Positions 1 to 64,000 of a stretch of 64,000 nucleotides of DNA are shown one piece after another. The notes under the pieces were generated by a model. It was not told the origin of the DNA and made no database searches. It saw nothing but the letters and a program-made list of their open reading frames with translations. The translations under genes were made by a program, and so were the position numbers. This stretch comes from Algimonas ampicilliniresistens (lineage in GTDB: Bacteria > Pseudomonadota > Alphaproteobacteria > Caulobacterales > Maricaulaceae), in assembly GCF_030159955.1 (NCBI RefSeq), contig NZ_BSNK01000002.1, forward strand, positions 558,001-622,000. The letters run 5' to 3'. How positions within the stretch are numbered: the first letter of the stretch is position 1; each line of letters begins with the position of its first letter.

Positions 1-2
1 TG

Positions 3-107
3 TCGATCGCCATTACCGTTAACCGTCAAATGGAAGGTGTCGGTGAGCTTTTCGAATTGGTTCAGGCTATTGCACATGACGTAATTCGCAAGGATGATTT
101 AGGATAA
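3..107 (+). CDS. 3' end of an unidentified gene (partial)
   Basis: An open frame enters from the left edge and reads 34 codons to a TAA at 105-107. The visible tail contains AITVNRQMEGVGELFELV and is a helix-like, moderately charged C-terminus. It is loosely reminiscent of the last helix of class C beta-lactamase-like serine hydrolases, but that is only an impression. The gene converges on the MarR gene that follows, with an inverted repeat between the two. Too little is present to assign a function. Confidence 0.5.
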   Translation, partial: SIAITVNRQMEGVGELFELVQAIAHDVIRKDDLG

Positions 108-228
108 GCGCTAGCCCCCTATTTTGGCAAGGGTTCAACAGAAAACTATCGAGCATTGACGGTTGTACCGCGAAGAAAATCCCCCGGGGCAATATCACAA
201 AGCCGTCGCCTAAGTAACAATACCAAAG

Positions 229-253
229 GTGAGCTAACCCTCGATTAGCTCAC
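229..253. terminator. Inverted repeat between convergent genes
   Basis: GTGAGCTA (229-236) and TAGCTCAC (246-253) form a perfect 8-bp stem with a 9-nt loop. It lies between the stop of the left-edge gene and the stop of the MarR gene. The place suits a bidirectional terminator, but there is no clear T-tract on either side, so the role is inferred. Confidence 0.35.
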
Positions 254-318
254 GCTCAAACTTATCTCATTTCATACGAGAACGGACAGTTAGAGAAATT
301 CTGATCGATGAGCCAAGT

Positions 319-753
319 CTATGCTGAACGTAAACCTTTCAACACTTGATCGACAGTTTCCAAATTGATTTCAAGAGATGCCTCGATGCTATCTTGAACA
401 GAACTCCATGCTGGGAATGCAGACTTCAAAGCCTTCCGCCCTTCGGAAGTCAGTTCGTATTGAGACCGACCTTCGGACCGCGCGACAAAGCCCCGCTGTC
501 CCAATAGTTTTAGGTTTCGTGAAAGAGTCGTACGTTCCATTGAAAGACTCTCGGCGAGTTTGGACACACTCGCTCCCTTGGCGACGGCCACGGCGTTCAA
601 CAAAGTGAACTGCGCTCCCGTCAGACCGAATGGTCGCATAGCGTCGTCATAACGACGCGCGATCGACCGGGCAGCACTCAAAGTTTTAAAGCCCAAGCAG
701 CGGGATGAAACATTTATAGCGGAATCTTCTACCGTCACCATGTGTATATACAT
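319..753 (-). CDS. MarR-family transcriptional regulator
   Basis: A 144-residue winged-helix repressor of MarR size. The N-terminal dimerisation helix is followed by FGLTGAQFTLLNAV, the recognition region LAESLSMERTTLSRNLKLL and the wing GFVARSEGRSQYELT, which is the classic MarR order. MarR proteins bind short palindromes as dimers and usually release DNA when they bind a hydrophobic or oxidising ligand. The gene is divergent from the RND operon at 813, and three palindromic sites fill the gap, so auto-repression plus repression of the pump is the likely scheme. Two ATG starts are possible: 753, or residue 5 at 741. The outermost palindrome overlaps the first, so 741 cannot be excluded. The ligand is unknown. 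Confidence 0.85.
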   Translation of the reverse strand: MYIHMVTVEDSAINVSSRCLGFKTLSAARSIARRYDDAMRPFGLTGAQFTLLNAVAVAKGASVSKLAESLSMERTTLSRNLKLLGQRGFVARSEGRSQYELTSEGRKALKSAFPAWSSVQDSIEASLEINLETVDQVLKGLRSA

Positions 754-800
754 GCTTGACAGAAAACCTCAATGTGTATCTACACTACGTGTATATGCAC
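740..800. promoter_or_regulatory. Divergent promoter with three MarR-type operator repeats
   Basis: Three related inverted repeats are visible: TGTATATACA (743-752, perfect), GTGTATCTACAC (774-785, perfect 5-bp arms) and GTGTATATGCAC (789-800, one mismatch between arms). Their centres are about 32 and 15 bp apart. A TTGACA box at 756-761 with a weak -10 near 777-784 would drive the rightward operon, putting the second site over the -10 region. The third site lies just upstream of the RND start. Binding by the adjacent MarR protein is inferred from position and symmetry. Confidence 0.65.
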
Positions 801-812
801 TAAAGGTTCTTC

Positions 813-3182
813 ATGTCCTTCTTCCACAAACTGATCCATTTGCGATGGCCGGTGATCGGGCTGGCCTTTATCGTCATAGGCGCGACAGTTATTGGCCTTC
901 CGAGGCTCACTAAAGACACGACCGCAGACGCCTTTATCGACCCCGACAGTCCCGCACTCGTCTACAAAGCCAAGGTCGAGGAAGCGTTCGGGATAACCGA
1001 CCCGATCGTGATTGCGCTGATCAACCGCGATGCAAACGGCGTCTTCGACCCGATCTCATTGAAAATCATTCGGAAGCTGACGGATGAGGTAGGCGCTCTT
1101 CCGTATGTTGATCCGGATCTAGTGGTCAGTCTCGCAACGGAGAATAATATTGTCGGAACCAATGATGGACTGATCGTGGAAGGCTTTCTGGAAGCTAACA
1201 CGCAAGGCTTTCGTTCTCCTGTGGGCACCATGGCTCGAGGGGAGGAAATACGGAATGCTATTGCAGATTTCCCGCTATATTCCGGTTCATTAGTCGCGGA
1301 GAATGGATCTGCTTCACTCATCGTTGCCGAAATCCTCGATGAGGACCGCGCGCAGGAAACCTACGACGCCGTTATGGCCTTGGTCGAAGCGACAGCCTTG
1401 CCTAACGGCGTTGAATTGCACGTGGCTGGTGAAGGTGCGGTCGCCGGGTATCTTTCGACCTACATCGATGCTGATGCGTCTCGCCTGAATCCGCTTGCCG
1501 CCACTATCATTACATTGATCCTGATACTTGCGTTTCGAAGCATGCGTGCTGCCATTGTGTCGAACCTGATCGTGCTGGCGACCGTGCTAGGAAGTTTTGG
1601 CTTAATGGGCCTCTCCGGCACTTCTTTTTTCGTTATCACAAACGGCCTTCTCGTGAACCTGATCGGCATCGCCGTTGCCGACTCCATTCACGTGTTATCC
1701 GCATTCTACGCAGTTCGCCGGACCGCACCCTACATGCCGCAACGCGACGCCGTAGCAGAGGCGATGCGGCGCATGTGGCGACCCATCACGCTAACGTCTG
1801 GCACCACCATCGCCGGCTTCCTCGCCTTGTCCGTAAGTTCGGTCATGCCCCCCGTCAGCGCCTTTGGTTTGTTCGGTGCAATCGGAGTATTCTTGGCGTG
1901 GATATACTCCATGACGCTCTTGCCAGCTTTGCTTTCAGTCTGGCCGAGCCAACGCGTTCCAGCCATATTTCGGTCCAGTAGAAAAGCCGACACGTTCCAG
2001 CGTATTATGCAAGGCGTGGGTCGCCGCATCCTATCCGCGCCGTGCGTTGTGGTCGGCACAACACTTTTCGTTTTCGTTGTCAGCGTCATCGGCGCGTCGC
2101 AGCTTGTCGTGGATGAGGACAGGATCAATAATTTTCAGCGATCCGAGCCCGTTTATGTTGCTGACAAGGCAATCAATGCGGAAATGGATGGCATTTACGC
2201 ATTGGACGTACTGGTCGAGGGTGCAGAGGCCGAAGCGCTATACCAACCGGAGCTTCTAAGACGCATAGAGGCTTTGCAGTCCTATATGGAGACGCTGCCA
2301 GGCGTGAACGGCACGAGTTCCGTTGTGGATTATGTCAAGCAGCTCCATCGGGCCGTGAACGAGGGCGACCCAGCCTTCTACACCATCCCTGACGACCCCG
2401 ACCTCATCGCGCAGTTGTTCTTCCTTTATGGGGCTAGCGCCGATCCGACGGACTTCGAGGAAGAGGTCGATTATGACTACCAACGCGCCCTAGTTCGCGC
2501 TTCTGTCGACAACGGGCGACATACCAACAACAAAGTCATCGTGCCTGCATTGGAAGCCTACCTTCAGGACAAATTCGACAGCGATGCAGCATACGGTACG
2601 GCGACGGGTCGGGTAAGTGTCAACTACTACTGGATCGATGGGATCGAGCGGTCGAACCTCGCCTCGGTCCTATTGTCACTGGCTGCCGTGACACTTGTTG
2701 CGATGCTGATCTTCCGCTCGGCTGTTGTTGGCAGTCTGGCCGCACTTCCCGTGTTTTTCGCAGTCCTGCTCGTCTACGCAATAATGGGTTTCATGGGCAT
2801 TCCTCTGGGCGTGGGCACGTCCATGTTCGCCGCCATTGCTATCGGCCTGTCGGTCGACTTCGCTGTACACACTATGGATAGGCTGCGCGAGATTGGTCGG
2901 ATGTTCGGGCTCACGGTAGACACCTTGCAGGCCTTCTACCCTGAGACGGGTCGGGCACTGTTTTTCAATTTCATCGCCGTGGCGGGCGGGTTTGGCGTAC
3001 TAGCCACGTCCAGCGTCCCCCCACTAGTAAAGTTTGGGAGTCTTGTTGCCGTCGCCGTGACGGTCGCTTTCCTTATTTCGATCACTCTTTTGCCGACCTT
3101 GGCAGTTTGGCTCAAACCCCGCGCCTTACAGGCGTGCCCTATTACGGAGACTTCTTATGCGACCGATCCTCACTCTGCTTAG
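813..3182 (+). CDS. RND-superfamily (MMPL-type) transporter
   Basis: A 789-residue inner-membrane protein with the RND/MMPL two-fold plan. TM1 is at about residues 12-30, followed by a periplasmic loop to about 225 and a five-helix bundle to about 375. The plan then repeats with TM7 near 405-425, a second periplasmic loop, and a final bundle from about 620 to 765. Sequences such as GIAVADSIHVL and AIAIGLSVDFAVHTMDRL sit at the helix positions that carry proton-relay acidic residues in this superfamily. It resembles the MMPL/HpnN-like exporters that occur beside LolA-like proteins rather than the AcrB drug pumps. Its 3' end overlaps the next gene by 26 bp, so the two are co-translated. The substrate is probably a lipid or other hydrophobic molecule (inference). 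Confidence 0.85.
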   Translation: MSFFHKLIHLRWPVIGLAFIVIGATVIGLPRLTKDTTADAFIDPDSPALVYKAKVEEAFGITDPIVIALINRDANGVFDPISLKIIRKLTDEVGALPYVDPDLVVSLATENNIVGTNDGLIVEGFLEANTQGFRSPVGTMARGEEIRNAIADFPLYSGSLVAENGSASLIVAEILDEDRAQETYDAVMALVEATALPNGVELHVAGEGAVAGYLSTYIDADASRLNPLAATIITLILILAFRSMRAAIVSNLIVLATVLGSFGLMGLSGTSFFVITNGLLVNLIGIAVADSIHVLSAFYAVRRTAPYMPQRDAVAEAMRRMWRPITLTSGTTIAGFLALSVSSVMPPVSAFGLFGAIGVFLAWIYSMTLLPALLSVWPSQRVPAIFRSSRKADTFQRIMQGVGRRILSAPCVVVGTTLFVFVVSVIGASQLVVDEDRINNFQRSEPVYVADKAINAEMDGIYALDVLVEGAEAEALYQPELLRRIEALQSYMETLPGVNGTSSVVDYVKQLHRAVNEGDPAFYTIPDDPDLIAQLFFLYGASADPTDFEEEVDYDYQRALVRASVDNGRHTNNKVIVPALEAYLQDKFDSDAAYGTATGRVSVNYYWIDGIERSNLASVLLSLAAVTLVAMLIFRSAVVGSLAALPVFFAVLLVYAIMGFMGIPLGVGTSMFAAIAIGLSVDFAVHTMDRLREIGRMFGLTVDTLQAFYPETGRALFFNFIAVAGGFGVLATSSVPPLVKFGSLVAVAVTVAFLISITLLPTLAVWLKPRALQACPITETSYATDPHSA

Positions 3183-3957
3183 CGTTCTCTTCATTTCTTC
3201 TCCAGCCTATGCTGCCGAACTGCCTGAGATGGATGCCGAAGCCATTATTGCAGCGGTGAACACTCGTGATGACGGACAGCAGCTAACCCGCAAGTTCAAG
3301 GTTGAGCTAACAAACCGCTCAGGGAAGACCCGGACCGAGGAGATGGTGGCCTTTCGCCGATACTTCGGGGACGAAAAGCGGACTGTCATCTTCTATACGG
3401 AACCAACACGCGTACGCGGTACAGGCTTTCTAACCTTTGATTACGCCGACCCAAAGGCCGATGACGATCAATGGTTATATCTTCCGGCCTTACGCAAGGT
3501 TCGGCGCATATCGGCATCGGACCGTGGTGATTATTTCCTTGGTACCGATTTCACTTACGAAGAAATCAAGAAGGAACAGAAGGTCCAAGACACAGACTAT
3601 GTTTTCGAAAGTGTCGGTACAGGGATGTTGGACGGCTCGGAAGTCTATATCGTCAAAGGCATACCCGCCAATGATGACACTGCCAGAGAGCTGGGTGTGT
3701 CGTACGTCGTGTGGCGGATCGATCCCGAAATCTGGATGACCCGGAAAACGGAATATTACGACCGGAACGGTAATCTTGCGCGCACGATTACCTTGGAGGG
3801 CTACGATACTATCGACGGCTACCTGACCGCCACGAAACTTCGAGCAGAAAACCACAAGACCGGCCATAGCTCCGTCTTTACCTTCGACGACTCGGATTAT
3901 GAGACAGATGTCTCGGATAGAATCTTCAGTCAGGCCCGGCTACGCCGGGGCCTTTGA
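3157..3957 (+). CDS. Outer-membrane lipoprotein-sorting-like protein (LolA superfamily)
   Basis: A 266-residue secreted protein with a signal peptide ending in AYAA near residue 20. The body has the hallmarks of the LolA-like family annotated as outer membrane lipoprotein-sorting protein: the GFLTFDYADP stretch, then DDQWLYLPALRKVRRIS and FLGTDFTYEEI, all strongly conserved in that family. These proteins have a half-barrel fold with a hydrophobic cavity and typically accompany MMPL/RND exporters. The start lies inside the end of the RND gene. The likely role is a periplasmic carrier between the RND permease and the outer membrane. It is not the housekeeping LolA; the cargo is unknown. Confidence 0.85.
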   Translation: MRPILTLLSVLFISSPAYAAELPEMDAEAIIAAVNTRDDGQQLTRKFKVELTNRSGKTRTEEMVAFRRYFGDEKRTVIFYTEPTRVRGTGFLTFDYADPKADDDQWLYLPALRKVRRISASDRGDYFLGTDFTYEEIKKEQKVQDTDYVFESVGTGMLDGSEVYIVKGIPANDDTARELGVSYVVWRIDPEIWMTRKTEYYDRNGNLARTITLEGYDTIDGYLTATKLRAENHKTGHSSVFTFDDSDYETDVSDRIFSQARLRRGL

Positions 3958-3972
3958 TCCCGCGGCGCGGCG

Positions 3973-5316
3973 ATGGCCTCTGTTTCTCGCGCCCGCCAGT
4001 CATTGCTGCTGGCAGGGCTGACTAGCTTCGCCACGGTGCTTTGCGTATCCGGCGAGGCCTTTTCCCAATCCGTTGACCTGCGCGGAACGGCGATAGTCAG
4101 AATGGCCGTCGAACTGGACTCTGCGGACCTCCAGCTTGGCGAACTATTGGTCGAACCCGAGGCTTCGGGGCTGATTGGTGAAATTGCCTGGACGGTTATC
4201 GGCCGCGTGCGGCTGGATATTGCCGATACATTGGAGCCTGGCGAGCAGGAAGGCCAAAGTGCGTTTCGAGGTGCAATGAACCGTCGGCTTTTTCTAGGCG
4301 ACGACACGGACCTAGAGTTGCGTGAAGCCTACGCGGATATTGTCAAAGGAAACTGGTTTATCCGCGCTGGAAAACAACAGGTCGTTTGGGGACAAGCAGA
4401 CGGCCTTCATGTTCTCGACCGGATCAACCCTCTTTCGTTTCGGGAGTTCATTCTCGGTGATTTTGAGGATCTTCGCATCCCGACTTGGATGGTCAATGCG
4501 GAACGCCCTGTCGGCGATGTAACCCTACAATTTCTCTGGATGTTTGATCACACATATGACGAAGTTCCGCGCCTCGGCACCTTTGCCGTCATGTCGCCCC
4601 TTTTCGTTCCGCAGGTTCCGGATACATTCAACGGGGAGGTGTTTTTAGGTGAAGCCAACCGACCGGACCGTTTCGTTCGAGACGACGACTTCGGGGTGCG
4701 CCTGACAGGCTTCACATCCGGATGGGATTGGTCGTTAAACGCGCTTTACGCCTATGGCGATGGTCAGGTCTTCCGGCAGACGGAGGAGGCTGACCGGATC
4801 GACGTAACACCAACCTACGAGCGTAGCTGGCTATTCGGTGGATCCGCGTCCAACACTTTTGGCAAGGCGACCTTGAGGGCTGAGTTGGGTTGGCAGAGCG
4901 ACGTGTTCTCTCTTCTCGAAAATCGTCTGGACTTGGGCGGCGTGGTCAATACCGACGAGATCAGTGGCGTTGTCGGTCTTGACTACCAAATGAACGCAGA
5001 CACGTTTCTCAGCGCCCAGCTTTTTGTCAGACATATCGGTGAGGCCCCTGCAGGTCTTGTGCGCGATCGAACCGAGGCCACACTCAGCGGATTGTACAGA
5101 CGTCAGTTTCGAAACGACACAGTGGAGGTTGAAGCCTTGATCCTTCAAGGCCTCAATCGAGGGGATGGCTTGGTACAGATTGATGCTTCCTACGAACTGT
5201 CAGACACGACGTCGATCGGCCTAGGAGTCGATCTCTTCTACGGCACGCTCGACGCCACGTTCGGCCAGTTCTCTAGCTCCGACCGTATCAGCGCTGTCCT
5301 ATCCTATAATTTTTGA
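3973..5316 (+). CDS. Outer-membrane beta-barrel protein, DUF1302-like
   Basis: A 447-residue protein with an N-terminal signal (hydrophobic stretch near residues 10-28, cleavage near EAFSQS) and alternating beta-strand pattern to a terminal aromatic (AVLSYNF), the outer-membrane barrel signal. The segment AGKQQVVWGQADGLHVLD followed by RINPLSF matches the GKQ-WGxxDGL-V-D-NP signature I associate with DUF1302 proteins, although it is shorter than most of them. It starts 15 bp after the LolA-like gene and closes the operon. Together the three genes form an inner membrane-periplasm-outer membrane path. Export of a lipidic or aromatic compound is an inference. Confidence 0.7.
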   Translation: MASVSRARQSLLLAGLTSFATVLCVSGEAFSQSVDLRGTAIVRMAVELDSADLQLGELLVEPEASGLIGEIAWTVIGRVRLDIADTLEPGEQEGQSAFRGAMNRRLFLGDDTDLELREAYADIVKGNWFIRAGKQQVVWGQADGLHVLDRINPLSFREFILGDFEDLRIPTWMVNAERPVGDVTLQFLWMFDHTYDEVPRLGTFAVMSPLFVPQVPDTFNGEVFLGEANRPDRFVRDDDFGVRLTGFTSGWDWSLNALYAYGDGQVFRQTEEADRIDVTPTYERSWLFGGSASNTFGKATLRAELGWQSDVFSLLENRLDLGGVVNTDEISGVVGLDYQMNADTFLSAQLFVRHIGEAPAGLVRDRTEATLSGLYRRQFRNDTVEVEALILQGLNRGDGLVQIDASYELSDTTSIGLGVDLFYGTLDATFGQFSSSDRISAVLSYNF

Positions 5317-5334
5317 TGTGATAGTAACATGACG

Positions 5335-5353
5335 GGCAACGTCAGCTTAAACG
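5335..5353. repeat. Extra IS6-type terminal repeat outside the element
   Basis: GGCAACGTCAGCTTAAACG at 5335-5353 matches, with two mismatches, the reverse complement of the right end of the IS6 element at 6176-6194. It lies 54 bp outside the left end that is homologous to the other copy in this window. It therefore looks like the right end of a second, inverted IS6 copy that has been deleted, or an alternative left end. Confidence 0.5.
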
Positions 5354-5388
5354 GCGATTGTCAGATTTCTAACAAATAAGCCTAGGCC

Positions 5389-6194
5389 GGCATTGTCAGG
5401 GGAAAGTTCTGTTGAGGTAATGTGCTGGGAGCGCTCCATGACCCAGAACCCGTTCCGCTATTTCAAAACATCCCGTGAAGTGATCCAGTTGGCCGTGATG
5501 ATGTATGTGCGTTTCCCGCTCTCGCTCCGGAATGTGAAAGACCCACTGCATGAACGCGGCCTCGACGTCTGCCACGAGAGCATCCGCCTCTGGGTTGACC
5601 GGTTTGGCCCAGTCTTCGCAAAGATCATCCGATCGCGACGCTCATCTTATCTGCGCCAGCACACCCAATGGCAATGGCACCTCGACGAGGTGTTCGTGAA
5701 GATCAACGGGGTTCAGCATTATCCATGGCGGGCCGTGGATCATGAAGGCGAAGTGCTAGAGTGTTTTGTGACCAAAAAACGCGATAAACTGGCCGCCTTA
5801 AGGTTCCTGAGGAAAGCGATGAAACGGTACGGCCCACCTCGTGCCGTCGTCACCGACCAGCTACGATCCTACAGCGCTGCTATGCGCGATATCGGCAATC
5901 AGAACCGACAGAACACCACGCAGTATGCCAATAATCGAGCTGAGAATTCCCATCGGCCGTTCCGACGCAGAGAGCGCGCCATGACTCGCTTCAGGCACAC
6001 TTCGACGCTCCAGAATTTCGTTTCAACCCACGCCTCAATATACAACCACTTCAACCATCAGAGAAATCTCGAAAGCAGATCTGGTTTCAAAGCAATACGT
6101 GATGCATCACTCGGCGAGTGGCGGCAGTTGATCGCGGCGTAAGCTGTCGCTACTCGTCTAGTCTAAATATTGAGACGTTTAAGCTGACAGTGCC
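5389..6194 (+). mobile_element. IS6-family insertion sequence
   Basis: About 806 bp. The left end starts GGCATTGTCAG at 5389, and the right end, read on the minus strand from 6194, starts GGCACTGTCAG. One transposase gene fills the element. The size and layout match the degenerate second copy at 12040-12847. No matching 8-bp direct repeats flank it (CCTAGGCC on the left, CTATACGG on the right). That suggests later recombination or deletion at one end rather than a fresh simple insertion. Confidence 0.75.
5438..6142 (+). CDS. IS6-family transposase
   Basis: A 234-residue DDE recombinase. The start chosen is the ATG of MTQNPFRYFK, because the same start is seen in the second copy; the frame is open 15 codons further upstream. 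The N-terminal helix-turn-helix region is followed by VDRFGPVFAK, and the catalytic acids are visible as D83 in WHLDE, D140 in VTDQ and E169 in NNRAENSH. A basic tail, HRPFRRRERAM, is typical of the family. All three acidic residues and an uninterrupted frame make this the only copy here likely to be active. It would move the IS by replicative cointegrate formation. Confidence 0.9.
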   Translation: MTQNPFRYFKTSREVIQLAVMMYVRFPLSLRNVKDPLHERGLDVCHESIRLWVDRFGPVFAKIIRSRRSSYLRQHTQWQWHLDEVFVKINGVQHYPWRAVDHEGEVLECFVTKKRDKLAALRFLRKAMKRYGPPRAVVTDQLRSYSAAMRDIGNQNRQNTTQYANNRAENSHRPFRRRERAMTRFRHTSTLQNFVSTHASIYNHFNHQRNLESRSGFKAIRDASLGEWRQLIAA

Positions 6195-6410
6195 CTATAC
6201 GGGGTTTTTCTAGCCCTCATTACTTTTACTATCGACTTTCAAGCGGGTTATCGCGGAGGTTTTTGTAACGTAACAGGGTTTTCGAAAACATGGAGAGCGG
6301 CCCTCTTGGCGCTCATCATTGTGGGCATTAATGTCAGCATCAGTATAATTACGCAAATCATTGGCATCTTAGTCATCGCAGGAAAATACGGAGCCGTTCC
6401 GCCTGCATAA
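6195..6410 (+). pseudogene. Truncated C-terminus of a small membrane protein
   Basis: Directly beyond the IS right end a frame without a start codon reads about 71 residues to a TAA at 6408-6410. It contains two hydrophobic stretches, one near the start (GVFLALITFTIDF) and one near the end (ALLALIIVGINVSIS through GILVIA). A stem-loop follows the stop. The simplest reading is the tail of a membrane-protein gene whose 5' part was removed by the IS. The family is not recognised. Confidence 0.35.
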
Positions 6411-6420
6411 CTTTACTCGG

Positions 6421-6441
6421 AAATAAGCGAGCGGCTTATTT
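6421..6441 (+). terminator. Stem-loop after the truncated gene
   Basis: AAATAAGC (6421-6428) and GCTTATTT (6434-6441) form a perfect 8-bp stem with a 5-nt loop, ending in Ts, 10 bp after the stop at 6410. It is a plausible intrinsic terminator for the truncated frame, though AT-rich and weak. Confidence 0.45.
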
Positions 6442-6687
6442 TGGGCGGAAACTGCCTCAGTGGCCGCAATGAGGCGAGTTTAAGCCGCTGTACTAAGGCC
6501 CGCCTGCCGCGAAGGAATTGGACATGGTCTATTAGTGGACCATTTGAATTCTTCCAACAGGCAGACAGTAGACGTGCATCATGACAGCAAGCTGGAAAAT
6601 CTCACGACAGGTTTCCAAGCATCAAGCGGGTTGCATCCCACCGAGATAGCCTAGCTCATCGCCCGAAAGTCCGTTTCCCTATAATTC
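6442..6687. other. Gap with no recognised gene
   Basis: Between the stem-loop and the end of the leftward flippase gene I see no coding frame of quality, no strong promoter and no further IS end. It is likely debris of the rearrangement that placed the IS6 element here. Confidence 0.4.
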
Positions 6688-8130
6688 TTAGAAATTGTCA
6701 GAACTTGGCCTCTTACTCAGCCATTGTCGTGCGAGTTCGAAATTCATCAGCACCTGAGCCAGGCTATACATCATGGCTCCGAGGGCACTCATGAAAAATA
6801 GATCCACCCAGGCACCCATACCGAGATCGACATAAAGTATTGGGAGCATCGCCGTACAAGCCAAAACAGTCTGCATGACGTCCTTTATCGGAACAGGCAT
6901 GGGCAAGATTGATCGGGCGACACTTCCAAGCAGCAGACAGGCGATCGCATATGAGAGGGCTGTTGCCCAGACAGCCCCCATTAGGCCGAAGGTTGGAATA
7001 AGCAGTATGTTGAGCCCGATATTGACGACGATCGGAAACAGCATCAATCCTGCCCGCAGCGAGGTTCGGCGAGTAAGTTGGAAGCTTTCGGCAAAATAGA
7101 TTGCTGCAAACCCGTTCAGAAGGCCGCTGAACGCGATCCATGGTATGATCTGTCGGGCGGCATCGCGAAGCGGTTCGCCAATCATCGCTTCAGAGAGGGG
7201 TCCCGAAACCAATGCAATTCCGGTAGCCACGGGCAATCCCACGACAAGAAGCACTTTTGCGAAGTCTCTCAAGCGACGTCGCAACTCGGAATTATCACCT
7301 GACTCGTAAGCCCTCATTAGAAGTGGCGTCATCGCCAGAGCGGCCCATCCCATGACGAGCATGACGGTCTTGTCAGCCACGCCATACCCCGCAGCATAGG
7401 CCCCAACGGACGCTTCATCCAGATAGACGGCAATCAGGAAGCGGTCGGCGGAAGACAGGATGAGGTCTAGTCCAAAAGCGAAGGAAGCCGGAATTCCAAA
7501 GATCATCCAGCAACGCAATGTCTCCCTATCCGTTCGGCCTTTGCGGCCTTTCGTAATGACGGACCGACCCTCAAGAGCAAGCCCCACGACTGCCCCGCAC
7601 ACCAGACCGGCGATCGGTGCCACCGCGCCCAATCCGCTCAGCCAAGCTAGGAGTATGCCGGCGAAAAACCCCATAAGGAGTTTGATGATCGCCGAAAATG
7701 CGTAGCGCCTAACTCGTTGTTCGGCGCGGTGCGCCTCCATAGCGATCTTCACCAGGGTATTGGCTGGCATTAAGACTGCGATCCAGGGCAGGAAGGCCCG
7801 GTATTGCGGTTGGTCCCAGACGATCACCGTAAGCGCCGCAGCTAGGACTAGAGCCATCAGGCTGGACAGGCCAAGTAGTGTCATGGCCGTTCGGAAATGG
7901 TTGCGGCGGTCCTCTTCAGTCCTGATTTTTCCACCGAAGCGAAAGGCCGCAGCCTCGACCCATGTCAGAGTAAGAAGGTGCAGCAGGGCCATGACCGAAA
8001 ACATCAGAGCATAACGCCCATACTCGCTTGGCGAGAGTAAGCGCGTAAAGACGAAGATGCCGCCAAAGGATGTCAGTGCTGCTGTCAGTTTGACGGGTGC
8101 ATATCCCCCCAGATGACGTAAAACAGTCAC
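6688..8130 (-). CDS. Polysaccharide flippase (Wzx/MATE-like)
   Basis: A 480-residue polytopic membrane protein with about 12-14 hydrophobic helices and the layout of the Wzx/polysaccharide export branch of the MOP superfamily. An N-terminal SFGGIFVFTRLLSPSEYGRY is characteristic: a helix followed by the conserved RLLSPxEYG turn. Such proteins flip undecaprenyl-linked oligosaccharide repeat units across the inner membrane. The start chosen is the GTG at 8130, because it overlaps the TGA of the upstream gene as GTGA; a longer frame runs to 8208 inside that gene but has no family support. It forms a leftward pair with the 242-residue membrane protein. No polymerase (Wzy) is obvious next to it. 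Confidence 0.85.
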   Translation of the reverse strand: MTVLRHLGGYAPVKLTAALTSFGGIFVFTRLLSPSEYGRYALMFSVMALLHLLTLTWVEAAAFRFGGKIRTEEDRRNHFRTAMTLLGLSSLMALVLAAALTVIVWDQPQYRAFLPWIAVLMPANTLVKIAMEAHRAEQRVRRYAFSAIIKLLMGFFAGILLAWLSGLGAVAPIAGLVCGAVVGLALEGRSVITKGRKGRTDRETLRCWMIFGIPASFAFGLDLILSSADRFLIAVYLDEASVGAYAAGYGVADKTVMLVMGWAALAMTPLLMRAYESGDNSELRRRLRDFAKVLLVVGLPVATGIALVSGPLSEAMIGEPLRDAARQIIPWIAFSGLLNGFAAIYFAESFQLTRRTSLRAGLMLFPIVVNIGLNILLIPTFGLMGAVWATALSYAIACLLLGSVARSILPMPVPIKDVMQTVLACTAMLPILYVDLGMGAWVDLFFMSALGAMMYSLAQVLMNFELARQWLSKRPSSDNF

Positions 8131-8855
8131 GAACTTTTGGGTGTTCGCGGGGTGGTCCAGGAGGAGGTCAGAATCAAAAGGTAGGTGAGCGCATGAAACG
8201 CAAACCACGAGAAGAGTCCCATGAATTTGGCGCTATCCTCAATAATAATGACTGTGTCGTCGATGCTGTGCAGAATGACATCAACGGCCAAGCTTGTCCC
8301 AACACCGAATGCGGCGAGGCCCAGAAGCCAGAACTCGCTCGACAAAAGAGTGCGCCAAGAGACTAAGCCGTAGATCAACGCGAGGATGAGATAAGACCCC
8401 AAGACCGCAATTTGCGGCACGCCCAGTTCTGGAAACGCAACTTCATGCAGCAGAAATGCGTCATCTAGACCTAGCCATCCCGACAGTATCCCCGCAGAAA
8501 GCGCAAAGCCGAAATATCGGCGCAATTGGGGAATCATTGCAAAGAGTACAGCGCTAAAAAGTGCGATCGCCGCCGTTCCGATCCAAAGGAAAATTCCGAG
8601 GTTTGAGACGAAGCCATAATAAATATGGCAACAATCATCTGAAAATTCCGCCGCCGTCAAACTGTCGAAAAACATCCATTTGGGCGCGACCCAGGGCTGC
8701 CCGATCACAATGAGCAATATTGAAGCCGGTAAGATGAGCACACACGTGAACAGCGCCAAACGAAGCGTCCATGAGCGAAGACGTAAAGCGCCAGTTTTCA
8801 CAAGTGCGAAAATCTCATCAAACAGAGACAAGTTACCCTTTCGGGTCATCTGCAA
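8127..8855 (-). CDS. Polytopic membrane protein of unknown function
   Basis: A 242-residue protein with about six predicted membrane helices. Acidic and histidine residues sit inside or next to helices: LGLDDAFLLHEVAFPELG, then VILHSIDDTVIIIEDSAK and the closing helix KFMGLFSWFAFHAL. Buried D/H/E clusters of this kind occur in membrane metal-dependent hydrolases and in some carriers, but I do not recognise the family. It precedes the flippase and is translationally coupled to it (TGA/GTG overlap). A role in lipid-linked glycan transport or modification is an inference. Confidence 0.7.
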   Translation of the reverse strand: MQMTRKGNLSLFDEIFALVKTGALRLRSWTLRLALFTCVLILPASILLIVIGQPWVAPKWMFFDSLTAAEFSDDCCHIYYGFVSNLGIFLWIGTAAIALFSAVLFAMIPQLRRYFGFALSAGILSGWLGLDDAFLLHEVAFPELGVPQIAVLGSYLILALIYGLVSWRTLLSSEFWLLGLAAFGVGTSLAVDVILHSIDDTVIIIEDSAKFMGLFSWFAFHALTYLLILTSSWTTPRTPKSS

Positions 8856-8988
8856 TGAAGGGTCTGAAATAAGAAGGGCCTCCCTAGTCCGGTCAGCAAT
8901 GACTTAGCTCAGAAGTCTTAATAGGTAAGAAAGCCGAAAAACCTTGGTTTAAGAGAATCTTGAGGGTCCATTGCTATGATGACGGGCT

Positions 8989-10119
8989 ATGCGGACCGAC
9001 ATCATATCGCTGCGGAACGAGGAGGTCCCAGTCGATCTCATGAAAGCCATGCATGACCTTCGGGATGGGCAATCTGACTATTCGACCCCATTTTTTAACC
9101 CTGACTTTGCGTGCGCTGTCTCATCCTCACGACCTGACGTGAAGTTGATTGTGCTGCAGGACCAGTCCGGCCTCGCGGGGTTTTGGCCCTTACATGTGTC
9201 ACGCTTCAAGTCCGGTCGCGGAGTCGGCGCGGCTTTTTCAGATCGCAATGGACCTATTCTGCGCGAAGATGTCACGATAGACTTTCAAAAGGTTTTACAA
9301 GAGGCTGGCATTCATCATTACTTGACATCCGGCCTCAATGTGCCCCCGGCGCCCGACAACCAAGGTAAACTAACCGACGTCAAAGCCAATGTGACGCAAA
9401 TTGGCTCATGCGCTGATACATTCTTCGAACAGCAAATCAGGGCCTACCCATCTCACTTTAAACGCCTGCGTCGGTTAAACCGGAAGCTCCTACGAGATGC
9501 ATCGGTTGAATTTTACTTTCAGGATGACCGAGACACATCTTTTGAACAGCTCATTGCTCTGAAGCGCTCCCAGTATGAGGCCACGGGGCGTCATGACGTT
9601 CTTGCACCCAGCTGGGTGCAGTCACTGATCAGTATTTTAAGGCATAGGGAACATAGTAATTTGAAGCTCCGACTATCCACGCTCTGGGCGGATGGAGTGC
9701 TCATAGCCGGAGAGCTCAATCTCGAAGATCGTCAGACATTACACGGGTGGATTGTGGCCTATAACCCTGCCTTCGGAAGATATTCCCCCGGCCACCTTCT
9801 GACCGAGAGAATTCTTCGCGAGATGCCAAGTCATGGCATGTCCGTCTACGACAGCGGCGTTGGTGGCGACGACTACAAAAAATATGTCACCAACCATCAT
9901 GATCGTTTATGGAAAGGCACCATCCATGCAGCGCAAAAACGGCTGGACGTTCGCCAAGCCGTGAGAAGCACTTGGAGTATGGCCGAGGCCCATGCGCCTA
10001 AAAAAATCGCACAAATTATGTCGCGTGGGCGACGACGCACAAACATGATCCTCGCTGCGGAAATCGATTTTCCGTCGCGCATGCGGGGTTTCTATCAGGC
10101 GTTGAATACGGAGATATGA
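8989..10119 (+). CDS. CelD/FemAB-like GNAT acyltransferase
   Basis: A 376-residue soluble protein resembling the GNAT proteins annotated CelD (BcsL) or Acetyltransf_6. The N-terminal half contains AGFWPLHVSRFKSG. The C-terminal GNAT domain covers about residues 150-330, with LKRSQYEATGRHDV, a strand pattern giving LSTLWADGVLIAGELN, and the closing YDSGVGGDDYKKYV. These proteins transfer acyl or aminoacyl groups and are frequent in exopolysaccharide loci. It overlaps the ATP-grasp gene by 4 bp (ATGA) and is divergent from the flippase pair. The start follows a 133-bp intergenic region that should hold both promoters. The substrate is unknown. Confidence 0.75.
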   Translation: MRTDIISLRNEEVPVDLMKAMHDLRDGQSDYSTPFFNPDFACAVSSSRPDVKLIVLQDQSGLAGFWPLHVSRFKSGRGVGAAFSDRNGPILREDVTIDFQKVLQEAGIHHYLTSGLNVPPAPDNQGKLTDVKANVTQIGSCADTFFEQQIRAYPSHFKRLRRLNRKLLRDASVEFYFQDDRDTSFEQLIALKRSQYEATGRHDVLAPSWVQSLISILRHREHSNLKLRLSTLWADGVLIAGELNLEDRQTLHGWIVAYNPAFGRYSPGHLLTERILREMPSHGMSVYDSGVGGDDYKKYVTNHHDRLWKGTIHAAQKRLDVRQAVRSTWSMAEAHAPKKIAQIMSRGRRRTNMILAAEIDFPSRMRGFYQALNTEI

Positions 10120-11360
10120 TGACCAACAGCCCGCATCATAACATCCTGCTATTGGGCGATGCGCGCATGGCCTTTCCAGTCATGAAGGCGATATCGCGGG
10201 CGGGGCATTCCGTCTTTGCGGGCGTCTCTGTCTACAGCAACTATATGGAATGGTCCCGCTATCTCACAGGGTCATTCTGGCATGACCCCCTTGAACCCGG
10301 TACGGACGCACCCTGGCCTGTCATTCGTGATTGGCTCAATGCAAATCCCCAAATCGACACAATTCAACCGGTCAACGAAGCCTCAATCCGTTTCGTGACT
10401 CGACATCGTGATTTTTTTGAATCCCGGGCAACGCTGATCTTGCCAGATCGCCAGACGATTGCCCTGTCGTTCGACAAAACAGCGATGTTCGATCTGTGCC
10501 AGGAAATCGACGGACCCGTCGCCCCCTACAGTGCAGTCAAGTCCCTGTCCGACATCGATGCTCAGATCGACAGGATCGGGTTTCCATTCATCCTGAAGCC
10601 GTCAAAAGTTGATGCGTATGTGTTCGACAGAAAGGCTCTGATCCTCCGTGATCGCGAGGACTATCACAGACAATTCCCCTATTGGCCAAAGCGCCATCCT
10701 GAGTTGTTGATGCAGGCCTATGTGAGTGGCCCCCGACATAGCGTCATTTATTCTGCCGATCGCGGTCGTTTGCTAGGCGCCCTTGAGATCAAGGCGGGAC
10801 GGACCCATGAGGATGATGGAACGGGATATACGACATATGGCGTGACCGTCTCGCCAAACCCGACCATCAAGGAGAATGTAGAGCGCTTCGTCGCCCAACT
10901 CAATTATAGCTACACGGGATGCCTGCAATATATTGTGGATCCTGACAGCGGGCGCGTCACTTTCATGGAGCTCAATCCGCGCGTTAGCCTTGCGAGGTTG
11001 GCTGAAGCAGCAGGACTGCTCCACAGCCTGTGGGGGCTGGAACTGGCGCACGGACGCCCCGTCGCAGGTCGTAACGATCCATGGAGTTTTCCAACCGGCG
11101 TCGAATATGTATGGACGAAGGGGGAGTTGGGTCTCATCGCTACGCTGCGAAAGAATGGAGCGATAGGATCCCGCGGTTTAACGCGTCGTTTAGTCAGGGC
11201 AGGGTGGGATGCATTGCGGTGTCATCACGCTATCTTCGACCCAACCGACCCGCTCCCGGCAATCGGTGTCTATGCGAACCGTTTCATTCGCCCCTGGGTT
11301 GACCGCCATCGTCAGCAATCAGGATTTATGCCCGTGGAGGGCGTTGTTAGCTATGAGTAA
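10116..11360 (+). CDS. ATP-grasp carboxylate-amine ligase-like protein
   Basis: A 414-residue enzyme of the ATP-grasp superfamily. An N-terminal Rossmann-like start (NILLLGDARMAFPVMKAI) is followed by the ATP-grasp core. FPFILKPSKVDAYVF carries the ATP-binding lysine, LLMQAYVSGPRHSVIY is the adenine-side loop, and VTFMELNPRVS holds the metal-binding E and N residues. Such enzymes join a carboxylate to an amine or thiol through an acylphosphate. Coupled by ATGA overlap to the CelD-like acyltransferase, it could amidate or aminoacylate a sugar of the surface glycan (inference). The gene ends 680 bp before the degenerate IS6 copy. Confidence 0.8.
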   Translation: MMTNSPHHNILLLGDARMAFPVMKAISRAGHSVFAGVSVYSNYMEWSRYLTGSFWHDPLEPGTDAPWPVIRDWLNANPQIDTIQPVNEASIRFVTRHRDFFESRATLILPDRQTIALSFDKTAMFDLCQEIDGPVAPYSAVKSLSDIDAQIDRIGFPFILKPSKVDAYVFDRKALILRDREDYHRQFPYWPKRHPELLMQAYVSGPRHSVIYSADRGRLLGALEIKAGRTHEDDGTGYTTYGVTVSPNPTIKENVERFVAQLNYSYTGCLQYIVDPDSGRVTFMELNPRVSLARLAEAAGLLHSLWGLELAHGRPVAGRNDPWSFPTGVEYVWTKGELGLIATLRKNGAIGSRGLTRRLVRAGWDALRCHHAIFDPTDPLPAIGVYANRFIRPWVDRHRQQSGFMPVEGVVSYE

Positions 11361-11589
11361 GCAAACCTAACAAAGATATGCGCCGCGAATGATATCAGCC
11401 ATGGTCGTGTGGCTAGCCTCGTCCTCTCTCGCACGGTGTGGCTATCTCGGTTGGAATAGTGCTGGCCGAGAACCTTCTATACATGGCCAGTCGAAGACAG
11501 GCTTTGAATAACCAAAAGACGTCAGTTCGAGCGTCCTATTTTGGGCGGTTTAGGCTCTGGCCTAAGCCATTATGTTCAGGCGCTGCATG
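11361..11589. other. Gap with no recognised gene
   Basis: This stretch follows the ATP-grasp stop and leads into the decayed frame below. Frames on the plus strand here are shadows without family features. I see no convincing promoter, stem-loop or repeat. Confidence 0.35.
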
Positions 11590-12000
11590 TCAATCGCGGC
11601 AGGCAAGCATATCATTCCAGCCGTTTCTCCCTTTTGTGGGCTTGGAACATGGACTGAGGCTTTGTTGTTTCCCCGCTGAGCACTTCCAGCATCGGGATGA
11701 TCTTCCGGCACTGCTCCAGCTCGTCGATATAAAATTGGCGAAACTGCTCCTCGACCTCATGCTCAAGGCCTCCAAGATATCTCGTGTGAGAATTTCCCCT
11801 ACTAACGGGGACTTAGCCGGGAAAGGGCCCTCAAGAAACTCTACGTAAGACCCAAAAGGATCTAACTTTCCGGCTATTTTAAGACCCGTCTCAGATCGAG
11901 GAATTCCGCTCCAAGATATTTCTGAGCAGATGCGGTTTGCAGCGGGGAAGTTGGGGTTGGTTAGTTTTGCATCCCAAGGAATGCGCGTTGGTTTTTCCAA
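11590..12000 (-). pseudogene. Decayed gene of unknown function, frameshifted
   Basis: On the minus strand a frame from about 12000 reads a protein-like N-terminal part (KIAGKLDPFGSYVEFLEG, then LVGEILTRDILEAL). Near 11765 the protein-like pattern jumps to another frame, giving EVEEQFRQFYIDELEQCRKI, then an MLEVLSGE stretch and a stop at about 11619. The first frame meets a TGA just upstream of the TTG at 12000, and the IS6 remnant begins at 12040. So the gene appears broken at both its start and its middle. I do not recognise the family. Confidence that this was once a gene is moderate to low. Confidence 0.35.
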
Positions 12001-12039
12001 TCAACCATGGCCCAAGAGCGGATCGTTAGATGAAAAAAG

Positions 12040-12847
12040 GGCGTTGTCAGGGGAAAGCGCGATTGCAGTAATCTGCTAGGGCTACCGTATGACGCAGAAC
12101 TCTTTCCGATACTTCAAGACATCCCGCGAGATCATCCAACTGGCCGTTATGATGTATGTGCGTTTTCCTCTGTCGCTTAGGAACGTAGAAGATCTGCTTC
12201 ATGAGCGCGGTGTCGACATATGCCACGAGAGTATCCGAATTTTGGGTCGATCGGTTCGGACCAATTTTCGCAAAGCAAACCCGGTCGAAACGATCAGTCT
12301 TTCTGCGTGAACATACGCAATAGAAATGGCATCTCGACGAAGTCTTTGTCAGGATCAACGGCGTCCAGCATTATCTATGGCGAGCTGTCGACCATAAGGG
12401 CGAGGTTCTAGAGTGTTTTGCGACCAAAAATCTGGACAAAATCGCAGCGTTACAGTTTTTGAAGAAAGCGATGAAACGCTATGGTCCACCGCGAATTGTC
12501 GTCACGGATAAGCTCAGATCTTACGGCGCTGCCATGCGCGCTATTGGCAATCAGAGCCGCCAGAACACAGAGCAATATGCGAACAACCGAGCGGGAAACT
12601 CACATCGACCAATCCGGGGACGAGAGCGAGGCATGACCCGGTTCAGGCGAACCTCTACCTTACAAAAGTTCGTTTCCACTCACGCCTCAGTCTACAACCA
12701 CTTCAACCATCAGAGACATCTCGAAAGTAGGACTTCCTTTAAATCCATGCGTGACGCCTCACTCGCAGAGTGGCGGAAGCTGATCGTCGCATTGAGGCGA
12801 GCGGATTTGTAGGAAGTCAGGCCACAGTCGTTTGCGCTGACAATGCC
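12040..12847 (+). mobile_element. Degenerate IS6-family element, second copy
   Basis: About 808 bp. The left end GGCGTTGTCAG starts at 12040; the right end read on the minus strand from 12847 is GGCATTGTCAG. It carries the inactivated transposase below. Its right end runs into the 3' end of the TetR gene. No matching target duplication flanks it. Together with IS6 debris at 18966-19440 it brackets the detoxification gene block. Confidence 0.75.
12089..12812 (+). pseudogene. Inactive IS6-family transposase
   Basis: Aligned by eye with the intact copy, this reading starts MTQNSFRYFK and keeps frame to about 12240. An extra T in a T-run (AATTTTGGG) shifts the frame there. In the second frame a TAG at 12321-12323 replaces the tryptophan codon before KWHLDE, and the frame then continues to a TAG at 12810. 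The catalytic glutamate region reads NNRAGNSH, so the third DDE acid has become glycine. The TetR gene's stop codon lies just beyond. Three independent lesions make activity implausible. Confidence 0.85.
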
Positions 12848-13401
12848 GTGGTGCGAGCTGCCGAGGCAATCCTATTTGCGACCTCTGAGTTTGCGACAGC
12901 GCGTGAAAGTGTCAATCCACCGATCAGTGTGCTCAACATCGCCCATGCCCTGTCTTGGCGGTCCTCATCCGAGCCGCCGTCCAAACCATCAGCGATCAAA
13001 CATACAATTTTTTTCATCTTCGCTTCATACGCCATGTGCAGTTCGGGATCGGCCCGCGCCACTTCGGGCGACAGGGTTGTCATCGCACACCCGCAGGCAA
13101 GATCATTCCGATGTGCCTCGCCTAGATAATAATCGACAAAAGCACCTATCCAATCAGATCCAAATTTTCTTTGAAAAGTCGGAATGCTCTCCATCACTTC
13201 GTTCATTCCGACTGCGAGAGCAGCTTCAAACGCGCCGTCTTTTGAACCGAAGTGAGCGTAAAACGCCCCTGATGTGACTCCGGCCGCCTTAGCAATCCCA
13301 TCAACTCCAGTTCCTGAATAACCCTTGCCTCTGAAGCTCTGGCTTGCAGCGTCCAGAATGCGCGCGCGTGTCTGTTCTTTCTTCGTGGGTGACTGGGTCA
13401 T
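12817..13401 (-). CDS. TetR/AcrR-family regulator with an IS-derived tail
   Basis: A 194-residue repressor. The N-terminal helix-turn-helix spans about residues 10-55: ARILDAASQSFRGKGYSGTG, then VDGIAKAAGVTSGAFYAHFG. The ligand domain contains DLACGCAMTTLSPEVARADP, similar to AcrR-like regulators that sense electrophiles or aromatics. The last nine residues (ALSAQTTVA) and the stop are encoded by the right end of the IS6 remnant, so the original C-terminus has been replaced. Three TGATCGTTA-type sites precede the gene. It probably represses itself and some of the nearby detoxification genes (inference). Confidence 0.85.
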   Translation of the reverse strand: MTQSPTKKEQTRARILDAASQSFRGKGYSGTGVDGIAKAAGVTSGAFYAHFGSKDGAFEAALAVGMNEVMESIPTFQRKFGSDWIGAFVDYYLGEAHRNDLACGCAMTTLSPEVARADPELHMAYEAKMKKIVCLIADGLDGGSDEDRQDRAWAMLSTLIGGLTLSRAVANSEVANRIASAARTTALSAQTTVA

Positions 13402-13422
13402 CGGATGTCCTTTCGATATTTT

Positions 13423-13483
13423 ATAGCGATCGTTATTTTTAGGTTGACGACATAGTGATCGTTATATAGTGATCGTTATATAG
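13423..13483. promoter_or_regulatory. Repeated GATCGTTAT operator-like sites
   Basis: ATAGCGATCGTTAT at 13423-13436 is followed by two exactly adjacent copies of TAGTGATCGTTATA (13453-13466 and 13467-13480). They lie in the promoter region of the TetR gene, which starts at 13401 on the minus strand. Similar sequences reappear at 16233 and 16273 before the LysR and GST genes. Binding by the TetR protein is inferred. Confidence 0.6.
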
Positions 13484-13678
13484 AAGGTTCCGCCAAATCG
13501 CAACCGTTCACACGGGCGATATCGTCACAAGAGAAACCAGATGAAGCACCCGACAAGGTCGTCAAACGAAACACGGATCAGCCGCCGCAAATTTAGAACG
13601 GTCGCAGCGGTGACTACCACTAATCGCGCCCTCAACTGACGCTATTACATTTAACCCAAACAAAGATCGGAAATTATT

Positions 13679-14110
13679 GTGCCACTCATTCAAGTAGACG
13701 CCCCAAGGGGTGATCTGGATAAATCGCAACAAGATGCTTTGATGTCTCAGCTTTCGAATGCCGTATTGAAGGCTGAAAGGGCCCCATTAGACAGCGCAGG
13801 CGCACAGTCGCTGGTTTGGGCTCACTTCAATGAAAAGCCAGAGGGAGCGTTTTACGTTGGTGGAACACCGCTTGAGAAACCCCCGTTTCGGATCGCTGTC
13901 ACAACGCCGCAGGGCGCATTAAACGACGAAACCAGAACGAGCCTTGTCGCTGAAATTGGTCGTATCGTCGATGATGTTGTTGGTCCTTACGAGGACAGGC
14001 TCAATCACTGGGCCATGCTCTATGAAGTCAACGACGGTGGCTGGGCCGGGGCCGGGCAGGTTTTCCGTCTCGGTGACATTCAACAGGCGATGGATATCAA
14101 GGCCGCCTGA
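13679..14110 (+). CDS. Tautomerase-superfamily protein
   Basis: A 143-residue protein with GTG start, giving proline directly after the initiator (MPLIQVDAPRG). An N-terminal proline is the general base of the 4-oxalocrotonate tautomerase/MIF fold. The length fits a fused two-repeat member, with the second half holding RIAVTTPQGALNDETRTSLV. It could isomerise keto-enol substrates or hydrate unsaturated acids; the substrate cannot be read from the sequence. It lies downstream of the TetR sites on the other strand and is followed by a secreted protein gene, perhaps in one transcript. Confidence 0.75.
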   Translation: MPLIQVDAPRGDLDKSQQDALMSQLSNAVLKAERAPLDSAGAQSLVWAHFNEKPEGAFYVGGTPLEKPPFRIAVTTPQGALNDETRTSLVAEIGRIVDDVVGPYEDRLNHWAMLYEVNDGGWAGAGQVFRLGDIQQAMDIKAA

Positions 14111-14234
14111 GCCACAAGAAACAATAGCTTCGCCGCCAAAACAAGCAGTTGGCCTTAAAACTGGGGCCAGCTCAGGCGGAGATCATCCGCCTACAATTAC
14201 TACGATTTACCACAATTCATTCAAAGGAAAAATT

Positions 14235-14723
14235 ATGTCTAAACTCTCTCTAGTTGCACTGGCGCTTGCTTCCGTGATCTCCCTTGCGGGCGCAACAAAC
14301 GCTTCGGCCGGAACCGGTATCTGCTCCCCCATTGGTGGAGTCGCAATCCCGAACTTCTTCGGCGAAGGTGAAGGTAATCCCATCATTATCTCCGCCACCT
14401 TGACGGGCAGTGTGCAAAACGCAGCGGGAAAAATTACAGGTCAGCGCGAAACAGCTACAGGTCTGGAAATGGATATGGAGCATTATTTTGGTCGTGCCGA
14501 TGGCGGCGCGTTCCAGACCAAAGACCTCGGAGTTCTGACGTCTGTGTCCGGCAAACCGGGACGTTTCATGATTGAGATCACTTATGACATCCAAGAGGGT
14601 ACCGGACGCGGAACAATGGAAGGCGCCAACGGCTCTTTCAACAGCTATGGCCTGGTCGACTTGCGGGACCCTACTAACATGGAGGGCTTGGTCCGCTACA
14701 GCGGTGAAGTTTGTACTAAATAA
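14235..14723 (+). CDS. Secreted protein of unknown function
   Basis: A 162-residue protein. The ATG at 14235 has an AAAGGA ribosome site and begins a clear Sec signal peptide (MSKLSLVALALASVISLAGA, cleavage near NASAG), so I prefer it to longer frames in phase. The mature part is glycine-rich with two cysteines (GICSPIGG, and EVCTK at the end) that may form a disulfide. Beta-strand-like segments include KPGRFMIEITYDIQEG. No family is recognised. A strong stem-loop follows the stop. Confidence 0.65.
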   Translation: MSKLSLVALALASVISLAGATNASAGTGICSPIGGVAIPNFFGEGEGNPIIISATLTGSVQNAAGKITGQRETATGLEMDMEHYFGRADGGAFQTKDLGVLTSVSGKPGRFMIEITYDIQEGTGRGTMEGANGSFNSYGLVDLRDPTNMEGLVRYSGEVCTK

Positions 14724-14742
14724 GCCAAAGTTACTTTCTTTA

Positions 14743-14773
14743 GCCGACAAGTCACACGTCGTGACTTGTCGGC
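14743..14773 (+). terminator. Strong hairpin between secreted protein and glyoxalase genes
   Basis: GCCGACAAGTCAC (14743-14755) pairs perfectly with GTGACTTGTCGGC (14761-14773) around a 5-nt loop. The 13-bp stem lies between the stop at 14723 and the glyoxalase start at 14801. There is no following T-run, so it may be an attenuator, an RNA-stability element or a Rho-assisted terminator. Confidence 0.55.
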
Positions 14774-14800
14774 ACTTTACCTCTCGCAAAGAGAATTTGA

Positions 14801-15229
14801 ATGATCGAACAAACCAACCTTCCGACAAGCATTCTTTACACGATGGTACGCGTGGGCGATCTTGATCGCTCTATAGCTTTTTATCAGGACGCTCTGGGTA
14901 TGCGCGAGATTCGGCGCGAGACCTTCCCCGAAGGCCGCTTCACTCTAGTATTTATGGGATATGGCGACGACCCATTGGCTCCCACGGTTGAGTTGACATG
15001 GAATTGGGACGAAACGAGCTATCAGCACGGTAACGGTTATGGCCATATCGCGCTTGAAGTATCGGATATATACGCAGCCTGCGAGCGTCTGACAAAAATG
15101 GGCGTTAAGGTGACAAGGCCAGCAGGCCCAATGAAATTTGCGCCCATTGAGACCGGGGAGAAAGAAGTTATCGCGTTTTTGAACGATCCCGACGGATATA
15201 GCATCGAGTTAATCGAAGCGGTAAAGTAG
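14801..15229 (+). CDS. gloA: Glyoxalase I-like VOC protein (lactoylglutathione lyase)
   Basis: A 142-residue vicinal-oxygen-chelate protein aligning well with E. coli GloA. Matching blocks are TMVRVGDLDRSIAFYQDALG, VELTWNWDETSY, GYGHIALEVSDIYAACE and FLNDPDGYSIELIE. GloA isomerises the hemithioacetal of glutathione and methylglyoxal. Three metal ligands of the E. coli enzyme have clear counterparts: the Glu of VELTWNW, the His of YGHIAL and the Glu of SIELIE. The first ligand, His5 in E. coli, is Tyr13 here (LYTMVRV, codon TAC). That may change the metal or the substrate. It is convergent with the LysR gene that follows. Confidence 0.85.
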   Translation: MIEQTNLPTSILYTMVRVGDLDRSIAFYQDALGMREIRRETFPEGRFTLVFMGYGDDPLAPTVELTWNWDETSYQHGNGYGHIALEVSDIYAACERLTKMGVKVTRPAGPMKFAPIETGEKEVIAFLNDPDGYSIELIEAVK

Positions 15230-15322
15230 TATGCGAAAATCGCATGTCAAAATCTCGACGCGCCTGATGCCGCCTTAATAATTTGGCCGCTCTATTTGCG
15301 ACGCGATAGGTCATATTCTACG

Positions 15323-16219
15323 TTATCCGCGGAGTTGTTTCCAGATTGCTTGCGCCACAATACCAACATCTTTGTCGCGCTTGCGCATTTGAAACAGCTG
15401 CGATTGGCGTCTTTGATAACCTTCAACATTGAGAATTACTAATTCGCCCCGAGCCAGCTCACCCTCGATCATATGCGTAGGAATTCCGCCCCAGCCCAGC
15501 TTGGCCTGTAATATCTCTTTTTTGGCAGCGAAGTCCGAAACGGTCCATCGAAAGCCACCGGGCAGCAAATCTCTGCTTTGTGTAAACTCGCCACTACCGC
15601 TGTCCGCAACGACCACTTGGGTATAGCTTTGCATCTCATTTATAGTTTTCATGTGTGAACTTCGGGCGGGTTCGAAGTCTGGATGGGCCACAGGTGCGAT
15701 TGTCACCTGTGCAAAGGACAATGCCTCCACCTGTTCAACGGGAACCCCGTCCATCGTCGCAATAATGATGTCAGCGTCATTTCGTAGAAGCTGTTCGATC
15801 GGCCCCCCCATGCTTTCCCGTGACAAACGTATATGAGTGGCGGGGTATTCTTCCTTGATGGCGCCTATGATTTCGAGAATCGGCTTCAATGGAAACGTGG
15901 CGGTCACGGCCAAAAATACCTCTGGCTCCTGCCTAGCGTTCAGATTTCCTGCAACGATACTCAGTTCTTTCATCTGCTGCATGACACGCGTCGATTGGCG
16001 GTAAAACACTTCGCCTGATGGGGTTAGGCTTGGTCGGTATTCTTCACGCGATAGCAGAGTGATACCGATCTCGGTCTCAAGTTTCTTGAGCATATGACTA
16101 ATGGCTGATTGAGATTTGTTGAGACGCTCGGCCGCGCCACGAAAGGTCCCTTCCGTAACGATGGCGTGCAGCACGACCAGTTGTTCATATGTCATCACAA
16201 AAGTCGATCCGTCGCTCAA
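15323..16219 (-). CDS. LysR-family transcriptional regulator
   Basis: A 298-residue LysR protein. The N-terminal winged helix-turn-helix covers residues about 8-67 (LVVLHAIVTEGTFRGAAERL, NKSQSAISHMLKKLE). A periplasmic-binding-protein-like effector domain runs to the end. It is divergent from the GST operon, the usual arrangement for a LysR activator and its target. GATCGTTA-type sites lie in the gap. It probably responds to a substrate or electrophile handled by the 16.3-18.9 kb operon. The effector is unknown. Confidence 0.85.
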   Translation of the reverse strand: MSDGSTFVMTYEQLVVLHAIVTEGTFRGAAERLNKSQSAISHMLKKLETEIGITLLSREEYRPSLTPSGEVFYRQSTRVMQQMKELSIVAGNLNARQEPEVFLAVTATFPLKPILEIIGAIKEEYPATHIRLSRESMGGPIEQLLRNDADIIIATMDGVPVEQVEALSFAQVTIAPVAHPDFEPARSSHMKTINEMQSYTQVVVADSGSGEFTQSRDLLPGGFRWTVSDFAAKKEILQAKLGWGGIPTHMIEGELARGELVILNVEGYQRRQSQLFQMRKRDKDVGIVAQAIWKQLRG

Positions 16220-16232
16220 TATGATTAGTTTT

Positions 16233-16286
16233 GTAGATCGTTATAGTGAATAATCAATGCTATTTATGATTTATATTGATCGTTAC
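16233..16286. promoter_or_regulatory. Divergent LysR/GST regulatory region with GATCGTTA sites
   Basis: The gap between the LysR start (16219) and the GST start (16330) holds GTAGATCGTTATAG at 16233-16246 and ATATTGATCGTTAC at 16273-16286. They share the GATCGTTA core with the three sites before the TetR gene. This suggests that both transcription units of the island belong to one circuit. Confidence 0.5.
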
Positions 16287-16329
16287 CGTTCCCGAATTCG
16301 CACGACGAGTCTCTGAAAGGGAACCGCAT

Positions 16330-16953
16330 ATGAAACTTCATTACAAACCCGGAGCATGCTCAATGGCATCCCATATCATCCTGAACGAACTCGGCGGCTC
16401 GTTCGAACTCGACAAAACAGACACCGATGCGGGCACGACTGAAGCGGGCGAGGATTTCCGCAAAATCAGCCCGAACGGCTATGTTCCGGCTCTGATCACC
16501 GACGATGGTGAGATTATCACGGAAAATCCTGCCGTGCTGCAGTATCTGGCTGATCAGTCACCACATGCCGGGCTTGCACCGCCGAACGGTACGATGGAGC
16601 GCACTCGTCTTCAGGAAGCCCTCAATTTTGTATCGTCTGAGCTCCATACGTCCTTTGGTCCGTTTTTTTCGGGTAAGGAGCTTGACGGCGAAGCAAGGCA
16701 GAAGGCCGAGGCTGGCGTCAACCGCCGCGCCGCGCATATCGAACAGCGCCTTGACGATGGTCGCGCTTATCTCCTCGGGGACACATTCACTGTTGTGGAC
16801 GCATATGCTTTTGTAGTGCTTAACTGGGCAGGTTTTGTCGGTATAAGTCTTGCCGCATATCCCAAAATTCAGGCTTATATGGCGAATATCGCGGCACGTC
16901 CTGCCTCGATCAAGGCGATGGTGGCAGAGGGCCTAATGGAGCAGTCAACATGA
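16330..16953 (+). CDS. Glutathione S-transferase
   Basis: A 207-residue GST of the bacterial beta-like type. The start is the ATG after a GAAAGG site, giving MKLHYKPGACSMASHIILNE, which matches the classic KLYYxPGACSLA N-terminus with the catalytic Cys/Ser region. The thioredoxin-like domain ends near residue 80 (ITENPAVLQYLADQSP), and an all-helical domain follows (LLGDTFTVVDAYAFVVLNW). It conjugates glutathione to electrophiles in the cytoplasm. It opens a five-gene operon with a 4-bp overlap to the next gene. Confidence 0.9.
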   Translation: MKLHYKPGACSMASHIILNELGGSFELDKTDTDAGTTEAGEDFRKISPNGYVPALITDDGEIITENPAVLQYLADQSPHAGLAPPNGTMERTRLQEALNFVSSELHTSFGPFFSGKELDGEARQKAEAGVNRRAAHIEQRLDDGRAYLLGDTFTVVDAYAFVVLNWAGFVGISLAAYPKIQAYMANIAARPASIKAMVAEGLMEQST

Positions 16954-17324
16954 CTGCATTTGCTGCAGTAGCCGGTGTGTTAGAGATCTATTTCGATGGT
17001 CTCTACCATGCCGACATTGACAGGCTGGCACACGCGTTTCACCCAAAAGCCATCTATGCAACGGCGGATGAAACGCCGATGCTATACCGTACAATGGAAG
17101 AGTATTTTCCGGTGGTGGCGAAACGCGTTTCCCCGGCTTCACGTGATGAAACGCGGCGCGACCTTATCGAGTCTATAGAGTTCGCAGGCGAGAATACTGC
17201 CTTTGCCCGTGTGCGCTGTTCCATCGGCTCGAAAGACTTTGTCGACTTGCTGACCCTTGTTCGAACCGATGGCGCATGGTCGATCATGGCCAAGATTTTC
17301 CAAATCACTGAACGCAAGACCTGA
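16950..17324 (+). CDS. NTF2-like (SnoaL/lumazine-binding) protein
   Basis: A 124-residue cone-shaped NTF2-fold protein. The pattern YFDGLYHADIDRLAHAFHP with a following KAIYATAD is typical of the putative lumazine-binding/SnoaL-like group, as is the closing LTLVRTDGAWSIMAKIF. Members are small enzymes or binding proteins acting on hydrophobic or quinone-like compounds. It starts within the GST stop (ATGA) and is followed 12 bp later by a tautomerase gene. It is probably an accessory enzyme of the same degradative step. Confidence 0.75.
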   Translation: MTAFAAVAGVLEIYFDGLYHADIDRLAHAFHPKAIYATADETPMLYRTMEEYFPVVAKRVSPASRDETRRDLIESIEFAGENTAFARVRCSIGSKDFVDLLTLVRTDGAWSIMAKIFQITERKT

Positions 17325-17335
17325 AAGAAACCGAT

Positions 17336-17551
17336 ATGCCCTATGTAAATATCAAGGTAACCCGCGAGGGTGTCACCAATGATCAGAAAGCTGCATTGAT
17401 TAGCGGCGCTACCGACCTATTAGTCAGGGTTCTCGACAAGTCTCCGGCAACGACTTTCGTCGTCATCGACGAAGTGGACCTTGAGGATTGGGGGGTTGGT
17501 GGACTTCCGGTCACACAGTTCAGACGCGAAGTAGCGCAGCGAGAAAAATGA
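17336..17551 (+). CDS. 4-oxalocrotonate tautomerase-family protein
   Basis: A 71-residue protein, the canonical size of 4-OT monomers. It begins MPYVNIKVTREG with the catalytic Pro next to the initiator Met. The helix DQKAALISGATDLLVRVL and the segment TTFVVIDEVDLEDWGVGG match the family (TxVVIxExxxDNWGxGG). It would catalyse keto-enol tautomerisation of an unsaturated acid. Its stop overlaps the next start (ATGA). This is the second tautomerase in the island. Confidence 0.88.
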   Translation: MPYVNIKVTREGVTNDQKAALISGATDLLVRVLDKSPATTFVVIDEVDLEDWGVGGLPVTQFRREVAQREK

Positions 17552-18525
17552 CCCTTCGTACGCCTCTCTGCGACCTGTTCGGCATCGAGCATCCTGTTTT
17601 TCTTGCACCCATGGCGGGCGTTAGCGGCGGCGCTCTTGCCGCCGCAGTGAGTCGATCTGGTGGTCTGGGGTTGATCGGTGGAGGGTATGGCGACGCTGAT
17701 TGGCTCGCTCGTGAGTTCGACGAAGCGGGCGATGCACGGATCGGAGTGGGCTTTATAACTTGGTCTCTGTCGCGCAAGCCGGAGTTGCTGGATCTGGTTC
17801 TCGACCGTGCGCCCGCCGTCCTGATGCTCTCATTTGGTGATGTCCAACCGTTTCTCCCAAAACTTAGGAACACACCGACGAAACTTATACTTCAAGTGCA
17901 GACGCTAGACCAAGCACGAGAAGCTTTGGACGCTGGCGTCGATGCCATTGTGGCACAGGGCACCGAGGCGGGCGGACACGGGGGTAGCAGAGCTACATTG
18001 CCTTTTGTTCCAGCGGTCGTCGATATCGCTAAGGGCATACCAGTCATAGCGGCAGGCGGGATCGCCGATGGGCGTGGTTTGGCTGCAGTTCTGGCTCTCG
18101 GAGCCTCGGGCGCATTATGCGGAACCGGCTTTTTCACCAGCAAAGAATCACTGGCTAGCGAGAATGCTAAGCAGGCCGCTCTACGTGGCACCGGTGACGA
18201 TACCGAGCGCAGCTGCGTATTCGACCTAGTGCGTGGTCTCGATTGGCCAACCAACTGGAACATCCGTGCTATGCGCAATAACTTTACCCAGCGATGGAGC
18301 GAAGACATTCAGGGCCTCAGACAAAACCTTACCGAGGAACAAGCTCGTTTTGAAGCCGCCGGAGCTGAGGATGACACAGATATTGTTCCTGTGATTGTCG
18401 GCGAGGCTACTGATCTCATTCAGGCTATCGAACCAGCGCATGACACGCTTCACAGAATAGTTTCGCAGGCTGAAGATCATTTACGGCGCATCAACAGGTT
18501 TGTTGAGCGGGATAGCAAAGGATAG
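17548..18525 (+). CDS. Nitronate monooxygenase (2-nitropropane dioxygenase family)
   Basis: A 325-residue FMN-dependent TIM-barrel enzyme. The start ATG overlaps the tautomerase stop and gives MTLRTPLCDLFGIEHPVFLA then PMAG, the normal family N-terminus. Other signatures are AIVAQGTEAGGHGG (with the catalytic-site His region) and VIAAGGIADGRGLAAVLALGA, which binds the FMN phosphate. Members oxidise alkyl nitronates or act as related flavin oxidoreductases. Position inside a GST/tautomerase operon suggests detoxification of nitro or other electrophilic compounds. A long frame to 17488 upstream is not supported. Confidence 0.88.
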   Translation: MTLRTPLCDLFGIEHPVFLAPMAGVSGGALAAAVSRSGGLGLIGGGYGDADWLAREFDEAGDARIGVGFITWSLSRKPELLDLVLDRAPAVLMLSFGDVQPFLPKLRNTPTKLILQVQTLDQAREALDAGVDAIVAQGTEAGGHGGSRATLPFVPAVVDIAKGIPVIAAGGIADGRGLAAVLALGASGALCGTGFFTSKESLASENAKQAALRGTGDDTERSCVFDLVRGLDWPTNWNIRAMRNNFTQRWSEDIQGLRQNLTEEQARFEAAGAEDDTDIVPVIVGEATDLIQAIEPAHDTLHRIVSQAEDHLRRINRFVERDSKG

Positions 18526-18530
18526 CGGTG

Positions 18531-18932
18531 ATGAAGAAGATCAAGGGGTTCTGCCTATGCGGCGCCGTATCATTCGAAGTGGTCAATGCTTTCGAGAAAT
18601 TGTTTCTGTGTAGCTGCGACCAGTGCCGCCAAATCACGGGATCGGCGTTTGCATCTAACCTGTTTGTGGCAATTGAAGCGTTCGAGTGGCTAGAAGGCGC
18701 GGACAATATTATCAGCTATCAGGTTCCGGGGCGCGATATTTCCAAGTCGTTCTGCCAGACATGTGGATCCGGTGTCCCTTGGGTGAACGGAGACGGCACG
18801 AAGATTGTCGTCCCGGCCGGATCGCTAAGCGCATCAGTAAATGTGGCCGAACGGCTCAGAATATTTGCGTCGGAGCAACCTGCATGGGCGTCTGAGCTGG
18901 AGCTTGTTTCTTCCCATCTTAGGTTCCCGTGA
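18531..18932 (+). CDS. GFA/CENP-V-family zinc protein
   Basis: A 133-residue protein of the glutathione-dependent formaldehyde-activating (GFA) fold. Zinc-ligand cysteines appear as GFCLCGAVSFE, LCSCDQCRQITGSAF and SFCQTCGSGVPW, the ordered CxCG, CxxCxxxxG and CxxCG sets of the family. Some members bind glutathione-formaldehyde adducts; most have unknown substrates. The ATG at 18531 is used, although the preceding GTG at 18528 is also possible. It is the last gene of the operon and is followed immediately by IS6 debris. Confidence 0.85.
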   Translation: MKKIKGFCLCGAVSFEVVNAFEKLFLCSCDQCRQITGSAFASNLFVAIEAFEWLEGADNIISYQVPGRDISKSFCQTCGSGVPWVNGDGTKIVVPAGSLSASVNVAERLRIFASEQPAWASELELVSSHLRFP

Positions 18933-18965
18933 ACCGAGAACGCAAAGCACATGAACGCCTCTTTG

Positions 18966-19036
18966 GGCATTGTTAGGGAAAAGTGCGTTTGAAGCAATAT
19001 TCCAGGCTCGGTCGATGACCGAGAATGGCATTGCCA
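18966..19036 (+). mobile_element. IS6 left-end remnant
   Basis: GGCATTGTTAGGGAAAAG at 18966, then about 50 bp to ATGACCGAGAAT, reproduces the left end and transposase start of the IS6 copies at 5389 and 12040 (MTQN here reads MTEN). Homology stops at about 19026 in a GGCATTGCCAG sequence that itself looks like another IS end. Only the 5' tip of the element survives. Confidence 0.6.
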
Positions 19037-19454
19037 GCTCAGACTGGTAGCCTGTTCATGTAAACAAAAATGCCTGCCCACTTGCTCTCCTTCCCTGCTG
19101 TCGAAACACAATTTCCCTGATAAAGAGGATCAGGGAAACTATATGAGAACACGATGAATTCAGCGGTTTGTGGGGCGAAGAACAACAGATTCGTGACTAG
19201 ATCGCTGGCGGTGAGAATAGTTCGTAGTAACGGGGGGTGGCCTGAGATCGCGGCTGAAGAGACGCTCAGAGAGATCAAAAGCAGCCCGATACTAGGCTGT
19301 TTTGGAGAGGCATCTCACATCCCTAAATTTGAGATCAACTCGTTTGAACGTAGATGCTGAGTGGTTGTCGATCGATACGTGGGAGGAACACACTTTCCCC
19401 TGACACCGCCCGACAATGCCCTTCGTGAAGATCAACGGCGCTGACGTCAGACAT
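19037..19454. mobile_element. Scrambled IS6 debris, no intact gene
   Basis: CTTTCCCCTGACACCGCCC at 19393-19411 is the reverse complement of an IS6 left end. TTCGTGAAGATCAACGGCG at 19422-19440 matches the internal transposase segment encoding FVKING in the plus direction. So pieces in opposite orientations are juxtaposed. Between 19037 and 19392 I see only short frames without family features, including one from 19154 whose reality I doubt. Confidence 0.5.
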
Positions 19455-20501
19455 TTATAGGGTCTTCTTTGGCTGACCACCATAGGTCGTCATGACCTGA
19501 GTGTCGGAAAGTTCAGCGACTTTTGAATTTTTGCCTCTTATCAAATCTCTGAATGCGGCTGTGTAATATTTGAATGTGGCCATCCTCAAAAGGATAATCA
19601 GGCCTGTAAAGTCATAACGCGAACGCGGGACGACGCGGTGCGGCGCCCCAATCGTAGCGTCGAGATTTTCCACCTCATGCCACCACATGGTCGGATTGTA
19701 GAGGAGGTCGCCGGGCTGAAGTTCGACTTCGTACATATCGATCTTTTCGAACAAGGGGTATTGACCGGGGTCGTAATCCTTAGATGTGATGGGCGAAATG
19801 ACGGCTGCCGACTCTCTTTGACGACCAAATGTCGGATACATAGCAAGACTGTTGCGTGGGTCGATCAGACGCCAGAGCTTTCGACCCTGGACCATGAGAA
19901 AATAATTGTCCGCCGGGGCAGCGTGGAAGTTTGATCCAGTCTTGGCCGCGCCGATAAAAAATTCATCCTTAATGATGTCGACCTGCGCGATCTTTTCGAT
20001 TCGGGAGGTCTGAGTGTGTTCCGATAACTCAGGATAGGCCCCGAAAATTTCCGTTGCAGCTACCGTGTAGATGCTTTTCCCCGACTCAATATCTTCGATG
20101 ACGTCCGCAAGCGGTCGGTGTGTCAGGGAACGGTAGATAGCCCCCGACTTCAGATTGGCATTGGGGTGTACAGGAACCATGGCGTTGCCGTAGTTCGAGC
20201 TTAAATTTTCGAGTGTCAAAAGGTCAGGATCGGCGAAGCCGCGAATGACGATCGGAAAGGTTTCGCGCCTCGACATCGACTTGATGATCGCGGCATCGAA
20301 TGTGTCGGGTGTGAATTCTCGTACGGGTAAGACCCGCCCTTTGGGCAAGTCTCGCGCATTCGCGTGGAGGCGATCAAGGCATCGTTTTTCCCACTTGAGA
20401 AATAGGTTTTGCGTGTTAGCCAGATGACGACAAAGATAGATAAATCTGAGCGATAATGGAAATCTGATGAAGGCCTGTTGCGCCACTGTATTCAAGCCCA
20501 C
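19455..20501 (-). CDS. Cupin-like (JmjC/cupin_8) protein
   Basis: A 348-residue protein of the cupin-like/JmjC type. The core resembles Fe(II)/2-oxoglutarate hydroxylases: SNFHAAPADNYFLMVQGRKL then WRLIDP, and further on LQPGDLLYNPTMWWHEVEN with the distal His. The usual HxD metal motif is HAA here, so the acidic ligand is either absent or supplied by the Asp three residues later. Activity is therefore uncertain. A GTG start at 20501 is used. It is divergent from the WecD-like gene, with only 41 bp between them. In a glycan locus it may hydroxylate a lipid or sugar precursor (inference). Confidence 0.7.
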   Translation of the reverse strand: MGLNTVAQQAFIRFPLSLRFIYLCRHLANTQNLFLKWEKRCLDRLHANARDLPKGRVLPVREFTPDTFDAAIIKSMSRRETFPIVIRGFADPDLLTLENLSSNYGNAMVPVHPNANLKSGAIYRSLTHRPLADVIEDIESGKSIYTVAATEIFGAYPELSEHTQTSRIEKIAQVDIIKDEFFIGAAKTGSNFHAAPADNYFLMVQGRKLWRLIDPRNSLAMYPTFGRQRESAAVISPITSKDYDPGQYPLFEKIDMYEVELQPGDLLYNPTMWWHEVENLDATIGAPHRVVPRSRYDFTGLIILLRMATFKYYTAAFRDLIRGKNSKVAELSDTQVMTTYGGQPKKTL

Positions 20502-20542
20502 CAGTTAAGTGATTTAGACTGTCCAAGATCGGAGCATAAAAC

Positions 20543-21340
20543 TTGCGAGTCGTAAATGCATGTTACCAATTTCTAGATTGGGATAGTGTTTTTTTTGGAT
20601 TCCGCGTAGGGCAAGCCGACCTTTCCAAAGGGTCGGCAAGATTGCTGGATGACGCCTTGCAGTCTGCTCTGCGTGATGATGTGTCCCTGCTGGTCGTCCA
20701 TGCCGACGAAGCGATCCGCGAAAAACTGCCCTATTCCATGCTCCTAGCCGACAAGCCCGTCACCTATGAAATCGATTACCGAAAGAATCATTTCTGGAAA
20801 CGTCACATAGACAGCCCTGTCCGGGCCTATGCTGGCTTTGATAGCCGCGCGAAACTGGACAGGCTAGCCATGATGGCGGGGGAACATTCGCGTTATTATT
20901 TCGACACGCTATTTCCCAAGGCTGACGCGGACCGACTCTTTGTTACGTGGGTGGATCGCGCGCTGAATAATCCGGATCAGACGATTCACGTCGCGAGCGA
21001 CCCGCTGGATGGGATTGTCGCAATGCTGATCTCGCGGGTTCTTCATATAGATGGCAGAACGGTCGGCAATCCGGCGTTGCTTTCCGTTGTCCCTGAATGG
21101 AGAGGCCGGAACTTCACACAACAATTCTGCAAGGCGTCGTGTGACTGGTTTCTGGAAAGAGACGTCACGTATGGACAGGTGGTGACTCAAAGCCGCAATC
21201 ACGTGGCGCGCGCTATCTACGAGTCGCTCAACTGGACGCTAAGGTCGGAACGTTACTGCTATCATATCTGGTTGCGGCCCTTAGACCGACCACAGACTCG
21301 TGCGGCTAAATTTGAGGCGTACCCTGAGAAAGTCCGGTGA
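20543..21340 (+). CDS. WecD-like GNAT acetyltransferase
   Basis: A 265-residue protein from a TTG start. The N-terminus FLDWDSVFFGFRVGQ carries the WDSxFFGxRxG pattern of WecD/RffC, the dTDP-4-amino-4,6-dideoxygalactose acetyltransferase. The C-terminal GNAT fold has the acetyl-CoA loop region ALLSVVPEWRGRNFTQQFCK and the closing HVARAIYESLNWTL. With the WecE-like transaminase at 25855, the pair could make dTDP-Fuc4NAc or a related N-acyl sugar. It is followed one base later by the membrane protein gene. Confidence 0.75.
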   Translation: MRVVNACYQFLDWDSVFFGFRVGQADLSKGSARLLDDALQSALRDDVSLLVVHADEAIREKLPYSMLLADKPVTYEIDYRKNHFWKRHIDSPVRAYAGFDSRAKLDRLAMMAGEHSRYYFDTLFPKADADRLFVTWVDRALNNPDQTIHVASDPLDGIVAMLISRVLHIDGRTVGNPALLSVVPEWRGRNFTQQFCKASCDWFLERDVTYGQVVTQSRNHVARAIYESLNWTLRSERYCYHIWLRPLDRPQTRAAKFEAYPEKVR

Positions 21341-21341
21341 A

Positions 21342-22817
21342 ATGAGGCCCTTTGGATTTTACGATGCAGGACGGTGGCGGACGAAATTTGAATGGAGAAC
21401 ATTCATCGCCTTAGTCACGATCCTCGTCGTGACAAATATTGGCTATCGTTGGTTAGCAATGCCACCGGAATACGAGTGGGGCCCCCTTTCATTTGTCATG
21501 AATCCGGAAACAGTCGACACTATTTCCTCCTATTGGGACACCAACTTCTGGCGACTTTTTCTGCCGATCGATATGGGCGGAAACCGCTATAGCTGGTCGC
21601 CAATCATGATCATTACAGCCACCTTCCTATGGAACACCTTCTCTCCGGCGACGGTTTATTTCATCTTCACAAGCCTGCATGTTGCGAGCTTTGCGACTGT
21701 GGCCTACACTTTTACTCGATCATTGCTTTTCACAGCTGTGCTGGGCTTCATGGTCAGCCTGTCGACCAGTCTGAATTACGGTATGGTCTACGGCATGGCC
21801 TCGACCATCCACTTGTTTTTAGCTTTTGCAGCGATCACGGCATTCGTTTCGATCCGGTATCTTACACACGCCTCGACCTCCTATAAATGGGTTGCCGGGC
21901 TTGTGCTCAGCTGGATCTTTCTGGCTTTGTGTTTCGAATTTTGGGTCAATCTGGCAATCCCGACCATTCTGTCGGCAATCCTGATCCATGTCTGGGCCCG
22001 CAGGACGGATCATGCCGACCTCAGAAAACGGTCGGCCATCGTGGCGCTTAGCGTGTTTGGCGTGTTGCTTGTCTATATCGCGGCGCGGCTCCAATTTGCC
22101 GGGCAGCATGTCATGCATGGACATGAAAACGAAATGGTCTTTAGCTATGATCATCTGCTCCTGGCGGTGGAGGATATGTTTATCAATTATCTGACCTATC
22201 TTCACATGGTGATCACATCGATCCTTCCTGGTTTTCTGTCCTTCTCTCCCAGCTACACCTATATCGGACCGGAGACGATCCTGGCGGGTCAGAATGGGTA
22301 TCACAGCCTAAAAACCGATCTCGTCATTTTCAGCCACCTGACATCGTGGCGGTTTCTGGCTGGCGCCTATTGTGTCGGATTTCTGATGTTAAGCTATAGG
22401 ATTCTGATCTCCGCTTTTTCGTCGCGGTCCGCGAATGCGCTCATCCCGTTGGTATTCGTCATCATAGTTCTTGCCGGCTTCGTGACTTATATTCCGATAA
22501 AGATGCGCCCCATGCATCTGACGGCGATGTTGGGCTACAAAGCGATCATATCGTCGAGCGGTTTCCTTATTCTCATAGCTTGGCTTTTCTACACAGCGCC
22601 AGCCTGGGCCAAATCCGAATTCATCCGCAAGGCCTTCATCATAGTTCTGCCGTGCTTCGTTGTTTTGGCGGCGTTCACACGTCCCGCCGTAGAGCGTGCC
22701 GGACTGGAAGCGGTCGGATTGGGCAGCGTCAGTGATCCGTTTTGGTGGCTTGGAGACCCGGCTCCAGAACCTGTGCAAGAACCTGCGTCAGGCCCGGCTC
22801 AAGAGCCCAATCCATGA
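21342..22817 (+). CDS. Polytopic membrane protein, possible GT-C glycosyltransferase
   Basis: A 491-residue protein with about 10-12 hydrophobic helices. The start ATG directly follows the WecD-like stop; an overlapping longer frame is less likely. After TM1 comes a periplasmic segment (NPETVDTISSYWDTNFWRLF) in the place where GT-C enzymes carry acidic catalytic residues, but no definitive motif is seen. The C-terminal tail has a proline-glutamate repeat (PAPEPVQEPASGPAQEPNP). It could be a lipid-linked sugar transferase or a polysaccharide polymerase. It overlaps the GT2 gene by 4 bp. Confidence 0.65.
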   Translation: MRPFGFYDAGRWRTKFEWRTFIALVTILVVTNIGYRWLAMPPEYEWGPLSFVMNPETVDTISSYWDTNFWRLFLPIDMGGNRYSWSPIMIITATFLWNTFSPATVYFIFTSLHVASFATVAYTFTRSLLFTAVLGFMVSLSTSLNYGMVYGMASTIHLFLAFAAITAFVSIRYLTHASTSYKWVAGLVLSWIFLALCFEFWVNLAIPTILSAILIHVWARRTDHADLRKRSAIVALSVFGVLLVYIAARLQFAGQHVMHGHENEMVFSYDHLLLAVEDMFINYLTYLHMVITSILPGFLSFSPSYTYIGPETILAGQNGYHSLKTDLVIFSHLTSWRFLAGAYCVGFLMLSYRILISAFSSRSANALIPLVFVIIVLAGFVTYIPIKMRPMHLTAMLGYKAIISSSGFLILIAWLFYTAPAWAKSEFIRKAFIIVLPCFVVLAAFTRPAVERAGLEAVGLGSVSDPFWWLGDPAPEPVQEPASGPAQEPNP

Positions 22818-23764
22818 CGCGCGCGGCGCCCCGCCTCTGCCGGCTCTCGATCGTCTCGACACTATATAAATCGGAACATGGACTGCAGGAATTTCTGGAC
22901 CGATGTCTGCGCCTGGGCAAAGCCTTTGGCGAAGCATTCGAGATCATTCTCGTCGATGACGGCAGTCCGGATCGGTCCGCCGACATCGTAAAGTCCTATA
23001 TTCAGATCCACGATTCTATCACTCTGATCGTGCTGTCACGAAATTTCGGGCAACATCAAGCCGTTCGAACGGGTCTGGAACATGCATCGGGCGAGCTGGT
23101 GTTCGTTCTGGATTCCGACCTCGAGGAAGACCCGGATTGCTTTCAAGACCTGCACACGGCCATAACCCAGAATAACGCCGATCTGGCATACGGCGTTCGC
23201 GACATGAGCGGGACGGCCGCCCTGCGGAAGATCCCGTCCACGGCCTTCTACAAGCTGTTCAATTTCCTGTCCGCCCATCCGGTGGAACCAAACATGACGG
23301 CAGCTCGCCTCATGACACGTCCCTTCCTCGATGCTTTTTTGACGATGGAAGAACGATCGGCCTTTCTGCCCGGCCTATTCAGCTATACGGGTTTTACGCA
23401 GGTCACAGTCCCAATTGTGAAACCCGATAGCGCCACCACCTCGTACACACTGTTTCGCCGAACCTCATTGGCTGTGAAGGCGCTGACCTCGTTTTCTAGC
23501 CGACCTCTGCATTTCGTTCTTGCTATCGGGCTGTTGCTGTCGCTCGCCGTCCTGATTGCCGCTCTGGTCGTGTTGGTCACAGCCGTGGTGGAGAGACAAT
23601 TGCCCACACTGTCCATGGCAATCCTTCTGTCGATCTGGGCCATCGGGGGTTTGCTGACGAGCACTATCGGCTTGGTCGGGCTCTATACGTCACGTATCTT
23701 TGACGAAATCAAGGCGCGTCCCAATACCATCATCCGGTCTGTGTACCGCAAGAATTCTGACTAG
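22814..23764 (+). CDS. Glycosyltransferase family 2 with C-terminal membrane helices
   Basis: A 316-residue GT2 enzyme of the dolichyl/undecaprenyl-phosphate sugar transferase type. The GT-A domain starts IVSTLYKSEHGLQEF and has EIILVDDGSPDRSADIV, LSRNFGQHQAVRTGLEHASG, and FVLDSDLEEDPDCF with the DxD-like metal site. Two helices follow near residues 235-300, as in GtrB/ArnC-like proteins. It would transfer a sugar from a nucleotide to polyprenyl phosphate. The preceding polytopic protein may then use that donor. The start overlaps the preceding stop as ATGA. Confidence 0.88.
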   Translation: MTRAAPRLCRLSIVSTLYKSEHGLQEFLDRCLRLGKAFGEAFEIILVDDGSPDRSADIVKSYIQIHDSITLIVLSRNFGQHQAVRTGLEHASGELVFVLDSDLEEDPDCFQDLHTAITQNNADLAYGVRDMSGTAALRKIPSTAFYKLFNFLSAHPVEPNMTAARLMTRPFLDAFLTMEERSAFLPGLFSYTGFTQVTVPIVKPDSATTSYTLFRRTSLAVKALTSFSSRPLHFVLAIGLLLSLAVLIAALVVLVTAVVERQLPTLSMAILLSIWAIGGLLTSTIGLVGLYTSRIFDEIKARPNTIIRSVYRKNSD

Positions 23765-23791
23765 TGAGCACAAGCGAAGTCGGGCTGACCT

Positions 23792-24604
23792 TCACCGTCT
23801 ATCTATGTGGATCGCCATGTAGGGATGGAACCGATCCGGAAGTGCCCTCCAGATCCTGTGCAGTCCCTTGGCCTGAACAAACCCGACAAGCGGACCTAGG
23901 ATAGCGTGTCGATCGGCCAAGTGCCGGTCGGTTGCGAAACGGTCGAACATGCGGATCGTCGCGCTCCTGTCGAACGTCAGGTCGATCCCTTGTACGCGGG
24001 CGAACCGTCCGACCTCGGACGCCTTGATGAAGTTCAGCGAGTCCCACAGACCGTCGCACCGATGCTCCGCCTCGTATCGAGCTATGCTCCGCCCGAACAG
24101 CCGCCGGGTTGCAGTGGTCGATCCCAAGATCGGAATGCCGAAATGGGATTCGTAGGGGATGTTGTAATTCGGACATAGAATGATGGCCCTGCCCCCCGTC
24201 TTCAGCAGTGAGAGCGTCTTCAGCACCCCCGACCTCCAATCGTCCAGATGTTCGAATGTATTCAGCGACCAGATAAAATCGAACCCCTCTTCCGGCTCGA
24301 AGTCATAGAGGGTCGTGCGCTCGATCGACATGTTCGAAAGGCCCTGACGGCCGACAGCGTCTAGAATGGGTTCGCTGAGGGAAAAGGTCTGGGACAGGGG
24401 TTCGAGAGCCGTGATGGACGCGACCCTGCTCGCGGCCATGGCGGACAAAAGGCACGACCCTGCCCCGATTTCCAGACAGCGATCATTGGGCTTTACATAC
24501 GGGCTAACCTCGTCCCAACCGAAGCGCGCTTCGGCTTCTAGAACATCGAGAACGGAAGTCGAGACCGCTTCGGTACGCGTCAACGCATCCAATGTGTCAC
24601 GCAA
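23792..24604 (-). CDS. SAM-dependent methyltransferase
   Basis: A 270-residue class I methyltransferase. Motif I is visible as CLEIGAGSCLLSAMAA, the acidic loop as ITALEPLSQ, and motif IV/post-I as FDFIWSLNTFEHLDDW followed by LLKTGGRAIILCPNY. A TTG start at 24604 is used, since no ATG or GTG occurs in the open frame before a TAA about 35 codons upstream. It points opposite to its neighbours. It may methylate a sugar or lipid of the surface glycan; the substrate is not evident. Confidence 0.8.
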   Translation of the reverse strand: MRDTLDALTRTEAVSTSVLDVLEAEARFGWDEVSPYVKPNDRCLEIGAGSCLLSAMAASRVASITALEPLSQTFSLSEPILDAVGRQGLSNMSIERTTLYDFEPEEGFDFIWSLNTFEHLDDWRSGVLKTLSLLKTGGRAIILCPNYNIPYESHFGIPILGSTTATRRLFGRSIARYEAEHRCDGLWDSLNFIKASEVGRFARVQGIDLTFDRSATIRMFDRFATDRHLADRHAILGPLVGFVQAKGLHRIWRALPDRFHPYMAIHIDRR

Positions 24605-24913
24605 TGCACCCGGAAGACTGTCACAAAGGACGGAAGGAAAAGCGGAGCCTATGGTGTACCTCAGGGTGACGACATCAACGAACGGGCGAACATAACGGCC
24701 TTTCGATTACCGCGTCGCGCGCGTCAGTCCAGAACATTGCGGGCCAGGCGAAACTTCGTAGCTCAACTTAATAAATTCAGCCCTCGATTGCAATCAACTC
24801 GTCGGGCAAGGATGCTAGCGTGCCGGAAAGGGCTTACCTGTTTTCCGCCTTGATTCGACCTGGCTTGGCCTGCTCTGAGACGCGGGCGATCCTGCAACGA
24901 AGAAAGAACCGCT
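24605..24913. other. Divergent intergenic region
   Basis: It separates the leftward methyltransferase from the rightward oxygenase and should contain both promoters. I see no clear -35/-10 pair, repeat or stem-loop. The minus frame stays open for part of the region without a usual start codon. Confidence 0.4.
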
Positions 24914-25669
24914 GTGAACCGAGTGGGTGACAATGTTAGTTACTACCTGACACCCCGCCGATATGCGGGTTCCGAACCCACGCTCTACGACATGAAGGGC
25001 TCTCGGACTGAGGCGCTGCTCAAGGACAATTTCGGCGCGATCCGCGAGGAAATCCTGCGCGAGTATGCAAGCCAATATGAGAGCTTCACCCTTGCCTATG
25101 GTAACGACGTGAAGGGGTTTACGGGATGGAAATCTCGTACGCTCGTGCTGTTTCGACTGAACAACCGGAAGAACATCGCCGACTTCCCCGTGCTGTACGC
25201 CGTGCTGAAAAAGATACCGCGCCTGGTTTTGGCGACGATTTCAGTTCTGGAACCCGATAGCGACATTCCCGGACATTACGGCGATACAGACGGTGTCATC
25301 CGGCATCATTTTGCCATCAAAGTCCCGTCCGGTTCGGACGATCTGGGCATGAAGGTTGGATGGGACAGGTTTTCCTGGACGGAAGGGGAGCTGGTCGCCT
25401 TCAACGCCATCCATCGCCATTGCGTCTGGAACAGAACGAAAGAGGTCAGGATTGTCGTGATCTTCGACACTGTCAGAAACAATATCGCCGACACGGACGC
25501 CCAGGTGGCCAGTCGTACTTTTGCCTCCTTGCTGACGAAATACGCCGCCCAGAAAGCGCCTTGGCTCAAAAACTGTCCGGACCCGGTCGTGTTGACGACC
25601 CACCGCCTGCTATCCGTCGGCATTCGAGCCGCCATCGGGGTTAAACGCGGCTTTGACAGGGTGTTTTGA
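24914..25669 (+). CDS. Aspartyl/asparaginyl beta-hydroxylase-family oxygenase (LpxO-like)
   Basis: A 251-residue Fe(II)/2-oxoglutarate oxygenase with GTG start. The first iron ligand region is ISVLEPDSDIPGHYGDTDGV, followed by IRHHFAIKVP. The second is NAIHRHCVWNRTKEVRIVVI with the distal His and the 2OG-binding Arg. The family includes Asp hydroxylases and LpxO, which hydroxylates the lipid A secondary acyl chain. The surface-glycan neighbourhood favours an LPS or lipid substrate over a protein (inference). The gene stands alone between intergenic regions. Confidence 0.82.
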   Translation: MNRVGDNVSYYLTPRRYAGSEPTLYDMKGSRTEALLKDNFGAIREEILREYASQYESFTLAYGNDVKGFTGWKSRTLVLFRLNNRKNIADFPVLYAVLKKIPRLVLATISVLEPDSDIPGHYGDTDGVIRHHFAIKVPSGSDDLGMKVGWDRFSWTEGELVAFNAIHRHCVWNRTKEVRIVVIFDTVRNNIADTDAQVASRTFASLLTKYAAQKAPWLKNCPDPVVLTTHRLLSVGIRAAIGVKRGFDRVF

Positions 25670-25854
25670 CAAACCCTCAAAAAAAGATGTTCGGTTCAGG
25701 CTAGGACAGGTCCCTCTTCAGTGCCAACCACCTGGCAAGAGACCCCGATAAATCGTCTTTACATACGAAAGGTGCGCCGGGATAATCAGGCGTAGAGTCG
25801 ACCCTGCAAAGGTGACGATGATCGCATCGCATAGCGCAGGATTCATCAGTATTC

Positions 25855-27018
25855 ATGTCACACCACCCCCGTATTCCGAATGCGCCGATACCGTTCAACC
25901 GTCCCTCGGTCGGACATGAGGAGCTGGCGTCGATCCAGTCGGCGATCGAATCCGGGCGCATTTCAGGGTCGGGACCCAACACACAGGTGTGCGAGAGCTG
26001 GCTGCAGGATCGGATGGGTACCGCCCGGGCTTTGCTGACGCATTCCTGTTCCGGCGCATTGGAGATGGTCGGCATCCTACTTGACCTCGGTGCAGGCGAT
26101 GAAGTCATCATGCCGTCCTATACTTTCGTATCGACGGCCAATTCGGTCGCCTTGCGGGGTGCGACGCCTGTATTCTGCGACATCCGAGTTGACACGCTGA
26201 ACATCGACGAAACGAAGATCGAAGCCCTGATCACGGCGCGGACCCGCGCTATCTGCGTCGTTCACTATGCAGGGGTTTCCTGCGAAATGGATACGATCTT
26301 GGCGATCGCAGACCGTCACGATCTGATCGTCATAGAAGACAGCGCGCAGGGCTATCTCGCGACCTATAAAGGACGACCGCTCGGTACAATGGGGCAGTTC
26401 GGGACGATCAGCTTCCATGCCACTAAGAACATATCCTGTGGTCAAGGCGGAGCCCTGCTGATGAACGACCCTGACTATATCGAAAGGGCACAAATGGTTT
26501 TGGAAAAGGGAACGAACCAGCGCGATTTCGAACGGGGTTCGATCGATCATTATACATGGTGCAACACCGGCTCGTCCTTTCTGCTGGGCGAGCTGGCAGC
26601 GGCCTGTCTTAAGGTGCAACTCCAGCGCGCCGCCGCACTGACGACCGACAGAATTGCCAAATGGAAGTATTATCATCAGTCCCTAAAAGCGCTTTCCGAG
26701 ACAGGTCGGATCAGGCGGCCCGTCGTCCCGCCCCAGTGCGTGCACAATGGCCACATCTACCATGTTCTGATCGACCTCACACACAAACGGGACCAAGTTC
26801 TATCCGCGCTCAATGCGAAGGGCATTGAGGCCTCGTTTCATTTCGTTCCGCTCCACACCTCGCCGTTCGGGAAACAGGTGGGGCAGACGCGAAGCCGAAT
26901 GAATGTGACCACAGATGTCGCAGCACGCATCATCCGCCTGCCCATGCATCATGATCTCTCGCTCCAGCAAATTGAATATATTTCCGAAACTCTGACGAAT
27001 ATCGTTGAAAGTTATTAG
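25855..27018 (+). CDS. wecE: dTDP-4-amino-4,6-dideoxygalactose transaminase-like (WecE/RffA)
   Basis: A 387-residue PLP enzyme of the DegT/DnrJ/EryC1 family. The start IPFNRPSVGHEELASIQSAI closely resembles E. coli WecE, as do GRISGSGPNTQVCE and VIMPSYTFVSTANSVALRGA. The PLP lysine is in SFHATKNISCGQGGAL (about K191). WecE transfers the amino group of glutamate to dTDP-4-keto-6-deoxyglucose. With the WecD-like acetyltransferase at 20543, it points to an N-acyl-4-amino-4,6-dideoxyhexose in the surface glycan. RmlA/RmlB for the precursor are not in this window. IS6 debris follows 68 bp later. Confidence 0.88.
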   Translation: MSHHPRIPNAPIPFNRPSVGHEELASIQSAIESGRISGSGPNTQVCESWLQDRMGTARALLTHSCSGALEMVGILLDLGAGDEVIMPSYTFVSTANSVALRGATPVFCDIRVDTLNIDETKIEALITARTRAICVVHYAGVSCEMDTILAIADRHDLIVIEDSAQGYLATYKGRPLGTMGQFGTISFHATKNISCGQGGALLMNDPDYIERAQMVLEKGTNQRDFERGSIDHYTWCNTGSSFLLGELAAACLKVQLQRAAALTTDRIAKWKYYHQSLKALSETGRIRRPVVPPQCVHNGHIYHVLIDLTHKRDQVLSALNAKGIEASFHFVPLHTSPFGKQVGQTRSRMNVTTDVAARIIRLPMHHDLSLQQIEYISETLTNIVESY

Positions 27019-27085
27019 CCAACACCGAATTATAAACTGCGTCTGTGGCTTCACGAGACCCTCGAATTTAGGCCAAGACCAACTC

Positions 27086-27248
27086 ACGCCTCAATTTACA
27101 ATCATTTCAACAATCAAAGGCACTTCGAAAGCCGAGCTCGTTTCAAAGCCATTCGTGATGCATCACTCATGAAGTGGCGCCAACTCGTCGCCGTCTGAAA
27201 CCATACTCGGTTCGAAATCAGGCTGTAAGCAATTCAGCTGACAACCCC
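27086..27248 (+). mobile_element. IS6 right-end remnant
   Basis: From about 27086 the plus strand encodes THASIYNHFNNQRHFESR and then RFKAIRDASLMKWRQL before a TGA, matching the last 35-40 residues of the intact IS6 transposase. About 50 bp further, CAGCTGACAACCCC resembles the IS right end. The rest of the element is missing. It marks the far border of the polysaccharide locus whose other side carries the intact IS6 copy. Confidence 0.7.
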
Positions 27249-27332
27249 AGGCTATACATAGATCTATAAACTGAACGGTGGGATTCCTCGCAAGGATAGA
27301 TAAAGTGCGCGCATGCATGGGAGTAATGTGTT

Positions 27333-28640
27333 TTGATTTATCGCCGATTGACGCCTCTCCAACAGCTTTGGTTTGGGGTTCTGTCTTTCCCAATCTCGCT
27401 GGGAGTCGTCTCAGTTCTCACCTTTGCGCCGACTTACTATGCGATAGATTTAGGGATCGGCTTGACAGCTACAGGGCTAATATTCGCGGCCGGTCGGGTC
27501 ATTGATGTTGTTACCGATCCCCTCATTGGTCACTTGAGTGATGAAACGCGGTCGCCAGTAGGCAAGCGATTGCCATGGATGATAATTGGCGCCATTATTC
27601 TGTGCCCAACGCTATATTGTGTGATGGTCCCAGCGGGAGACCCGTCTCTAATAGCGCTTGCCGCGCTCGTAGCTATATTCTTCACCGGCTTGACCCTCAT
27701 TGATTTGCCTTATTCCGCTGTCGGTCTTGAGATATCTCCGTTCATCCACGAGCGCACAATGCTGGCTTCTGTCAAGGCGGCTTTCCAAATCATCGGGGCA
27801 CTCACGGCTTCAATGCTAATTTTATTTTTTGCTAGCGATCAGGCGCTTGCACTTGAGATGACGGCCATCATCGTCATTATTTTCGTCGCCGTGGGATTGA
27901 TCTGTTTCTGGAGGTTGACGCCCTATAAAAATCAGCAGGAAGCTAGTTTCACTCTAAAACTGTCAAGCGGCTTTTCACCTATAGTGTCGCTGAGGAAAAT
28001 CGGCAGGAATACAGATTATAAACGGTTGCTATTGGCCTTCGGTCTGGCGCAGGCGGGCTCAGCAATGTCAGTTGGGCTAACGGCTTTACTCGTCTTGAAA
28101 CAAATTGAGGCGCCTGAGCTAACCGGCGCTTTCATTGGAATTCTTCTCATTTTCACGGCGCTGGCTTTGCCTTTTTGGACCTATCTTTCCAAGCGGATCG
28201 GGAAAGCAGAAAGCTGGAAGTTGGGCCTCATGATTGGCTCCGGCTTGATGTTGATGTCATTTTTGTTCGTTGGAGGAAATATCTTTCTATTTGGCGCATT
28301 CTGCGCGCTTTACGGATTTGTGATCGCGGGTGATGTCATCCTCCCGACGACTATGCTGGCAGACATCGTCTCCGATAAACCAGATGAGAGGGTTCATAAT
28401 CAGGCCGGGGCGATGCTTGGTTTTAAGAATGCCGTGTCAAAACTTGGCTTCGTTATACCCATGCTTTTTGCCTTTCCCATTCTCGGCGCACTCGGTGTTG
28501 AAGAAGCCGAGACGCTAAACCAGGTTCAGACAATTGCTATACTGATGCTTTATGGCTTTGTTCCTGCCTTGTTGAGAATAGCAGCATGGTGGGCCCTGCA
28601 ATCCGCTTCATCGGCAAAGCGGTCTGATCGGCTATCGTGA
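27333..28640 (+). CDS. MFS transporter, GPH sugar:cation symporter type
   Basis: A 435-residue polytopic protein with about 12 helices and a TTG start. DVVTDPLIGHLSDETRSPVG followed by KRLPWM is the diagnostic loop 2-3 motif of the glycoside-pentoside-hexuronide (GPH/MelB-like) group. The loop between TM8 and TM9 contains FWTYLSKRIGKAESW. It probably imports a glycoside, or another small molecule, with a cation. Its stop overlaps the start of the histidine kinase (GTGA), so transporter and sensor are made together. That may mean that the kinase senses the transported compound or the transporter's state. Confidence 0.82.
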   Translation: MIYRRLTPLQQLWFGVLSFPISLGVVSVLTFAPTYYAIDLGIGLTATGLIFAAGRVIDVVTDPLIGHLSDETRSPVGKRLPWMIIGAIILCPTLYCVMVPAGDPSLIALAALVAIFFTGLTLIDLPYSAVGLEISPFIHERTMLASVKAAFQIIGALTASMLILFFASDQALALEMTAIIVIIFVAVGLICFWRLTPYKNQQEASFTLKLSSGFSPIVSLRKIGRNTDYKRLLLAFGLAQAGSAMSVGLTALLVLKQIEAPELTGAFIGILLIFTALALPFWTYLSKRIGKAESWKLGLMIGSGLMLMSFLFVGGNIFLFGAFCALYGFVIAGDVILPTTMLADIVSDKPDERVHNQAGAMLGFKNAVSKLGFVIPMLFAFPILGALGVEEAETLNQVQTIAILMLYGFVPALLRIAAWWALQSASSAKRSDRLS

Positions 28641-30301
28641 TCGATCTTTCCGCAATCCGTCTGGAGCAGGCAAAATATCTCAAAGGAGATGCCCGTCAGT
28701 CCGCGCTGACGGTTAGCGGGATCATCCTATATGTCTCGGTACTTTTACTGGCGGGGCAAAGATATGAATTGATGGCTCTTTGGATTGTGTCAGCGATGAG
28801 CATGATCGTGGTCACCTTGCTTTATGCACGCTTTGCAGCCCCGGAAGGGGTCACATCAAATAATTATCAAGCTTATCTAAAGTGGCATACGGTCATCACA
28901 TTCTGCACGGGCGTCGTGTGGGGAATAAATTCACTTCTCGTGGCCGATTATGAGTCGCTCTATAGTATCTTTATTGCGGTTACGATTGCGACCTCGATCA
29001 CGGTCGGCGGGATGTTTCCGGGCAATTCATATCGCCCAGCCTATATCGCGCTGGCAATCCCTACAATCCTACTTCTTGCAGCTTATATCACTATCACGGC
29101 ACCACTTCCGATCCGCTATTTCGGGATGGGCTTGCTACTCTATTTTGCGTTTGCCTTGCTCAGTAGTGCGAAAGCAGAATTGGCCACACGGGATTGGATT
29201 ATCTCTAAGACACAACAGAAACTGGCCGACTCGGTTGTTGCCTACAATGCTGAAGTCAAAGAGGTTTTTGACTCAAAAACACGGTTTCTGACAACGGCCA
29301 GTCATGATCTGTCTCAGCCCCTTCACGCTCAAGGCCATTATATTGAAGCCTTGCGGCAAACAGCGAAGTCGCCCGAGCAGAATGAACTGATTGAAAAAAT
29401 TGCGCTGACCTGGCGGGCCCAGAAAGAAATGCTCGGTGATCTCGTCGACATGTTGCGACTAGATGGCGGAATGATCCAGCCTCGATTTTCGACTTTCGAC
29501 ATAGCCGTTATATTGCAAGAGCTCGCGAACCAGATTGCTCTGGAAGCAAAACGCAAAGACGTCGAAATAATTTCATATTTACCCGCGTCATTGATGATGT
29601 GTTCTGATCCAATATTCCTGAGACGGATCGTTTCGAACGCAATGACCAATGCAATTAATCATGCGGCTGGCGGCCACGAAATCGAATTACATTTAGAAAG
29701 AGCGGGCGATAATGTTTACATCGCGGTGAAAGACCGCGGGCCGGGCTTCCATGTCGAAGGGAATGTGCTCACAGCTCCGATCGAGCTTCGCCGGGACGGC
29801 GTTGGGCTGACGAGTATCGAAAACATGTCGAAATTGATTGCGGCCCAACCGTCCCTGTCGAATAGAACAGATGGGGCTGGCTCGATCTTTTCATTGATCG
29901 TTCCGCTGGATCATGAGGCGGGCGGAACTGAACTGAAAGACTTATCTGCGTCCTCTGTCCTAGTCATCGATGATGATCATAATATTCTGGACGCTATCAC
30001 GGTGATGTTCACCCAATGGGGTGTGCTGACGTTAAGCGCCAATAGCGTCGAGGATGGGCTGTCGATATTAACGAGCACTCAAATGCCGATTGACCTTTTG
30101 ATTGTCGATAATCGTTTGGCCAACGACATGGATGCCCCAAAAGCAATTGCGACTATTCGTGCTGCAACGCGGCAAGATCTGCCAGCGGTTGTGGTTAGTG
30201 GCGATGTTTACGCCCCGGCGAAGCTGTCTAGTTTGAAGGGTGTGAGCATTCTGCCCAAACCCGTCGATGCCCGTGATTTCAGACAATATTTCGAACGCTA
30301 G
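28637..30301 (+). CDS. Hybrid histidine kinase with C-terminal receiver domain
   Basis: A 554-residue membrane sensor. About six N-terminal helices (residues 25-185) have almost no periplasmic domain. The HisKA box is FLTTASHDLSQPLHAQGHYI with H223. HATPase motifs include RRIVSNAMTNAINHA (N box), VKDRGPGF (G1) and RRDGVGLTSIENM (G2). A receiver domain begins near residue 440 (SSVLVIDDDHNILDAITVMF) with phospho-acceptor D491 in LIVDNRL. It lies tail to tail, by a 4-bp overlap, with a LuxR-type response regulator, its likely partner. The membrane-embedded sensor suggests detection through the bilayer or through the coupled MFS protein. Confidence 0.88.
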   Translation: MIDLSAIRLEQAKYLKGDARQSALTVSGIILYVSVLLLAGQRYELMALWIVSAMSMIVVTLLYARFAAPEGVTSNNYQAYLKWHTVITFCTGVVWGINSLLVADYESLYSIFIAVTIATSITVGGMFPGNSYRPAYIALAIPTILLLAAYITITAPLPIRYFGMGLLLYFAFALLSSAKAELATRDWIISKTQQKLADSVVAYNAEVKEVFDSKTRFLTTASHDLSQPLHAQGHYIEALRQTAKSPEQNELIEKIALTWRAQKEMLGDLVDMLRLDGGMIQPRFSTFDIAVILQELANQIALEAKRKDVEIISYLPASLMMCSDPIFLRRIVSNAMTNAINHAAGGHEIELHLERAGDNVYIAVKDRGPGFHVEGNVLTAPIELRRDGVGLTSIENMSKLIAAQPSLSNRTDGAGSIFSLIVPLDHEAGGTELKDLSASSVLVIDDDHNILDAITVMFTQWGVLTLSANSVEDGLSILTSTQMPIDLLIVDNRLANDMDAPKAIATIRAATRQDLPAVVVSGDVYAPAKLSSLKGVSILPKPVDARDFRQYFER

Positions 30302-30954
30302 AGAATGCCGTAAAGCTGAGCTTTCTGAACGCAGGCCGTGCGACGGGAAACACCCATCGCCTCATAGATATGCTTGATATGCGTCTTTACTGTATTGGGT
30401 GAAATGGACAGTCGATCTGATATTTCTTGATTAGACGCCCCATTAGCTAAGGCGCGTAAGACTTCGAGCTGGCGTCCGGTCAGATTATTGATGGCCTCCA
30501 ATTCGCCTTGATCATAGGGCTGTTCTGCCACTTCCGTCAGAATTTCATCTTCGTCAGGGAAATGGTCTCCGCCTGCGATTATTGTATTGATGATGCCTTC
30601 AAAAGTCGCAGGGTTTGCCGATTTATGCAGGAATCCTTTCGCGCCCAACGATATCATCTGCGCAATGGGCGGATCCATGGCGATGCCGGACATAAGAAGG
30701 ACGGGCGTCGGGTCACGGCGAGATTGCAATGCCCCTAGAAAGGCCAAACCGTTCATGCCGTCCATAATAAGATCACATAGGATGAGATCAAAGGTCTCGC
30801 CCGCGTTTATTTGATCCAGAATGTGGGTGGGGGAAGTCGCGCTAATGACTTCAAACGTGCTGGACATACTGGCCAGCGTCTTCTCTAGCCCGTCCAAAAT
30901 CAGAGTGTGGTCATCAATCAGACCAATTCTGCGTGGGCGGGACGGGGAAGTCAT
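30298..30954 (-). CDS. LuxR/NarL-family response regulator
   Basis: A 218-residue two-domain regulator. The receiver has acidic pocket D14-D15, phospho-acceptor D61 (LILCDLIMDG), the conserved S in VLLMSGIA and K in GFLHKSAN. The LuxR helix-turn-helix is near residues 150-215: LTGRQLEVLRALANGASNQE, then ISDRLSISPNTVKTHIKHIY. The gene overlaps the hybrid kinase convergently. Its promoter side faces the giant adhesin gene, which makes adhesin control plausible. A 16-bp palindrome lies between the two starts. Confidence 0.9.
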   Translation of the reverse strand: MTSPSRPRRIGLIDDHTLILDGLEKTLASMSSTFEVISATSPTHILDQINAGETFDLILCDLIMDGMNGLAFLGALQSRRDPTPVLLMSGIAMDPPIAQMISLGAKGFLHKSANPATFEGIINTIIAGGDHFPDEDEILTEVAEQPYDQGELEAINNLTGRQLEVLRALANGASNQEISDRLSISPNTVKTHIKHIYEAMGVSRRTACVQKAQLYGIL

Positions 30955-31108
30955 GAAAATGGGACTCTCATTTAACGTGTTTGGACCTCTTGCTTACGAA
31001 ACAGATCTACGCCCGGTTTCTTTGATTGAAGTCCACCGGGCTGTATCCTGGTTTCTCTGCCTTCCTTAACCATTTTTCCGAATAAAAACAGCCGGATCGC
31101 GCCTAAAA

Positions 31109-31124
31109 TCACCCGTTCGGGTGA
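31109..31124. promoter_or_regulatory. 16-bp palindrome upstream of the adhesin gene
   Basis: TCACCCGTTCGGGTGA at 31109-31124 has perfect 7-bp arms around TT. It lies in the 244-bp gap between the divergent response-regulator and adhesin starts, about 75 bp before the adhesin GTG. It could be an operator for the adjacent LuxR-type regulator or a hairpin in the leader RNA; it has no T-run. Confidence 0.4.
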
Positions 31125-31198
31125 TTGTCGGTGGTTGGGCTTTCTGTCACTTCCCGTAGTTCTGCGCATGATCGGCGCAGGAATGGACGGGGTGCGCT

Positions 31199-34100
31199 GT
31201 GATTGTTTTCGATTATCTGAGTCAGAAACTGAAGCATACCTCTCTGCAGGGGCGGCATAGCCTCCTATCGCTGGGGCTAATTATCTTGGGTCTGGTCTTT
31301 ACGACAGACGTCGCCCAAGCGCAGGTCAGCTGTCCGTTAATCTCGACTAGTGTCACGGCCAATGCAACCTCCATGACATGCTCCGCGACCGCCAGCTCTG
31401 ACGCGCCATCCGTGCAAATCGCGAACAATATTGGACTCTCGTTTAATGCTCAGATCATACCCAATACGGGCGCTGCGGCGCCGGTCACAGCGACCTGTAC
31501 AGGGGGCGGGTGTTTTGCTGCTCCTAGCGGAGGAACAATCAATTGTGATTCAACAACTCAGCCCTGTAATGTGAGTTATTCTTTTCCGGATGCGAACGGG
31601 GATACCGTCAGTGGATCGTTCACGGCCCCGGCTTATGGCGGCGGGGGGGCCACGATCTTGCCTCACATAATCAGCGGCGGCGTCTTCAACGCGGACAGCA
31701 CGCCTCCGCCCGCCCCGGATCGCCCGACAATGACGGATGATACGGGATTTAGTGCCACGGATTATAATACAACCGATACAACCCCGACCTTTACCGGCAC
31801 GGTCGAACCCAATGCGGCAGTGAGATTATTTTTTGGGGGCGCAACCATAGGTCCCGTTATGGCCAATGGGGCGGGCGAATATACAATTGCACTGCCTGCC
31901 CAGAGCGACGGCTCATATTCCTCGCAACTGAACGCAACGGATGCGGCGGGCAATGTGTCAGCTCCCTCGGGCCCTTGGCTCACAGTAATCGATACAAGCA
32001 CGCCTGCCGCTGCGGGTGCGCCTGACCTCGCGGCTTCATCGGATACCGGCGTTAGTGATACGGATAATATCACGACTGACGCAACTCCCACATTTACGGG
32101 GACTGTAGAGGCAGGAACTATTGTCGCGCTTTTGCGGAATGGAGTCCAGATCGAGTCTAAAAACGCAAACGCTTCGACGGGCGCATATTCCATTACGCAG
32201 AATACTCCCATGTTGGGCGTCGCGACCTATGCAATTCGCGTATCAGACCGGGCGGGCAATGTTGCCGCCGATTCGCCTGGGACCGTCGTGACGGTCGAAT
32301 CGGCTTTCCCGACCGAACCCTCATCGGTCGACTTGCAAGCTGGGTCTGATACTGGTCCCAGTGATACAGATGACATAACGCAGGATACGACGCCGGCCTT
32401 TACGGTCTCCGGGGTCAGCGGCGTTTCGAGCGTCAAACTTTTTTCCGGGTCCACTGAAATTGGCACAGCCTTAGTCTCGGGCGCGTCCGTCGATATTACG
32501 GCCTCGACGTTGAGCGGTGGTTTACAAAACATTACGGCAAGAACCGTCAGCATCGGCGGATATGAGTCATCAGATTCCCCGGCTTTGCCGATCACGATCG
32601 ATAATTCAGCGCCAACTGTCACAAGCATCACGCGTGGGTTTCTTGGGGGAGGCCCCCAAATTCCAGAGACAACAGATGCAGACATTGTCTCTTGGTTTAT
32701 TCTGTTCTCAGAAAACATCGCCCGGCCTGTCGCGGCGGACTTCTCTGTGACGGGGACAACCTCGTCTGTGACGATTAGCGAAGTGGGTCCGGATCAATAT
32801 GAAATCTCTCTCGCTGATGGGGATATTGCAACGGTCAATGGCGCAGTGACGCTGAACTTCGCCGGCGGTCAAACCATCACAGATACAGCGGGCAATGCGC
32901 TGACCAATGTCACGCCATCCGGGGCGAATGATAATTCCTTCACTATGGTGAATAATACCGTGCCTGCCGCCCCGTCCGGCTTGATGGTCACACGCATTAT
33001 CAATCCAAATCCTGGGAACGCGGCCGAGAGTCTCTTGAGCCTGAGTTGGTCTGTTTCGGCAGATGACGGAGGTGATGCGATCACCCGGCAGGACCTAACC
33101 ATTTATGCTGATCCGTTTTGTGCCACAGACGTATTCACGGGCGCTATCGGGCTTCCGGCTGTTACGTCCGCGGATGTTGGACTGAGTCTGACCGCGTTTT
33201 CGGTTGGCGCACAACCCAGCTTTACGATTCAGGCTGTGAATTCGGTTGGATCATCGGCCTCGTCCAATTGTGTGTCGACAACCATTCCTGTGGCGGACAA
33301 TACGGCGCCGTCGTTGACCAATGTTTCGATTGCTTCAAACAATAGCAATTCTGATCTTGCGAAATCAGGCGATGTCATAACGCTTTCTATCACAGCGGGT
33401 GAAGCGCTTGCGGCCGCGCCGACAGTGACAATCGCTGGGCAGGCCGCAACGGTGAGCGGAAGTGGGACGAGCTGGACAGCAACAGTGACGGTTTTACCAT
33501 CGACCGCCTTAGGTGTATCCGCTATCAATATTTCATCTTTTCAGGATGCATCCGGAAACGCTGGAACAACTGTCACGTCCGTAACAGACTCGAGTTCGGT
33601 CACGATTGGCCGCGTTCCTGAAACGCCGACCAATCTTCAAATTACAGAAGTTTTGAGTCCGTCTCGAGCATTTTCTCCAGGTCCAACTGCGGCTACTCTT
33701 GTCGAAGTCGGGGTCCGCTGGACCGAAAACGCGCTGAATGGGTCTGCGGGCACGGTTTTTGCGCCCTATTCATTGAAACAATTTCGCAATGGAACCTGCT
33801 CGAGCCCACAGTATAGCGCATCAGGTTTCGATTTCGGGATGACGAGTATCGGGCCGCTTTTAAATCGAAGTGATTTTCCCGAGGGCACTACGGGTAGTAT
33901 GCATTTGACCGCGACCAATGATTTCGGTGAATCCGCGCCGTCCAATTGCGTCAATTTCGTAAGTCCAGCCCTCGATTTGACCGCCCCGACCGTCACATCC
34001 GTCGTGAGAACGACGCCGGCGACAGAGAATACAGACGCGAATACACTCACCTGGACCGTGACTTTCGATGAAAGCGTGTCTTCGGTCGATAGTTCAGATT

Positions 34101-37100
34101 TTGAGTTCACCGGCACGACAGCAAACGCTAGCGTCACGATGCAAAGCCCTACGGTTTATCAAGTGACGGCCAGCGGGGGTGACCTCGCCACTTATAACGG
34201 TCAGGTCGGACTCGCGTTTGCCGCTGGCCAGAATATTGCTGATCAAAGCGGATTTAATGCCTTTACGAACACGGTGCCGACGGGGTTGAATCAAACCTAT
34301 CAATTGACCAATGATAACACGCTGCCCACATTGACGTCGATTGTTCGTAAAACTCCTCTTGGTGAAAAGACGAACGCTGATAGCCTGACGTGGACTGTGA
34401 CATTTAGCGAAGATGTTCAGAATCTAGATGCGGCCGATTTTAGCCTGTCAGGAACCACAGCGACAGTCGGCGTCATAGGCAGCGGAGCAGTCTATGATGT
34501 CACAGCGTCTGGCGGCGATCTGGCTGGACTGGGGTCTGGATTCGCCCCGCCGACCGTATCTTTGGCTTTGGTTGCGGGCCAAAACATACAAGATACATCA
34601 GGAAACGCTTTAACGAGTTTACCCGCTACGGGCGCGACAGAAAGTTACATCGTCAATAATGGGGCCTTGACGATCGCCTCCATCACACGCGTTGATTCCG
34701 GCACGCAAGCCCCCGCTACACAACTGACAAATGCAGATAATCTCGCATGGAACGTTCAGTTTAGCAGTATTACGGGCGAGTTTTCGCTATCTCCGGCAGA
34801 TTTTTCATTGAGCGGCACATCCGCAACAGTCACGTCTATCTCCCGCTATAGTATTGGCTTCATAGTCCGCGCGTCAGGTGGTGATTTGGCTAATCTAAAC
34901 GGCGATGTCTCGCTCAGTTTTTCCGCGACAACACCGACTGATGAGTTTGGTAATCCATTCACGAATAAGACGCCAAGCGGGGTTGGTGAGCTGACCTACA
35001 CACTCGATAATGCTGCGCCGACCGTCGTGAGCATCACGAGAGGGTTCCTTGTAAGCGGAGGTCAAATTCCCGCGACAACAGATGCGGACATTGTCTCTTG
35101 GTTCGTAAAGTTCTCAGAAGACATCGCACGCCCTGTGGCGAACGACTTTGCCGTTACCGGAACAACCTCTTCCGTAACGATCAGCCAAGTGGGTGCGGAC
35201 GAGTATGAAATCTCATTGGCGGGGGGTGATATTGCATCGGTCAACGGGACTGTGACACTGAATTTCGCGGGCGGTCAAACGATTGCAGACACGGCTGGGA
35301 ATGCGCTGAGTATTGTCATGCCGTCCGGGGCAAATGATAATACATTTGTCATGGCGAACGACACAGTCGCCCCGTCTGTGACGATCACATCTGGAGTTTC
35401 TGATCCTGTAAGTGGTGCGTTCTCGGCGATTTTCACCTTTAGCGAAGATGTGACGGGTTTTACGATTGGTGATGTTTCAGTCGGTAATGGTGCGGCGAGC
35501 AATTTCGCGGCCATAAGCTCAACTGTCTACACGGCCACAATCACGCCGAGTGCAGATGGCCCTGTGACCATCGACGTCGCGGCGGGCGTGGCGCAGGATA
35601 GTGCGGGTAATACCAACATAGCGGCGACACGGTTCTCGATCACCAATGACACATCGGCGCCGACGGTCACGGCCTCGACACCGCCTTCTTCGGTGAACGG
35701 TCCGTTTGATATTGTTTTCAGCTTTACTGAAGACATGAGCGGCCTGACGGCGGATGATTTCGACGTCACCAACGGCACAGTGACCTTGTCTGGCGGGCCT
35801 CGTGTCTTCACAGTCACGATTACGCCCGATGGGAATGGGGATGTCTCTGTTAGCCTGCCGGCCAATGTGGCGACGGATCCAGCCGGGAACGGTAATGAGG
35901 CGTTCAACGCGACCTTCCAGGTTGAGTTTGATAGTACGCCTCCGACCGTGAGCGTCTCAACGCCTCCACCGTCAGCAAATGGTCCGTTTGATCTGATATT
36001 CACCTTCACGGAAGACATGACAGGGCTCACCGCGTCTGACTTTAACGTCGAGAACGGCACGGTCACGCTCACAGGCGGGCCGCGTGAATTCACAGTGACG
36101 ATCACGCCGGACGGGAATGGCGATGTGTCTGTCAATCTTCCCGCGAATGTCGCCTTCGATCTGGCGGGTAATGGCAATGAAGCGTTTAACGCCGTGATCG
36201 AAGTTAGTTTCGATGTCATCGCGCCGTCGCTCGTCCTGTCGACAGCGACATCTGATGTGACAGGCCCGTTTACCGTCACAGCGACATTCTTAGAAGCTGT
36301 GACAGGATTCACAGCGGATGATATTGTGATCGAGAACGGCAGCCTGTCTGACTTCTCAGGCTCGGACGCGGTCTTCACGGCGACAGTCACGCCCGTGACG
36401 ATTGGAGAGATCGTCATGACCATAGCAGATGGTGCCGCGAGTGACCTGGCTGGAAACGCTTCCACCGGGGATACGTTGAGCGTGACCGCAGGCGGCGGAA
36501 ATGCTGTCGTTGAACTTGAAGTGACAACGGCAGTTCTGGACGCCTCAACCGTTGGTACAGAGTTCACGCTCTCAAACCCCGGCACGCAGCCAATCTTCTT
36601 CTCAGCTTCATCAGATCAGCCCTGGGTCGATGTCACCCCGGGATCAGGGAAGATTGACTCTCTCTCGAACATCGAATTCGATATCCAGCTCAATGATCTC
36701 ATCGATGATTTGGCGCCTGGAACCTATGTCGCCACAGTCATAGTTGAGATTGTGGATGGCCCCACTGCTTCTGCAGGCGGTGTGTCTGCCAATTCGAATG
36801 CCATCACCCGAAACATTCTGGCGGAAGTTCCGATTACGGTCGAAGTCGAAGAACGGTTCGGTAACTTCGAACTCATCGTTCTGACACCCACAGGTCCCAC
36901 GGCCGGTGCTTCCTTCCAGTACACGTCAGACATAACAGCCTTGAATGGCTTGTCTGTCGCGGCGAATGAAGGGCAGCGCCAAACCTCTTTGGCTAACCTA
37001 TTGCAAGGCGCCTATACGCTCCAGCAATCGGTCCCCGATGGTTATTTCTTGAAGACCATCACCTGCTCAGGCGATAGAGATGGCGGCACGGTTGTCGACA

Positions 37101-38410
37101 TTGAGGCGGCTAAGGTTGATCTGGATCTTGATGCATCTGAGTCCATCTCCTGTATCTTCGAAAATGCGCGAGATGAAGATGCCATCCGCATCGCGACCCA
37201 GCGTGCGATCCGTAATTTCATGGCTCGCCGTGGTGACCGCGTCCTCGAAGCAACGCCTGATTTGTCCAAGCGGTTTGCCAATCGTCGCCGCACGGAAGGG
37301 GGTCAGTTTATGGCATCGGGTTCTGAGTTCAGAACCAATATGGATTTCGAAACGTCTTTGTCGGGCCTCCGCAACAAGGCATCTGAAAAAGACGACGGGG
37401 CATGGAATGATCTGCGAGACCCGAAAGCGAACAAGTGGGATCTCTGGATGAGCGCAGAGTATACACGCTATGAGGATGAGCGCGCTGATAGCGGTATTGA
37501 CGGTAAGTTCTTTGCCGCCCAATTCGGGGTTGACTATCTTCTCAAGGAAAATCTGATCGTCGGTGCGATGGTCCAATATGACTGGATGAGTGAACTCGAC
37601 AAGGAACCCGCCGCAGGTCTGGGCACATCCGTCGGTGCCGATGTAGAGGGTGAAGGCCTCATGGCTGGGCCTTATGTTGTCTGGCAGGCAAAAGAACAGC
37701 TCACCATTGATGTGATGGGTCTCTGGGGCAGCTCTGAAAACACTGTCAATCCGCTTGGTTATTATTCAGATCAGTTCGAGACAGATCGTTTCTTGGTCCG
37801 CGCCAATGTGACGGGCGAGTTTGCTTCCGGACCCTGGCGTCTGCGTCCCCAAGTCAGCCTGTCTCATTACCAGGACAAGCAAGCGGACTATGTCGATAGC
37901 CTTGGTATTATCATTCCCGATCAGGTTGTGACGATTGGGCGTCTGCGGGCGGGTCCGGAAGTCGTCTGGACGCATAAGACTGAGAAGGGCTCACAGCTCG
38001 AGATTGGCGGCTCAGTCCGTGCGGTCTGGAACTATAATGGCGCGGGCCTGATGGATCAGTCCGGCTTTATTTCTAGCGGCAGTGATCCGGTTAGAGCGGA
38101 TGGCGAAGTGAGTATCGGAACGCGTTTGGCCAATGGCATTAGCCTTCGCGCGACGGCAGGTTTTGACGGAATTGGCAAAGGAGACTTCTCCGCCCGGTCA
38201 GGTCGTTTAGAATTTGTCTTCCCATTCGGGGGAAAAGGGGGCGACACTTCAACGCTCGCGGCCAACCCGCTGCAACAGGCTGGTTTCCACCGCGCCTGCG
38301 AAACAGATGGGTTTCTTCAAAGTATGAACAGAGCTGTCCCAGCAGCCTGCCGTACTGAACCTAGGGCCAACCTGCTCGATACAAACATCGCAATGATGAC
38401 TGCTAGATAA
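31199..38410 (+). CDS. Giant Ig-repeat autotransporter-like adhesin
   Basis: A 2403-residue surface protein with GTG start. A long N-terminal signal (hydrophobic core LLSLGLIILGLVFTTDVAQA) is followed by about 1800 residues of Ig-like beta-sandwich repeats. Many carry the SPADFSLSGT or FTEDMTGLTASDF pattern of bacterial Ig-like domains, seen here in several subfamilies. Near 1775-1870 is a BACON-like domain (FFSASSDQPWVDVTPGSG), and next a prealbumin-like domain around FELIVLTPTGPTAG. A linker rich in charged residues leads to a C-terminal barrel of about 300 residues (KWDLWMSAEYTRYE onward). The last barrel-like strand ends SGRLEFVFPF at F2343, yet 60 more residues follow. It probably mediates attachment to surfaces or other cells. 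Confidence 0.85.
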   Translation: MIVFDYLSQKLKHTSLQGRHSLLSLGLIILGLVFTTDVAQAQVSCPLISTSVTANATSMTCSATASSDAPSVQIANNIGLSFNAQIIPNTGAAAPVTATCTGGGCFAAPSGGTINCDSTTQPCNVSYSFPDANGDTVSGSFTAPAYGGGGATILPHIISGGVFNADSTPPPAPDRPTMTDDTGFSATDYNTTDTTPTFTGTVEPNAAVRLFFGGATIGPVMANGAGEYTIALPAQSDGSYSSQLNATDAAGNVSAPSGPWLTVIDTSTPAAAGAPDLAASSDTGVSDTDNITTDATPTFTGTVEAGTIVALLRNGVQIESKNANASTGAYSITQNTPMLGVATYAIRVSDRAGNVAADSPGTVVTVESAFPTEPSSVDLQAGSDTGPSDTDDITQDTTPAFTVSGVSGVSSVKLFSGSTEIGTALVSGASVDITASTLSGGLQNITARTVSIGGYESSDSPALPITIDNSAPTVTSITRGFLGGGPQIPETTDADIVSWFILFSENIARPVAADFSVTGTTSSVTISEVGPDQYEISLADGDIATVNGAVTLNFAGGQTITDTAGNALTNVTPSGANDNSFTMVNNTVPAAPSGLMVTRIINPNPGNAAESLLSLSWSVSADDGGDAITRQDLTIYADPFCATDVFTGAIGLPAVTSADVGLSLTAFSVGAQPSFTIQAVNSVGSSASSNCVSTTIPVADNTAPSLTNVSIASNNSNSDLAKSGDVITLSITAGEALAAAPTVTIAGQAATVSGSGTSWTATVTVLPSTALGVSAINISSFQDASGNAGTTVTSVTDSSSVTIGRVPETPTNLQITEVLSPSRAFSPGPTAATLVEVGVRWTENALNGSAGTVFAPYSLKQFRNGTCSSPQYSASGFDFGMTSIGPLLNRSDFPEGTTGSMHLTATNDFGESAPSNCVNFVSPALDLTAPTVTSVVRTTPATENTDANTLTWTVTFDESVSSVDSSDFEFTGTTANASVTMQSPTVYQVTASGGDLATYNGQVGLAFAAGQNIADQSGFNAFTNTVPTGLNQTYQLTNDNTLPTLTSIVRKTPLGEKTNADSLTWTVTFSEDVQNLDAADFSLSGTTATVGVIGSGAVYDVTASGGDLAGLGSGFAPPTVSLALVAGQNIQDTSGNALTSLPATGATESYIVNNGALTIASITRVDSGTQAPATQLTNADNLAWNVQFSSITGEFSLSPADFSLSGTSATVTSISRYSIGFIVRASGGDLANLNGDVSLSFSATTPTDEFGNPFTNKTPSGVGELTYTLDNAAPTVVSITRGFLVSGGQIPATTDADIVSWFVKFSEDIARPVANDFAVTGTTSSVTISQVGADEYEISLAGGDIASVNGTVTLNFAGGQTIADTAGNALSIVMPSGANDNTFVMANDTVAPSVTITSGVSDPVSGAFSAIFTFSEDVTGFTIGDVSVGNGAASNFAAISSTVYTATITPSADGPVTIDVAAGVAQDSAGNTNIAATRFSITNDTSAPTVTASTPPSSVNGPFDIVFSFTEDMSGLTADDFDVTNGTVTLSGGPRVFTVTITPDGNGDVSVSLPANVATDPAGNGNEAFNATFQVEFDSTPPTVSVSTPPPSANGPFDLIFTFTEDMTGLTASDFNVENGTVTLTGGPREFTVTITPDGNGDVSVNLPANVAFDLAGNGNEAFNAVIEVSFDVIAPSLVLSTATSDVTGPFTVTATFLEAVTGFTADDIVIENGSLSDFSGSDAVFTATVTPVTIGEIVMTIADGAASDLAGNASTGDTLSVTAGGGNAVVELEVTTAVLDASTVGTEFTLSNPGTQPIFFSASSDQPWVDVTPGSGKIDSLSNIEFDIQLNDLIDDLAPGTYVATVIVEIVDGPTASAGGVSANSNAITRNILAEVPITVEVEERFGNFELIVLTPTGPTAGASFQYTSDITALNGLSVAANEGQRQTSLANLLQGAYTLQQSVPDGYFLKTITCSGDRDGGTVVDIEAAKVDLDLDASESISCIFENARDEDAIRIATQRAIRNFMARRGDRVLEATPDLSKRFANRRRTEGGQFMASGSEFRTNMDFETSLSGLRNKASEKDDGAWNDLRDPKANKWDLWMSAEYTRYEDERADSGIDGKFFAAQFGVDYLLKENLIVGAMVQYDWMSELDKEPAAGLGTSVGADVEGEGLMAGPYVVWQAKEQLTIDVMGLWGSSENTVNPLGYYSDQFETDRFLVRANVTGEFASGPWRLRPQVSLSHYQDKQADYVDSLGIIIPDQVVTIGRLRAGPEVVWTHKTEKGSQLEIGGSVRAVWNYNGAGLMDQSGFISSGSDPVRADGEVSIGTRLANGISLRATAGFDGIGKGDFSARSGRLEFVFPFGGKGGDTSTLAANPLQQAGFHRACETDGFLQSMNRAVPAACRTEPRANLLDTNIAMMTAR
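32608..32955 (+). repeat. Adhesin long repeat, copy A
   Basis: This 116-codon Ig-like unit (SITRGFLGGGPQIPETTDAD through GANDNSFTMVNN) is repeated with high identity at 35014-35361. Shared blocks include TTDADIVSWF, IARPVA, VTGTTSSVTIS and LNFAGGQTI. The two copies are about 2.4 kb apart, with different Ig units between, so a block duplication or gene conversion is likely. Confidence 0.75.
35014..35361 (+). repeat. Adhesin long repeat, copy B
   Basis: The second copy of the 116-codon unit at 32608-32955 reads SITRGFLVSGGQIPATTDAD through GANDNTFVMAND. Differences from copy A are mostly conservative. The DNA is also similar, so it is a potential substrate for recombination that would delete the intervening Ig domains. 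Confidence 0.75.
35658..36220 (+). repeat. Tandem Ig-like units in the adhesin
   Basis: Two adjacent units of about 280 bp (35658-35937 and 35938-36220) encode nearly the same domain: NGPFDIVFSFTEDMSGLTAD versus NGPFDLIFTFTEDMTGLTAS, then FTVTITPDGNGDVSVSLPAN versus FTVTITPDGNGDVSVNLPAN. More diverged units flank them on both sides. This matches tandem expansion of bacterial Ig-like domains. Confidence 0.75.
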
Positions 38411-38423
38411 AAGGCACAAAGCA

Positions 38424-38660
38424 GTGTTTTCAAAAGGAAGACAGAACAAGATACTCAAGCGCAAGTGTGACAGTGCGCTGGAGACTTTCCTTCAGACGAT
38501 GGAAGGTCAGCTTGTATTGGGTGAGGCGGAAAAAGCACGCCTGAGCTCGATGTTTGAAGCGGGCTATATGGCGGCGTCGATTGACGCACTCCTAAATGAG
38601 AACGTTTTGTTAGAGGCTGACCTCTCCTTGCGGTCTTCACCATTAACGATGAAAATTTGA
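38424..38660 (+). CDS. Small protein of unknown function
   Basis: A 78-residue frame with GTG start, 13 bp after the adhesin stop. It has a basic N-terminus (MFSKGRQNKILKRKC) and an amphipathic middle (LVLGEAEKARLSSMFEAGYM, SIDALLNENVLLEADL) that would form helices. No signal peptide or membrane helix is seen. Close spacing suggests co-transcription with the adhesin. No family is recognised, and a chance frame is possible. Confidence 0.45.
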   Translation: MFSKGRQNKILKRKCDSALETFLQTMEGQLVLGEAEKARLSSMFEAGYMAASIDALLNENVLLEADLSLRSSPLTMKI

Positions 38661-39156
38661 ACGATTGTGCTTGGCTCGTACATACAAAGTCAGGCTTCTG
38701 TGAGATCCTAGAGGAAGTCAAAACGCTGGAGGAACGATAGTTCCGAGCAGTTTTCCCTGTAAATTCCTTGTAAAATAGGGGATTCGGACGTGAGGCTAGC
38801 TATCGCCAGACTGCGTCCACTACCACGCACTCAGTGCCTTTGACGCTCAACTCATGGATTATAAGAAAGCCGTCTGGTGACAGAAGGTTAGTCGAGTGAC
38901 CGCTCTGGAGAGACTCTTAGAGAGACGCAAATATAGCCAAAATTTTGGCTGTTTCGCGGGAGATACTTGGAGGGTCGTGGCTTAAGTGGAGATGCCCCAG
39001 AGATACGCTTGAGCTTGCCAATCGGCAGGAAGGTTCCGGGTCGAATTGTGAGGAATTGGACTGTCATCTCAGTTGGATGATCTCCAGTCACAATGGCGCT
39101 AACGATCTTAGGCGATAGAAACGCTAGATTTAAAACCCGGCTTACATATGCCTAAA
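38661..39156. other. Intergenic region with a perfect palindrome
   Basis: About 500 bp between the small ORF and the stop of the CadC-like gene. It contains TTTCCCTGTAAATTCCTTG near 38752-38770, a phrase with an internal CCxTGTAAA repeat, and a perfect 16-bp palindrome AGCCAAAATTTTGGCT at 38935-38950. No frame looks like a real gene. The palindrome could be a bidirectional terminator or a protein site. Confidence 0.45.
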
Positions 39157-40299
39157 CTACCCGCCCGCCAACTTCATCCCTTCGCGTGCTGCAGAGTCAA
39201 GAGGGCTATATTTGAGCGCGCTACGAAACCACAGGCGGGCAGAATGGAGCTCATTCCGTTTAACATTATGATAGCCTAGTGAATTTGCAATCGGCACAGC
39301 GTAGCGCGTCAGTGTCTCGAGGTCTTCACCGCTCGTTCTTTGTATGGTTGCGTAGGCACGTTCGAACAGATTTTCCCATTCACCATAGCGTTCCTGCGCG
39401 ATACGAATTTCCGCGAGATTAAGCATGACGGCCCAGTAGTCCGGATCTAACTCAAGCGCGGTAACGTAAGCATTTGCGGCTTCATCAAGTTGTCCCTTCG
39501 TGGACAGTACCAGCCCCTTGGCTTTCCAAGCTTCGGCCTTGTCGGGGGCGATACGCAGAGCTTCGTCAGCGTGATAAATCGCTTCATTTAGCAAGGAAAT
39601 GTTCTGAGGTTCCTCCTGTCTCGTTTCGGCCACGCTAGCCAGCATCCCTGAGGATTCCCGTCCTTTTATTCTAAGGACGCTCTGCGCCAGCGCATTGGCA
39701 AGTCCGGTGTGTGCCTCGGCGCTTTGTGGAGACTCGTCGACGGCCCGACGGAACAGGGCTACGGATTGCTGAATGTCGTCAGGCGTCAGACGATCATAGT
39801 AGAAATTCGCAAGGTCTATTGTCTGTACTGACGGTTCAGGATCGTCTGACGACCCGTACCAGACAAGTGTCGCGATTGCTGCCGCCAAGCCGATGAATAC
39901 CGCAAGATAGCGCATCGAAAATGTTCGTTCCGAAGGGATATCTCGCTCGACCGGAAAGTTGACATCAGCAATCAGTCTATATCCGCGTTTCGGCAACGTT
40001 TCGATGAAAGTCGGAGCCGTTGTCTGGTCTCCTAACCCCTTACGGAGCTTGGAAACCAATCGTGCAACGGAATCCTCGGCAACGACATTTCCATCCCAGA
40101 TATGAGTTTCGATCTCGTCCCGGCTGAGAACGACATCAGAATTGCGAGATAGCAACGCAAGCAGCTCGATAACTTTAGGTTCCAGTCGATGATTGTGTTC
40201 TGGGCCCGTGACGTCTCCGGTGATCATATCGACCGTCAGCCCACCTAGGGTCAGGCACGCCGCGTGTTTCCCGAGTGATTGCGGAATCTCAGTCATCAT
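39157..40299 (-). CDS. CadC-like membrane regulator with TPR domain
   Basis: A 380-residue protein. The N-terminal OmpR-type winged helix (residues 15-110) contains LEPKVIELLALLSRNSDVVL, SVARLVSKLRKGLGD and FIETLPKRGYRL, diagnostic of this DNA-binding class without a receiver domain. One membrane helix follows (MRYLAVFIGLAAAIATLVWY, near 128-148). The rest is periplasmic TPR-like helices (DEALRIAPDKAEAWKAKG and AYVTALELDPDYWAVMLNLA). Such regulators read periplasmic signals and act directly on DNA. It is divergent from the S9 peptidase lipoprotein gene, which is its most likely target. Confidence 0.82.
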   Translation of the reverse strand: MMTEIPQSLGKHAACLTLGGLTVDMITGDVTGPEHNHRLEPKVIELLALLSRNSDVVLSRDEIETHIWDGNVVAEDSVARLVSKLRKGLGDQTTAPTFIETLPKRGYRLIADVNFPVERDIPSERTFSMRYLAVFIGLAAAIATLVWYGSSDDPEPSVQTIDLANFYYDRLTPDDIQQSVALFRRAVDESPQSAEAHTGLANALAQSVLRIKGRESSGMLASVAETRQEEPQNISLLNEAIYHADEALRIAPDKAEAWKAKGLVLSTKGQLDEAANAYVTALELDPDYWAVMLNLAEIRIAQERYGEWENLFERAYATIQRTSGEDLETLTRYAVPIANSLGYHNVKRNELHSARLWFRSALKYSPLDSAAREGMKLAGG

Positions 40300-40473
40300 A
40301 TGTTGAGGTAACGACCTTGCTATTCTGAGACAACGGATGAGTTCAGCGGGCGCATAGGCATGTGATTAGCGAGCGAGAGGATTTCTGGAGGATTTCTGGA
40401 GCGCTTAGGCATGGTCTGTAGGCAGCATGCATCGCAAAAGTGCGGACCTATTCAAAAAAATGCGAGGCATTCC

Positions 40474-42489
40474 ATGATTTTCCGTTCCGCAATCGCCGTG
40501 ACCCTTTGCGGTCTCATGAGCGCGTGTGCCTACAGTCCCGCAGACGAAGTAAGCAGTTTAGAGTTTCCCGACTTGATACCGAGGGAGATACTGGTGGGGA
40601 ACCCGGCAGTATCAATGGTGAGGGTGAGTCCGACTGGCAAGTATGTCAGCTGGCTTGCGCCCGTCGACACGATTATGAACATACATATTGCGCCTGTTGA
40701 CGACCTCTTGTCCTCGAGAGTCATAACAACATCAACGGTTCGGGACATAACGAGCTATTTCTGGGCACCAAACGAACGTGACATCTATTTCTTTTCTGAT
40801 GAAAACGGCAATGAAGCATTCAGCCCCTATGCTGCCAGTGTTGATTCAGGCGAAACACGATCGCTCTACGATGTTGCAAGTAATGCGCGCGCCATTCCTC
40901 AGGGTGTAACGTCCCGGCGTCCTGATGAATTGCTCATCGGTGTCAACGACCGAGATCCCCAATATTTCGACCTTGTGAGGATCAATACCGTCACGGGAGA
41001 AACGGTCGAGATCATTGAAAACCCGGGGTACCAATCTTGGATTATGGATGAGGATTTAGTCCCGCGTGCGGGACAGCGTGCGGCTGATGAAGGCGGTACG
41101 GAGATCGTGACGATGAACGGCGATATCATTACGACGGCCCCTGCCGAGGATTCCCTGTCGACCTATGGCATCGGATTTTCGAATGACGGCCAGACCTTCT
41201 TCATGCTGGACAGTCGGAACCGCGAGACCACGGCTGTCACGGCCATCGATCTTGATACGAAAGTACTCACTGTCATAGCAGAAAATCCTCGCGTCGATAT
41301 TATCGACGTAGAGCGCGCGCCAGATACAGGTGAGGTCTTAATCGTTAAGACGGATTATTTAAAACCGGAATGGCGATCTACTGGCGACGATTTGGTGGAT
41401 GAATTGGCATGGTTGTCGGAGCGACTTGGGTCGACGGCTGAACTCATGAATTGGACCGAAGACAGGCAGCAGGCGGTTGTATATTCCGACCGATCTGATC
41501 AGCCCGGCACATACTTTCTCTTCGATCGTGATGCGCTAACACTGACCGAATTGTTCAAGACCCGTCCAGCACTTGCCGACTATGATCTGGCGATCATGCA
41601 CCCTAGGGTTATAGAGTCCAGAGATGGGCTAGAGCTTGTGTCGTACCTGACGCTTCCCGTCGGTTCTGACAGTAATCGCGATGGGGTGCCGGACGAAACT
41701 GTTCCGCTCGTTTTACTCGTTCATGGCGGCCCGTGGGAGCGGGATAGCTACGGCTATAACAGTACAGTACAGCACCTGGCCAATCGCGGATATGGTGTGC
41801 TGACAGTCAACTTCCGGGGCTCGACAGGGCTGGGGAAAAGCTTCCGCCGTGCCGCAGTCGGCGAATTTGGCGGAAAGATGCACGATGACCTGTTGGATGC
41901 TGTCGATTGGGCCATATCTGAAGGCGTCACCGACCCGGACACAGTCGCGATAATGGGGGCGTCTTATGGAGGTTACGCCGCCCTTGTCGGAGCCTCGATG
42001 ACCCCCGATCGGTTTGCCTGTGCCGTGGACCTCGTCGGACCGACCAATCTGATCGATTTGGTTGAGAGTTTTCCATCCTATTGGGGCGCGTACCTGGAGG
42101 ACACATGGTATGCCTATATCGGCGACCCGAGGGTTGAGGCTGACCGAGCACACATGTTGTCGCGTTCGCCCATTACGCATGCGGCGTCCGTCAATATTCC
42201 TATCATTGTCTTCCAAGGCGCGACGGATCCGCGGGTTCTCAAAAACCAGTCGGATAATTTTGTCGCCACCTTGAAGCGGATCGGGACCCCAGTGACCTAT
42301 ATCGTCTATCCGGACGAGGGACATGGTTTCGGCCGTCCCGCCAACTTCGAAAGCTTCTACGCCCTGACCGAGCAATTTTTGTCGGTATGTCTAGGGGGGC
42401 GAGCCGAACCCTTGGGCGACATTCTCGAACGTTCGAGCGCGCAAATCGAAGAAGGCGCAAACTTAATCTCAGGCGTGATATCAGAGTGA
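40474..42489 (+). CDS. S9-family prolyl oligopeptidase-like lipoprotein
   Basis: A 671-residue peptidase. The ATG at 40474 begins a lipoprotein signal (FRSAIAVTLCGLMSACAY, lipobox LMSAC), so I prefer it over an in-frame ATG-less extension upstream. A beta-propeller-like region fills about residues 30-380. The alpha/beta-hydrolase domain has VLLVHGGPWERDSYGYN, the nucleophile S497 in GASYGGYAAL, D585 in QGATDPRVL and H617 in YPDEGHGF. It resembles dipeptidyl/acylaminoacyl peptidases that trim short peptides. It is probably anchored in the outer or inner membrane facing the periplasm. It is divergent from the CadC-like regulator. Confidence 0.88.
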   Translation: MIFRSAIAVTLCGLMSACAYSPADEVSSLEFPDLIPREILVGNPAVSMVRVSPTGKYVSWLAPVDTIMNIHIAPVDDLLSSRVITTSTVRDITSYFWAPNERDIYFFSDENGNEAFSPYAASVDSGETRSLYDVASNARAIPQGVTSRRPDELLIGVNDRDPQYFDLVRINTVTGETVEIIENPGYQSWIMDEDLVPRAGQRAADEGGTEIVTMNGDIITTAPAEDSLSTYGIGFSNDGQTFFMLDSRNRETTAVTAIDLDTKVLTVIAENPRVDIIDVERAPDTGEVLIVKTDYLKPEWRSTGDDLVDELAWLSERLGSTAELMNWTEDRQQAVVYSDRSDQPGTYFLFDRDALTLTELFKTRPALADYDLAIMHPRVIESRDGLELVSYLTLPVGSDSNRDGVPDETVPLVLLVHGGPWERDSYGYNSTVQHLANRGYGVLTVNFRGSTGLGKSFRRAAVGEFGGKMHDDLLDAVDWAISEGVTDPDTVAIMGASYGGYAALVGASMTPDRFACAVDLVGPTNLIDLVESFPSYWGAYLEDTWYAYIGDPRVEADRAHMLSRSPITHAASVNIPIIVFQGATDPRVLKNQSDNFVATLKRIGTPVTYIVYPDEGHGFGRPANFESFYALTEQFLSVCLGGRAEPLGDILERSSAQIEEGANLISGVISE

Positions 42490-42620
42490 TGAGGCAGGCT
42501 TCGGCGCGGCCTTCGCTTCCATCATCCTTTAGGGTCTCTACTGGAAAGGTTTGTCACGCGAAGGCACTTTGGCTTTAAGCGATTATTTGCGAATTTTGCT
42601 GGCAGGGCTTAGTTAAACCT

Positions 42621-43838
42621 ATGACCCTGACCCGACGTGAAAACATATCCCTCTTAGCCGCTGCGATGGGGGCTGTGGCAGTGTCGGCTTGCGCCTCGAC
42701 TGCCGACTCAAAGATCGTTCTGGACAAACCCGCGCCTCTGGGTGGTTTGGGGGTTATCGTTGTTCAGGATGGGCAGAGAGTTTTGGACCATGTGAGCGGT
42801 TTTGCCAGCGGTCTCGATGCGACCGAAAATCGCGCCAAGCGTCCTTTCTTGTCGAGCACGCCATTCCGGGCTGCCTCTATGTCGAAGGTCGTCGTGGTGA
42901 TGACAGCGCGCGCCATGGCCAAGGCGGGCCAGCTTGACATGGATGTCGATATTAGTGGGCCAATGGGCATGAGCTTGCGCCATCCCGACTATCCAAATGT
43001 CCCGGTGACGCTGCGACATATTCTATCTCACCGCTCAGGTATTTCTGACCCAGCCGTTTACTGGACGATGCCGGACGGCGATATCCGGGCGCTTTTATCG
43101 ACGGATATGTTCAAGGGCGGACGACCGGGCGACTGGTTTGAATATGCCAATGTCAATTATGGGATCGCTGCCACCGTCATGGAATCCTTGTCTGGAGAAC
43201 GCCTTGACCAGCTGACCCAAAATTATGTGTTAGGTCCACTCGGGCTTGATGCTGGGTTTAATTGGGCGGGTGTTAGCGACGCCAAACGCCGAAGCGGCGC
43301 GACGCTTTATCGCCAAGTGGACGGCGACATGAAAATCCAGACTGACGGCCCGGATATGCTCGAAGGGACAAACCCTGTTTTTTACGGGGATAATGCGGAT
43401 TTTGATATTAAGACCTATGAGCCCGGCAAGAATGGGACATTGCTGTCACCACAAGGCGGGTTGCGGGCCAGTCTCGACGACCTTCTTATTTTGGCTAAGG
43501 CGCTTGGAGATAATCCGGATTTGCACGAAGCAGACTGGATTTTTGACGGGCAAAACGGCGCGGCGGAAGACAGTCACTTTGTGAGTTTCGGACCGGGACT
43601 CTATGTCTACCCGCCGGAGTTGTCCCCCATTCCGGGGCAGTTAATGATCGGACATCACGGATCCGCTTATGGCCTGTATGGCGGGATGTGGCACTTGCCA
43701 CAGATGAATGCGCAGATTGTTCATGTGGTCACCGCTACGCCGGAGCCGCCCAAACCCTATCACGCGGGCCCTCCATCCATCGCGGCGGAAAGTCGCGAAT
43801 TACTGGATATGGCGATGGCGGCGCTGAACTTGTCGTAG
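42621..43838 (+). CDS. Beta-lactamase-fold serine hydrolase (lipoprotein)
   Basis: A 405-residue serine hydrolase of the class C beta-lactamase/DD-peptidase family. The N-terminus TRRENISLLAAAMGAVAVSA has a twin arginine before a hydrophobic stretch and a cysteine after it (VSAC), suggesting Tat export and lipidation. The active-site SxxK is SMSK (S86, K89) and the YxN motif is YAN in WFEYANVNYG. Near the C-terminus, HHGSAYGLYGG fits the third (HxG-like) motif. It may be an esterase, a D-amino-acid peptidase or a penicillin-binding hydrolase. It is tail to tail with the sulfotransferase gene. Confidence 0.85.
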   Translation: MTLTRRENISLLAAAMGAVAVSACASTADSKIVLDKPAPLGGLGVIVVQDGQRVLDHVSGFASGLDATENRAKRPFLSSTPFRAASMSKVVVVMTARAMAKAGQLDMDVDISGPMGMSLRHPDYPNVPVTLRHILSHRSGISDPAVYWTMPDGDIRALLSTDMFKGGRPGDWFEYANVNYGIAATVMESLSGERLDQLTQNYVLGPLGLDAGFNWAGVSDAKRRSGATLYRQVDGDMKIQTDGPDMLEGTNPVFYGDNADFDIKTYEPGKNGTLLSPQGGLRASLDDLLILAKALGDNPDLHEADWIFDGQNGAAEDSHFVSFGPGLYVYPPELSPIPGQLMIGHHGSAYGLYGGMWHLPQMNAQIVHVVTATPEPPKPYHAGPPSIAAESRELLDMAMAALNLS

Positions 43839-43839
43839 A

Positions 43840-45393
43840 TTATTGATCGGCGAGCGCGCCCAGCGCCGCCTTCAAACCGTCCAGCTTGCCGTCATATTTC
43901 TGCCAACGTCCGATGGAGCCAGAATAGAGGGGTTGTCTAACTTGCACGGAACTCGCCGTGTCAACGGCGGCGGCATTTTCGTGGAAGTTCAAGCAGGCAG
44001 GATCCCAATCAAGCTCACAAAAATCTAATAAGCGTCGGGTTTGCACCTCCTGATCGTGGATGATGTCTTCATAGCCGACTTCCATGAACCGGTCGTCCGG
44101 AAGGGTCTGCCGCCAATGTGACATCAAGCCATCAAATGCGCGGTAATAGGCGGCGGTGTCCTCCAGGTCGAAGGCGTAATCAAAGCGGCGGTCTTCAAGC
44201 GCAAATAATTGGCGATAATTTGACAGACAGGCATCCATCGCGTTCCGGCGAAGAGCGATAATGCGGGCATTCGGCAAAGCTTGATGGATCAGTCCCGTAT
44301 AGAGAAAATTCATCGGCGTCTTGTCGATAAGATAGGTCGCGTCTTCTGCTAGCCCCGCGATCTGCTGGGCATAAATATCACCCAGCTCTTGAAGGTCGGT
44401 CGATTGTGCTGATGAGAAGAACGGCTCAGCGTTTAAGCGGCTGATCTGGGTTTCACGTTCAACAAGTTGAGTGAAGAGATCCAGTTCGCCCGCCGAAGCG
44501 ACCTTGGCATGAGACGACACTATTCGGTCCACCAGCGTGGTTCCGGTCCGCGGCAGGCCAACAATGAAAATGGGCGTCACGTCATGTGCTTGTGATCGCT
44601 GTCGCGATTGGGCGGCGTGAGTGGCTGCGGCGAACATTTCTGTCATATTGTGCCGATTATAATTAATTCGTTTTTTGCGAGCCGCTTTCGCTTTTTCAAG
44701 CCAGTCAAGGCTCTCAGGGAAGCGCCCTAAATCTTCGAGTGTCTTGGCGATCGCATGACCGAGAAATAACCGACCGTCCGGATCTTGTCCGACCTTTGCG
44801 AATAGAGACTCCAGCTTAGTCAGATAATTATTATCAGAGGTTTGCGTTTCGAGTGAGGCCAGTGAAAACCAAGCCCGATAGAAATTAGGCTCTAGCGAGA
44901 CGGCTTTCTTATAGGCCGACTTCGCCGTTTTAACATCGCCTGTAAACTGGGCGCACGCTGCGTGATTGAAGTGGAAGACCGACCATTTGGGATTGAGACG
45001 CACGGCGCGCCTAAACAGAGGCAAGGCCAGCGCGTGATGTCCAGTGCGGCTGTAAACGGACCCGATCATATCCGCGACAAAGCCATCGTCAGTTTTGAAG
45101 GCTGCCGCTGTGTCAGCGCGCAGCTTTGCCTCGGATGTTCGCCCGAGTGCCATCAGCGCTTTAGCGTGAAAGGCCTGATAGCGTGCATTTTTTGGGGCGT
45201 GCTCAGACGCTTTGGCGTGGAACTCTAGCGCTTTTTCAAACTGTCCGTGATCAGAGGCGATGATCCCTATGAAGAAAAAAGCCAGCGGGTCTTTTTCATT
45301 TTTTCTCAACGCCTCAATCGCAAGATCATAGACGGCTTGATGCTTTTTCTGCGTCAAGAGCCGCATCGCCGTTTCGAAAGTCAATAAAGCCAT
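43840..45393 (-). CDS. TPR-repeat sulfotransferase
   Basis: A 517-residue protein. Residues 1-240 are TPR helices (ALEFHAKASEHAPKNARYQA, LFRRAVRLNPKWSVFHFNHA). The C-terminal half is a sulfotransferase_3-like domain. It starts with the 5'-PSB loop FIVGLPRTGTTLVDRI, followed by IDKTPMNFLYTGLIHQALPN and IIALRRNAMDACLSNYRQLF, the 3'-phosphate binding region. Proteins of this TPR-plus-sulfotransferase plan are common in alphaproteobacteria. They may sulfate a protein, sugar or lipid with PAPS. The partner is unknown, and the link to neighbouring hydrolases is unclear. Confidence 0.85.
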   Translation of the reverse strand: MALLTFETAMRLLTQKKHQAVYDLAIEALRKNEKDPLAFFFIGIIASDHGQFEKALEFHAKASEHAPKNARYQAFHAKALMALGRTSEAKLRADTAAAFKTDDGFVADMIGSVYSRTGHHALALPLFRRAVRLNPKWSVFHFNHAACAQFTGDVKTAKSAYKKAVSLEPNFYRAWFSLASLETQTSDNNYLTKLESLFAKVGQDPDGRLFLGHAIAKTLEDLGRFPESLDWLEKAKAARKKRINYNRHNMTEMFAAATHAAQSRQRSQAHDVTPIFIVGLPRTGTTLVDRIVSSHAKVASAGELDLFTQLVERETQISRLNAEPFFSSAQSTDLQELGDIYAQQIAGLAEDATYLIDKTPMNFLYTGLIHQALPNARIIALRRNAMDACLSNYRQLFALEDRRFDYAFDLEDTAAYYRAFDGLMSHWRQTLPDDRFMEVGYEDIIHDQEVQTRRLLDFCELDWDPACLNFHENAAAVDTASSVQVRQPLYSGSIGRWQKYDGKLDGLKAALGALADQ

Positions 45394-45576
45394 AGTGGGG
45401 CTTGCCTATAAGAGGGTTGCGGACCGAATTGTCTGTAACATGGTCAGACTGGCGAGCGTGTAAAGCCTAAAGGTGGCCGCGTGAGAACTCGACCGATTTG
45501 GAACGATCCGCAGTCGTAAAACAGCCATTCACAAGCCTCTGGAATTACCGTAACGAATCGCAAGGGGAGGCCGTCT

Positions 45577-47142
45577 ATGGCTGAGAGTTTCATGTTGTTT
45601 GATTGGGTTGTCATCGCAGCCTATGTCGTCCTTTTAGGTGCGATGGGGTGGGTCCTGTCTCGCCGCAAATCCGCAAACTCCCGCGACTATTTCTTAGGTG
45701 GGAACACGATGCCGTTCTGGGTCGTGGCCGTGTCCGTTTTGGCGACGTCTCAATCGGCCGCCACATTTCTCGGCGGTCCGGACCAAGGGTATCGCGGGGA
45801 CTTCACCTATTTGTCGACGAATATCGGAACGATCATTGCGGCGCTATTTGTTGCCCGGATCTTGATCCCGAAATTCTACGAAAACAAAGTCACGACCGTT
45901 TATGAACTGCTCGCGATCCGGTTTAGCCCGCAAGCCATGCGCGCGGCGGGCGGCATGTATCTAATCGGTCGGATATTTGCGAGCGGGTCGCGCTTGTTCT
46001 TGGCGGCGATCGCCGTGTCGATGATCCTGTTTTCCAACATTGATGCGAACAACATCATCATCTCGGCATTTTTGATGATGGCGTTGGGTTTTCTCATCAC
46101 CTTCCTCGGTGGGATCAACTCGGTCATTTGGAGCGACCTGATCCAATTCCTGATCTACACAGCCGCCGCTGTGGCCGTGCTCTATATTTTGCGGAGCGCG
46201 ATCCCGGCCGATATGGGGCAAATATTAGAAGGTTTGAAAAATGCGCCGGACGGTCAAAATAAGCTGGTCCTGTTTGACTTTAGTTTCGATTTTTCTCGAC
46301 CCTTTGCCATGATTTCAGTGGTCACAGGACTGACCTTGCTTGGCATTGCTAGCTTCGGGATGGATCAAGATATGACCCAGCGGGTCCTGACCTGTAAGTC
46401 AGCAAAGGATGGTGGGCGCGCCTTGTTGATTTCGGCGGTCGTCGCCATTCCGGTCATCTGGGTCTTCATTTCCATCGGCCAACTTCTGCACGTTTTTTAT
46501 GAACGCCCAGACTTAATGGGCGCGGATGTGCTGTCGGCAGAAAACCGGGAATTTAGCGGTGAGAAGATCACTATCTTCATGCATTACATTTTGAACGAAC
46601 TGCCGGCGGGTATGCGCGGTCTAGTGACTGTAGGGGTTGTCGCCGCCGCGATCTCGACGATCAATTCGGGCCTCAACTCAATGTCCTCCGTGATTGTCGA
46701 GGATTTCTACCGACCGTGGAAAGAATCCAAAGGGGCAACGACGGACAAGCAGTTTGTCCGGGCCGGGCAGGTCTTTATGGGTGTGGTCGGGATCGCTTTG
46801 TTTTTGATGGCGGTGTTATGTTTCTATTGGCAGCAATATTCAGACATGCCGCTTTTGGATTTCGCGCTCTCTGTGATGGTGTTTTCTTATTCGGGTCTGT
46901 TGGGTGTTTACTTTACCGTGCTGTTTACTCGGCGCGGCTCCACGCTCTCCGTTATTTTGGCGCTGGCGGCGGGATTCCTGATTACCCTGTTGCAACAGCC
47001 CTATATCGTGGACAGCCTTGGCTTGCCGGAAGCCTGGAAAGGGCTTGCCTTTACATGGAAGCTTTGCATCGGGACGGCGGTCGCTTTCCTCGTCTGTGTG
47101 TCGGGCAATAAAAACACATTAGCCGAAAGGGCGCTGGCATGA
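45577..47142 (+). CDS. Sodium:solute symporter (SSS family)
   Basis: A 521-residue protein with about 13-14 helices and the SSS fold. Typical features are SRDYFLGGNTMPFWVVAVSV, then ATFLGGPDQGY, and AAAISTINSGLNSMSSVIVE with the Na2-site serines. A strong AAGGGGAGG site lies 7 bp before the ATG. The gene overlaps the next serine-hydrolase gene by 4 bp. SSS members carry sugars, amino acids, sialic acid or other solutes with sodium. In this setting an amino sugar, muropeptide sugar or D-amino acid is plausible but unproven. Confidence 0.88.
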   Translation: MAESFMLFDWVVIAAYVVLLGAMGWVLSRRKSANSRDYFLGGNTMPFWVVAVSVLATSQSAATFLGGPDQGYRGDFTYLSTNIGTIIAALFVARILIPKFYENKVTTVYELLAIRFSPQAMRAAGGMYLIGRIFASGSRLFLAAIAVSMILFSNIDANNIIISAFLMMALGFLITFLGGINSVIWSDLIQFLIYTAAAVAVLYILRSAIPADMGQILEGLKNAPDGQNKLVLFDFSFDFSRPFAMISVVTGLTLLGIASFGMDQDMTQRVLTCKSAKDGGRALLISAVVAIPVIWVFISIGQLLHVFYERPDLMGADVLSAENREFSGEKITIFMHYILNELPAGMRGLVTVGVVAAAISTINSGLNSMSSVIVEDFYRPWKESKGATTDKQFVRAGQVFMGVVGIALFLMAVLCFYWQQYSDMPLLDFALSVMVFSYSGLLGVYFTVLFTRRGSTLSVILALAAGFLITLLQQPYIVDSLGLPEAWKGLAFTWKLCIGTAVAFLVCVSGNKNTLAERALA

Positions 47143-48770
47143 TGACCATACGCAATTTGATGACTGGCGGCGTGATGTCGGCGGTTCTGTCTGTCGGGAT
47201 GTTAGCGACTGCGACTGCGCAAACCCAGTCTGATGTCGCTCCAGCCGCTATTGAGACTGGCTCGGAAACCCAACTGACATCAGCAGACATTCAAGCGCTC
47301 GCGACGAAAGCCTTAGATCAGTTCGATACGCCGGGCATGGCGATCGGCATCGTACATAAGGGCGACGTCACATTTGCGGGCGGGTTTGGACATAGTAACA
47401 TCGATACGGAAGCACCCGTCACGAAAGATACGCTATTCCGGATTGCCTCGACGACGAAGGCTTTCACCTCGGCGGCGCTCGCCGTGTTGGTCGATGACGG
47501 CGTGCTGCATTGGGATGATAAGGTCATCGATTATCTGCCAGATTTTCGTATGTCCGACCCTTGGGTGACGCGGGAGTTCACCATCCGTGATCTGCTAACC
47601 CATCGCAGCGGCTTGGGGCTTGGGGCCGGGGATCTGATGCTATGGCCCGAACCGTCAGGATTTTCACGCGAAGAACTGATTCATAATTTACGATATTTGA
47701 AACCCGTCAGCAGTTTTCGCAGCCGCTACGCTTACGATAATTTGCTCTATATTGTGGCCGGCGAAGTCGCGGCTGCGGCGGCAGAAACGTCTTGGGAAAA
47801 CCTTGTCCAAACTCGCATTCTCGACCCTCTGAATATGGAGTGTCACGCAGGCGAGGTTCCAGCATCTAAGCAAAACCAAACAGCCGTTCCTTATGGGCTG
47901 ATTGACGAAGAGATCGCGGAAATTACGCGTAACCGGATTGAGAACGCATCCAATGTATCTGCGGCGGCAGGGGGATTAGTTTGCAATGCTGACGGCATGA
48001 CCAAGTGGATGCTGACCCAGCTTTCCGGCGGTTTGGGGCCGAACGGCGTGCAGGTTTTCAGTGAAAAACAACGCGATGAAATGTGGAAGTCCCAAACCAT
48101 CCTGCGCGTCGGGCAATCCGAGCGGGAAATGGATGGCACGCATTTCAAGACCTACGCGCTGGGGTGGCGCAAGGAAGACATGCACGGCTATGAGGTCGTG
48201 TCGCATACCGGGACGTTGTCCGGCTATCAGGCTTTTGTCGGTCTTGTTCCTGAATTGGACCTAGGGGTCGTGATCCTCAATAATGGCTCCAATTCTGGGG
48301 CTCGATCATCCATCATGCAGACGGTTCTGAAGTCGCATATGGGTCAGCCCGACATGGATTGGGTGCAGTATTATGCGGATGCGCAGGCAGAATGGGCCGC
48401 GCGACAGGATGATGCGCCCGAAGCGAGTAATGATAATTACCAAGGCTCAGGCACAGTGACGCTGCCGATTGCAGACTATGCGGGCCTTTATGAAGACCCA
48501 TGGTTCGGCAAAGTCGATATTGCGAAGGTTGGCGACATGCTTCGTTTTCAGTCGCACAAGATGGTCAAAATGGTCGGGACGCTGACCCCGTTTGATCTCA
48601 ACACTTTCGTCATCGAATGGGATGACCCAGAGTTCAGAGCGGACGCCTATATGCGGTTCGACATGGGTTTTGACGGCGAAATATCAGGGGCGACTGTGGC
48701 CCATGTCGAGCCAGACGGCGATTGGAGTTTCAATTTTCAGGATCTGGCCTTTATCCGCGTCGACAATTAG
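47139..48770 (+). CDS. Beta-lactamase-fold serine hydrolase with C-terminal extension
   Basis: A 543-residue secreted serine hydrolase. A signal peptide ends near MLATATAQTQ. The SxxK is STTK (S104, K107, in RIASTTKAFTS). The YxN-like motif is YDN (SRYAYDNLLY), and HTGTLSGYQAFVG is the third motif. The 140-residue C-terminal region (ADYAGLYEDPWFGKVDIAKV) resembles the DUF3471/Pab87-type domain of D-amino-acid-specific peptidases. It is coupled to the SSS symporter (ATGA) and convergent, by 4 bp, with the D-aminoacylase gene. Hydrolysis of D-amino-acid peptides from cell wall is a reasonable guess. Confidence 0.87.
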   Translation: MMTIRNLMTGGVMSAVLSVGMLATATAQTQSDVAPAAIETGSETQLTSADIQALATKALDQFDTPGMAIGIVHKGDVTFAGGFGHSNIDTEAPVTKDTLFRIASTTKAFTSAALAVLVDDGVLHWDDKVIDYLPDFRMSDPWVTREFTIRDLLTHRSGLGLGAGDLMLWPEPSGFSREELIHNLRYLKPVSSFRSRYAYDNLLYIVAGEVAAAAAETSWENLVQTRILDPLNMECHAGEVPASKQNQTAVPYGLIDEEIAEITRNRIENASNVSAAAGGLVCNADGMTKWMLTQLSGGLGPNGVQVFSEKQRDEMWKSQTILRVGQSEREMDGTHFKTYALGWRKEDMHGYEVVSHTGTLSGYQAFVGLVPELDLGVVILNNGSNSGARSSIMQTVLKSHMGQPDMDWVQYYADAQAEWAARQDDAPEASNDNYQGSGTVTLPIADYAGLYEDPWFGKVDIAKVGDMLRFQSHKMVKMVGTLTPFDLNTFVIEWDDPEFRADAYMRFDMGFDGEISGATVAHVEPDGDWSFNFQDLAFIRVDN

Positions 48771-50317
48771 TCGCCGTCGGTTTTCCGCAAAGTTTTCCCA
48801 AAGACAGGCGCGCCGGACACAGCCATAATATCGGTCGGCTGGCCATTGACGATGACAGCGTCAAAGCCTGTGGGCTGCGCCATGATGTCGGACCATCCCG
48901 TATTCGCTTTGATATTGGTGGGATCAAAAACGAGAATATCGGCGGCGAGGCCAGGCTTTAAGAGCCCGCGCGTTTGTATTGAAAAGGTCTGCGCCGTCAG
49001 GCCCGACATTTTATGGATGGCTTGCTCAATCGATAAGCTCTCATCCCGAACCACATAGTCTTCGATGATTTTGGGGAAAGATCCGAAGGAGCGCGGATGG
49101 CGCATGGTCGGGCTGCCGTCCGATGAAATGGAGACGTTGGGATCGGTGACAAAGGCGTCTTGAGTGTCTTTGGTCATGATGAAGTGGGCCGTCGACGGTC
49201 CGCTATGGCCAAAATTAATAATCTGCTGTTCAGGGGTTACATCGTTGATCGCGGCGATCTCTCCCAATGTTTTTCCGGCATATTCGCCTTTTGAAATCAA
49301 GATGGCATCCGGGCCGTTCCGGCGTTCGATCTTGGCTTGCAAGAACGCTTCCAGTTCATTGCGGCGGTTTACGACGGCGTCATCAAACTCAGTTTTTCGC
49401 TTGGCCCATTCAGGGTAGAGGTAAATCAGGCTGCCATAGCTGGCCAGGTAGGGATAAACATCGGCGGTCACCGTCATGCCATCATCGCGGGCGGCTTGGA
49501 TTTGTGCCAGTACCGCATCGCCCTGCGCGCGCGTTTTGCCGTAAACCACTTTGATATGCGTGATGTTGACTCGCGCATATTGGCCTTGCTGAATGACTTC
49601 AGCGACGGATTGCTCGATCTTATCATCGTCTTCATTGCGAATATGACTCGAGATCAGACCGTCCTGAGCGCCGACGATTTTCGCCAGACCGTTCAGCTCA
49701 GCTGTGTCTGCATATCGTCCTGGCAAATATTCAAGTCCGGTGCTGAGGCCGTATGCGCCCTGTTGCAGACCTTGCAATAAAAGCGTTTCCATCGCCTCCT
49801 GTTCGCCAGGTGTCAGCGTGTCTTTTTCCCCGCCACCGGATTGCGCGCGTAAGGTCCCGTGGCCGATGAGGGCTGCGACATTGGGGCCAGAGCCTTTGGC
49901 CTCAACCGCGTCCAACCAATCTTGGATTGTTTGACCGTTTCCGGGACTAACGCCGTCCTGCCCTAAAATGACTGTCGTCACGCCTTGTCGAAGAAAGCTT
50001 TTCAGTGCGTCATTATTGTCCGCCAATGGGTTGCCGTGCGCATGGGCATCAATGAAGCCGGGCGTTACGATTTTACCAGACGCGTCGATAGTTTGGCGGG
50101 CGTCTATGCTGTCCGGATCCGTGTCGCCGATGTAAGCGATCGTGTCTCCCGCGACCAAAACGTCCGCTACAAAACTCGCTTCGCCGCTACCATCCACAAT
50201 TGTTCCGCCGTGAATATAGAGGTCGTAAATTGGCAGTCCTTCAGGTGCAGCACTCTGTTGCGAGCAGGCACAGAGTAAGGTCGCAAACCCTGCCGCCACA
50301 GAATGACGGATTGCCAT
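48767..50317 (-). CDS. N-acyl-D-amino-acid deacylase (D-aminoacylase) lipoprotein
   Basis: A 516-residue amidohydrolase. A lipoprotein signal is visible (AAGFATLLCACSQQS). Metal-binding and family motifs include GGTIVDGSGEASFVADVLVA, TPGFIDAHAHGNPLADN, HIRNEDD and NITHIKVVYG, and ISSDGSPTMRHPRSFGSFPK, the late signature of D-aminoacylases. These zinc enzymes remove acyl groups from N-acyl-D-amino acids such as N-acyl-D-Glu. Its start overlaps the NlpC/P60 stop (TAATG), making it the last gene of a four-gene leftward operon for stem-peptide processing (inference). Confidence 0.88.
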   Translation of the reverse strand: MAIRHSVAAGFATLLCACSQQSAAPEGLPIYDLYIHGGTIVDGSGEASFVADVLVAGDTIAYIGDTDPDSIDARQTIDASGKIVTPGFIDAHAHGNPLADNNDALKSFLRQGVTTVILGQDGVSPGNGQTIQDWLDAVEAKGSGPNVAALIGHGTLRAQSGGGEKDTLTPGEQEAMETLLLQGLQQGAYGLSTGLEYLPGRYADTAELNGLAKIVGAQDGLISSHIRNEDDDKIEQSVAEVIQQGQYARVNITHIKVVYGKTRAQGDAVLAQIQAARDDGMTVTADVYPYLASYGSLIYLYPEWAKRKTEFDDAVVNRRNELEAFLQAKIERRNGPDAILISKGEYAGKTLGEIAAINDVTPEQQIINFGHSGPSTAHFIMTKDTQDAFVTDPNVSISSDGSPTMRHPRSFGSFPKIIEDYVVRDESLSIEQAIHKMSGLTAQTFSIQTRGLLKPGLAADILVFDPTNIKANTGWSDIMAQPTGFDAVIVNGQPTDIMAVSGAPVFGKTLRKTDGD

Positions 50318-51741
50318 TATCGGACCGTCTTGATCGACAGAATACGGTCGACGTAAGATTCGGTCGAATTGAATTCTAACGGCAAGATCGGCGTGATGGA
50401 GACACCGTTCAGCGTACCGGAATAGAGTGTGCCATCAGGCAGTTTATAGCGCATGCCGTGGACGTCATGGATCGCAAACGGCTGTCCATCTGACTGGCCC
50501 AGCACCATTAAGACATGCCCCGGAATATAGACGAGATCACCGGGCGACGCTTGTTTTAGCCGTTCGATTTTGGCCGCTTGGTCTTCATTCTTTTTATAGC
50601 GGTCATTGATGCCGATATCTCCGTCGCGTTGGTCGCCAGAATTTCTCGGCATGACGATGCCAAAGGTGCGGTAGACTTCAGACACAAACCCCGTGCAGTC
50701 CCGACCATGATAGCGGTGTCCCCAACCATAACGTTCGCCGAGGAACTTAAAGGCTTGCTTGATGATGTTGCTCTGCGTGTAGGGCAAATATCCGACGTGG
50801 ACGTCGGCCTTCCGCTGGATCAGCGCATGTTTAAAATCGAGCGCTCCGGCGGCGTCCCGAACCGGCAATAGGACCATGTGGTTCAGATATGGGTTCTGGC
50901 CGTAGAGATTGGTGCTGAGTGCGTCCGGGCGAGAGAGCGGCACGCGAACCCCCATATCTAAAGACAGTTCTGAGACCGCCGGGACTTCGGGATTAAAAAC
51001 CGTCGACACTTTGTCCCCGGTGATCAACAGGAAGTTGTCAGCGTCGACATAGTCAAAGACACTCTCACGCGGGCCGATGGCGAGATCCGATAAGGGTGCC
51101 CAAGCGGTGTAATTATAAGATTGAATTAGGGCCCATTTCCCGTCCGCACTCTCATGCAAAACGGCGACAGCATCGCCAGGGAAAAGCGTGGATTCCTGAA
51201 ACCGCTCAATATCTCTGTCTGTTGCGTCGTGGCTAAACAGAAGATCATCGGTCGGGTATGTGCGAATGGATGTGCGCTTGACGGCTAAGGCAAAGCGCAC
51301 AGGGTTGTCGGCCGTAATCCCGTCCAAATTGAGCGACGCCTCATAGCGAGCGAAATCGGACTCTGTGACTGTTGTGCCGTCTGTGTAGATGCGGGGGTAG
51401 CCCGGTATTTTGCTGATCGATCGTATGTGGCTGAGGAGGTCTTCCCGGTTGAGCGTGTCGGACATCGCCCGAACGTCATTGAGCGTATCATCGGCTGCAA
51501 TGTTCTGCGCGTTGAAGGTCTCAATCTGAGCCGCCGTCAGGATAATTTGGTCGGCGTCCGGCTTGATCCAATAGGCGGGTGACAGATGTTTTTCTTTCAC
51601 GTCGATAACGTCCGACACAAAACTATCCTCAAAACTAAACCCGTTCTCTGCGGGTGCTGAAGGGGTGGTGGTGCAGCTAATGCAGCTCAGAGCTGCGACA
51701 GTATAAATGAGGCCGAGTGAGGTTTTCATTGAGGGGCTCAC
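50317..51741 (-). CDS. SH3-NlpC/P60 peptidase lipoprotein (YkfC-like)
   Basis: A 474-residue protein with lipoprotein-type signal (GLIYTVAALSCISCTT). The start may be the GTG at 51741, which overlaps the DUF819 stop, or the ATG at 51729. N-terminal stabilising and SH3-like segments (TSIRTYPTDDLLF, LHESADGKWALIQSYNYTAW) precede the catalytic domain. That domain has RYGWGHRYHGRDCTGFVSEV with the catalytic Cys, and PGHVLMVLG with the His. This architecture is that of gamma-D-glutamyl-diamino-acid endopeptidases such as YkfC, which cut released muropeptides. It sits between the transporter and D-aminoacylase genes. Confidence 0.88.
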   Translation of the reverse strand: MSPSMKTSLGLIYTVAALSCISCTTTPSAPAENGFSFEDSFVSDVIDVKEKHLSPAYWIKPDADQIILTAAQIETFNAQNIAADDTLNDVRAMSDTLNREDLLSHIRSISKIPGYPRIYTDGTTVTESDFARYEASLNLDGITADNPVRFALAVKRTSIRTYPTDDLLFSHDATDRDIERFQESTLFPGDAVAVLHESADGKWALIQSYNYTAWAPLSDLAIGPRESVFDYVDADNFLLITGDKVSTVFNPEVPAVSELSLDMGVRVPLSRPDALSTNLYGQNPYLNHMVLLPVRDAAGALDFKHALIQRKADVHVGYLPYTQSNIIKQAFKFLGERYGWGHRYHGRDCTGFVSEVYRTFGIVMPRNSGDQRDGDIGINDRYKKNEDQAAKIERLKQASPGDLVYIPGHVLMVLGQSDGQPFAIHDVHGMRYKLPDGTLYSGTLNGVSITPILPLEFNSTESYVDRILSIKTVR

Positions 51742-52901
51742 AGTAAGGAGGACAGAATTTTACCAACCAAAAGACCGCCGCCCGTGCCGATAATATAACC
51801 GAGCATGGCCATGAGAACCCCAATCGGAATGAGCGCGCGAGAGTAAGCGGCCGCCAAAATAGGCGCAGAGGCGACACCGCCAATATTGGCGAGCGAGGCG
51901 ACGCCGCATGAGAACAAATCTAAGCGGAAGAGTTTGGCCGCAATCACCATGATCAGGCCGTGAATACCAAGAATGATAAAGCCGGCAGCGATGAACAAAG
52001 GGGCTTGGGTGAGTTCGGCAAAATTGGCCCGCGATGCGATTAACGCAACGATGCCGTAAAGCAGAACGTTGCCGAGCTCGCTCGATCCCGCCACGCCGCC
52101 GAGGCGCGTCATCGCGCCGATGACGCCCATGACTGTCACAATCAAAACCGTCCACGTCGTTGCGGAGAAGAAGTCTGAGACAGGCAGGAATCCAGCCAGA
52201 TATTGCGCCAAGGCGGCGGCAGCGAGGCCAGCACCGATAAGGAAAGTCAGTGAGGCCGTATCGATTTTGGCGTCTGGGTTTTTCGCATTGGCTTCGATCT
52301 TGGCGCTGACTTCATCGATCAGCGCGGTGTTGCTCTTCGTCCACGCATTAAATTTCGGCGCGAGCGGCACAAAGGCGAGCAGCAACATCACCCAGATGGC
52401 GTAATCGATGGAGTCCATCAATAGGGTGTAACCCATACTGGAGTCGGGAATGCTGAGCGCCCCTTGCACGGCAACCATATTGCCTGTGCCGCCCATCCAA
52501 CTACCGCTTAGCGCGGCAAAGGTCATCCAGGCCGTGTCTGGGAGCCAGGATTTCATAATCAAAAAAGTCACAACGAAGCCAATGCCGATGCTGACGCTGG
52601 CCGTCACAAAAGCCAGGATCATCTTAGGGCCAAGCGCGGCGATTTGGCGAATGTCACCCTTTAGCAAGAGCAGGAAAATCATTGAGGGGAGCAGATTGCC
52701 CTTCACCGCGCTGTAGGTCGAATTGATGCTATCCGTCTTCGTCCAGAGACCAAAGGTAGAGAGCAGCATGATCGCAAAATACAGGATCACAATACCCGGA
52801 ATGATTTTGAAAACCCGGTATTTTTCACGGCCCTCCAAAGCCGCAATCGTGCCGCTGATCAGAAACAAGATAGCAATGTAGCTAAAGCCGGTTGTGATCA
52901 T
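51738..52901 (-). CDS. DUF819-family membrane protein
   Basis: A 387-residue polytopic protein with about 10-11 helices. The segment MTFAALSGSWMGGTGNMVAV followed by GALSIPDSSMGYTLLMDS matches DUF819 (YjcL-like) proteins, as does GVASLANIGGVASAPILAAA near the end. A central charged loop (WTKSNTALIDEVSAKIEANA) separates the two halves, as in inverted-repeat carriers. The biochemical role of the family is not settled to my knowledge. It is co-transcribed with amidase, NlpC/P60 peptidase and D-aminoacylase genes, so import of a cell-wall peptide or amino acid is the best inference. Confidence 0.85.
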   Translation of the reverse strand: MITTGFSYIAILFLISGTIAALEGREKYRVFKIIPGIVILYFAIMLLSTFGLWTKTDSINSTYSAVKGNLLPSMIFLLLLKGDIRQIAALGPKMILAFVTASVSIGIGFVVTFLIMKSWLPDTAWMTFAALSGSWMGGTGNMVAVQGALSIPDSSMGYTLLMDSIDYAIWVMLLLAFVPLAPKFNAWTKSNTALIDEVSAKIEANAKNPDAKIDTASLTFLIGAGLAAAALAQYLAGFLPVSDFFSATTWTVLIVTVMGVIGAMTRLGGVAGSSELGNVLLYGIVALIASRANFAELTQAPLFIAAGFIILGIHGLIMVIAAKLFRLDLFSCGVASLANIGGVASAPILAAAYSRALIPIGVLMAMLGYIIGTGGGLLVGKILSSLL

Positions 52902-52962
52902 GGGCTTGTGTGGCTCTCAGCGGTGTCCAGAACGCGACGTAAATTGCGGCCCCAGATCATGT

Positions 52963-53919
52963 TTATGGCGCTTGCTCATAGGAAAGCAGGTCGTCCAGTT
53001 CATTCGCGCGATATTTCTCGATCAACGCATAGAGGATCGCTACAGTTTCCGTCGACGGCTCGCCCGTGATTTCCGAGGGTCGGAAGTGAAGCTGAAACGC
53101 TTGGATCACATTGCGGGTTTGCGTGTCTAAAACGCCTGTTTTTTCGATTTTGTATCCATACGCACTCAGCGCCATTTGAACGTTTGTAATAGGAACGGGA
53201 TCGGCCAAGAATCGATTCCAATATTTAATCGCCACATCATCATCGAACCAAGCACCATAGCCGAGCTTATAAAGACGGTGCCATGGGAAGCGCGGACCGG
53301 GATCGATTTTACGATCCGGGGCGATGTCCGAATGGCCAACAATCTGTGTCGGCGTAATGCGTGGATGGCGCTTCAAAATCCCGTCAATGAGGGGAACCAA
53401 TATCTCAATTTGTGACTCCGGAAAGTCGGGGTAAAAACAAAACCGTTTGGCGGACCGGACGTTCAGGGCTGAGCTGCTCTCGGCGCTTGGTGCGTCTGCT
53501 TTGACGCAATAAGTTTGGTTGACGACTTCAATGCCAATGGAGTCATCATTGAGAGCGCTCTTCCCGTTCCAATAGCTGCGCCCGGCATGCCAAGCCCGCT
53601 CTGACTCGGGAACCAATTCATAAACTTCCAGCGTATCCTTCTTGTAGGATGTGTCACTCGGGTCAGGGACCAAGTAATGGGAGCTGACAGAGTTAGATGA
53701 GGGCTTGGTCAGGATGTTGACCGAGTCTTCAAAGTTTGCCGATGTGTGATGAATCACAAGGACGCTGACGCGGCCATTATAATTCTCGGAAGGAATGGTC
53801 TGCGTCGTTCCGGCTGTCGTACTACACGCTGCCATCAAGGGGAGCGCGAGGCAAACAAGAGCTGTTTGAGCGGCGCTTTTACAAGCCTTAAAATAGTCTC
53901 TTCGGCGCTGCGGTTGCAT
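52963..53919 (-). CDS. amiD: N-acetylmuramoyl-L-alanine amidase lipoprotein (AmiD-like)
   Basis: A 318-residue protein with lipobox LMAAC (CLALPLMAACSTT). The Amidase_2 domain has zinc-site motifs VLVIHHTSANFEDSV, ERAWHAGRSYWNG, IGIEVVNQ and QIVGHSDIAPDRKIDPGPRF. A C-terminal peptidoglycan-binding-like domain follows (ALSAYGYKIEKTGVLDTQTR). This is the AmiD layout: an outer-membrane lipoprotein cutting the amide between MurNAc and L-Ala. It opens the leftward operon, 62 bp before the DUF819 gene, and is divergent from the TonB receptor. Cytosolic AmpD lacks both the signal and the second domain. Confidence 0.88.
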   Translation of the reverse strand: MQPQRRRDYFKACKSAAQTALVCLALPLMAACSTTAGTTQTIPSENYNGRVSVLVIHHTSANFEDSVNILTKPSSNSVSSHYLVPDPSDTSYKKDTLEVYELVPESERAWHAGRSYWNGKSALNDDSIGIEVVNQTYCVKADAPSAESSSALNVRSAKRFCFYPDFPESQIEILVPLIDGILKRHPRITPTQIVGHSDIAPDRKIDPGPRFPWHRLYKLGYGAWFDDDVAIKYWNRFLADPVPITNVQMALSAYGYKIEKTGVLDTQTRNVIQAFQLHFRPSEITGEPSTETVAILYALIEKYRANELDDLLSYEQAP

Positions 53920-54100
53920 AAAACTTCATCCTAATGGGGCAAAAACGGACCAAGACGTCTCTAAAACACAATTGGCGATAGGCTCCCGGATGGTTTGAGG
54001 CAATGAAAACCTAACCAGAAAACGCAAAGTGATATTAAAGTGGTGTTACCCGACCGTCGTGTTTTCGTCAAATTATCGCCTATTATCGATAAGTTTCGCA

Positions 54101-54142
54101 AAATTGGTATTTGACAAGGGCTAAAATTTGCCCATACCCTTG
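54101..54142 (+). promoter_or_regulatory. Promoter region of the TonB receptor with TGGTAT half-sites
   Basis: TTGACA at 54111-54116 with a weak -10 around 54133-54139 (CATACCC) forms a candidate promoter 60 bp before the receptor start. TGGTAT (54105-54110) and ATACCC (54134-54139) make inverted half-sites around it. GGGCTAAAATTTGCCC between them is an imperfect palindrome. Similar TGGTAT elements occur beside the amino-sugar genes at 58.2 kb, suggesting the same GntR/HutC regulator. Confidence 0.45.
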
Positions 54143-54194
54143 TTACGGCTTTGTTATGTTTCGGCATAACCGGAAACCAATGGGGAAAAGCATT

Positions 54195-57100
54195 ATGGCT
54201 CAGCGTTCGTCTACATCTATTAAGTCCAATTTGAAGTATAAGGGGCTCGTTACCGGGTTTGTTCTGCTGGCGACATTAGGCGGAATGAGTTCGACGGCAT
54301 TGGCCCAGCAGGCCGGGGCTGTCATCGGTACGGTCACGGAAGCTAGCGGTGTGGTGGCGCCCGGCGTTACGATTGAGGCCCGAAGCCCAGTGCTTCCTGG
54401 TGTACGCACGGCGACGACCGATGAAAATGGTCGCTACCAATTACCGCTTCTGCCACCCGGAGAGTATGAGCTTACATTTACCGACCCAGACGGCACAGTA
54501 ACAACGCGCTCCGTTATGGTTTTGCTGCAGCAACGTATCAATTTTGATGTCGAGTTCAGTAGTGGTGACGAAATCATTGTCCTCGGACAGAAGTTGCTCG
54601 TCGACACAGGCTCTGGGTCATTGAAGAATACGATTGGCGTTCAAGCCATTAACAGCGTCCCAGTTGGTCAAGAATATCGTGACCTACAAAAGCTAATCCC
54701 CGGCGTTCAATATTCGGAAGAGACTATTCGCGGTCCAAGTGCTGGCGCAAGTGGTCAAGACAATGGCTACCAATTTGATGGTGTGGATGTGTCATTGCCA
54801 TTGTTCGGGACACTGTCGGCTGAACCTTCAACGCATGATATTGAGCAAGTGTCTGTCGTTCGCGGTGGTGCCAAAGCGATTGGCTTTAACCGGACGGCTG
54901 GTTTCTTGATCAATACCTCGTCTAAACGGGGTACAAATGAGTTCAAAGGCGAAGTCGGGTATCAAATTCAAAGCTCAGGCATGACCGCTGACAGGAAGCA
55001 GGGCGCTCAGGTCGATCTTGATAGAGAATGGATTACGGCGAATGTCGGCGGTCCTATCTTGAAAGACAAATTATTCTTTTACGGGTCCTATTACCGCCCG
55101 ACAGTCACAGGCGAGAACTCAAGTAACGCTTATGGCCCTGTTGGTGATTTCAAAAGTGTGCGCGATGAGTTCTTCGGCAAGCTGACTGCGGCGCCCACTG
55201 ATAACCTTCTATTTGATGTCAGTTACCGGACGTCTGAACGGAATGGTGAAAATGAAGGTATTGGTGAGTTTGAAGCCGCTACGCTTGGTGAAGGTAGCGA
55301 CGCTAGCCAAGACATCATCATTGCTGAAGGCTCATGGATCATCGATGATAAGAGTAGTTTGAGCTTCAAGTTCACAGATTTCAGCTTCGAAACTGCAGGT
55401 GGGCCTGATACCCTATTTGATCTCACAATTGGTGCGAATGATCCACTGCCTGTTGGGAACCTTGGCGCTATTGGACGTCTGAATGTTCCGAGCTTCAGGA
55501 CGGGGACCTTAACGCCAGAAGATATTGCCTTTAACACCTTCATCACGCCCATCGTTAATCAGTTTAGCTATGATCCAACAACGGGCGGCGGGGCCGTCGG
55601 TGGTGCGACAACCATTAACAGTCAGGACTTTTACCGGACGAATTTTGAAATTGCATACGACCGCACTTTTGAAATTGGCGGATTGTTTCATGACATCCAT
55701 ATTGGCTACCAACATCAAGAAGTTGAAGAGATCCTAGCGCGTACCTCTAATGGTTACGGGGCTATTTCGGTGCTGGGGGGCGACTCATTTGCATCGGACG
55801 GCGTGACGCCCGTCTTCTACCAAGCACGGCTTAGCCAAACGAGTATTCAAGGGGGCGGCGGTACATTGGCCCCGCCATCCATCGATTCCCGTTCTATTCT
55901 TCAGAGCATCGAGATCAATGATACGATCGAGTATGATAAATGGACGTTCGACGTTGGTGTTATGATCAGTAAAGATATTTTGTACGGTCAAGGCTTACGC
56001 GAAGTATCTGGCAATCTCTCCGGCTTTGAATTGGCACCCGGTAACGAGTACAAAATGTACACGGTGGATTGGGAAGACATGATCCAACCTCGCCTTGGCA
56101 TCCGTTACGATTGGACAGACCGAGATACGGTCTATGCAAACTTTGCTAAGTATAATGCACCAGCATCATCACTCGCTCGGGCCGCGTCTTGGGACCGGAA
56201 CTTAAACCGCGATATTCGTATCAACTATGACCAGAATGGTAACTTCATCGAAATTGACCCAGTTCGGTCATCATCCGGTAAGTTCTTCCAAGATGATCTT
56301 AAGCCTCGTTACACCAACGAATATTTGGTTGGGTGGGACAAGCAGGTCAATGAAGATCTGACGATGCGCCTTCACGCGCGTCACCGTTACTCATCCAACT
56401 TCTGGGAAGACACGCCTAACAATGCGCGTCTGAGCCCATTTGCGCCTTCTGAAATTCAACAGCTAGGCTTGTATATTCCGAACTTGGCCGACGTTCGCGC
56501 CGAAATCGGTGGGTCCAGCTATGTCATTGCGCAACTGGACACAGCCTACACCAAATATTGGGAAGCAGGCCTAGAGGCTCAGTACAGTGCCGATAATTGG
56601 TATTTGCAGGGTTCTTACGTGTGGTCGAGCTATCGCGGTAACTTTGACCAGGACAACACGTCCAGTGTGAATGACGCCAACCGCTTTATCGGTTCATCCA
56701 GTATTGCTGATGGCGTTGGCCGCCAGCCATGGAACAATAAAGAAGGTAAGCTTCGCGGCGATCGTCCGCACCAGTTGAAAGTTTACGGCTATTATGACCT
56801 GCCTTGGAATGGTCGCGCCGGTTTCTACACGGCATGGCAGTCAGGCCAACCATGGGAAGCTTGGAGCAATTTGGCCTATCGTCCACCAGCAGGCGGCGGT
56901 GTTGCTCTCTTGCCAGGGTCTCCCGGCTATTACTTTGGCGGCAGCAGTACGATCCGTTATTCGGAACCTGCAGGGTCCAATCGTTCGGATAGCCACTTCC
57001 AGTTTGATCTCAGCTACACTCAGAACTTTGAAATTCTGAACGGTAAGAATATCGAACTTCGGGCGGATTTGTTCAATGTGTTCAACACTCAAACCGGGTA

Positions 57101-57197
57101 TAATATTAACCCGTTTGAGAGCAGCAGCACATTCGGTGACCCGCGTAGTTACTTCAATCCACGCCGTTTACAGCTCTCAGCGACAGCCTCATTCTAA
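54195..57197 (+). CDS. TonB-dependent receptor with N-terminal carboxypeptidase-like domain
   Basis: A 1000-residue outer-membrane receptor. The ATG at 54195 (after GGGGAAAAG) starts a signal peptide (LVTGFVLLATLGGMSSTALA). A carboxypeptidase-regulatory-like beta domain follows (GVVAPGVTIEARSPVLPGVR through QLPLLPPGEYELTF). The plug (IGVQAINSVPVGQEYRDLQK) and a 22-strand-type barrel end in RLQLSATASF with terminal Phe. Receptors of this large, OmpA/Oar-like class take up glycans, peptides or siderophores. Location next to AmiD and the nag/mur genes points to peptidoglycan fragments or GlcNAc oligomers. A strong terminator follows. Confidence 0.88.
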   Translation: MAQRSSTSIKSNLKYKGLVTGFVLLATLGGMSSTALAQQAGAVIGTVTEASGVVAPGVTIEARSPVLPGVRTATTDENGRYQLPLLPPGEYELTFTDPDGTVTTRSVMVLLQQRINFDVEFSSGDEIIVLGQKLLVDTGSGSLKNTIGVQAINSVPVGQEYRDLQKLIPGVQYSEETIRGPSAGASGQDNGYQFDGVDVSLPLFGTLSAEPSTHDIEQVSVVRGGAKAIGFNRTAGFLINTSSKRGTNEFKGEVGYQIQSSGMTADRKQGAQVDLDREWITANVGGPILKDKLFFYGSYYRPTVTGENSSNAYGPVGDFKSVRDEFFGKLTAAPTDNLLFDVSYRTSERNGENEGIGEFEAATLGEGSDASQDIIIAEGSWIIDDKSSLSFKFTDFSFETAGGPDTLFDLTIGANDPLPVGNLGAIGRLNVPSFRTGTLTPEDIAFNTFITPIVNQFSYDPTTGGGAVGGATTINSQDFYRTNFEIAYDRTFEIGGLFHDIHIGYQHQEVEEILARTSNGYGAISVLGGDSFASDGVTPVFYQARLSQTSIQGGGGTLAPPSIDSRSILQSIEINDTIEYDKWTFDVGVMISKDILYGQGLREVSGNLSGFELAPGNEYKMYTVDWEDMIQPRLGIRYDWTDRDTVYANFAKYNAPASSLARAASWDRNLNRDIRINYDQNGNFIEIDPVRSSSGKFFQDDLKPRYTNEYLVGWDKQVNEDLTMRLHARHRYSSNFWEDTPNNARLSPFAPSEIQQLGLYIPNLADVRAEIGGSSYVIAQLDTAYTKYWEAGLEAQYSADNWYLQGSYVWSSYRGNFDQDNTSSVNDANRFIGSSSIADGVGRQPWNNKEGKLRGDRPHQLKVYGYYDLPWNGRAGFYTAWQSGQPWEAWSNLAYRPPAGGGVALLPGSPGYYFGGSSTIRYSEPAGSNRSDSHFQFDLSYTQNFEILNGKNIELRADLFNVFNTQTGYNINPFESSSTFGDPRSYFNPRRLQLSATASF

Positions 57198-57221
57198 GAG
57201 GCTAAGCTAGCGAATATTATA

Positions 57222-57250
57222 AGCCCGCCTTTCCGAGGCGGGCTTTTTTT
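57222..57250 (+). terminator. Rho-independent terminator after the TonB receptor
   Basis: AGCCCGCCT (57222-57230) and AGGCGGGCT (57236-57244) form a perfect 9-bp GC-rich stem with loop TTCCG, followed by a run of T to 57250. It separates the receptor from the convergent kinase gene and could act on transcripts from both sides. Confidence 0.92.
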
Positions 57251-57283
57251 ATACGGCAATTGGACTTAAAATCGGCGCGGATG

Positions 57284-58150
57284 TTAGCCGTGGCTGGTGA
57301 CGTTACGCGCTACCCATAAGGCTCCGTCCAACGCATCCCCCTTTGCCGGACTAAGTTTCAAACGAATATCCGGGGACATCCAAGGTTCGACACGTTGGGC
57401 CAGTCCTCCGACGAGCGTAACGCGCGGCACGTCAAACCCGAATAAGGCACGGACCATAATTTCAATATGCCAGGCGGCATGGGACGTAATCAGTCGCCCA
57501 TGATAATCACCCGCCTCGGCCGCGTTAACGACCTCGGGTGCCATCGTCGCATATTCAGTCGCTGTGGCGCTATCCATCCAATTGACGATGGCTTGGGTAT
57601 CGCGATCGAACTTCTCAAAGACCGAACGCGTGAGGTCCGAGTGCTCTAACCGTCCGTCCGATGCACGCAGTGTAATGCGGATCGCCTGAAGGCCGATATA
57701 AGCCCCGCTTCCTTCATCTGAAATTGGGAAGCCATATCCGCCAACGCGAATATCTTTTTCCTTCACACGAGCGATGCCAATGCTGCCGGTGCCGATGATG
57801 ACGATCCCCCCATCGCCGCCGGCATGCGCACCAATATTGGCGATCCGGGCATCATTGACGATTATGGTGTTCTGGAACGGGAAGGGTTGAGCCTCTAATT
57901 TCTCCAACCCACCCGGACGCCCTAGGCCGGCGACGCCCAATCCGGCCCGAATGGTCGCGACTTGATCGGATGACAGACCAGCGCTTTCAATGGCTTGCGC
58001 GTAAGCGTCTGAGATTGAGGCAAAAACCTTGGGGGTTCCCATGCGAATATTGCCCGGACCCGAAACGCCCTCGCCAATGGTCGCGCCTGTTCTATCCGTA
58101 AGCCGCGCTTTCGTTTTCGTGCCGCCAGCGTCAATTCCTAAGAAGTACAT
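57284..58150 (-). CDS. BadF/BadG-family amino-sugar kinase
   Basis: A 288-residue ASKHA kinase. The phosphate-1 motif is FLGIDAGGTKTKARLTD, the connecting motif is NDARIANIGAHAGGDGGIVI then IGTGSIG, and the adenosine motif is RVTLVGGLAQRV. This is the BadF/BcrA-type architecture shared by GlcNAc kinase, glucosamine kinase GspK and the clostridial MurK that phosphorylates both GlcNAc and MurNAc. MurQ in the same locus needs MurNAc-6-phosphate and NagA needs GlcNAc-6-phosphate. This is the only sugar kinase visible here, so it may serve both. It is divergent from the NagB-II gene. Confidence 0.85.
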   Translation of the reverse strand: MYFLGIDAGGTKTKARLTDRTGATIGEGVSGPGNIRMGTPKVFASISDAYAQAIESAGLSSDQVATIRAGLGVAGLGRPGGLEKLEAQPFPFQNTIIVNDARIANIGAHAGGDGGIVIIGTGSIGIARVKEKDIRVGGYGFPISDEGSGAYIGLQAIRITLRASDGRLEHSDLTRSVFEKFDRDTQAIVNWMDSATATEYATMAPEVVNAAEAGDYHGRLITSHAAWHIEIMVRALFGFDVPRVTLVGGLAQRVEPWMSPDIRLKLSPAKGDALDGALWVARNVTSHG

Positions 58151-58176
58151 TCACACGACCTTACGGTTATCGAGAT

Positions 58177-58280
58177 ATACCATTTATCACGCAAACGACA
58201 TTTGCCGACAATGGTATTGTTATGCTCGACTGTAGAGACGCATAAATGGCTGAAACATAATGACTTGCCAAGAGTGGTAT
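58177..58280. promoter_or_regulatory. Divergent kinase/nag regulatory region with TGGTAT sites
   Basis: Between the kinase start (58150) and the NagB-II start (58324) lie ATACCAT (58177-58183), ATGGTAT (58211-58217, inverted to the first) and TGGTAT within GTGGTATTACATTGG (58275-58280). GntR/HutC regulators of NagR type bind palindromes built from TGGTAT-like halves. The GntR gene at 60536 is the natural candidate; binding is inferred. Confidence 0.5.
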
Positions 58281-58323
58281 TACATTGGCATTGATGTGTT
58301 CAAGAGGTATGCTGGTAGGTGAT

Positions 58324-59364
58324 ATGATTCACTTAATTGAAGACCAAACCGCTATGTTTAAGGAAGCTGGGAGCGCCCCAGCGAGAGTTGAAACTCAGCT
58401 CGACCTCAATCAAAATAGCCTGCACCGTCTCGGCCAAAGACTGCGCCAGAATTGCCCAAAATTTGTAATGATCTGTGCCAGAGGCAGTTCGTCCCATGCC
58501 GGCATTTACGCGCGCTATATGATTGAAACGCGACTCGGAATTCCTGTTCTGCCAGTGGCGCCGTCCCTGAGTTCAATCTTTGCCGTGAAGCAAGATTTAG
58601 ACGGCGTCTTGTTTTTAGCCATATCTCAATCTGGCCAAAGCCCGGACATTCTTTCGGCCGCACAGGCCGCAAAAAATGGCGGTGCTTTTGTTGTCGCCAT
58701 CGTCAATGATGAACATTCGCCCCTCGCCCAATTAGCGGAGATGGTTGTCCCGCTTCATGCTGAACTGGAAACCAGTGTGGCCGCCACAAAAACCTTCATT
58801 TGTACTCTGTCTGCTATCGCGCAGATGGTCGCTGAATGGGCGCAACTCGACAGTCTCACTACGGGTCTTCATAGTTTACCCGGCCAGTTAGAGGGGGCGT
58901 TTGACATGACATGGGACGAGGCGGTTGAAGCTCTAAAAGAAACGCAGTCCCTATTCACGATCAGCCGGGGCCTAGGTCTGTGCATTGCCAAAGAAGCCGC
59001 TCTTAAATTTAAAGAAACCTGCTGCCTGCACGCTGAAGCTTTTAGCGCGGCCGAAGTTCGGCATGGGCCGATCGCCCTGGTCAAAGACAACTTTCCGGTG
59101 ATTATATTTTCGACGGGGGATGAAACACAAGCGAGCATTGATGCTGTCACACAATCCGTCACATCTCGCTCGACGAAGATCTTTGTAACGGGGAGGGCCG
59201 ACAAAGGTGCGCGCTTGCTTTCCACGGTTTCAAGTGAAGTTCCAGAGCTTAGGCCCATTCTGGCGATCCAATCCTTTTACCGTTTCATCAACGCCCTGTC
59301 CCTGAGCCGTGGTCTGAACCCGGATGCGCCGGACCATCTAAAAAAAATCACAGAGACTCTGTAG
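58324..59364 (+). CDS. SIS-domain glucosamine-6-phosphate deaminase (NagB-II type)
   Basis: A 346-residue protein with two SIS sugar-phosphate domains and no glutaminase domain. It resembles the C-terminal half of GlmS and the NagB-II deaminases. Motifs are ICARGSSSHAGIYARYM, LFLAISQSGQSPDIL and LETSVAATKTFICTL. Later come LKFKETCCLHAEAFSAAEVR and HGPIALV, and the sequence closes with DAPDHLKKITETL. It would convert glucosamine-6-phosphate to fructose-6-phosphate and ammonia. The ATG at 58324 is preferred because homologues begin near there; three starts lie upstream in frame. Its TAG overlaps the GTG of nagA. Confidence 0.87.
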   Translation: MIHLIEDQTAMFKEAGSAPARVETQLDLNQNSLHRLGQRLRQNCPKFVMICARGSSSHAGIYARYMIETRLGIPVLPVAPSLSSIFAVKQDLDGVLFLAISQSGQSPDILSAAQAAKNGGAFVVAIVNDEHSPLAQLAEMVVPLHAELETSVAATKTFICTLSAIAQMVAEWAQLDSLTTGLHSLPGQLEGAFDMTWDEAVEALKETQSLFTISRGLGLCIAKEAALKFKETCCLHAEAFSAAEVRHGPIALVKDNFPVIIFSTGDETQASIDAVTQSVTSRSTKIFVTGRADKGARLLSTVSSEVPELRPILAIQSFYRFINALSLSRGLNPDAPDHLKKITETL

Positions 59365-60503
59365 TGAAGACCGCTCTGATCAACGCCAATGTCTTGACGA
59401 CAGACGGTTTCAAAGACCGACAGAGCGTATTGATCAATGCCGGGAAAATCGTCGGTATCTATGATGATGAAACATGTCCGACGGGGGCCGACACAACGCA
59501 AGATATGGGCGGCAACATGCTGCTCCCTGGGTTTCTTGACTTACAAGTGAATGGCGGTGGGGGCGTCCTATTTAACGACAGTCCAACCGTTGAGGGCATT
59601 CGCGCCATCGGCAAAGCGCACCGCGCCTTTGGTACAACGGCTTTCCTTCCAACGCTTATCAGTGATGATCATGCGGTCATGGCGGCGGCTATTGGTGCCG
59701 TTGATGCCGCTATCGCCGAAGGCGTTCCCGGCGTGGTTGGCCTTCATTTAGAGGGTCCCTTTTTGAACGCCGAGCGGCGAGGCGTGCATGATTCGTCAAA
59801 ATTCGGATCGATTGGCGAGCGTGATATCCATCTAATGTCGAGCTTGAAGCGCGGCAAAACGCTTGTGACTCTTGCCCCTGAAAAAACGACTCCAGACGCC
59901 ATCAAGTCCCTGACCGATCGTGGTGTCATCGTTGCAGCGGGCCACACACAAGCCAGCTATGATCAAACCCGAGAAGCTTTGGACGCTGGGTTGACGGGGT
60001 TTACACATTTATTCAACGCCATGAAGCCGATGCAAAGTCGAGACCCGGGAATTATTGCCGCTGCGCTCGAAGATAATCGCGCTTGGTGCGGGATTATTGC
60101 GGATGGACATCATGTGCATCCGGCTATGTTAAGATTGGCGCTCAGAGCCAAGATTGGCGAACAAATTTTTCTCGTGACAGATGCCATGCCGAGCGTTGGT
60201 TCCAAGGATAAACAGTTCTCACTGGGCGATCTTAACGTCGAGGTGGTGGACGGGAAATGTGTCACGACATCCGGGACATTAGCCGGGTCCGATTTAGACA
60301 TGCTTAGCGCGGTTCGTAACGCGCAAAACTTTCTAAATATATCCTTGGAGCGGGCCGTGGGTATGGCGAGCCGAATTCCGGCAAAGTTTATGGGGCTTGG
60401 CGATCAGATGGGGGATATCAAAGTTGGCCAGCAGGCGAACCTTGTCCTGATTAATAAAAATCTTGATGTTGAAGAGACTTGGATAAACGGCGTCTCAGCC
60501 TAA
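59364..60503 (+). CDS. nagA: N-acetylglucosamine-6-phosphate deacetylase
   Basis: A 379-residue amidohydrolase with GTG start one base into the upstream stop. Family motifs are LLPGFLDLQVNGGGGVLF, VVGLHLEGPFLNAERRGVHD, VIVAAGHTQASYDQTREALD and GFTHLFNAMKPMQSRDPG, with IIADGHHVHPAML and LVTDAMPSVG carrying the remaining metal and catalytic residues. It removes acetate from GlcNAc-6-phosphate, giving the substrate of the preceding deaminase. It is convergent with the GntR regulator 32 bp downstream. Confidence 0.93.
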   Translation: MKTALINANVLTTDGFKDRQSVLINAGKIVGIYDDETCPTGADTTQDMGGNMLLPGFLDLQVNGGGGVLFNDSPTVEGIRAIGKAHRAFGTTAFLPTLISDDHAVMAAAIGAVDAAIAEGVPGVVGLHLEGPFLNAERRGVHDSSKFGSIGERDIHLMSSLKRGKTLVTLAPEKTTPDAIKSLTDRGVIVAAGHTQASYDQTREALDAGLTGFTHLFNAMKPMQSRDPGIIAAALEDNRAWCGIIADGHHVHPAMLRLALRAKIGEQIFLVTDAMPSVGSKDKQFSLGDLNVEVVDGKCVTTSGTLAGSDLDMLSAVRNAQNFLNISLERAVGMASRIPAKFMGLGDQMGDIKVGQQANLVLINKNLDVEETWINGVSA

Positions 60504-60535
60504 CACGGTTGAGCTATTTTGAACGAGAGGGCGGT

Positions 60536-61270
60536 TTAGTTGAGCTGCTTATTGCCTAGGTCCATGACAATATCATATTTATCGCCATGATAAGCGGACC
60601 GTGTTAGCTCAACAGGGGTTCCGTCTTGTAAAAAGGACCGGCGTTCAATGCGAAGGACTTCGCTAAATTCTTCGACGGCCAGCAAACCTGCTTCTGTCGG
60701 GTTCGCCAGAGACGCCCTGACTTTCTGAGTGCCTTTAACGGGACGGTTGCCCTTCATTTCCAGCGCTTGATAGAGAGACTCTTTAATGTCGTCGATGTCA
60801 GGTAAGAGTCGGGCTGGAACGACCGCATGTTCAATGGCGACCGGTTGGTTCTCAACTTGGCGAACCCGGCCAAGCCGAACGACTTTATCATCTTCCGCTA
60901 TTTGTAAGATAGCTGCCTCTTCCGTGGTGGGCGTCCCGTAGGCTTTAACGATCCAGATCGCTTGCGGGTTATGCCCCTTGGTCTGAGCGTTGCTTGTAAA
61001 TCCATTGAGACTCGATCCGAGATGTTCAATGCGTGGCAGAACATAGGTCCCAGATCCGTGTCTGCGTTCAACAACCCTATTGGCGACTAAAACATCGAGC
61101 GCTTTACGGATCGTGACGCGGGACACGCCGGTAATCTGGCACAGCTCTCGCTCAGACGGGAGGGCCTCGCCGGCTTCCGTATCGCCATTTGTGATTAAGG
61201 CCCGAATTTTCTTTGCGATTTGCAGGTAATGCGGAGTCGCAACAGATTTATCAGGGCTAATATTGATCAC
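60536..61270 (-). CDS. GntR-family (HutC/NagR-type) regulator
   Basis: A 244-residue regulator, GTG start. The winged helix occupies residues 12-80 (EALPSERELCQITGVSRVTI, RKALDVLVANRVVERRHGSG). The C-terminal UTRA ligand domain contains VKAYGTPTTEEAAILQIAED and RQVENQPVAIEHAVVPARLL, the typical start of the HutC/NagR subgroup. These sense sugar phosphates such as GlcNAc-6-phosphate. Gene order (beside nagA) makes it the repressor of the amino-sugar genes; TGGTAT-type sites near the receptor and kinase fit. Confidence 0.88.
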   Translation of the reverse strand: MINISPDKSVATPHYLQIAKKIRALITNGDTEAGEALPSERELCQITGVSRVTIRKALDVLVANRVVERRHGSGTYVLPRIEHLGSSLNGFTSNAQTKGHNPQAIWIVKAYGTPTTEEAAILQIAEDDKVVRLGRVRQVENQPVAIEHAVVPARLLPDIDDIKESLYQALEMKGNRPVKGTQKVRASLANPTEAGLLAVEEFSEVLRIERRSFLQDGTPVELTRSAYHGDKYDIVMDLGNKQLN

Positions 61271-61625
61271 GTTTGGTCTGTTAGCCTTACCTTGTTGTTC
61301 GATACGGTATTTAGAGCAAACGTATTGGTTCTAAAGACAGTGAACGCTATCACTTATATGGCGGTGTGGAAAGTCAGCTGCAAAGATCATAAGTCGATTA
61401 ATATTGCCGCGGCAGACCTGTAATTCTCGAATAAAGCTCCGGATATTCCATTGCCTTAGAAAACAAAATCCCTCTCAAAAGCCACACACGAAAACATCAT
61501 GGCCATGTGTCCAGTCTAGGTGAAGCTAAGAAGATAAATAGGTCGACATCAAGGCCGACAAACAGACATGGTTTTGACTCCGGTAATGATCTTACGCAGC
61601 TTCAAGACTGACTATGGTGAGAGAT
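61271..61625. other. Intergenic region, no gene seen
   Basis: About 355 bp upstream of the GntR gene and downstream of murQ. GATACGGTATTTAGAG and CGTATTGG near 61298-61328 resemble the TGGTAT elements elsewhere in the locus and may be an auto-regulatory site. No frame here resembles a protein, and no terminator-like stem was found after murQ. Confidence 0.4.
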
Positions 61626-62501
61626 CTACAGTTTCGCCAAGGCCTGACGTAGATTTCCGCCAACTTGATCCAACAGGGATGCGCTATCGGCAACGGTGGC
61701 GCCAGAGCAGACAAGGATAGCTTTCTTTATGTTGTTTTGGGTCTCGTGGAGGGCGGCCCTAGCGACGTCTGATGAGCAATTGGCGATCTCGCTCACCATC
61801 TTGATGGCGCGCGATTCCAGCTTGTCGTTTGACACCACCATATCGACCATAAACCCATCATAGACGCGGCCCAAGCGGATCATAATGGCTGTCGAGAGCA
61901 TATTGAGGATGATTTTCTGCGCGGTCCCAGCCTTCATTCGGGTTGATCCGGCAATAATTTCACTGCCCGTTTCCGCCAATATTGGGAATTCTGCTTCGGT
62001 GAGTAATGGCGTGTTTGGATTATTAGCGATGCCGATGGTCATCGCGCCCCGAGATTTAGCCGCTTTCAGAGCGCCGAGTGTGAACGGCGTGCGCCCACTT
62101 GCGGCCACACAGATGACAACGTCATGGTGGCCGGTATTTACCTCTTGCACCCAACGCTGACCATCTTGCGCAACGTCTTCTGCGCCCTCTTGGCTTTGTA
62201 TTAAGGCATCGATCCCGCCCGCCATACAGAATACGATCCGCTCAAACGGCCAGCTATAGGTGGGTCCTAACTCGGACCCATCAAGCACGGATAAACGCCC
62301 GGATGTCCCAGCGCCGACATAAATAAGACGCCCTGTTTCACCAAGCCGTTGCGCTGCGATTTCGGCCGCTTTGGCAATATCATCTACGGCGGGCTGAACA
62401 GCTTTAAGGGCGTCGACTTGACCTTCATACATAGCCGCGACCGCGTCTCGAACGGGCCACACATCCAGACCCGAGTATTTCTCGTTGATCTCTTCTGTCA
62501 T
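61626..62501 (-). CDS. murQ: N-acetylmuramic acid 6-phosphate etherase
   Basis: A 291-residue SIS-domain lyase. Motifs typical of MurQ are LIYVGAGTSGRLSVLDGSEL then GPTYSWP (with the catalytic Glu), VNTGHHDVVICVAASGRTPF, and GSEIIAGSTRMKAGTAQKII then LNMLSTA. It splits the lactyl ether of MurNAc-6-phosphate to GlcNAc-6-phosphate plus D-lactate, feeding NagA. It follows the namZ gene by 48 bp on the same strand, so the two form an operon: free MurNAc made outside, its phosphate cleaved inside. Confidence 0.94.
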   Translation of the reverse strand: MTEEINEKYSGLDVWPVRDAVAAMYEGQVDALKAVQPAVDDIAKAAEIAAQRLGETGRLIYVGAGTSGRLSVLDGSELGPTYSWPFERIVFCMAGGIDALIQSQEGAEDVAQDGQRWVQEVNTGHHDVVICVAASGRTPFTLGALKAAKSRGAMTIGIANNPNTPLLTEAEFPILAETGSEIIAGSTRMKAGTAQKIILNMLSTAIMIRLGRVYDGFMVDMVVSNDKLESRAIKMVSEIANCSSDVARAALHETQNNIKKAILVCSGATVADSASLLDQVGGNLRQALAKL

Positions 62502-62549
62502 GTTGGTCTTATCCCGTTAGATATGAGGCCGTCTGCATCAAACGCGCTA

Positions 62550-63779
62550 TTATTTATAGATGAGGTATTTTTCTCTCACGGTCTGAAATTGCGTGAGGTC
62601 AGCTTGCCAGCTTAGTTTAATATCATCGGCGCTCAGGCCGGCCTTAATCTGTGTCATCAACACATCATTGCCAGCGAGCTTATGAAAGAAATTATTGGCC
62701 AGAAAAAAAGTCTCTTTGTCTGGAAGTTGGGCATAAAAATCAATGATCCAGTCCAATGAGAGCTGCGCATCAAGCGGGGCGCTGGATGAATCATGCTTGC
62801 GTAAATCGAGGCCATAGCAGAGCTGACCGTTCAGTTTTGGCGACATCGCACCGGATACGGGGCGGGGCGTGAAAGAGAATTCTGCATTCGGATAATCAGG
62901 GTGACCGACAATTTGAAACGGTACGTCTGTACCGCGGCCAATACTAACGGTCGTGCCCTCAAACAGCGCCAAGGATGGGTATAAATAGACCGCGTCCATG
63001 TTGGGCAAGTTGGGCGAAGGTTTGATCGGTAAACTATAGGGCGTGTCGTGCGAATAGTTTTCGAGTTCAATAATAGTGAGATCGCACTGGACGCCTTTAT
63101 CTAACCACCCTTCGCCATTGATCATCTGAGCATACTCGCCAATCGTCATGCCATAAACTAATGGGACTGGATGAAGCCCGATAAATGACGAATATTCAGG
63201 CTTTAAAACGGGTCCGTCGACATAATGAGCATTAGGGTTGGGTCGGTCGAACACGATCAGGGGCGTGTCAGTCTCGGCGCAAGATTCCATCACATAATGG
63301 AGCGTGCTCAAATAGGTATAAAACCGCACGCCAACATCTTGGAGGTCAAAGACCATGACGTCCACATCGCTTAAGAGCTCAGGCGTCGGTTTTTTGTTGG
63401 TGCCATAGAGTGAGATGATCGGCAGGCCGGTCTTGGTATCGATTTCATTATCGATGGTTTCACCCGCATCTTTTAGCCCGCGAAACCCATGTTCAGGCAC
63501 GAAGATTTTGCGAATGACGACATCGTCCTCTAGCAGCGCATCAACTAAATGTTGGTCGCCCGCAACGGAGGTTGCATTGGCGACAACCGCAATGGATTGG
63601 CCAGATAGTAAGGGCAGATAGATGTCTGACCGCTCAGCGCCGACCAGAATTTTCTGTGTTGTCAGATTAACCCCGACGCTTTCGGGTGTCGCTGATGGCG
63701 CGTTCTGTCTGATGTCTGACTGACAGCCGAGAAGACAAAAGCTGAGTATGAAGAGTGGTATGATTTTCGAAAAATACAT
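62550..63779 (-). CDS. namZ: Exo-beta-N-acetylmuramidase NamZ (DUF1343) lipoprotein
   Basis: A 409-residue lipoprotein (signal PLFILSFCLLGCQSD, lipobox LLGC). The DUF1343 core is unmistakable: SIAVVANATSVAGDQHLVDA, KIFVPEHGFRGLKDAGETID, LPIISLYGTNKKPTPE, VMVFDLQDVGVRFYTYLSTL, and IVFDRPNPNAHYVDGP. NamZ of Bacillus subtilis is an exo-lytic beta-N-acetylmuramidase (GH171) that releases MurNAc from non-reducing ends. Here it is cell-envelope anchored and transcribed before murQ. It would act on chains opened by AmiD and endogenous or foreign muramidases. Confidence 0.92.
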   Translation of the reverse strand: MYFSKIIPLFILSFCLLGCQSDIRQNAPSATPESVGVNLTTQKILVGAERSDIYLPLLSGQSIAVVANATSVAGDQHLVDALLEDDVVIRKIFVPEHGFRGLKDAGETIDNEIDTKTGLPIISLYGTNKKPTPELLSDVDVMVFDLQDVGVRFYTYLSTLHYVMESCAETDTPLIVFDRPNPNAHYVDGPVLKPEYSSFIGLHPVPLVYGMTIGEYAQMINGEGWLDKGVQCDLTIIELENYSHDTPYSLPIKPSPNLPNMDAVYLYPSLALFEGTTVSIGRGTDVPFQIVGHPDYPNAEFSFTPRPVSGAMSPKLNGQLCYGLDLRKHDSSSAPLDAQLSLDWIIDFYAQLPDKETFFLANNFFHKLAGNDVLMTQIKAGLSADDIKLSWQADLTQFQTVREKYLIYK

Positions 63780-63868
63780 GCCGTTAAGCTATGCTCAAAA
63801 CCGCTCTAACTGTCCAATTTTCTTATAGGTTTTATGGGGGTGCGTTGCCCTAATCAGGACGCCATCAA

Positions 63869-64000
63869 GTGAAATCAGATGACGTAGGCCGAAGTTCGCG
63901 AAGCAACGCGAAAACTTCGCTTCAAGCGATGCTAGAAACCGGGCCTTCGGATCATTTAGAGGTCAGGGCTCCGCCCACGTTAATCGGACGAGACGCTGTA
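63869..64000 (+). CDS. 5' part of an unidentified gene (partial)
   Basis: From a GTG at 63869 a frame stays open for 44 codons to the window edge (MKSDDVGRSSRSNAKTSLQA, then a PSDHLEVRAPPTLIG stretch). It is divergent from namZ. No signal peptide or family motif is visible yet, and no good ribosome site precedes it. It could be a real gene start or a chance frame. Confidence 0.35.
   Translation, partial: MKSDDVGRSSRSNAKTSLQAMLETGPSDHLEVRAPPTLIGRDAV

Follow-up and report, generated by a model that had tools for sequence, protein, structure and literature searches.

Positions 45577 to 63779 of the window, the whole 64-kb stretch of DNA that was analysed, probably represent a conserved locus for the catabolism of murein fragments that most likely come from outside. 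The 13 open reading frames of this region match the preliminary description in list and coordinates, and the family labels proposed there were upheld by Pfam, NCBIfam and solved-structure matches. The Pfam scan was performed at the curated cut-off on 15 proteins; a tRNA scan of the 64-kb window yielded no matches, and neither did a comparison with Rfam at its gathering threshold.

For the sugar branch, an SSS-family Na+ symporter gene (45577..47142, plus strand; PF00474) was found, whose product has as its nearest solved chain 5nv9, which we take to be the sialic-acid symporter SiaT. Close homologues from 15 other genomes lie within 4 kb of murQ in 11 cases, of namZ in eight and of either gene in 12 (tblastn); in G039 and G043 MurQ and an SSS homologue are both present, but apart. 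By this context the carrier is a candidate MurT-like MurNAc importer. MurQ-linked SSS carriers as one clade were ruled out, as linked carriers, including genes found by tblastn, are split in the tree. The putative exo-N-acetylmuramidase lipoprotein NamZ (62550..63779, minus strand; PF07075, PF20732), presumably the same as YbbC, contains the NamZ_N and NamZ_C domains of such enzymes, with 4jja as closest structure (E = 8e-117) and no NCBIfam model matching at 1e-10. A clean single clade of MurQ-linked NamZ proteins was likewise ruled out by the tree (two changes, G181 falling apart), from which the broken NamZ of G018 and those of G244 (31%) and G256 (36%) had been left out and in which the L145 branch is very long. 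The MurNAc-6-P etherase MurQ (61626..62501, minus strand; GKRP_SIS_N and SIS), the enzyme expected of a MurTKQ pathway, scored above the cut-offs of NF003915 and NF009222 and just below that of TIGR00274. The GlcNAc-6-P deacetylase NagA (59364..60503, plus strand; Amidohydro_1) exceeded the cut-off of TIGR00221 and fell below that of NF008371, and the NagB-II glucosamine-6-P deaminase (58285..59364, plus strand; PF01380) had NagB_SO3506 as its best NCBIfam match (354 bits versus a cut-off of 430).

The BadF-type kinase (57284..58150, minus strand; PF01869) is NagK-like, its best NCBIfam match being NagK_SO3507 with 248 bits versus a cut-off of 370. It matches the structures 1zc6 and 8zo3 (MurNAc/GlcNAc kinase), whereas MurK structures were matched with an E value of 0.1 only. 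In trees it falls into a NagK-like clade, outside the clade of MurQ-fused or MurQ-adjacent kinases; nevertheless, kinases of the window type do occur near murQ in L036 and G244. Three BadF-MurQ fusion proteins found in other genomes of the phylum were rejected as proof of MurNAc activity in the window kinase, since the fused kinases form another clade. A glycine of the kinase aligns with G145 of human NagK (in the accessible part of PMC10465942) and no bulky residue occurs there; this position does not discriminate. The kinase is possibly dual for GlcNAc and MurNAc.

The peptide branch includes an AmiD/AmpDh-type N-acetylmuramoyl-L-alanine amidase with a peptidoglycan-binding domain (52963..53919, minus strand; PF01510, PF01471), its neighbours among solved structures being AmpDh3 (E = 6.7e-55), AmpDh2 and AmiD. 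An SH3_6 and NlpC/P60 peptidase (50317..51741, minus strand; PF12913, PF00877) is closest to 3m1u, named a putative gamma-D-glutamyl-L-diamino acid endopeptidase; the combination of SH3b and NlpC/P60 domains and the kinship to solved gamma-D-Glu-diamino acid endopeptidases are those of a YkfC-type enzyme. The amidohydrolase (48767..50317, minus strand; PF07969) resembles D-aminoacylase and is closest to the N-acyl-D-glutamate deacylase 3gip (E = 1.4e-60); it is kept in G035, missing from the G019 and G018 loci, and thought to be accessory. A lipobox is present in AmiD, the amidohydrolase and NamZ, and a near-lipobox in the NlpC/P60 peptidase. The hypothesis that D-aminoacylase substitutes for a dipeptide epimerase was rejected because MR_MLE genes occur regardless of the amidohydrolase, both in the window genome and G035, which have it, and in G018 and G019, which do not; the best model for the MR_MLE enzyme of the window genome, the only one classified, was DgcA, below cut-off. 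A predicted secreted serine hydrolase with a class C beta-lactamase/DD-peptidase fold and DUF3471 (47139..48770, plus strand; PF00144, PF11954) has a signal-like N-terminus, and its gene overlaps the SSS gene by 4 bp. Its orthologues in three relatives are 65-73% identical, and all NCBIfam models listed for it remained far below cut-off.

The DUF819 gene (51738..52901, minus strand; PF05684) overlaps nlpC by 4 bp, and the predicted fold of its product resembles CitS Na+ symporters, as expected of a DUF819/CPA-AT carrier (clan placement after the accessible part of PMC8396727). Homologues at least 40% identical lie with NlpC and an epimerase, or with MurQ-SSS-NamZ, in all four stretches examined; of 37 stretches surrounding DUF819 genes of lower similarity, none contained NlpC or MurQ. 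A role as murein carrier across the whole family was rejected: among 63 neighbour proteins scanned, drawn from 99 listed after proteins of more than 900 aa had been dropped, the commonest families were DAHP_synth_1 (7), Transglut_core2 (6) and TPR_9 (6). We tentatively suggest, at somewhat below even chances, that this particular clade is an inner-membrane Na+ symporter for pieces of the stem peptide (L-Ala-D-Glu or a close product) and thereby the missing import step in proteobacterial murein-peptide use; together with the MurT-like SSS carrier it would form a two-symporter route needing neither AmpG nor a PTS. If true, this would be the first function for the DUF819 family, for which none was found in the literature, sampled in part.

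The receptor (54111..57197, plus strand, start codon set mechanically; PF25183, PF13620) contains CarboxypepD_reg and OMP_b-brl_4 domains and no Plug domain at 1e-3. The protein described initially as a TonB-dependent receptor is thus Oar-like, that label depending on the barrel. Its orthologues are 59-63% identical in five alphaproteobacterial loci. The GntR/UTRA regulator (60536..61270, minus strand; PF00392, PF07702), with orthologues of 71-85% in five alphaproteobacterial loci and of 56% beside murQ in L037, is by its domains a candidate NagQ. NagQ governs GlcNAc use in alpha- and betaproteobacteria and its sites are tandem repeats, according to the accessible part of PMC5343134. Such tandem repeats upstream of nag genes were found here with the consensus TGGTATT-N4-TGGTATT; the consensus was derived from these loci themselves, so that its significance is partly circular. 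The box in the kinase/nagB2 divergent promoter (58275..58292, plus strand) has one mismatch, and none of 1000 shuffles was as good when the gap was taken to 58326; a gap that stops at the mechanically called TTG start cuts into the box and leaves four mismatches, reached by 10.5% of shuffles. With this TTG located within the box, the true start of nagB2 is probably a downstream in-frame ATG. The box in the amiD/receptor divergent promoter (54030..54047, plus strand) has two mismatches and was equalled by one of 200 shuffles.

Clear boxes were also detected at both promoters of G035, on the amiD side in G019, and in NORP13 and NORP39; those of G018 are weak, with three and four mismatches, and another match with two mismatches lies outside the locus at 21458. 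No box was found at the SSS, NamZ and GntR/MurQ promoters, which leaves regulon membership of these genes unsupported. A palindromic operator was discarded, as the search gave no common one and the apparent palindromes from the EM run turned out to be direct repeats. The positions of the boxes suggest that the kinase, nagB2-nagA, the receptor and the amiD-DUF819-nlpC operon are tied to one GlcNAc-type regulon extended to murein peptides.

The preliminary description had named a lack of co-occurrence in relatives as grounds for refutation, and this check turned out in favour of the locus. Their order recurs in three other genomes of the family and partly in two Robiginitomaculum MAGs. In G035 and G019 it reads SSS-serine hydrolase, amiD-DUF819-nlpC (followed in G035 by the amidohydrolase), receptor, kinase, nagB2-nagA and gntR-murQ-namZ, the order being kept in G019 without the amidohydrolase; G018 keeps it without amidohydrolase and kinase, has a broken namZ and possesses no kinase homologue anywhere in its genome. 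Full-length MurQ (>250 bits) was detected in four of 37 family genomes, exactly those with the locus, and in five of 24 non-family genomes searched; judged by MurQ, the locus is therefore patchy across the family. A kinase homologue occurs in three of the 37, each with the locus. A TPR-sulfotransferase (43840..45393, minus strand; PF13469) and a serine hydrolase (42621..43838), both outside the limits first drawn, adjoin the locus in the same three relatives too. In relatives, the sulfotransferase gene either flanks the locus or falls within it.

L034 and L035 show the arrangement namZ-murQ-FAD oxidase-gntR-nagA-nagB2-kinase-sulfotransferase-receptor, up to the end of the stretch. The SSS-MurQ-NamZ and DUF819-NlpC associations recur in other lineages, and G343, from another class of the same phylum, carries a contiguous version, DUF819-NlpC-epimerase-SSS-kinase-MurQ-NamZ. 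Past NamZ follow an RpiR regulator, an FAD/Fe-S oxidase, a GH3 protein and two receptor-like genes, one of them 50% identical to the window receptor by tblastn, with no Pfam match at 1e-5. FAD-linked oxidases are present in the L034, G251 and G343 clusters, which fits D-lactate as the by-product of MurQ. The L034 oxidase was dismissed as a sign that the window genome has a D-lactate dehydrogenase tied to the locus, being unspecific (33-46% homologues in 10 of 10 genomes searched).

The preliminary description had claimed a complete outside-to-inside route, and this was not supported: the Pfam scan of the locus proteins revealed neither an endolytic muramidase or transglycosylase nor a secreted exo-N-acetylglucosaminidase or a dipeptide epimerase, and the kinase is of the NagK type. 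GH3 proteins are present in the G251 and G343 clusters, unlike the window locus. What stood is a co-conserved murein-fragment locus with sugar and peptide branches. A NamZ exo-route with neither NagZ nor AnmK is correct for the window; elsewhere, however, the same genome encodes NagZ (G000:C1:1040166), AnmK (G000:C1:1137205) and AmpG (G000:C2:793201). A strict polysaccharide utilisation locus is defined by a SusC/SusD pair. The proposed likeness to such loci is not given in this sense, as no SusD domain occurs among the 15 proteins and the receptor is Oar-like.

These findings might also be explained by recycling of the cell's own wall, with MurQ diverting AnmK-made MurNAc-6-P to catabolism, AmiD and NlpC clearing the products of periplasmic turnover, and foreign murein being imported to a minor extent. 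This would agree with NagZ, AnmK and AmpG, which allow recycling without the locus, and with G018, which retains murQ, nagA, nagB2 and the peptide genes despite its broken namZ and missing kinase. However, MurQ is missing from 33 of the 37 family genomes, and AnmK was detected in 17 of 20 non-locus genomes of the family (among 37 searched), so that recycling presumably runs without the locus. Moreover, the locus includes a receptor of the outer membrane and a symporter of the MurNAc type, neither of which cytosolic recycling needs, and NamZ is a predicted lipoprotein. We regard own-wall recycling as unlikely.

A GlcNAc/chitin (nag) locus invaded by drifting murein genes, with GlcNAc oligomers as main substrate, appears more improbable still. 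The box common to kinase, nagBA and receptor argues for it, as do the NagQ regulons described in the accessible part of PMC5343134, which have a nagA/nagB core and in some cases a kinase and chitin genes. Nevertheless, no chitinase or hexosaminidase domain was present among the proteins scanned, the divergent promoter from which amiD, DUF819 and nlpC lead off on one side and the receptor on the other carries a box, and namZ and murQ adjoin the regulator gene in the alphaproteobacterial loci having them (with the FAD oxidase between in two). That unrelated hydrolases and carriers, each of a family common by itself, became neighbours by chance is refuted for practical purposes by the ordered conservation across genera and by the same pairs recurring in other lineages.

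In the favoured catabolic use of murein fragments, the Oar-like receptor would admit the fragments, and surface or periplasmic lipoproteins would process them. AmiD would cut the stem peptide off MurNAc, the NlpC/P60 peptidase L-Ala-D-Glu from the diamino acid, and NamZ would free MurNAc from non-reducing ends; the accessory amidohydrolase may cut N-acyl-D-Glu bonds. MurNAc would be imported by the SSS symporter and small peptides (L-Ala-D-Glu or its products) by the DUF819 symporter. The kinase would phosphorylate GlcNAc and perhaps MurNAc, and MurQ, NagA and NagB-II would convert MurNAc-6-P to fructose-6-P, D-lactate, acetate and ammonia, AnmK from outside the locus additionally supplying MurQ with MurNAc-6-P. 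The NagQ-like GntR protein may sense an amino-sugar phosphate, resulting in derepression of the receptor and kinase genes, of nagBA and of the genes of the peptide branch.

Bacillus subtilis likewise combines NamZ with an amidase (AmiE) and MurQ, and has a YkfC-like endopeptidase for L-Ala-D-Glu (ykfABCD). It differs in having separate loci, the PTS transporter MurP, a secreted NagZ and the epimerase YkfB beside YkfC. The closest known system is the ybbC-murTKQ/ampG operon of Tannerella forsythia, which scavenges external murein and in which the genes for YbbC, the MurNAc transporter MurT, the kinase MurK and the etherase MurQ form one transcription unit (accessible parts of PMC5388701, PMC5790795 and PMC7670621). 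According to the accessible text of PMC5790795, Tannerella MurT and MurK enable growth of an E. coli murP mutant on MurNAc, and MurT is assigned there variously to the sodium symporter superfamily and the major facilitators. As far as these excerpts go, the Tannerella operon belongs to the Bacteroidetes, has the hybrid two-component regulator GppX and includes ampG, none of which applies to the window locus, whereas NlpC, DUF819, NagA and NagB, all present here, are absent from its nine listed genes. NagQ regulons share the GntR regulator, the tandem-repeat operator and the nagA/nagB core with the window; their cores, as far as the accessible part of PMC5343134 describes them, contain a PTS transporter and, in many cases, chitin genes, whereas the boxes of the window also drive an amidase, NlpC/P60, DUF819 and the receptor. 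Caulobacter resembles the window genome in having NagZ, AnmK and AmpG, but according to the accessible part of PMC13046382 it has no MurQ and returns anhMurNAc via MurU to UDP-MurNAc, so that MurQ of the window looks like an addition.

In the literature covered, which included little of that under subscription, the Tannerella operon was the only dedicated murein-use locus found, and none was found in proteobacteria. New in comparison with the Tannerella pathway is the joining to a cell-wall-peptide branch with a DUF819 transporter of guessable role. As food, the cell walls of bacteria are plentiful. The locus offers testable functions for a group of SSS carriers and for the DUF819 clade, and it sets the catabolic use of murein via MurQ apart from the MurU recycling of Caulobacter.

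The 13 genes listed in the preliminary description of the locus (45577..63779) are real open reading frames lying where it had placed them, and nearly all of their names match Pfam and NCBIfam. The kinase and NagB-II names are the best model matches, yet below cut-off. The protein called DD-peptidase-like scores far below cut-off against the models of class C beta-lactamase, AmpH and D-aminopeptidase, and the supposed TonB-dependent receptor combines an Oar-like barrel with a CarboxypepD_reg domain, no Plug being detected in it. According to the coordinates, amiD, DUF819, nlpC and the amidohydrolase form a minus-strand run in which 61 bp separate amiD from DUF819, DUF819 and nlpC overlap by 4 bp, and nlpC and the amidohydrolase by 1 bp; the overlap is likewise 4 bp between the genes of the Na+ symporter (SSS) and the serine hydrolase, and 1 bp between nagB2 and nagA. 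At 57221-57251, between the receptor and kinase genes, a T run comes directly after a GC-rich hairpin, probably forming a terminator. Under a strict pattern, a lipobox was present in NamZ, AmiD and the amidohydrolase of the window; its NlpC carries only a near-lipobox, with a full one in the NlpC proteins of the family genomes G019 and G018, and the same pattern was absent from NamZ and NlpC of a third, G035, and from AmiD of G018. No strongly hydrophobic N-terminal segment was found in MurQ, NagA, NagB-II or the kinase. Elsewhere in the window, a repetitive 2403-aa open reading frame (31199-38410) resembles by eye a surface protein built of Ig repeats and ending in a barrel at the C-terminus, and another (5393-6142) a DDE transposase.

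The whole locus is kept in the same order in G035, and everything except the amidohydrolase in G019. G018 (L024:732-1152 and L230), listed under the same genus as the window, lacks the amidohydrolase and the kinase, with no kinase match across the whole genome, and its namZ is reduced to fragments; the remaining locus is kept. Two Robiginitomaculum MAG stretches (L034 and L035) carry namZ-murQ-FAD oxidase-gntR-nagA-nagB2-kinase-sulfotransferase-receptor as far as the stretch end, so that the sulfotransferase is enclosed by kinase and receptor within the locus. A TPR-sulfotransferase (43840-45393) and a second beta-lactamase-fold hydrolase (42621-43838) are kept next to the locus in G035, G019 and G018. 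Full-length MurQ occurred in four of 37 family genomes (own included), which are the four locus genomes, and in 5/24 genomes elsewhere in the order. In three stretches of another family of the order (L096, L097 and L098), MurQ adjoins a protein of about 700 aa with a GH3 match, which a family search showed for G039 and G047; no NamZ match was found in these stretches. The NamZ_N domain was detected in 15 of 61 genomes, and NamZ at E 1e-20 or better in 26 of the 385 genomes of a class-wide draw (own included), where none but the own protein exceeded 41% identity to the window NamZ. In contrast, NamZ proteins adjoining murQ in six genomes of the other class were 43-51% identical; the 'same phylum' genomes of our comparisons belong to a class other than that of the window, probably gammaproteobacteria.

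Homologues of SSS, the candidate MurNAc importer, were found at E 1e-100 or better in 16/398 phylum genomes, own included. Among the stretches fetched around all 15 others, 11 have MurQ within 4 kb, eight have NamZ and 12 have either; for stretches of 16 kb in a 4-Mb genome, the chance of finding one given gene is about 0.4% each. A BadF kinase was near in nine, AmiD in four, NlpC in two and DUF819 in two. Neither MurQ nor NamZ was present in the stretches of G039, G248 and G043, the first and last of which encode MurQ elsewhere. In Woeseiaceae L037 and in G059 (L094), MurQ and a GntR homologue are both close to SSS. Two genomes of the same class (L239 and L243) show SSS directly followed by a 31-36% identical NamZ and then a beta-lactamase-fold hydrolase, an order that echoes the SSS-hydrolase pair of the window.

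BadF kinase and MurQ are fused into one protein in three phylum genomes, G251, G316 and G181 (L238:5790-7637, L231:5641-7494 and L245:8611-10491). In trees, the window kinase falls in a clade apart from these fused kinases and is closer to the NagK model, on which three locus kinases scored 243-253 bits versus 108-130 for four MurQ-adjacent kinases; those of G271 and L036, likewise near murQ, reached 204 and 221 bits. The sugar-pocket loop of the window kinase reads GGYG, and the Gly aligned with G145 of human NagK leaves space for a lactyl group, just as it does in 8zo3, a structure with the name MurNAc/GlcNAc kinase, but is common to all aligned kinases and thus non-discriminating. The joint loss of kinase and namZ in G018, a single case, fits a kinase acting on the NamZ product.

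For the peptide branch, 26 phylum stretches were fetched, representing 27 of 41 over-cut-off DUF819 places. Four encode a DUF819 protein at least 40% identical to that of the window (L174, L184, L187 and L188), three as DUF819-NlpC-MR_MLE epimerase and the fourth near MurQ-SSS-NamZ; in a tree that left out L188, the locus carriers cluster with the other three (support 99/98). At E 1e-8, neither NlpC nor MurQ was found in the remaining 22 stretches, nor in 15 around all non-locus genes of a separate DUF819 search. G343, from another class, combines sugar and peptide branches in one stretch. The predicted DUF819 model (pLDDT 84) resembles the Na+/citrate symporters of CitS type, with a TM score of 0.52-0.65 by query length and an rmsd of 5.7-8.5, and its fold would be a CitS-like elevator for small anions. 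A wider link to peptides or D-amino acids is hinted at by the racemase, M20 and MR_MLE genes found next to other members of DUF819, and by an M15 peptidase reported to adjoin DUF819 in Neisseria (PMC12671195). Further DUF819 genes (L172, L173 and L177) have as neighbour a gene of either Transglut_core2+TPR_9 or DAHP_synth_1 type, a context that gives no such hint.

No palindrome common to the intergenic regions was found; they share a direct repeat, TGGTATT-N4-TGGTATT, which we take to be similar to the NagQ consensus. The box at 58275-58292 has one mismatch (0/1000 dinucleotide shuffles as good) and that at 54030-54047 two (1/200), significances that are partly circular as the consensus was learned from these same loci. 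At up to two mismatches and this spacing, the window holds one further match outside the locus, at 21458 within an open reading frame. The same two divergent promoters carry boxes with 0 and 1 mismatches in G035, and boxes with one mismatch each were found at these promoters in NORP13 and NORP39. The amiD-side box of G019 has two mismatches; its partial kinase side (3 mismatches, 2.5% of shuffles) and the receptor/nagB2 gap of G018 (3 mismatches, 3%) are weaker, and the amiD side of G018 shows 4 mismatches (15.5%). Ten other intergenic regions scored 4-6 mismatches, none unusual. Published NagQ sites are tandem repeats (PMC5343134), which lends the box independent support.

The proposed absence of NagZ and AnmK holds for the window but is a window effect, as both genes lie elsewhere in the genome. 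A search of 37 genomes, 23 from the family and 14 from the order, own included, found AnmK in 31, and the own genome also encodes a NagZ-type enzyme of 336 aa, over the NCBIfam cut-off, and AmpG, likewise over cut-off; it thus has recycling genes outside the locus. According to PMC13046382, Caulobacter possesses NagZ, AnmK and AmpG, lacks MurQ and uses MurU. Among the literature matches listed, no title or beginning of an abstract describes such a locus in proteobacteria. The cluster studied here operates in the manner of the Tannerella MurTKQ system and resembles a PUL without being one of the SusCD type. We infer the transport substrates, a MurNAc kinase activity and an external origin of the substrate; the cluster itself is, with high likelihood, a catabolic locus for murein fragments.
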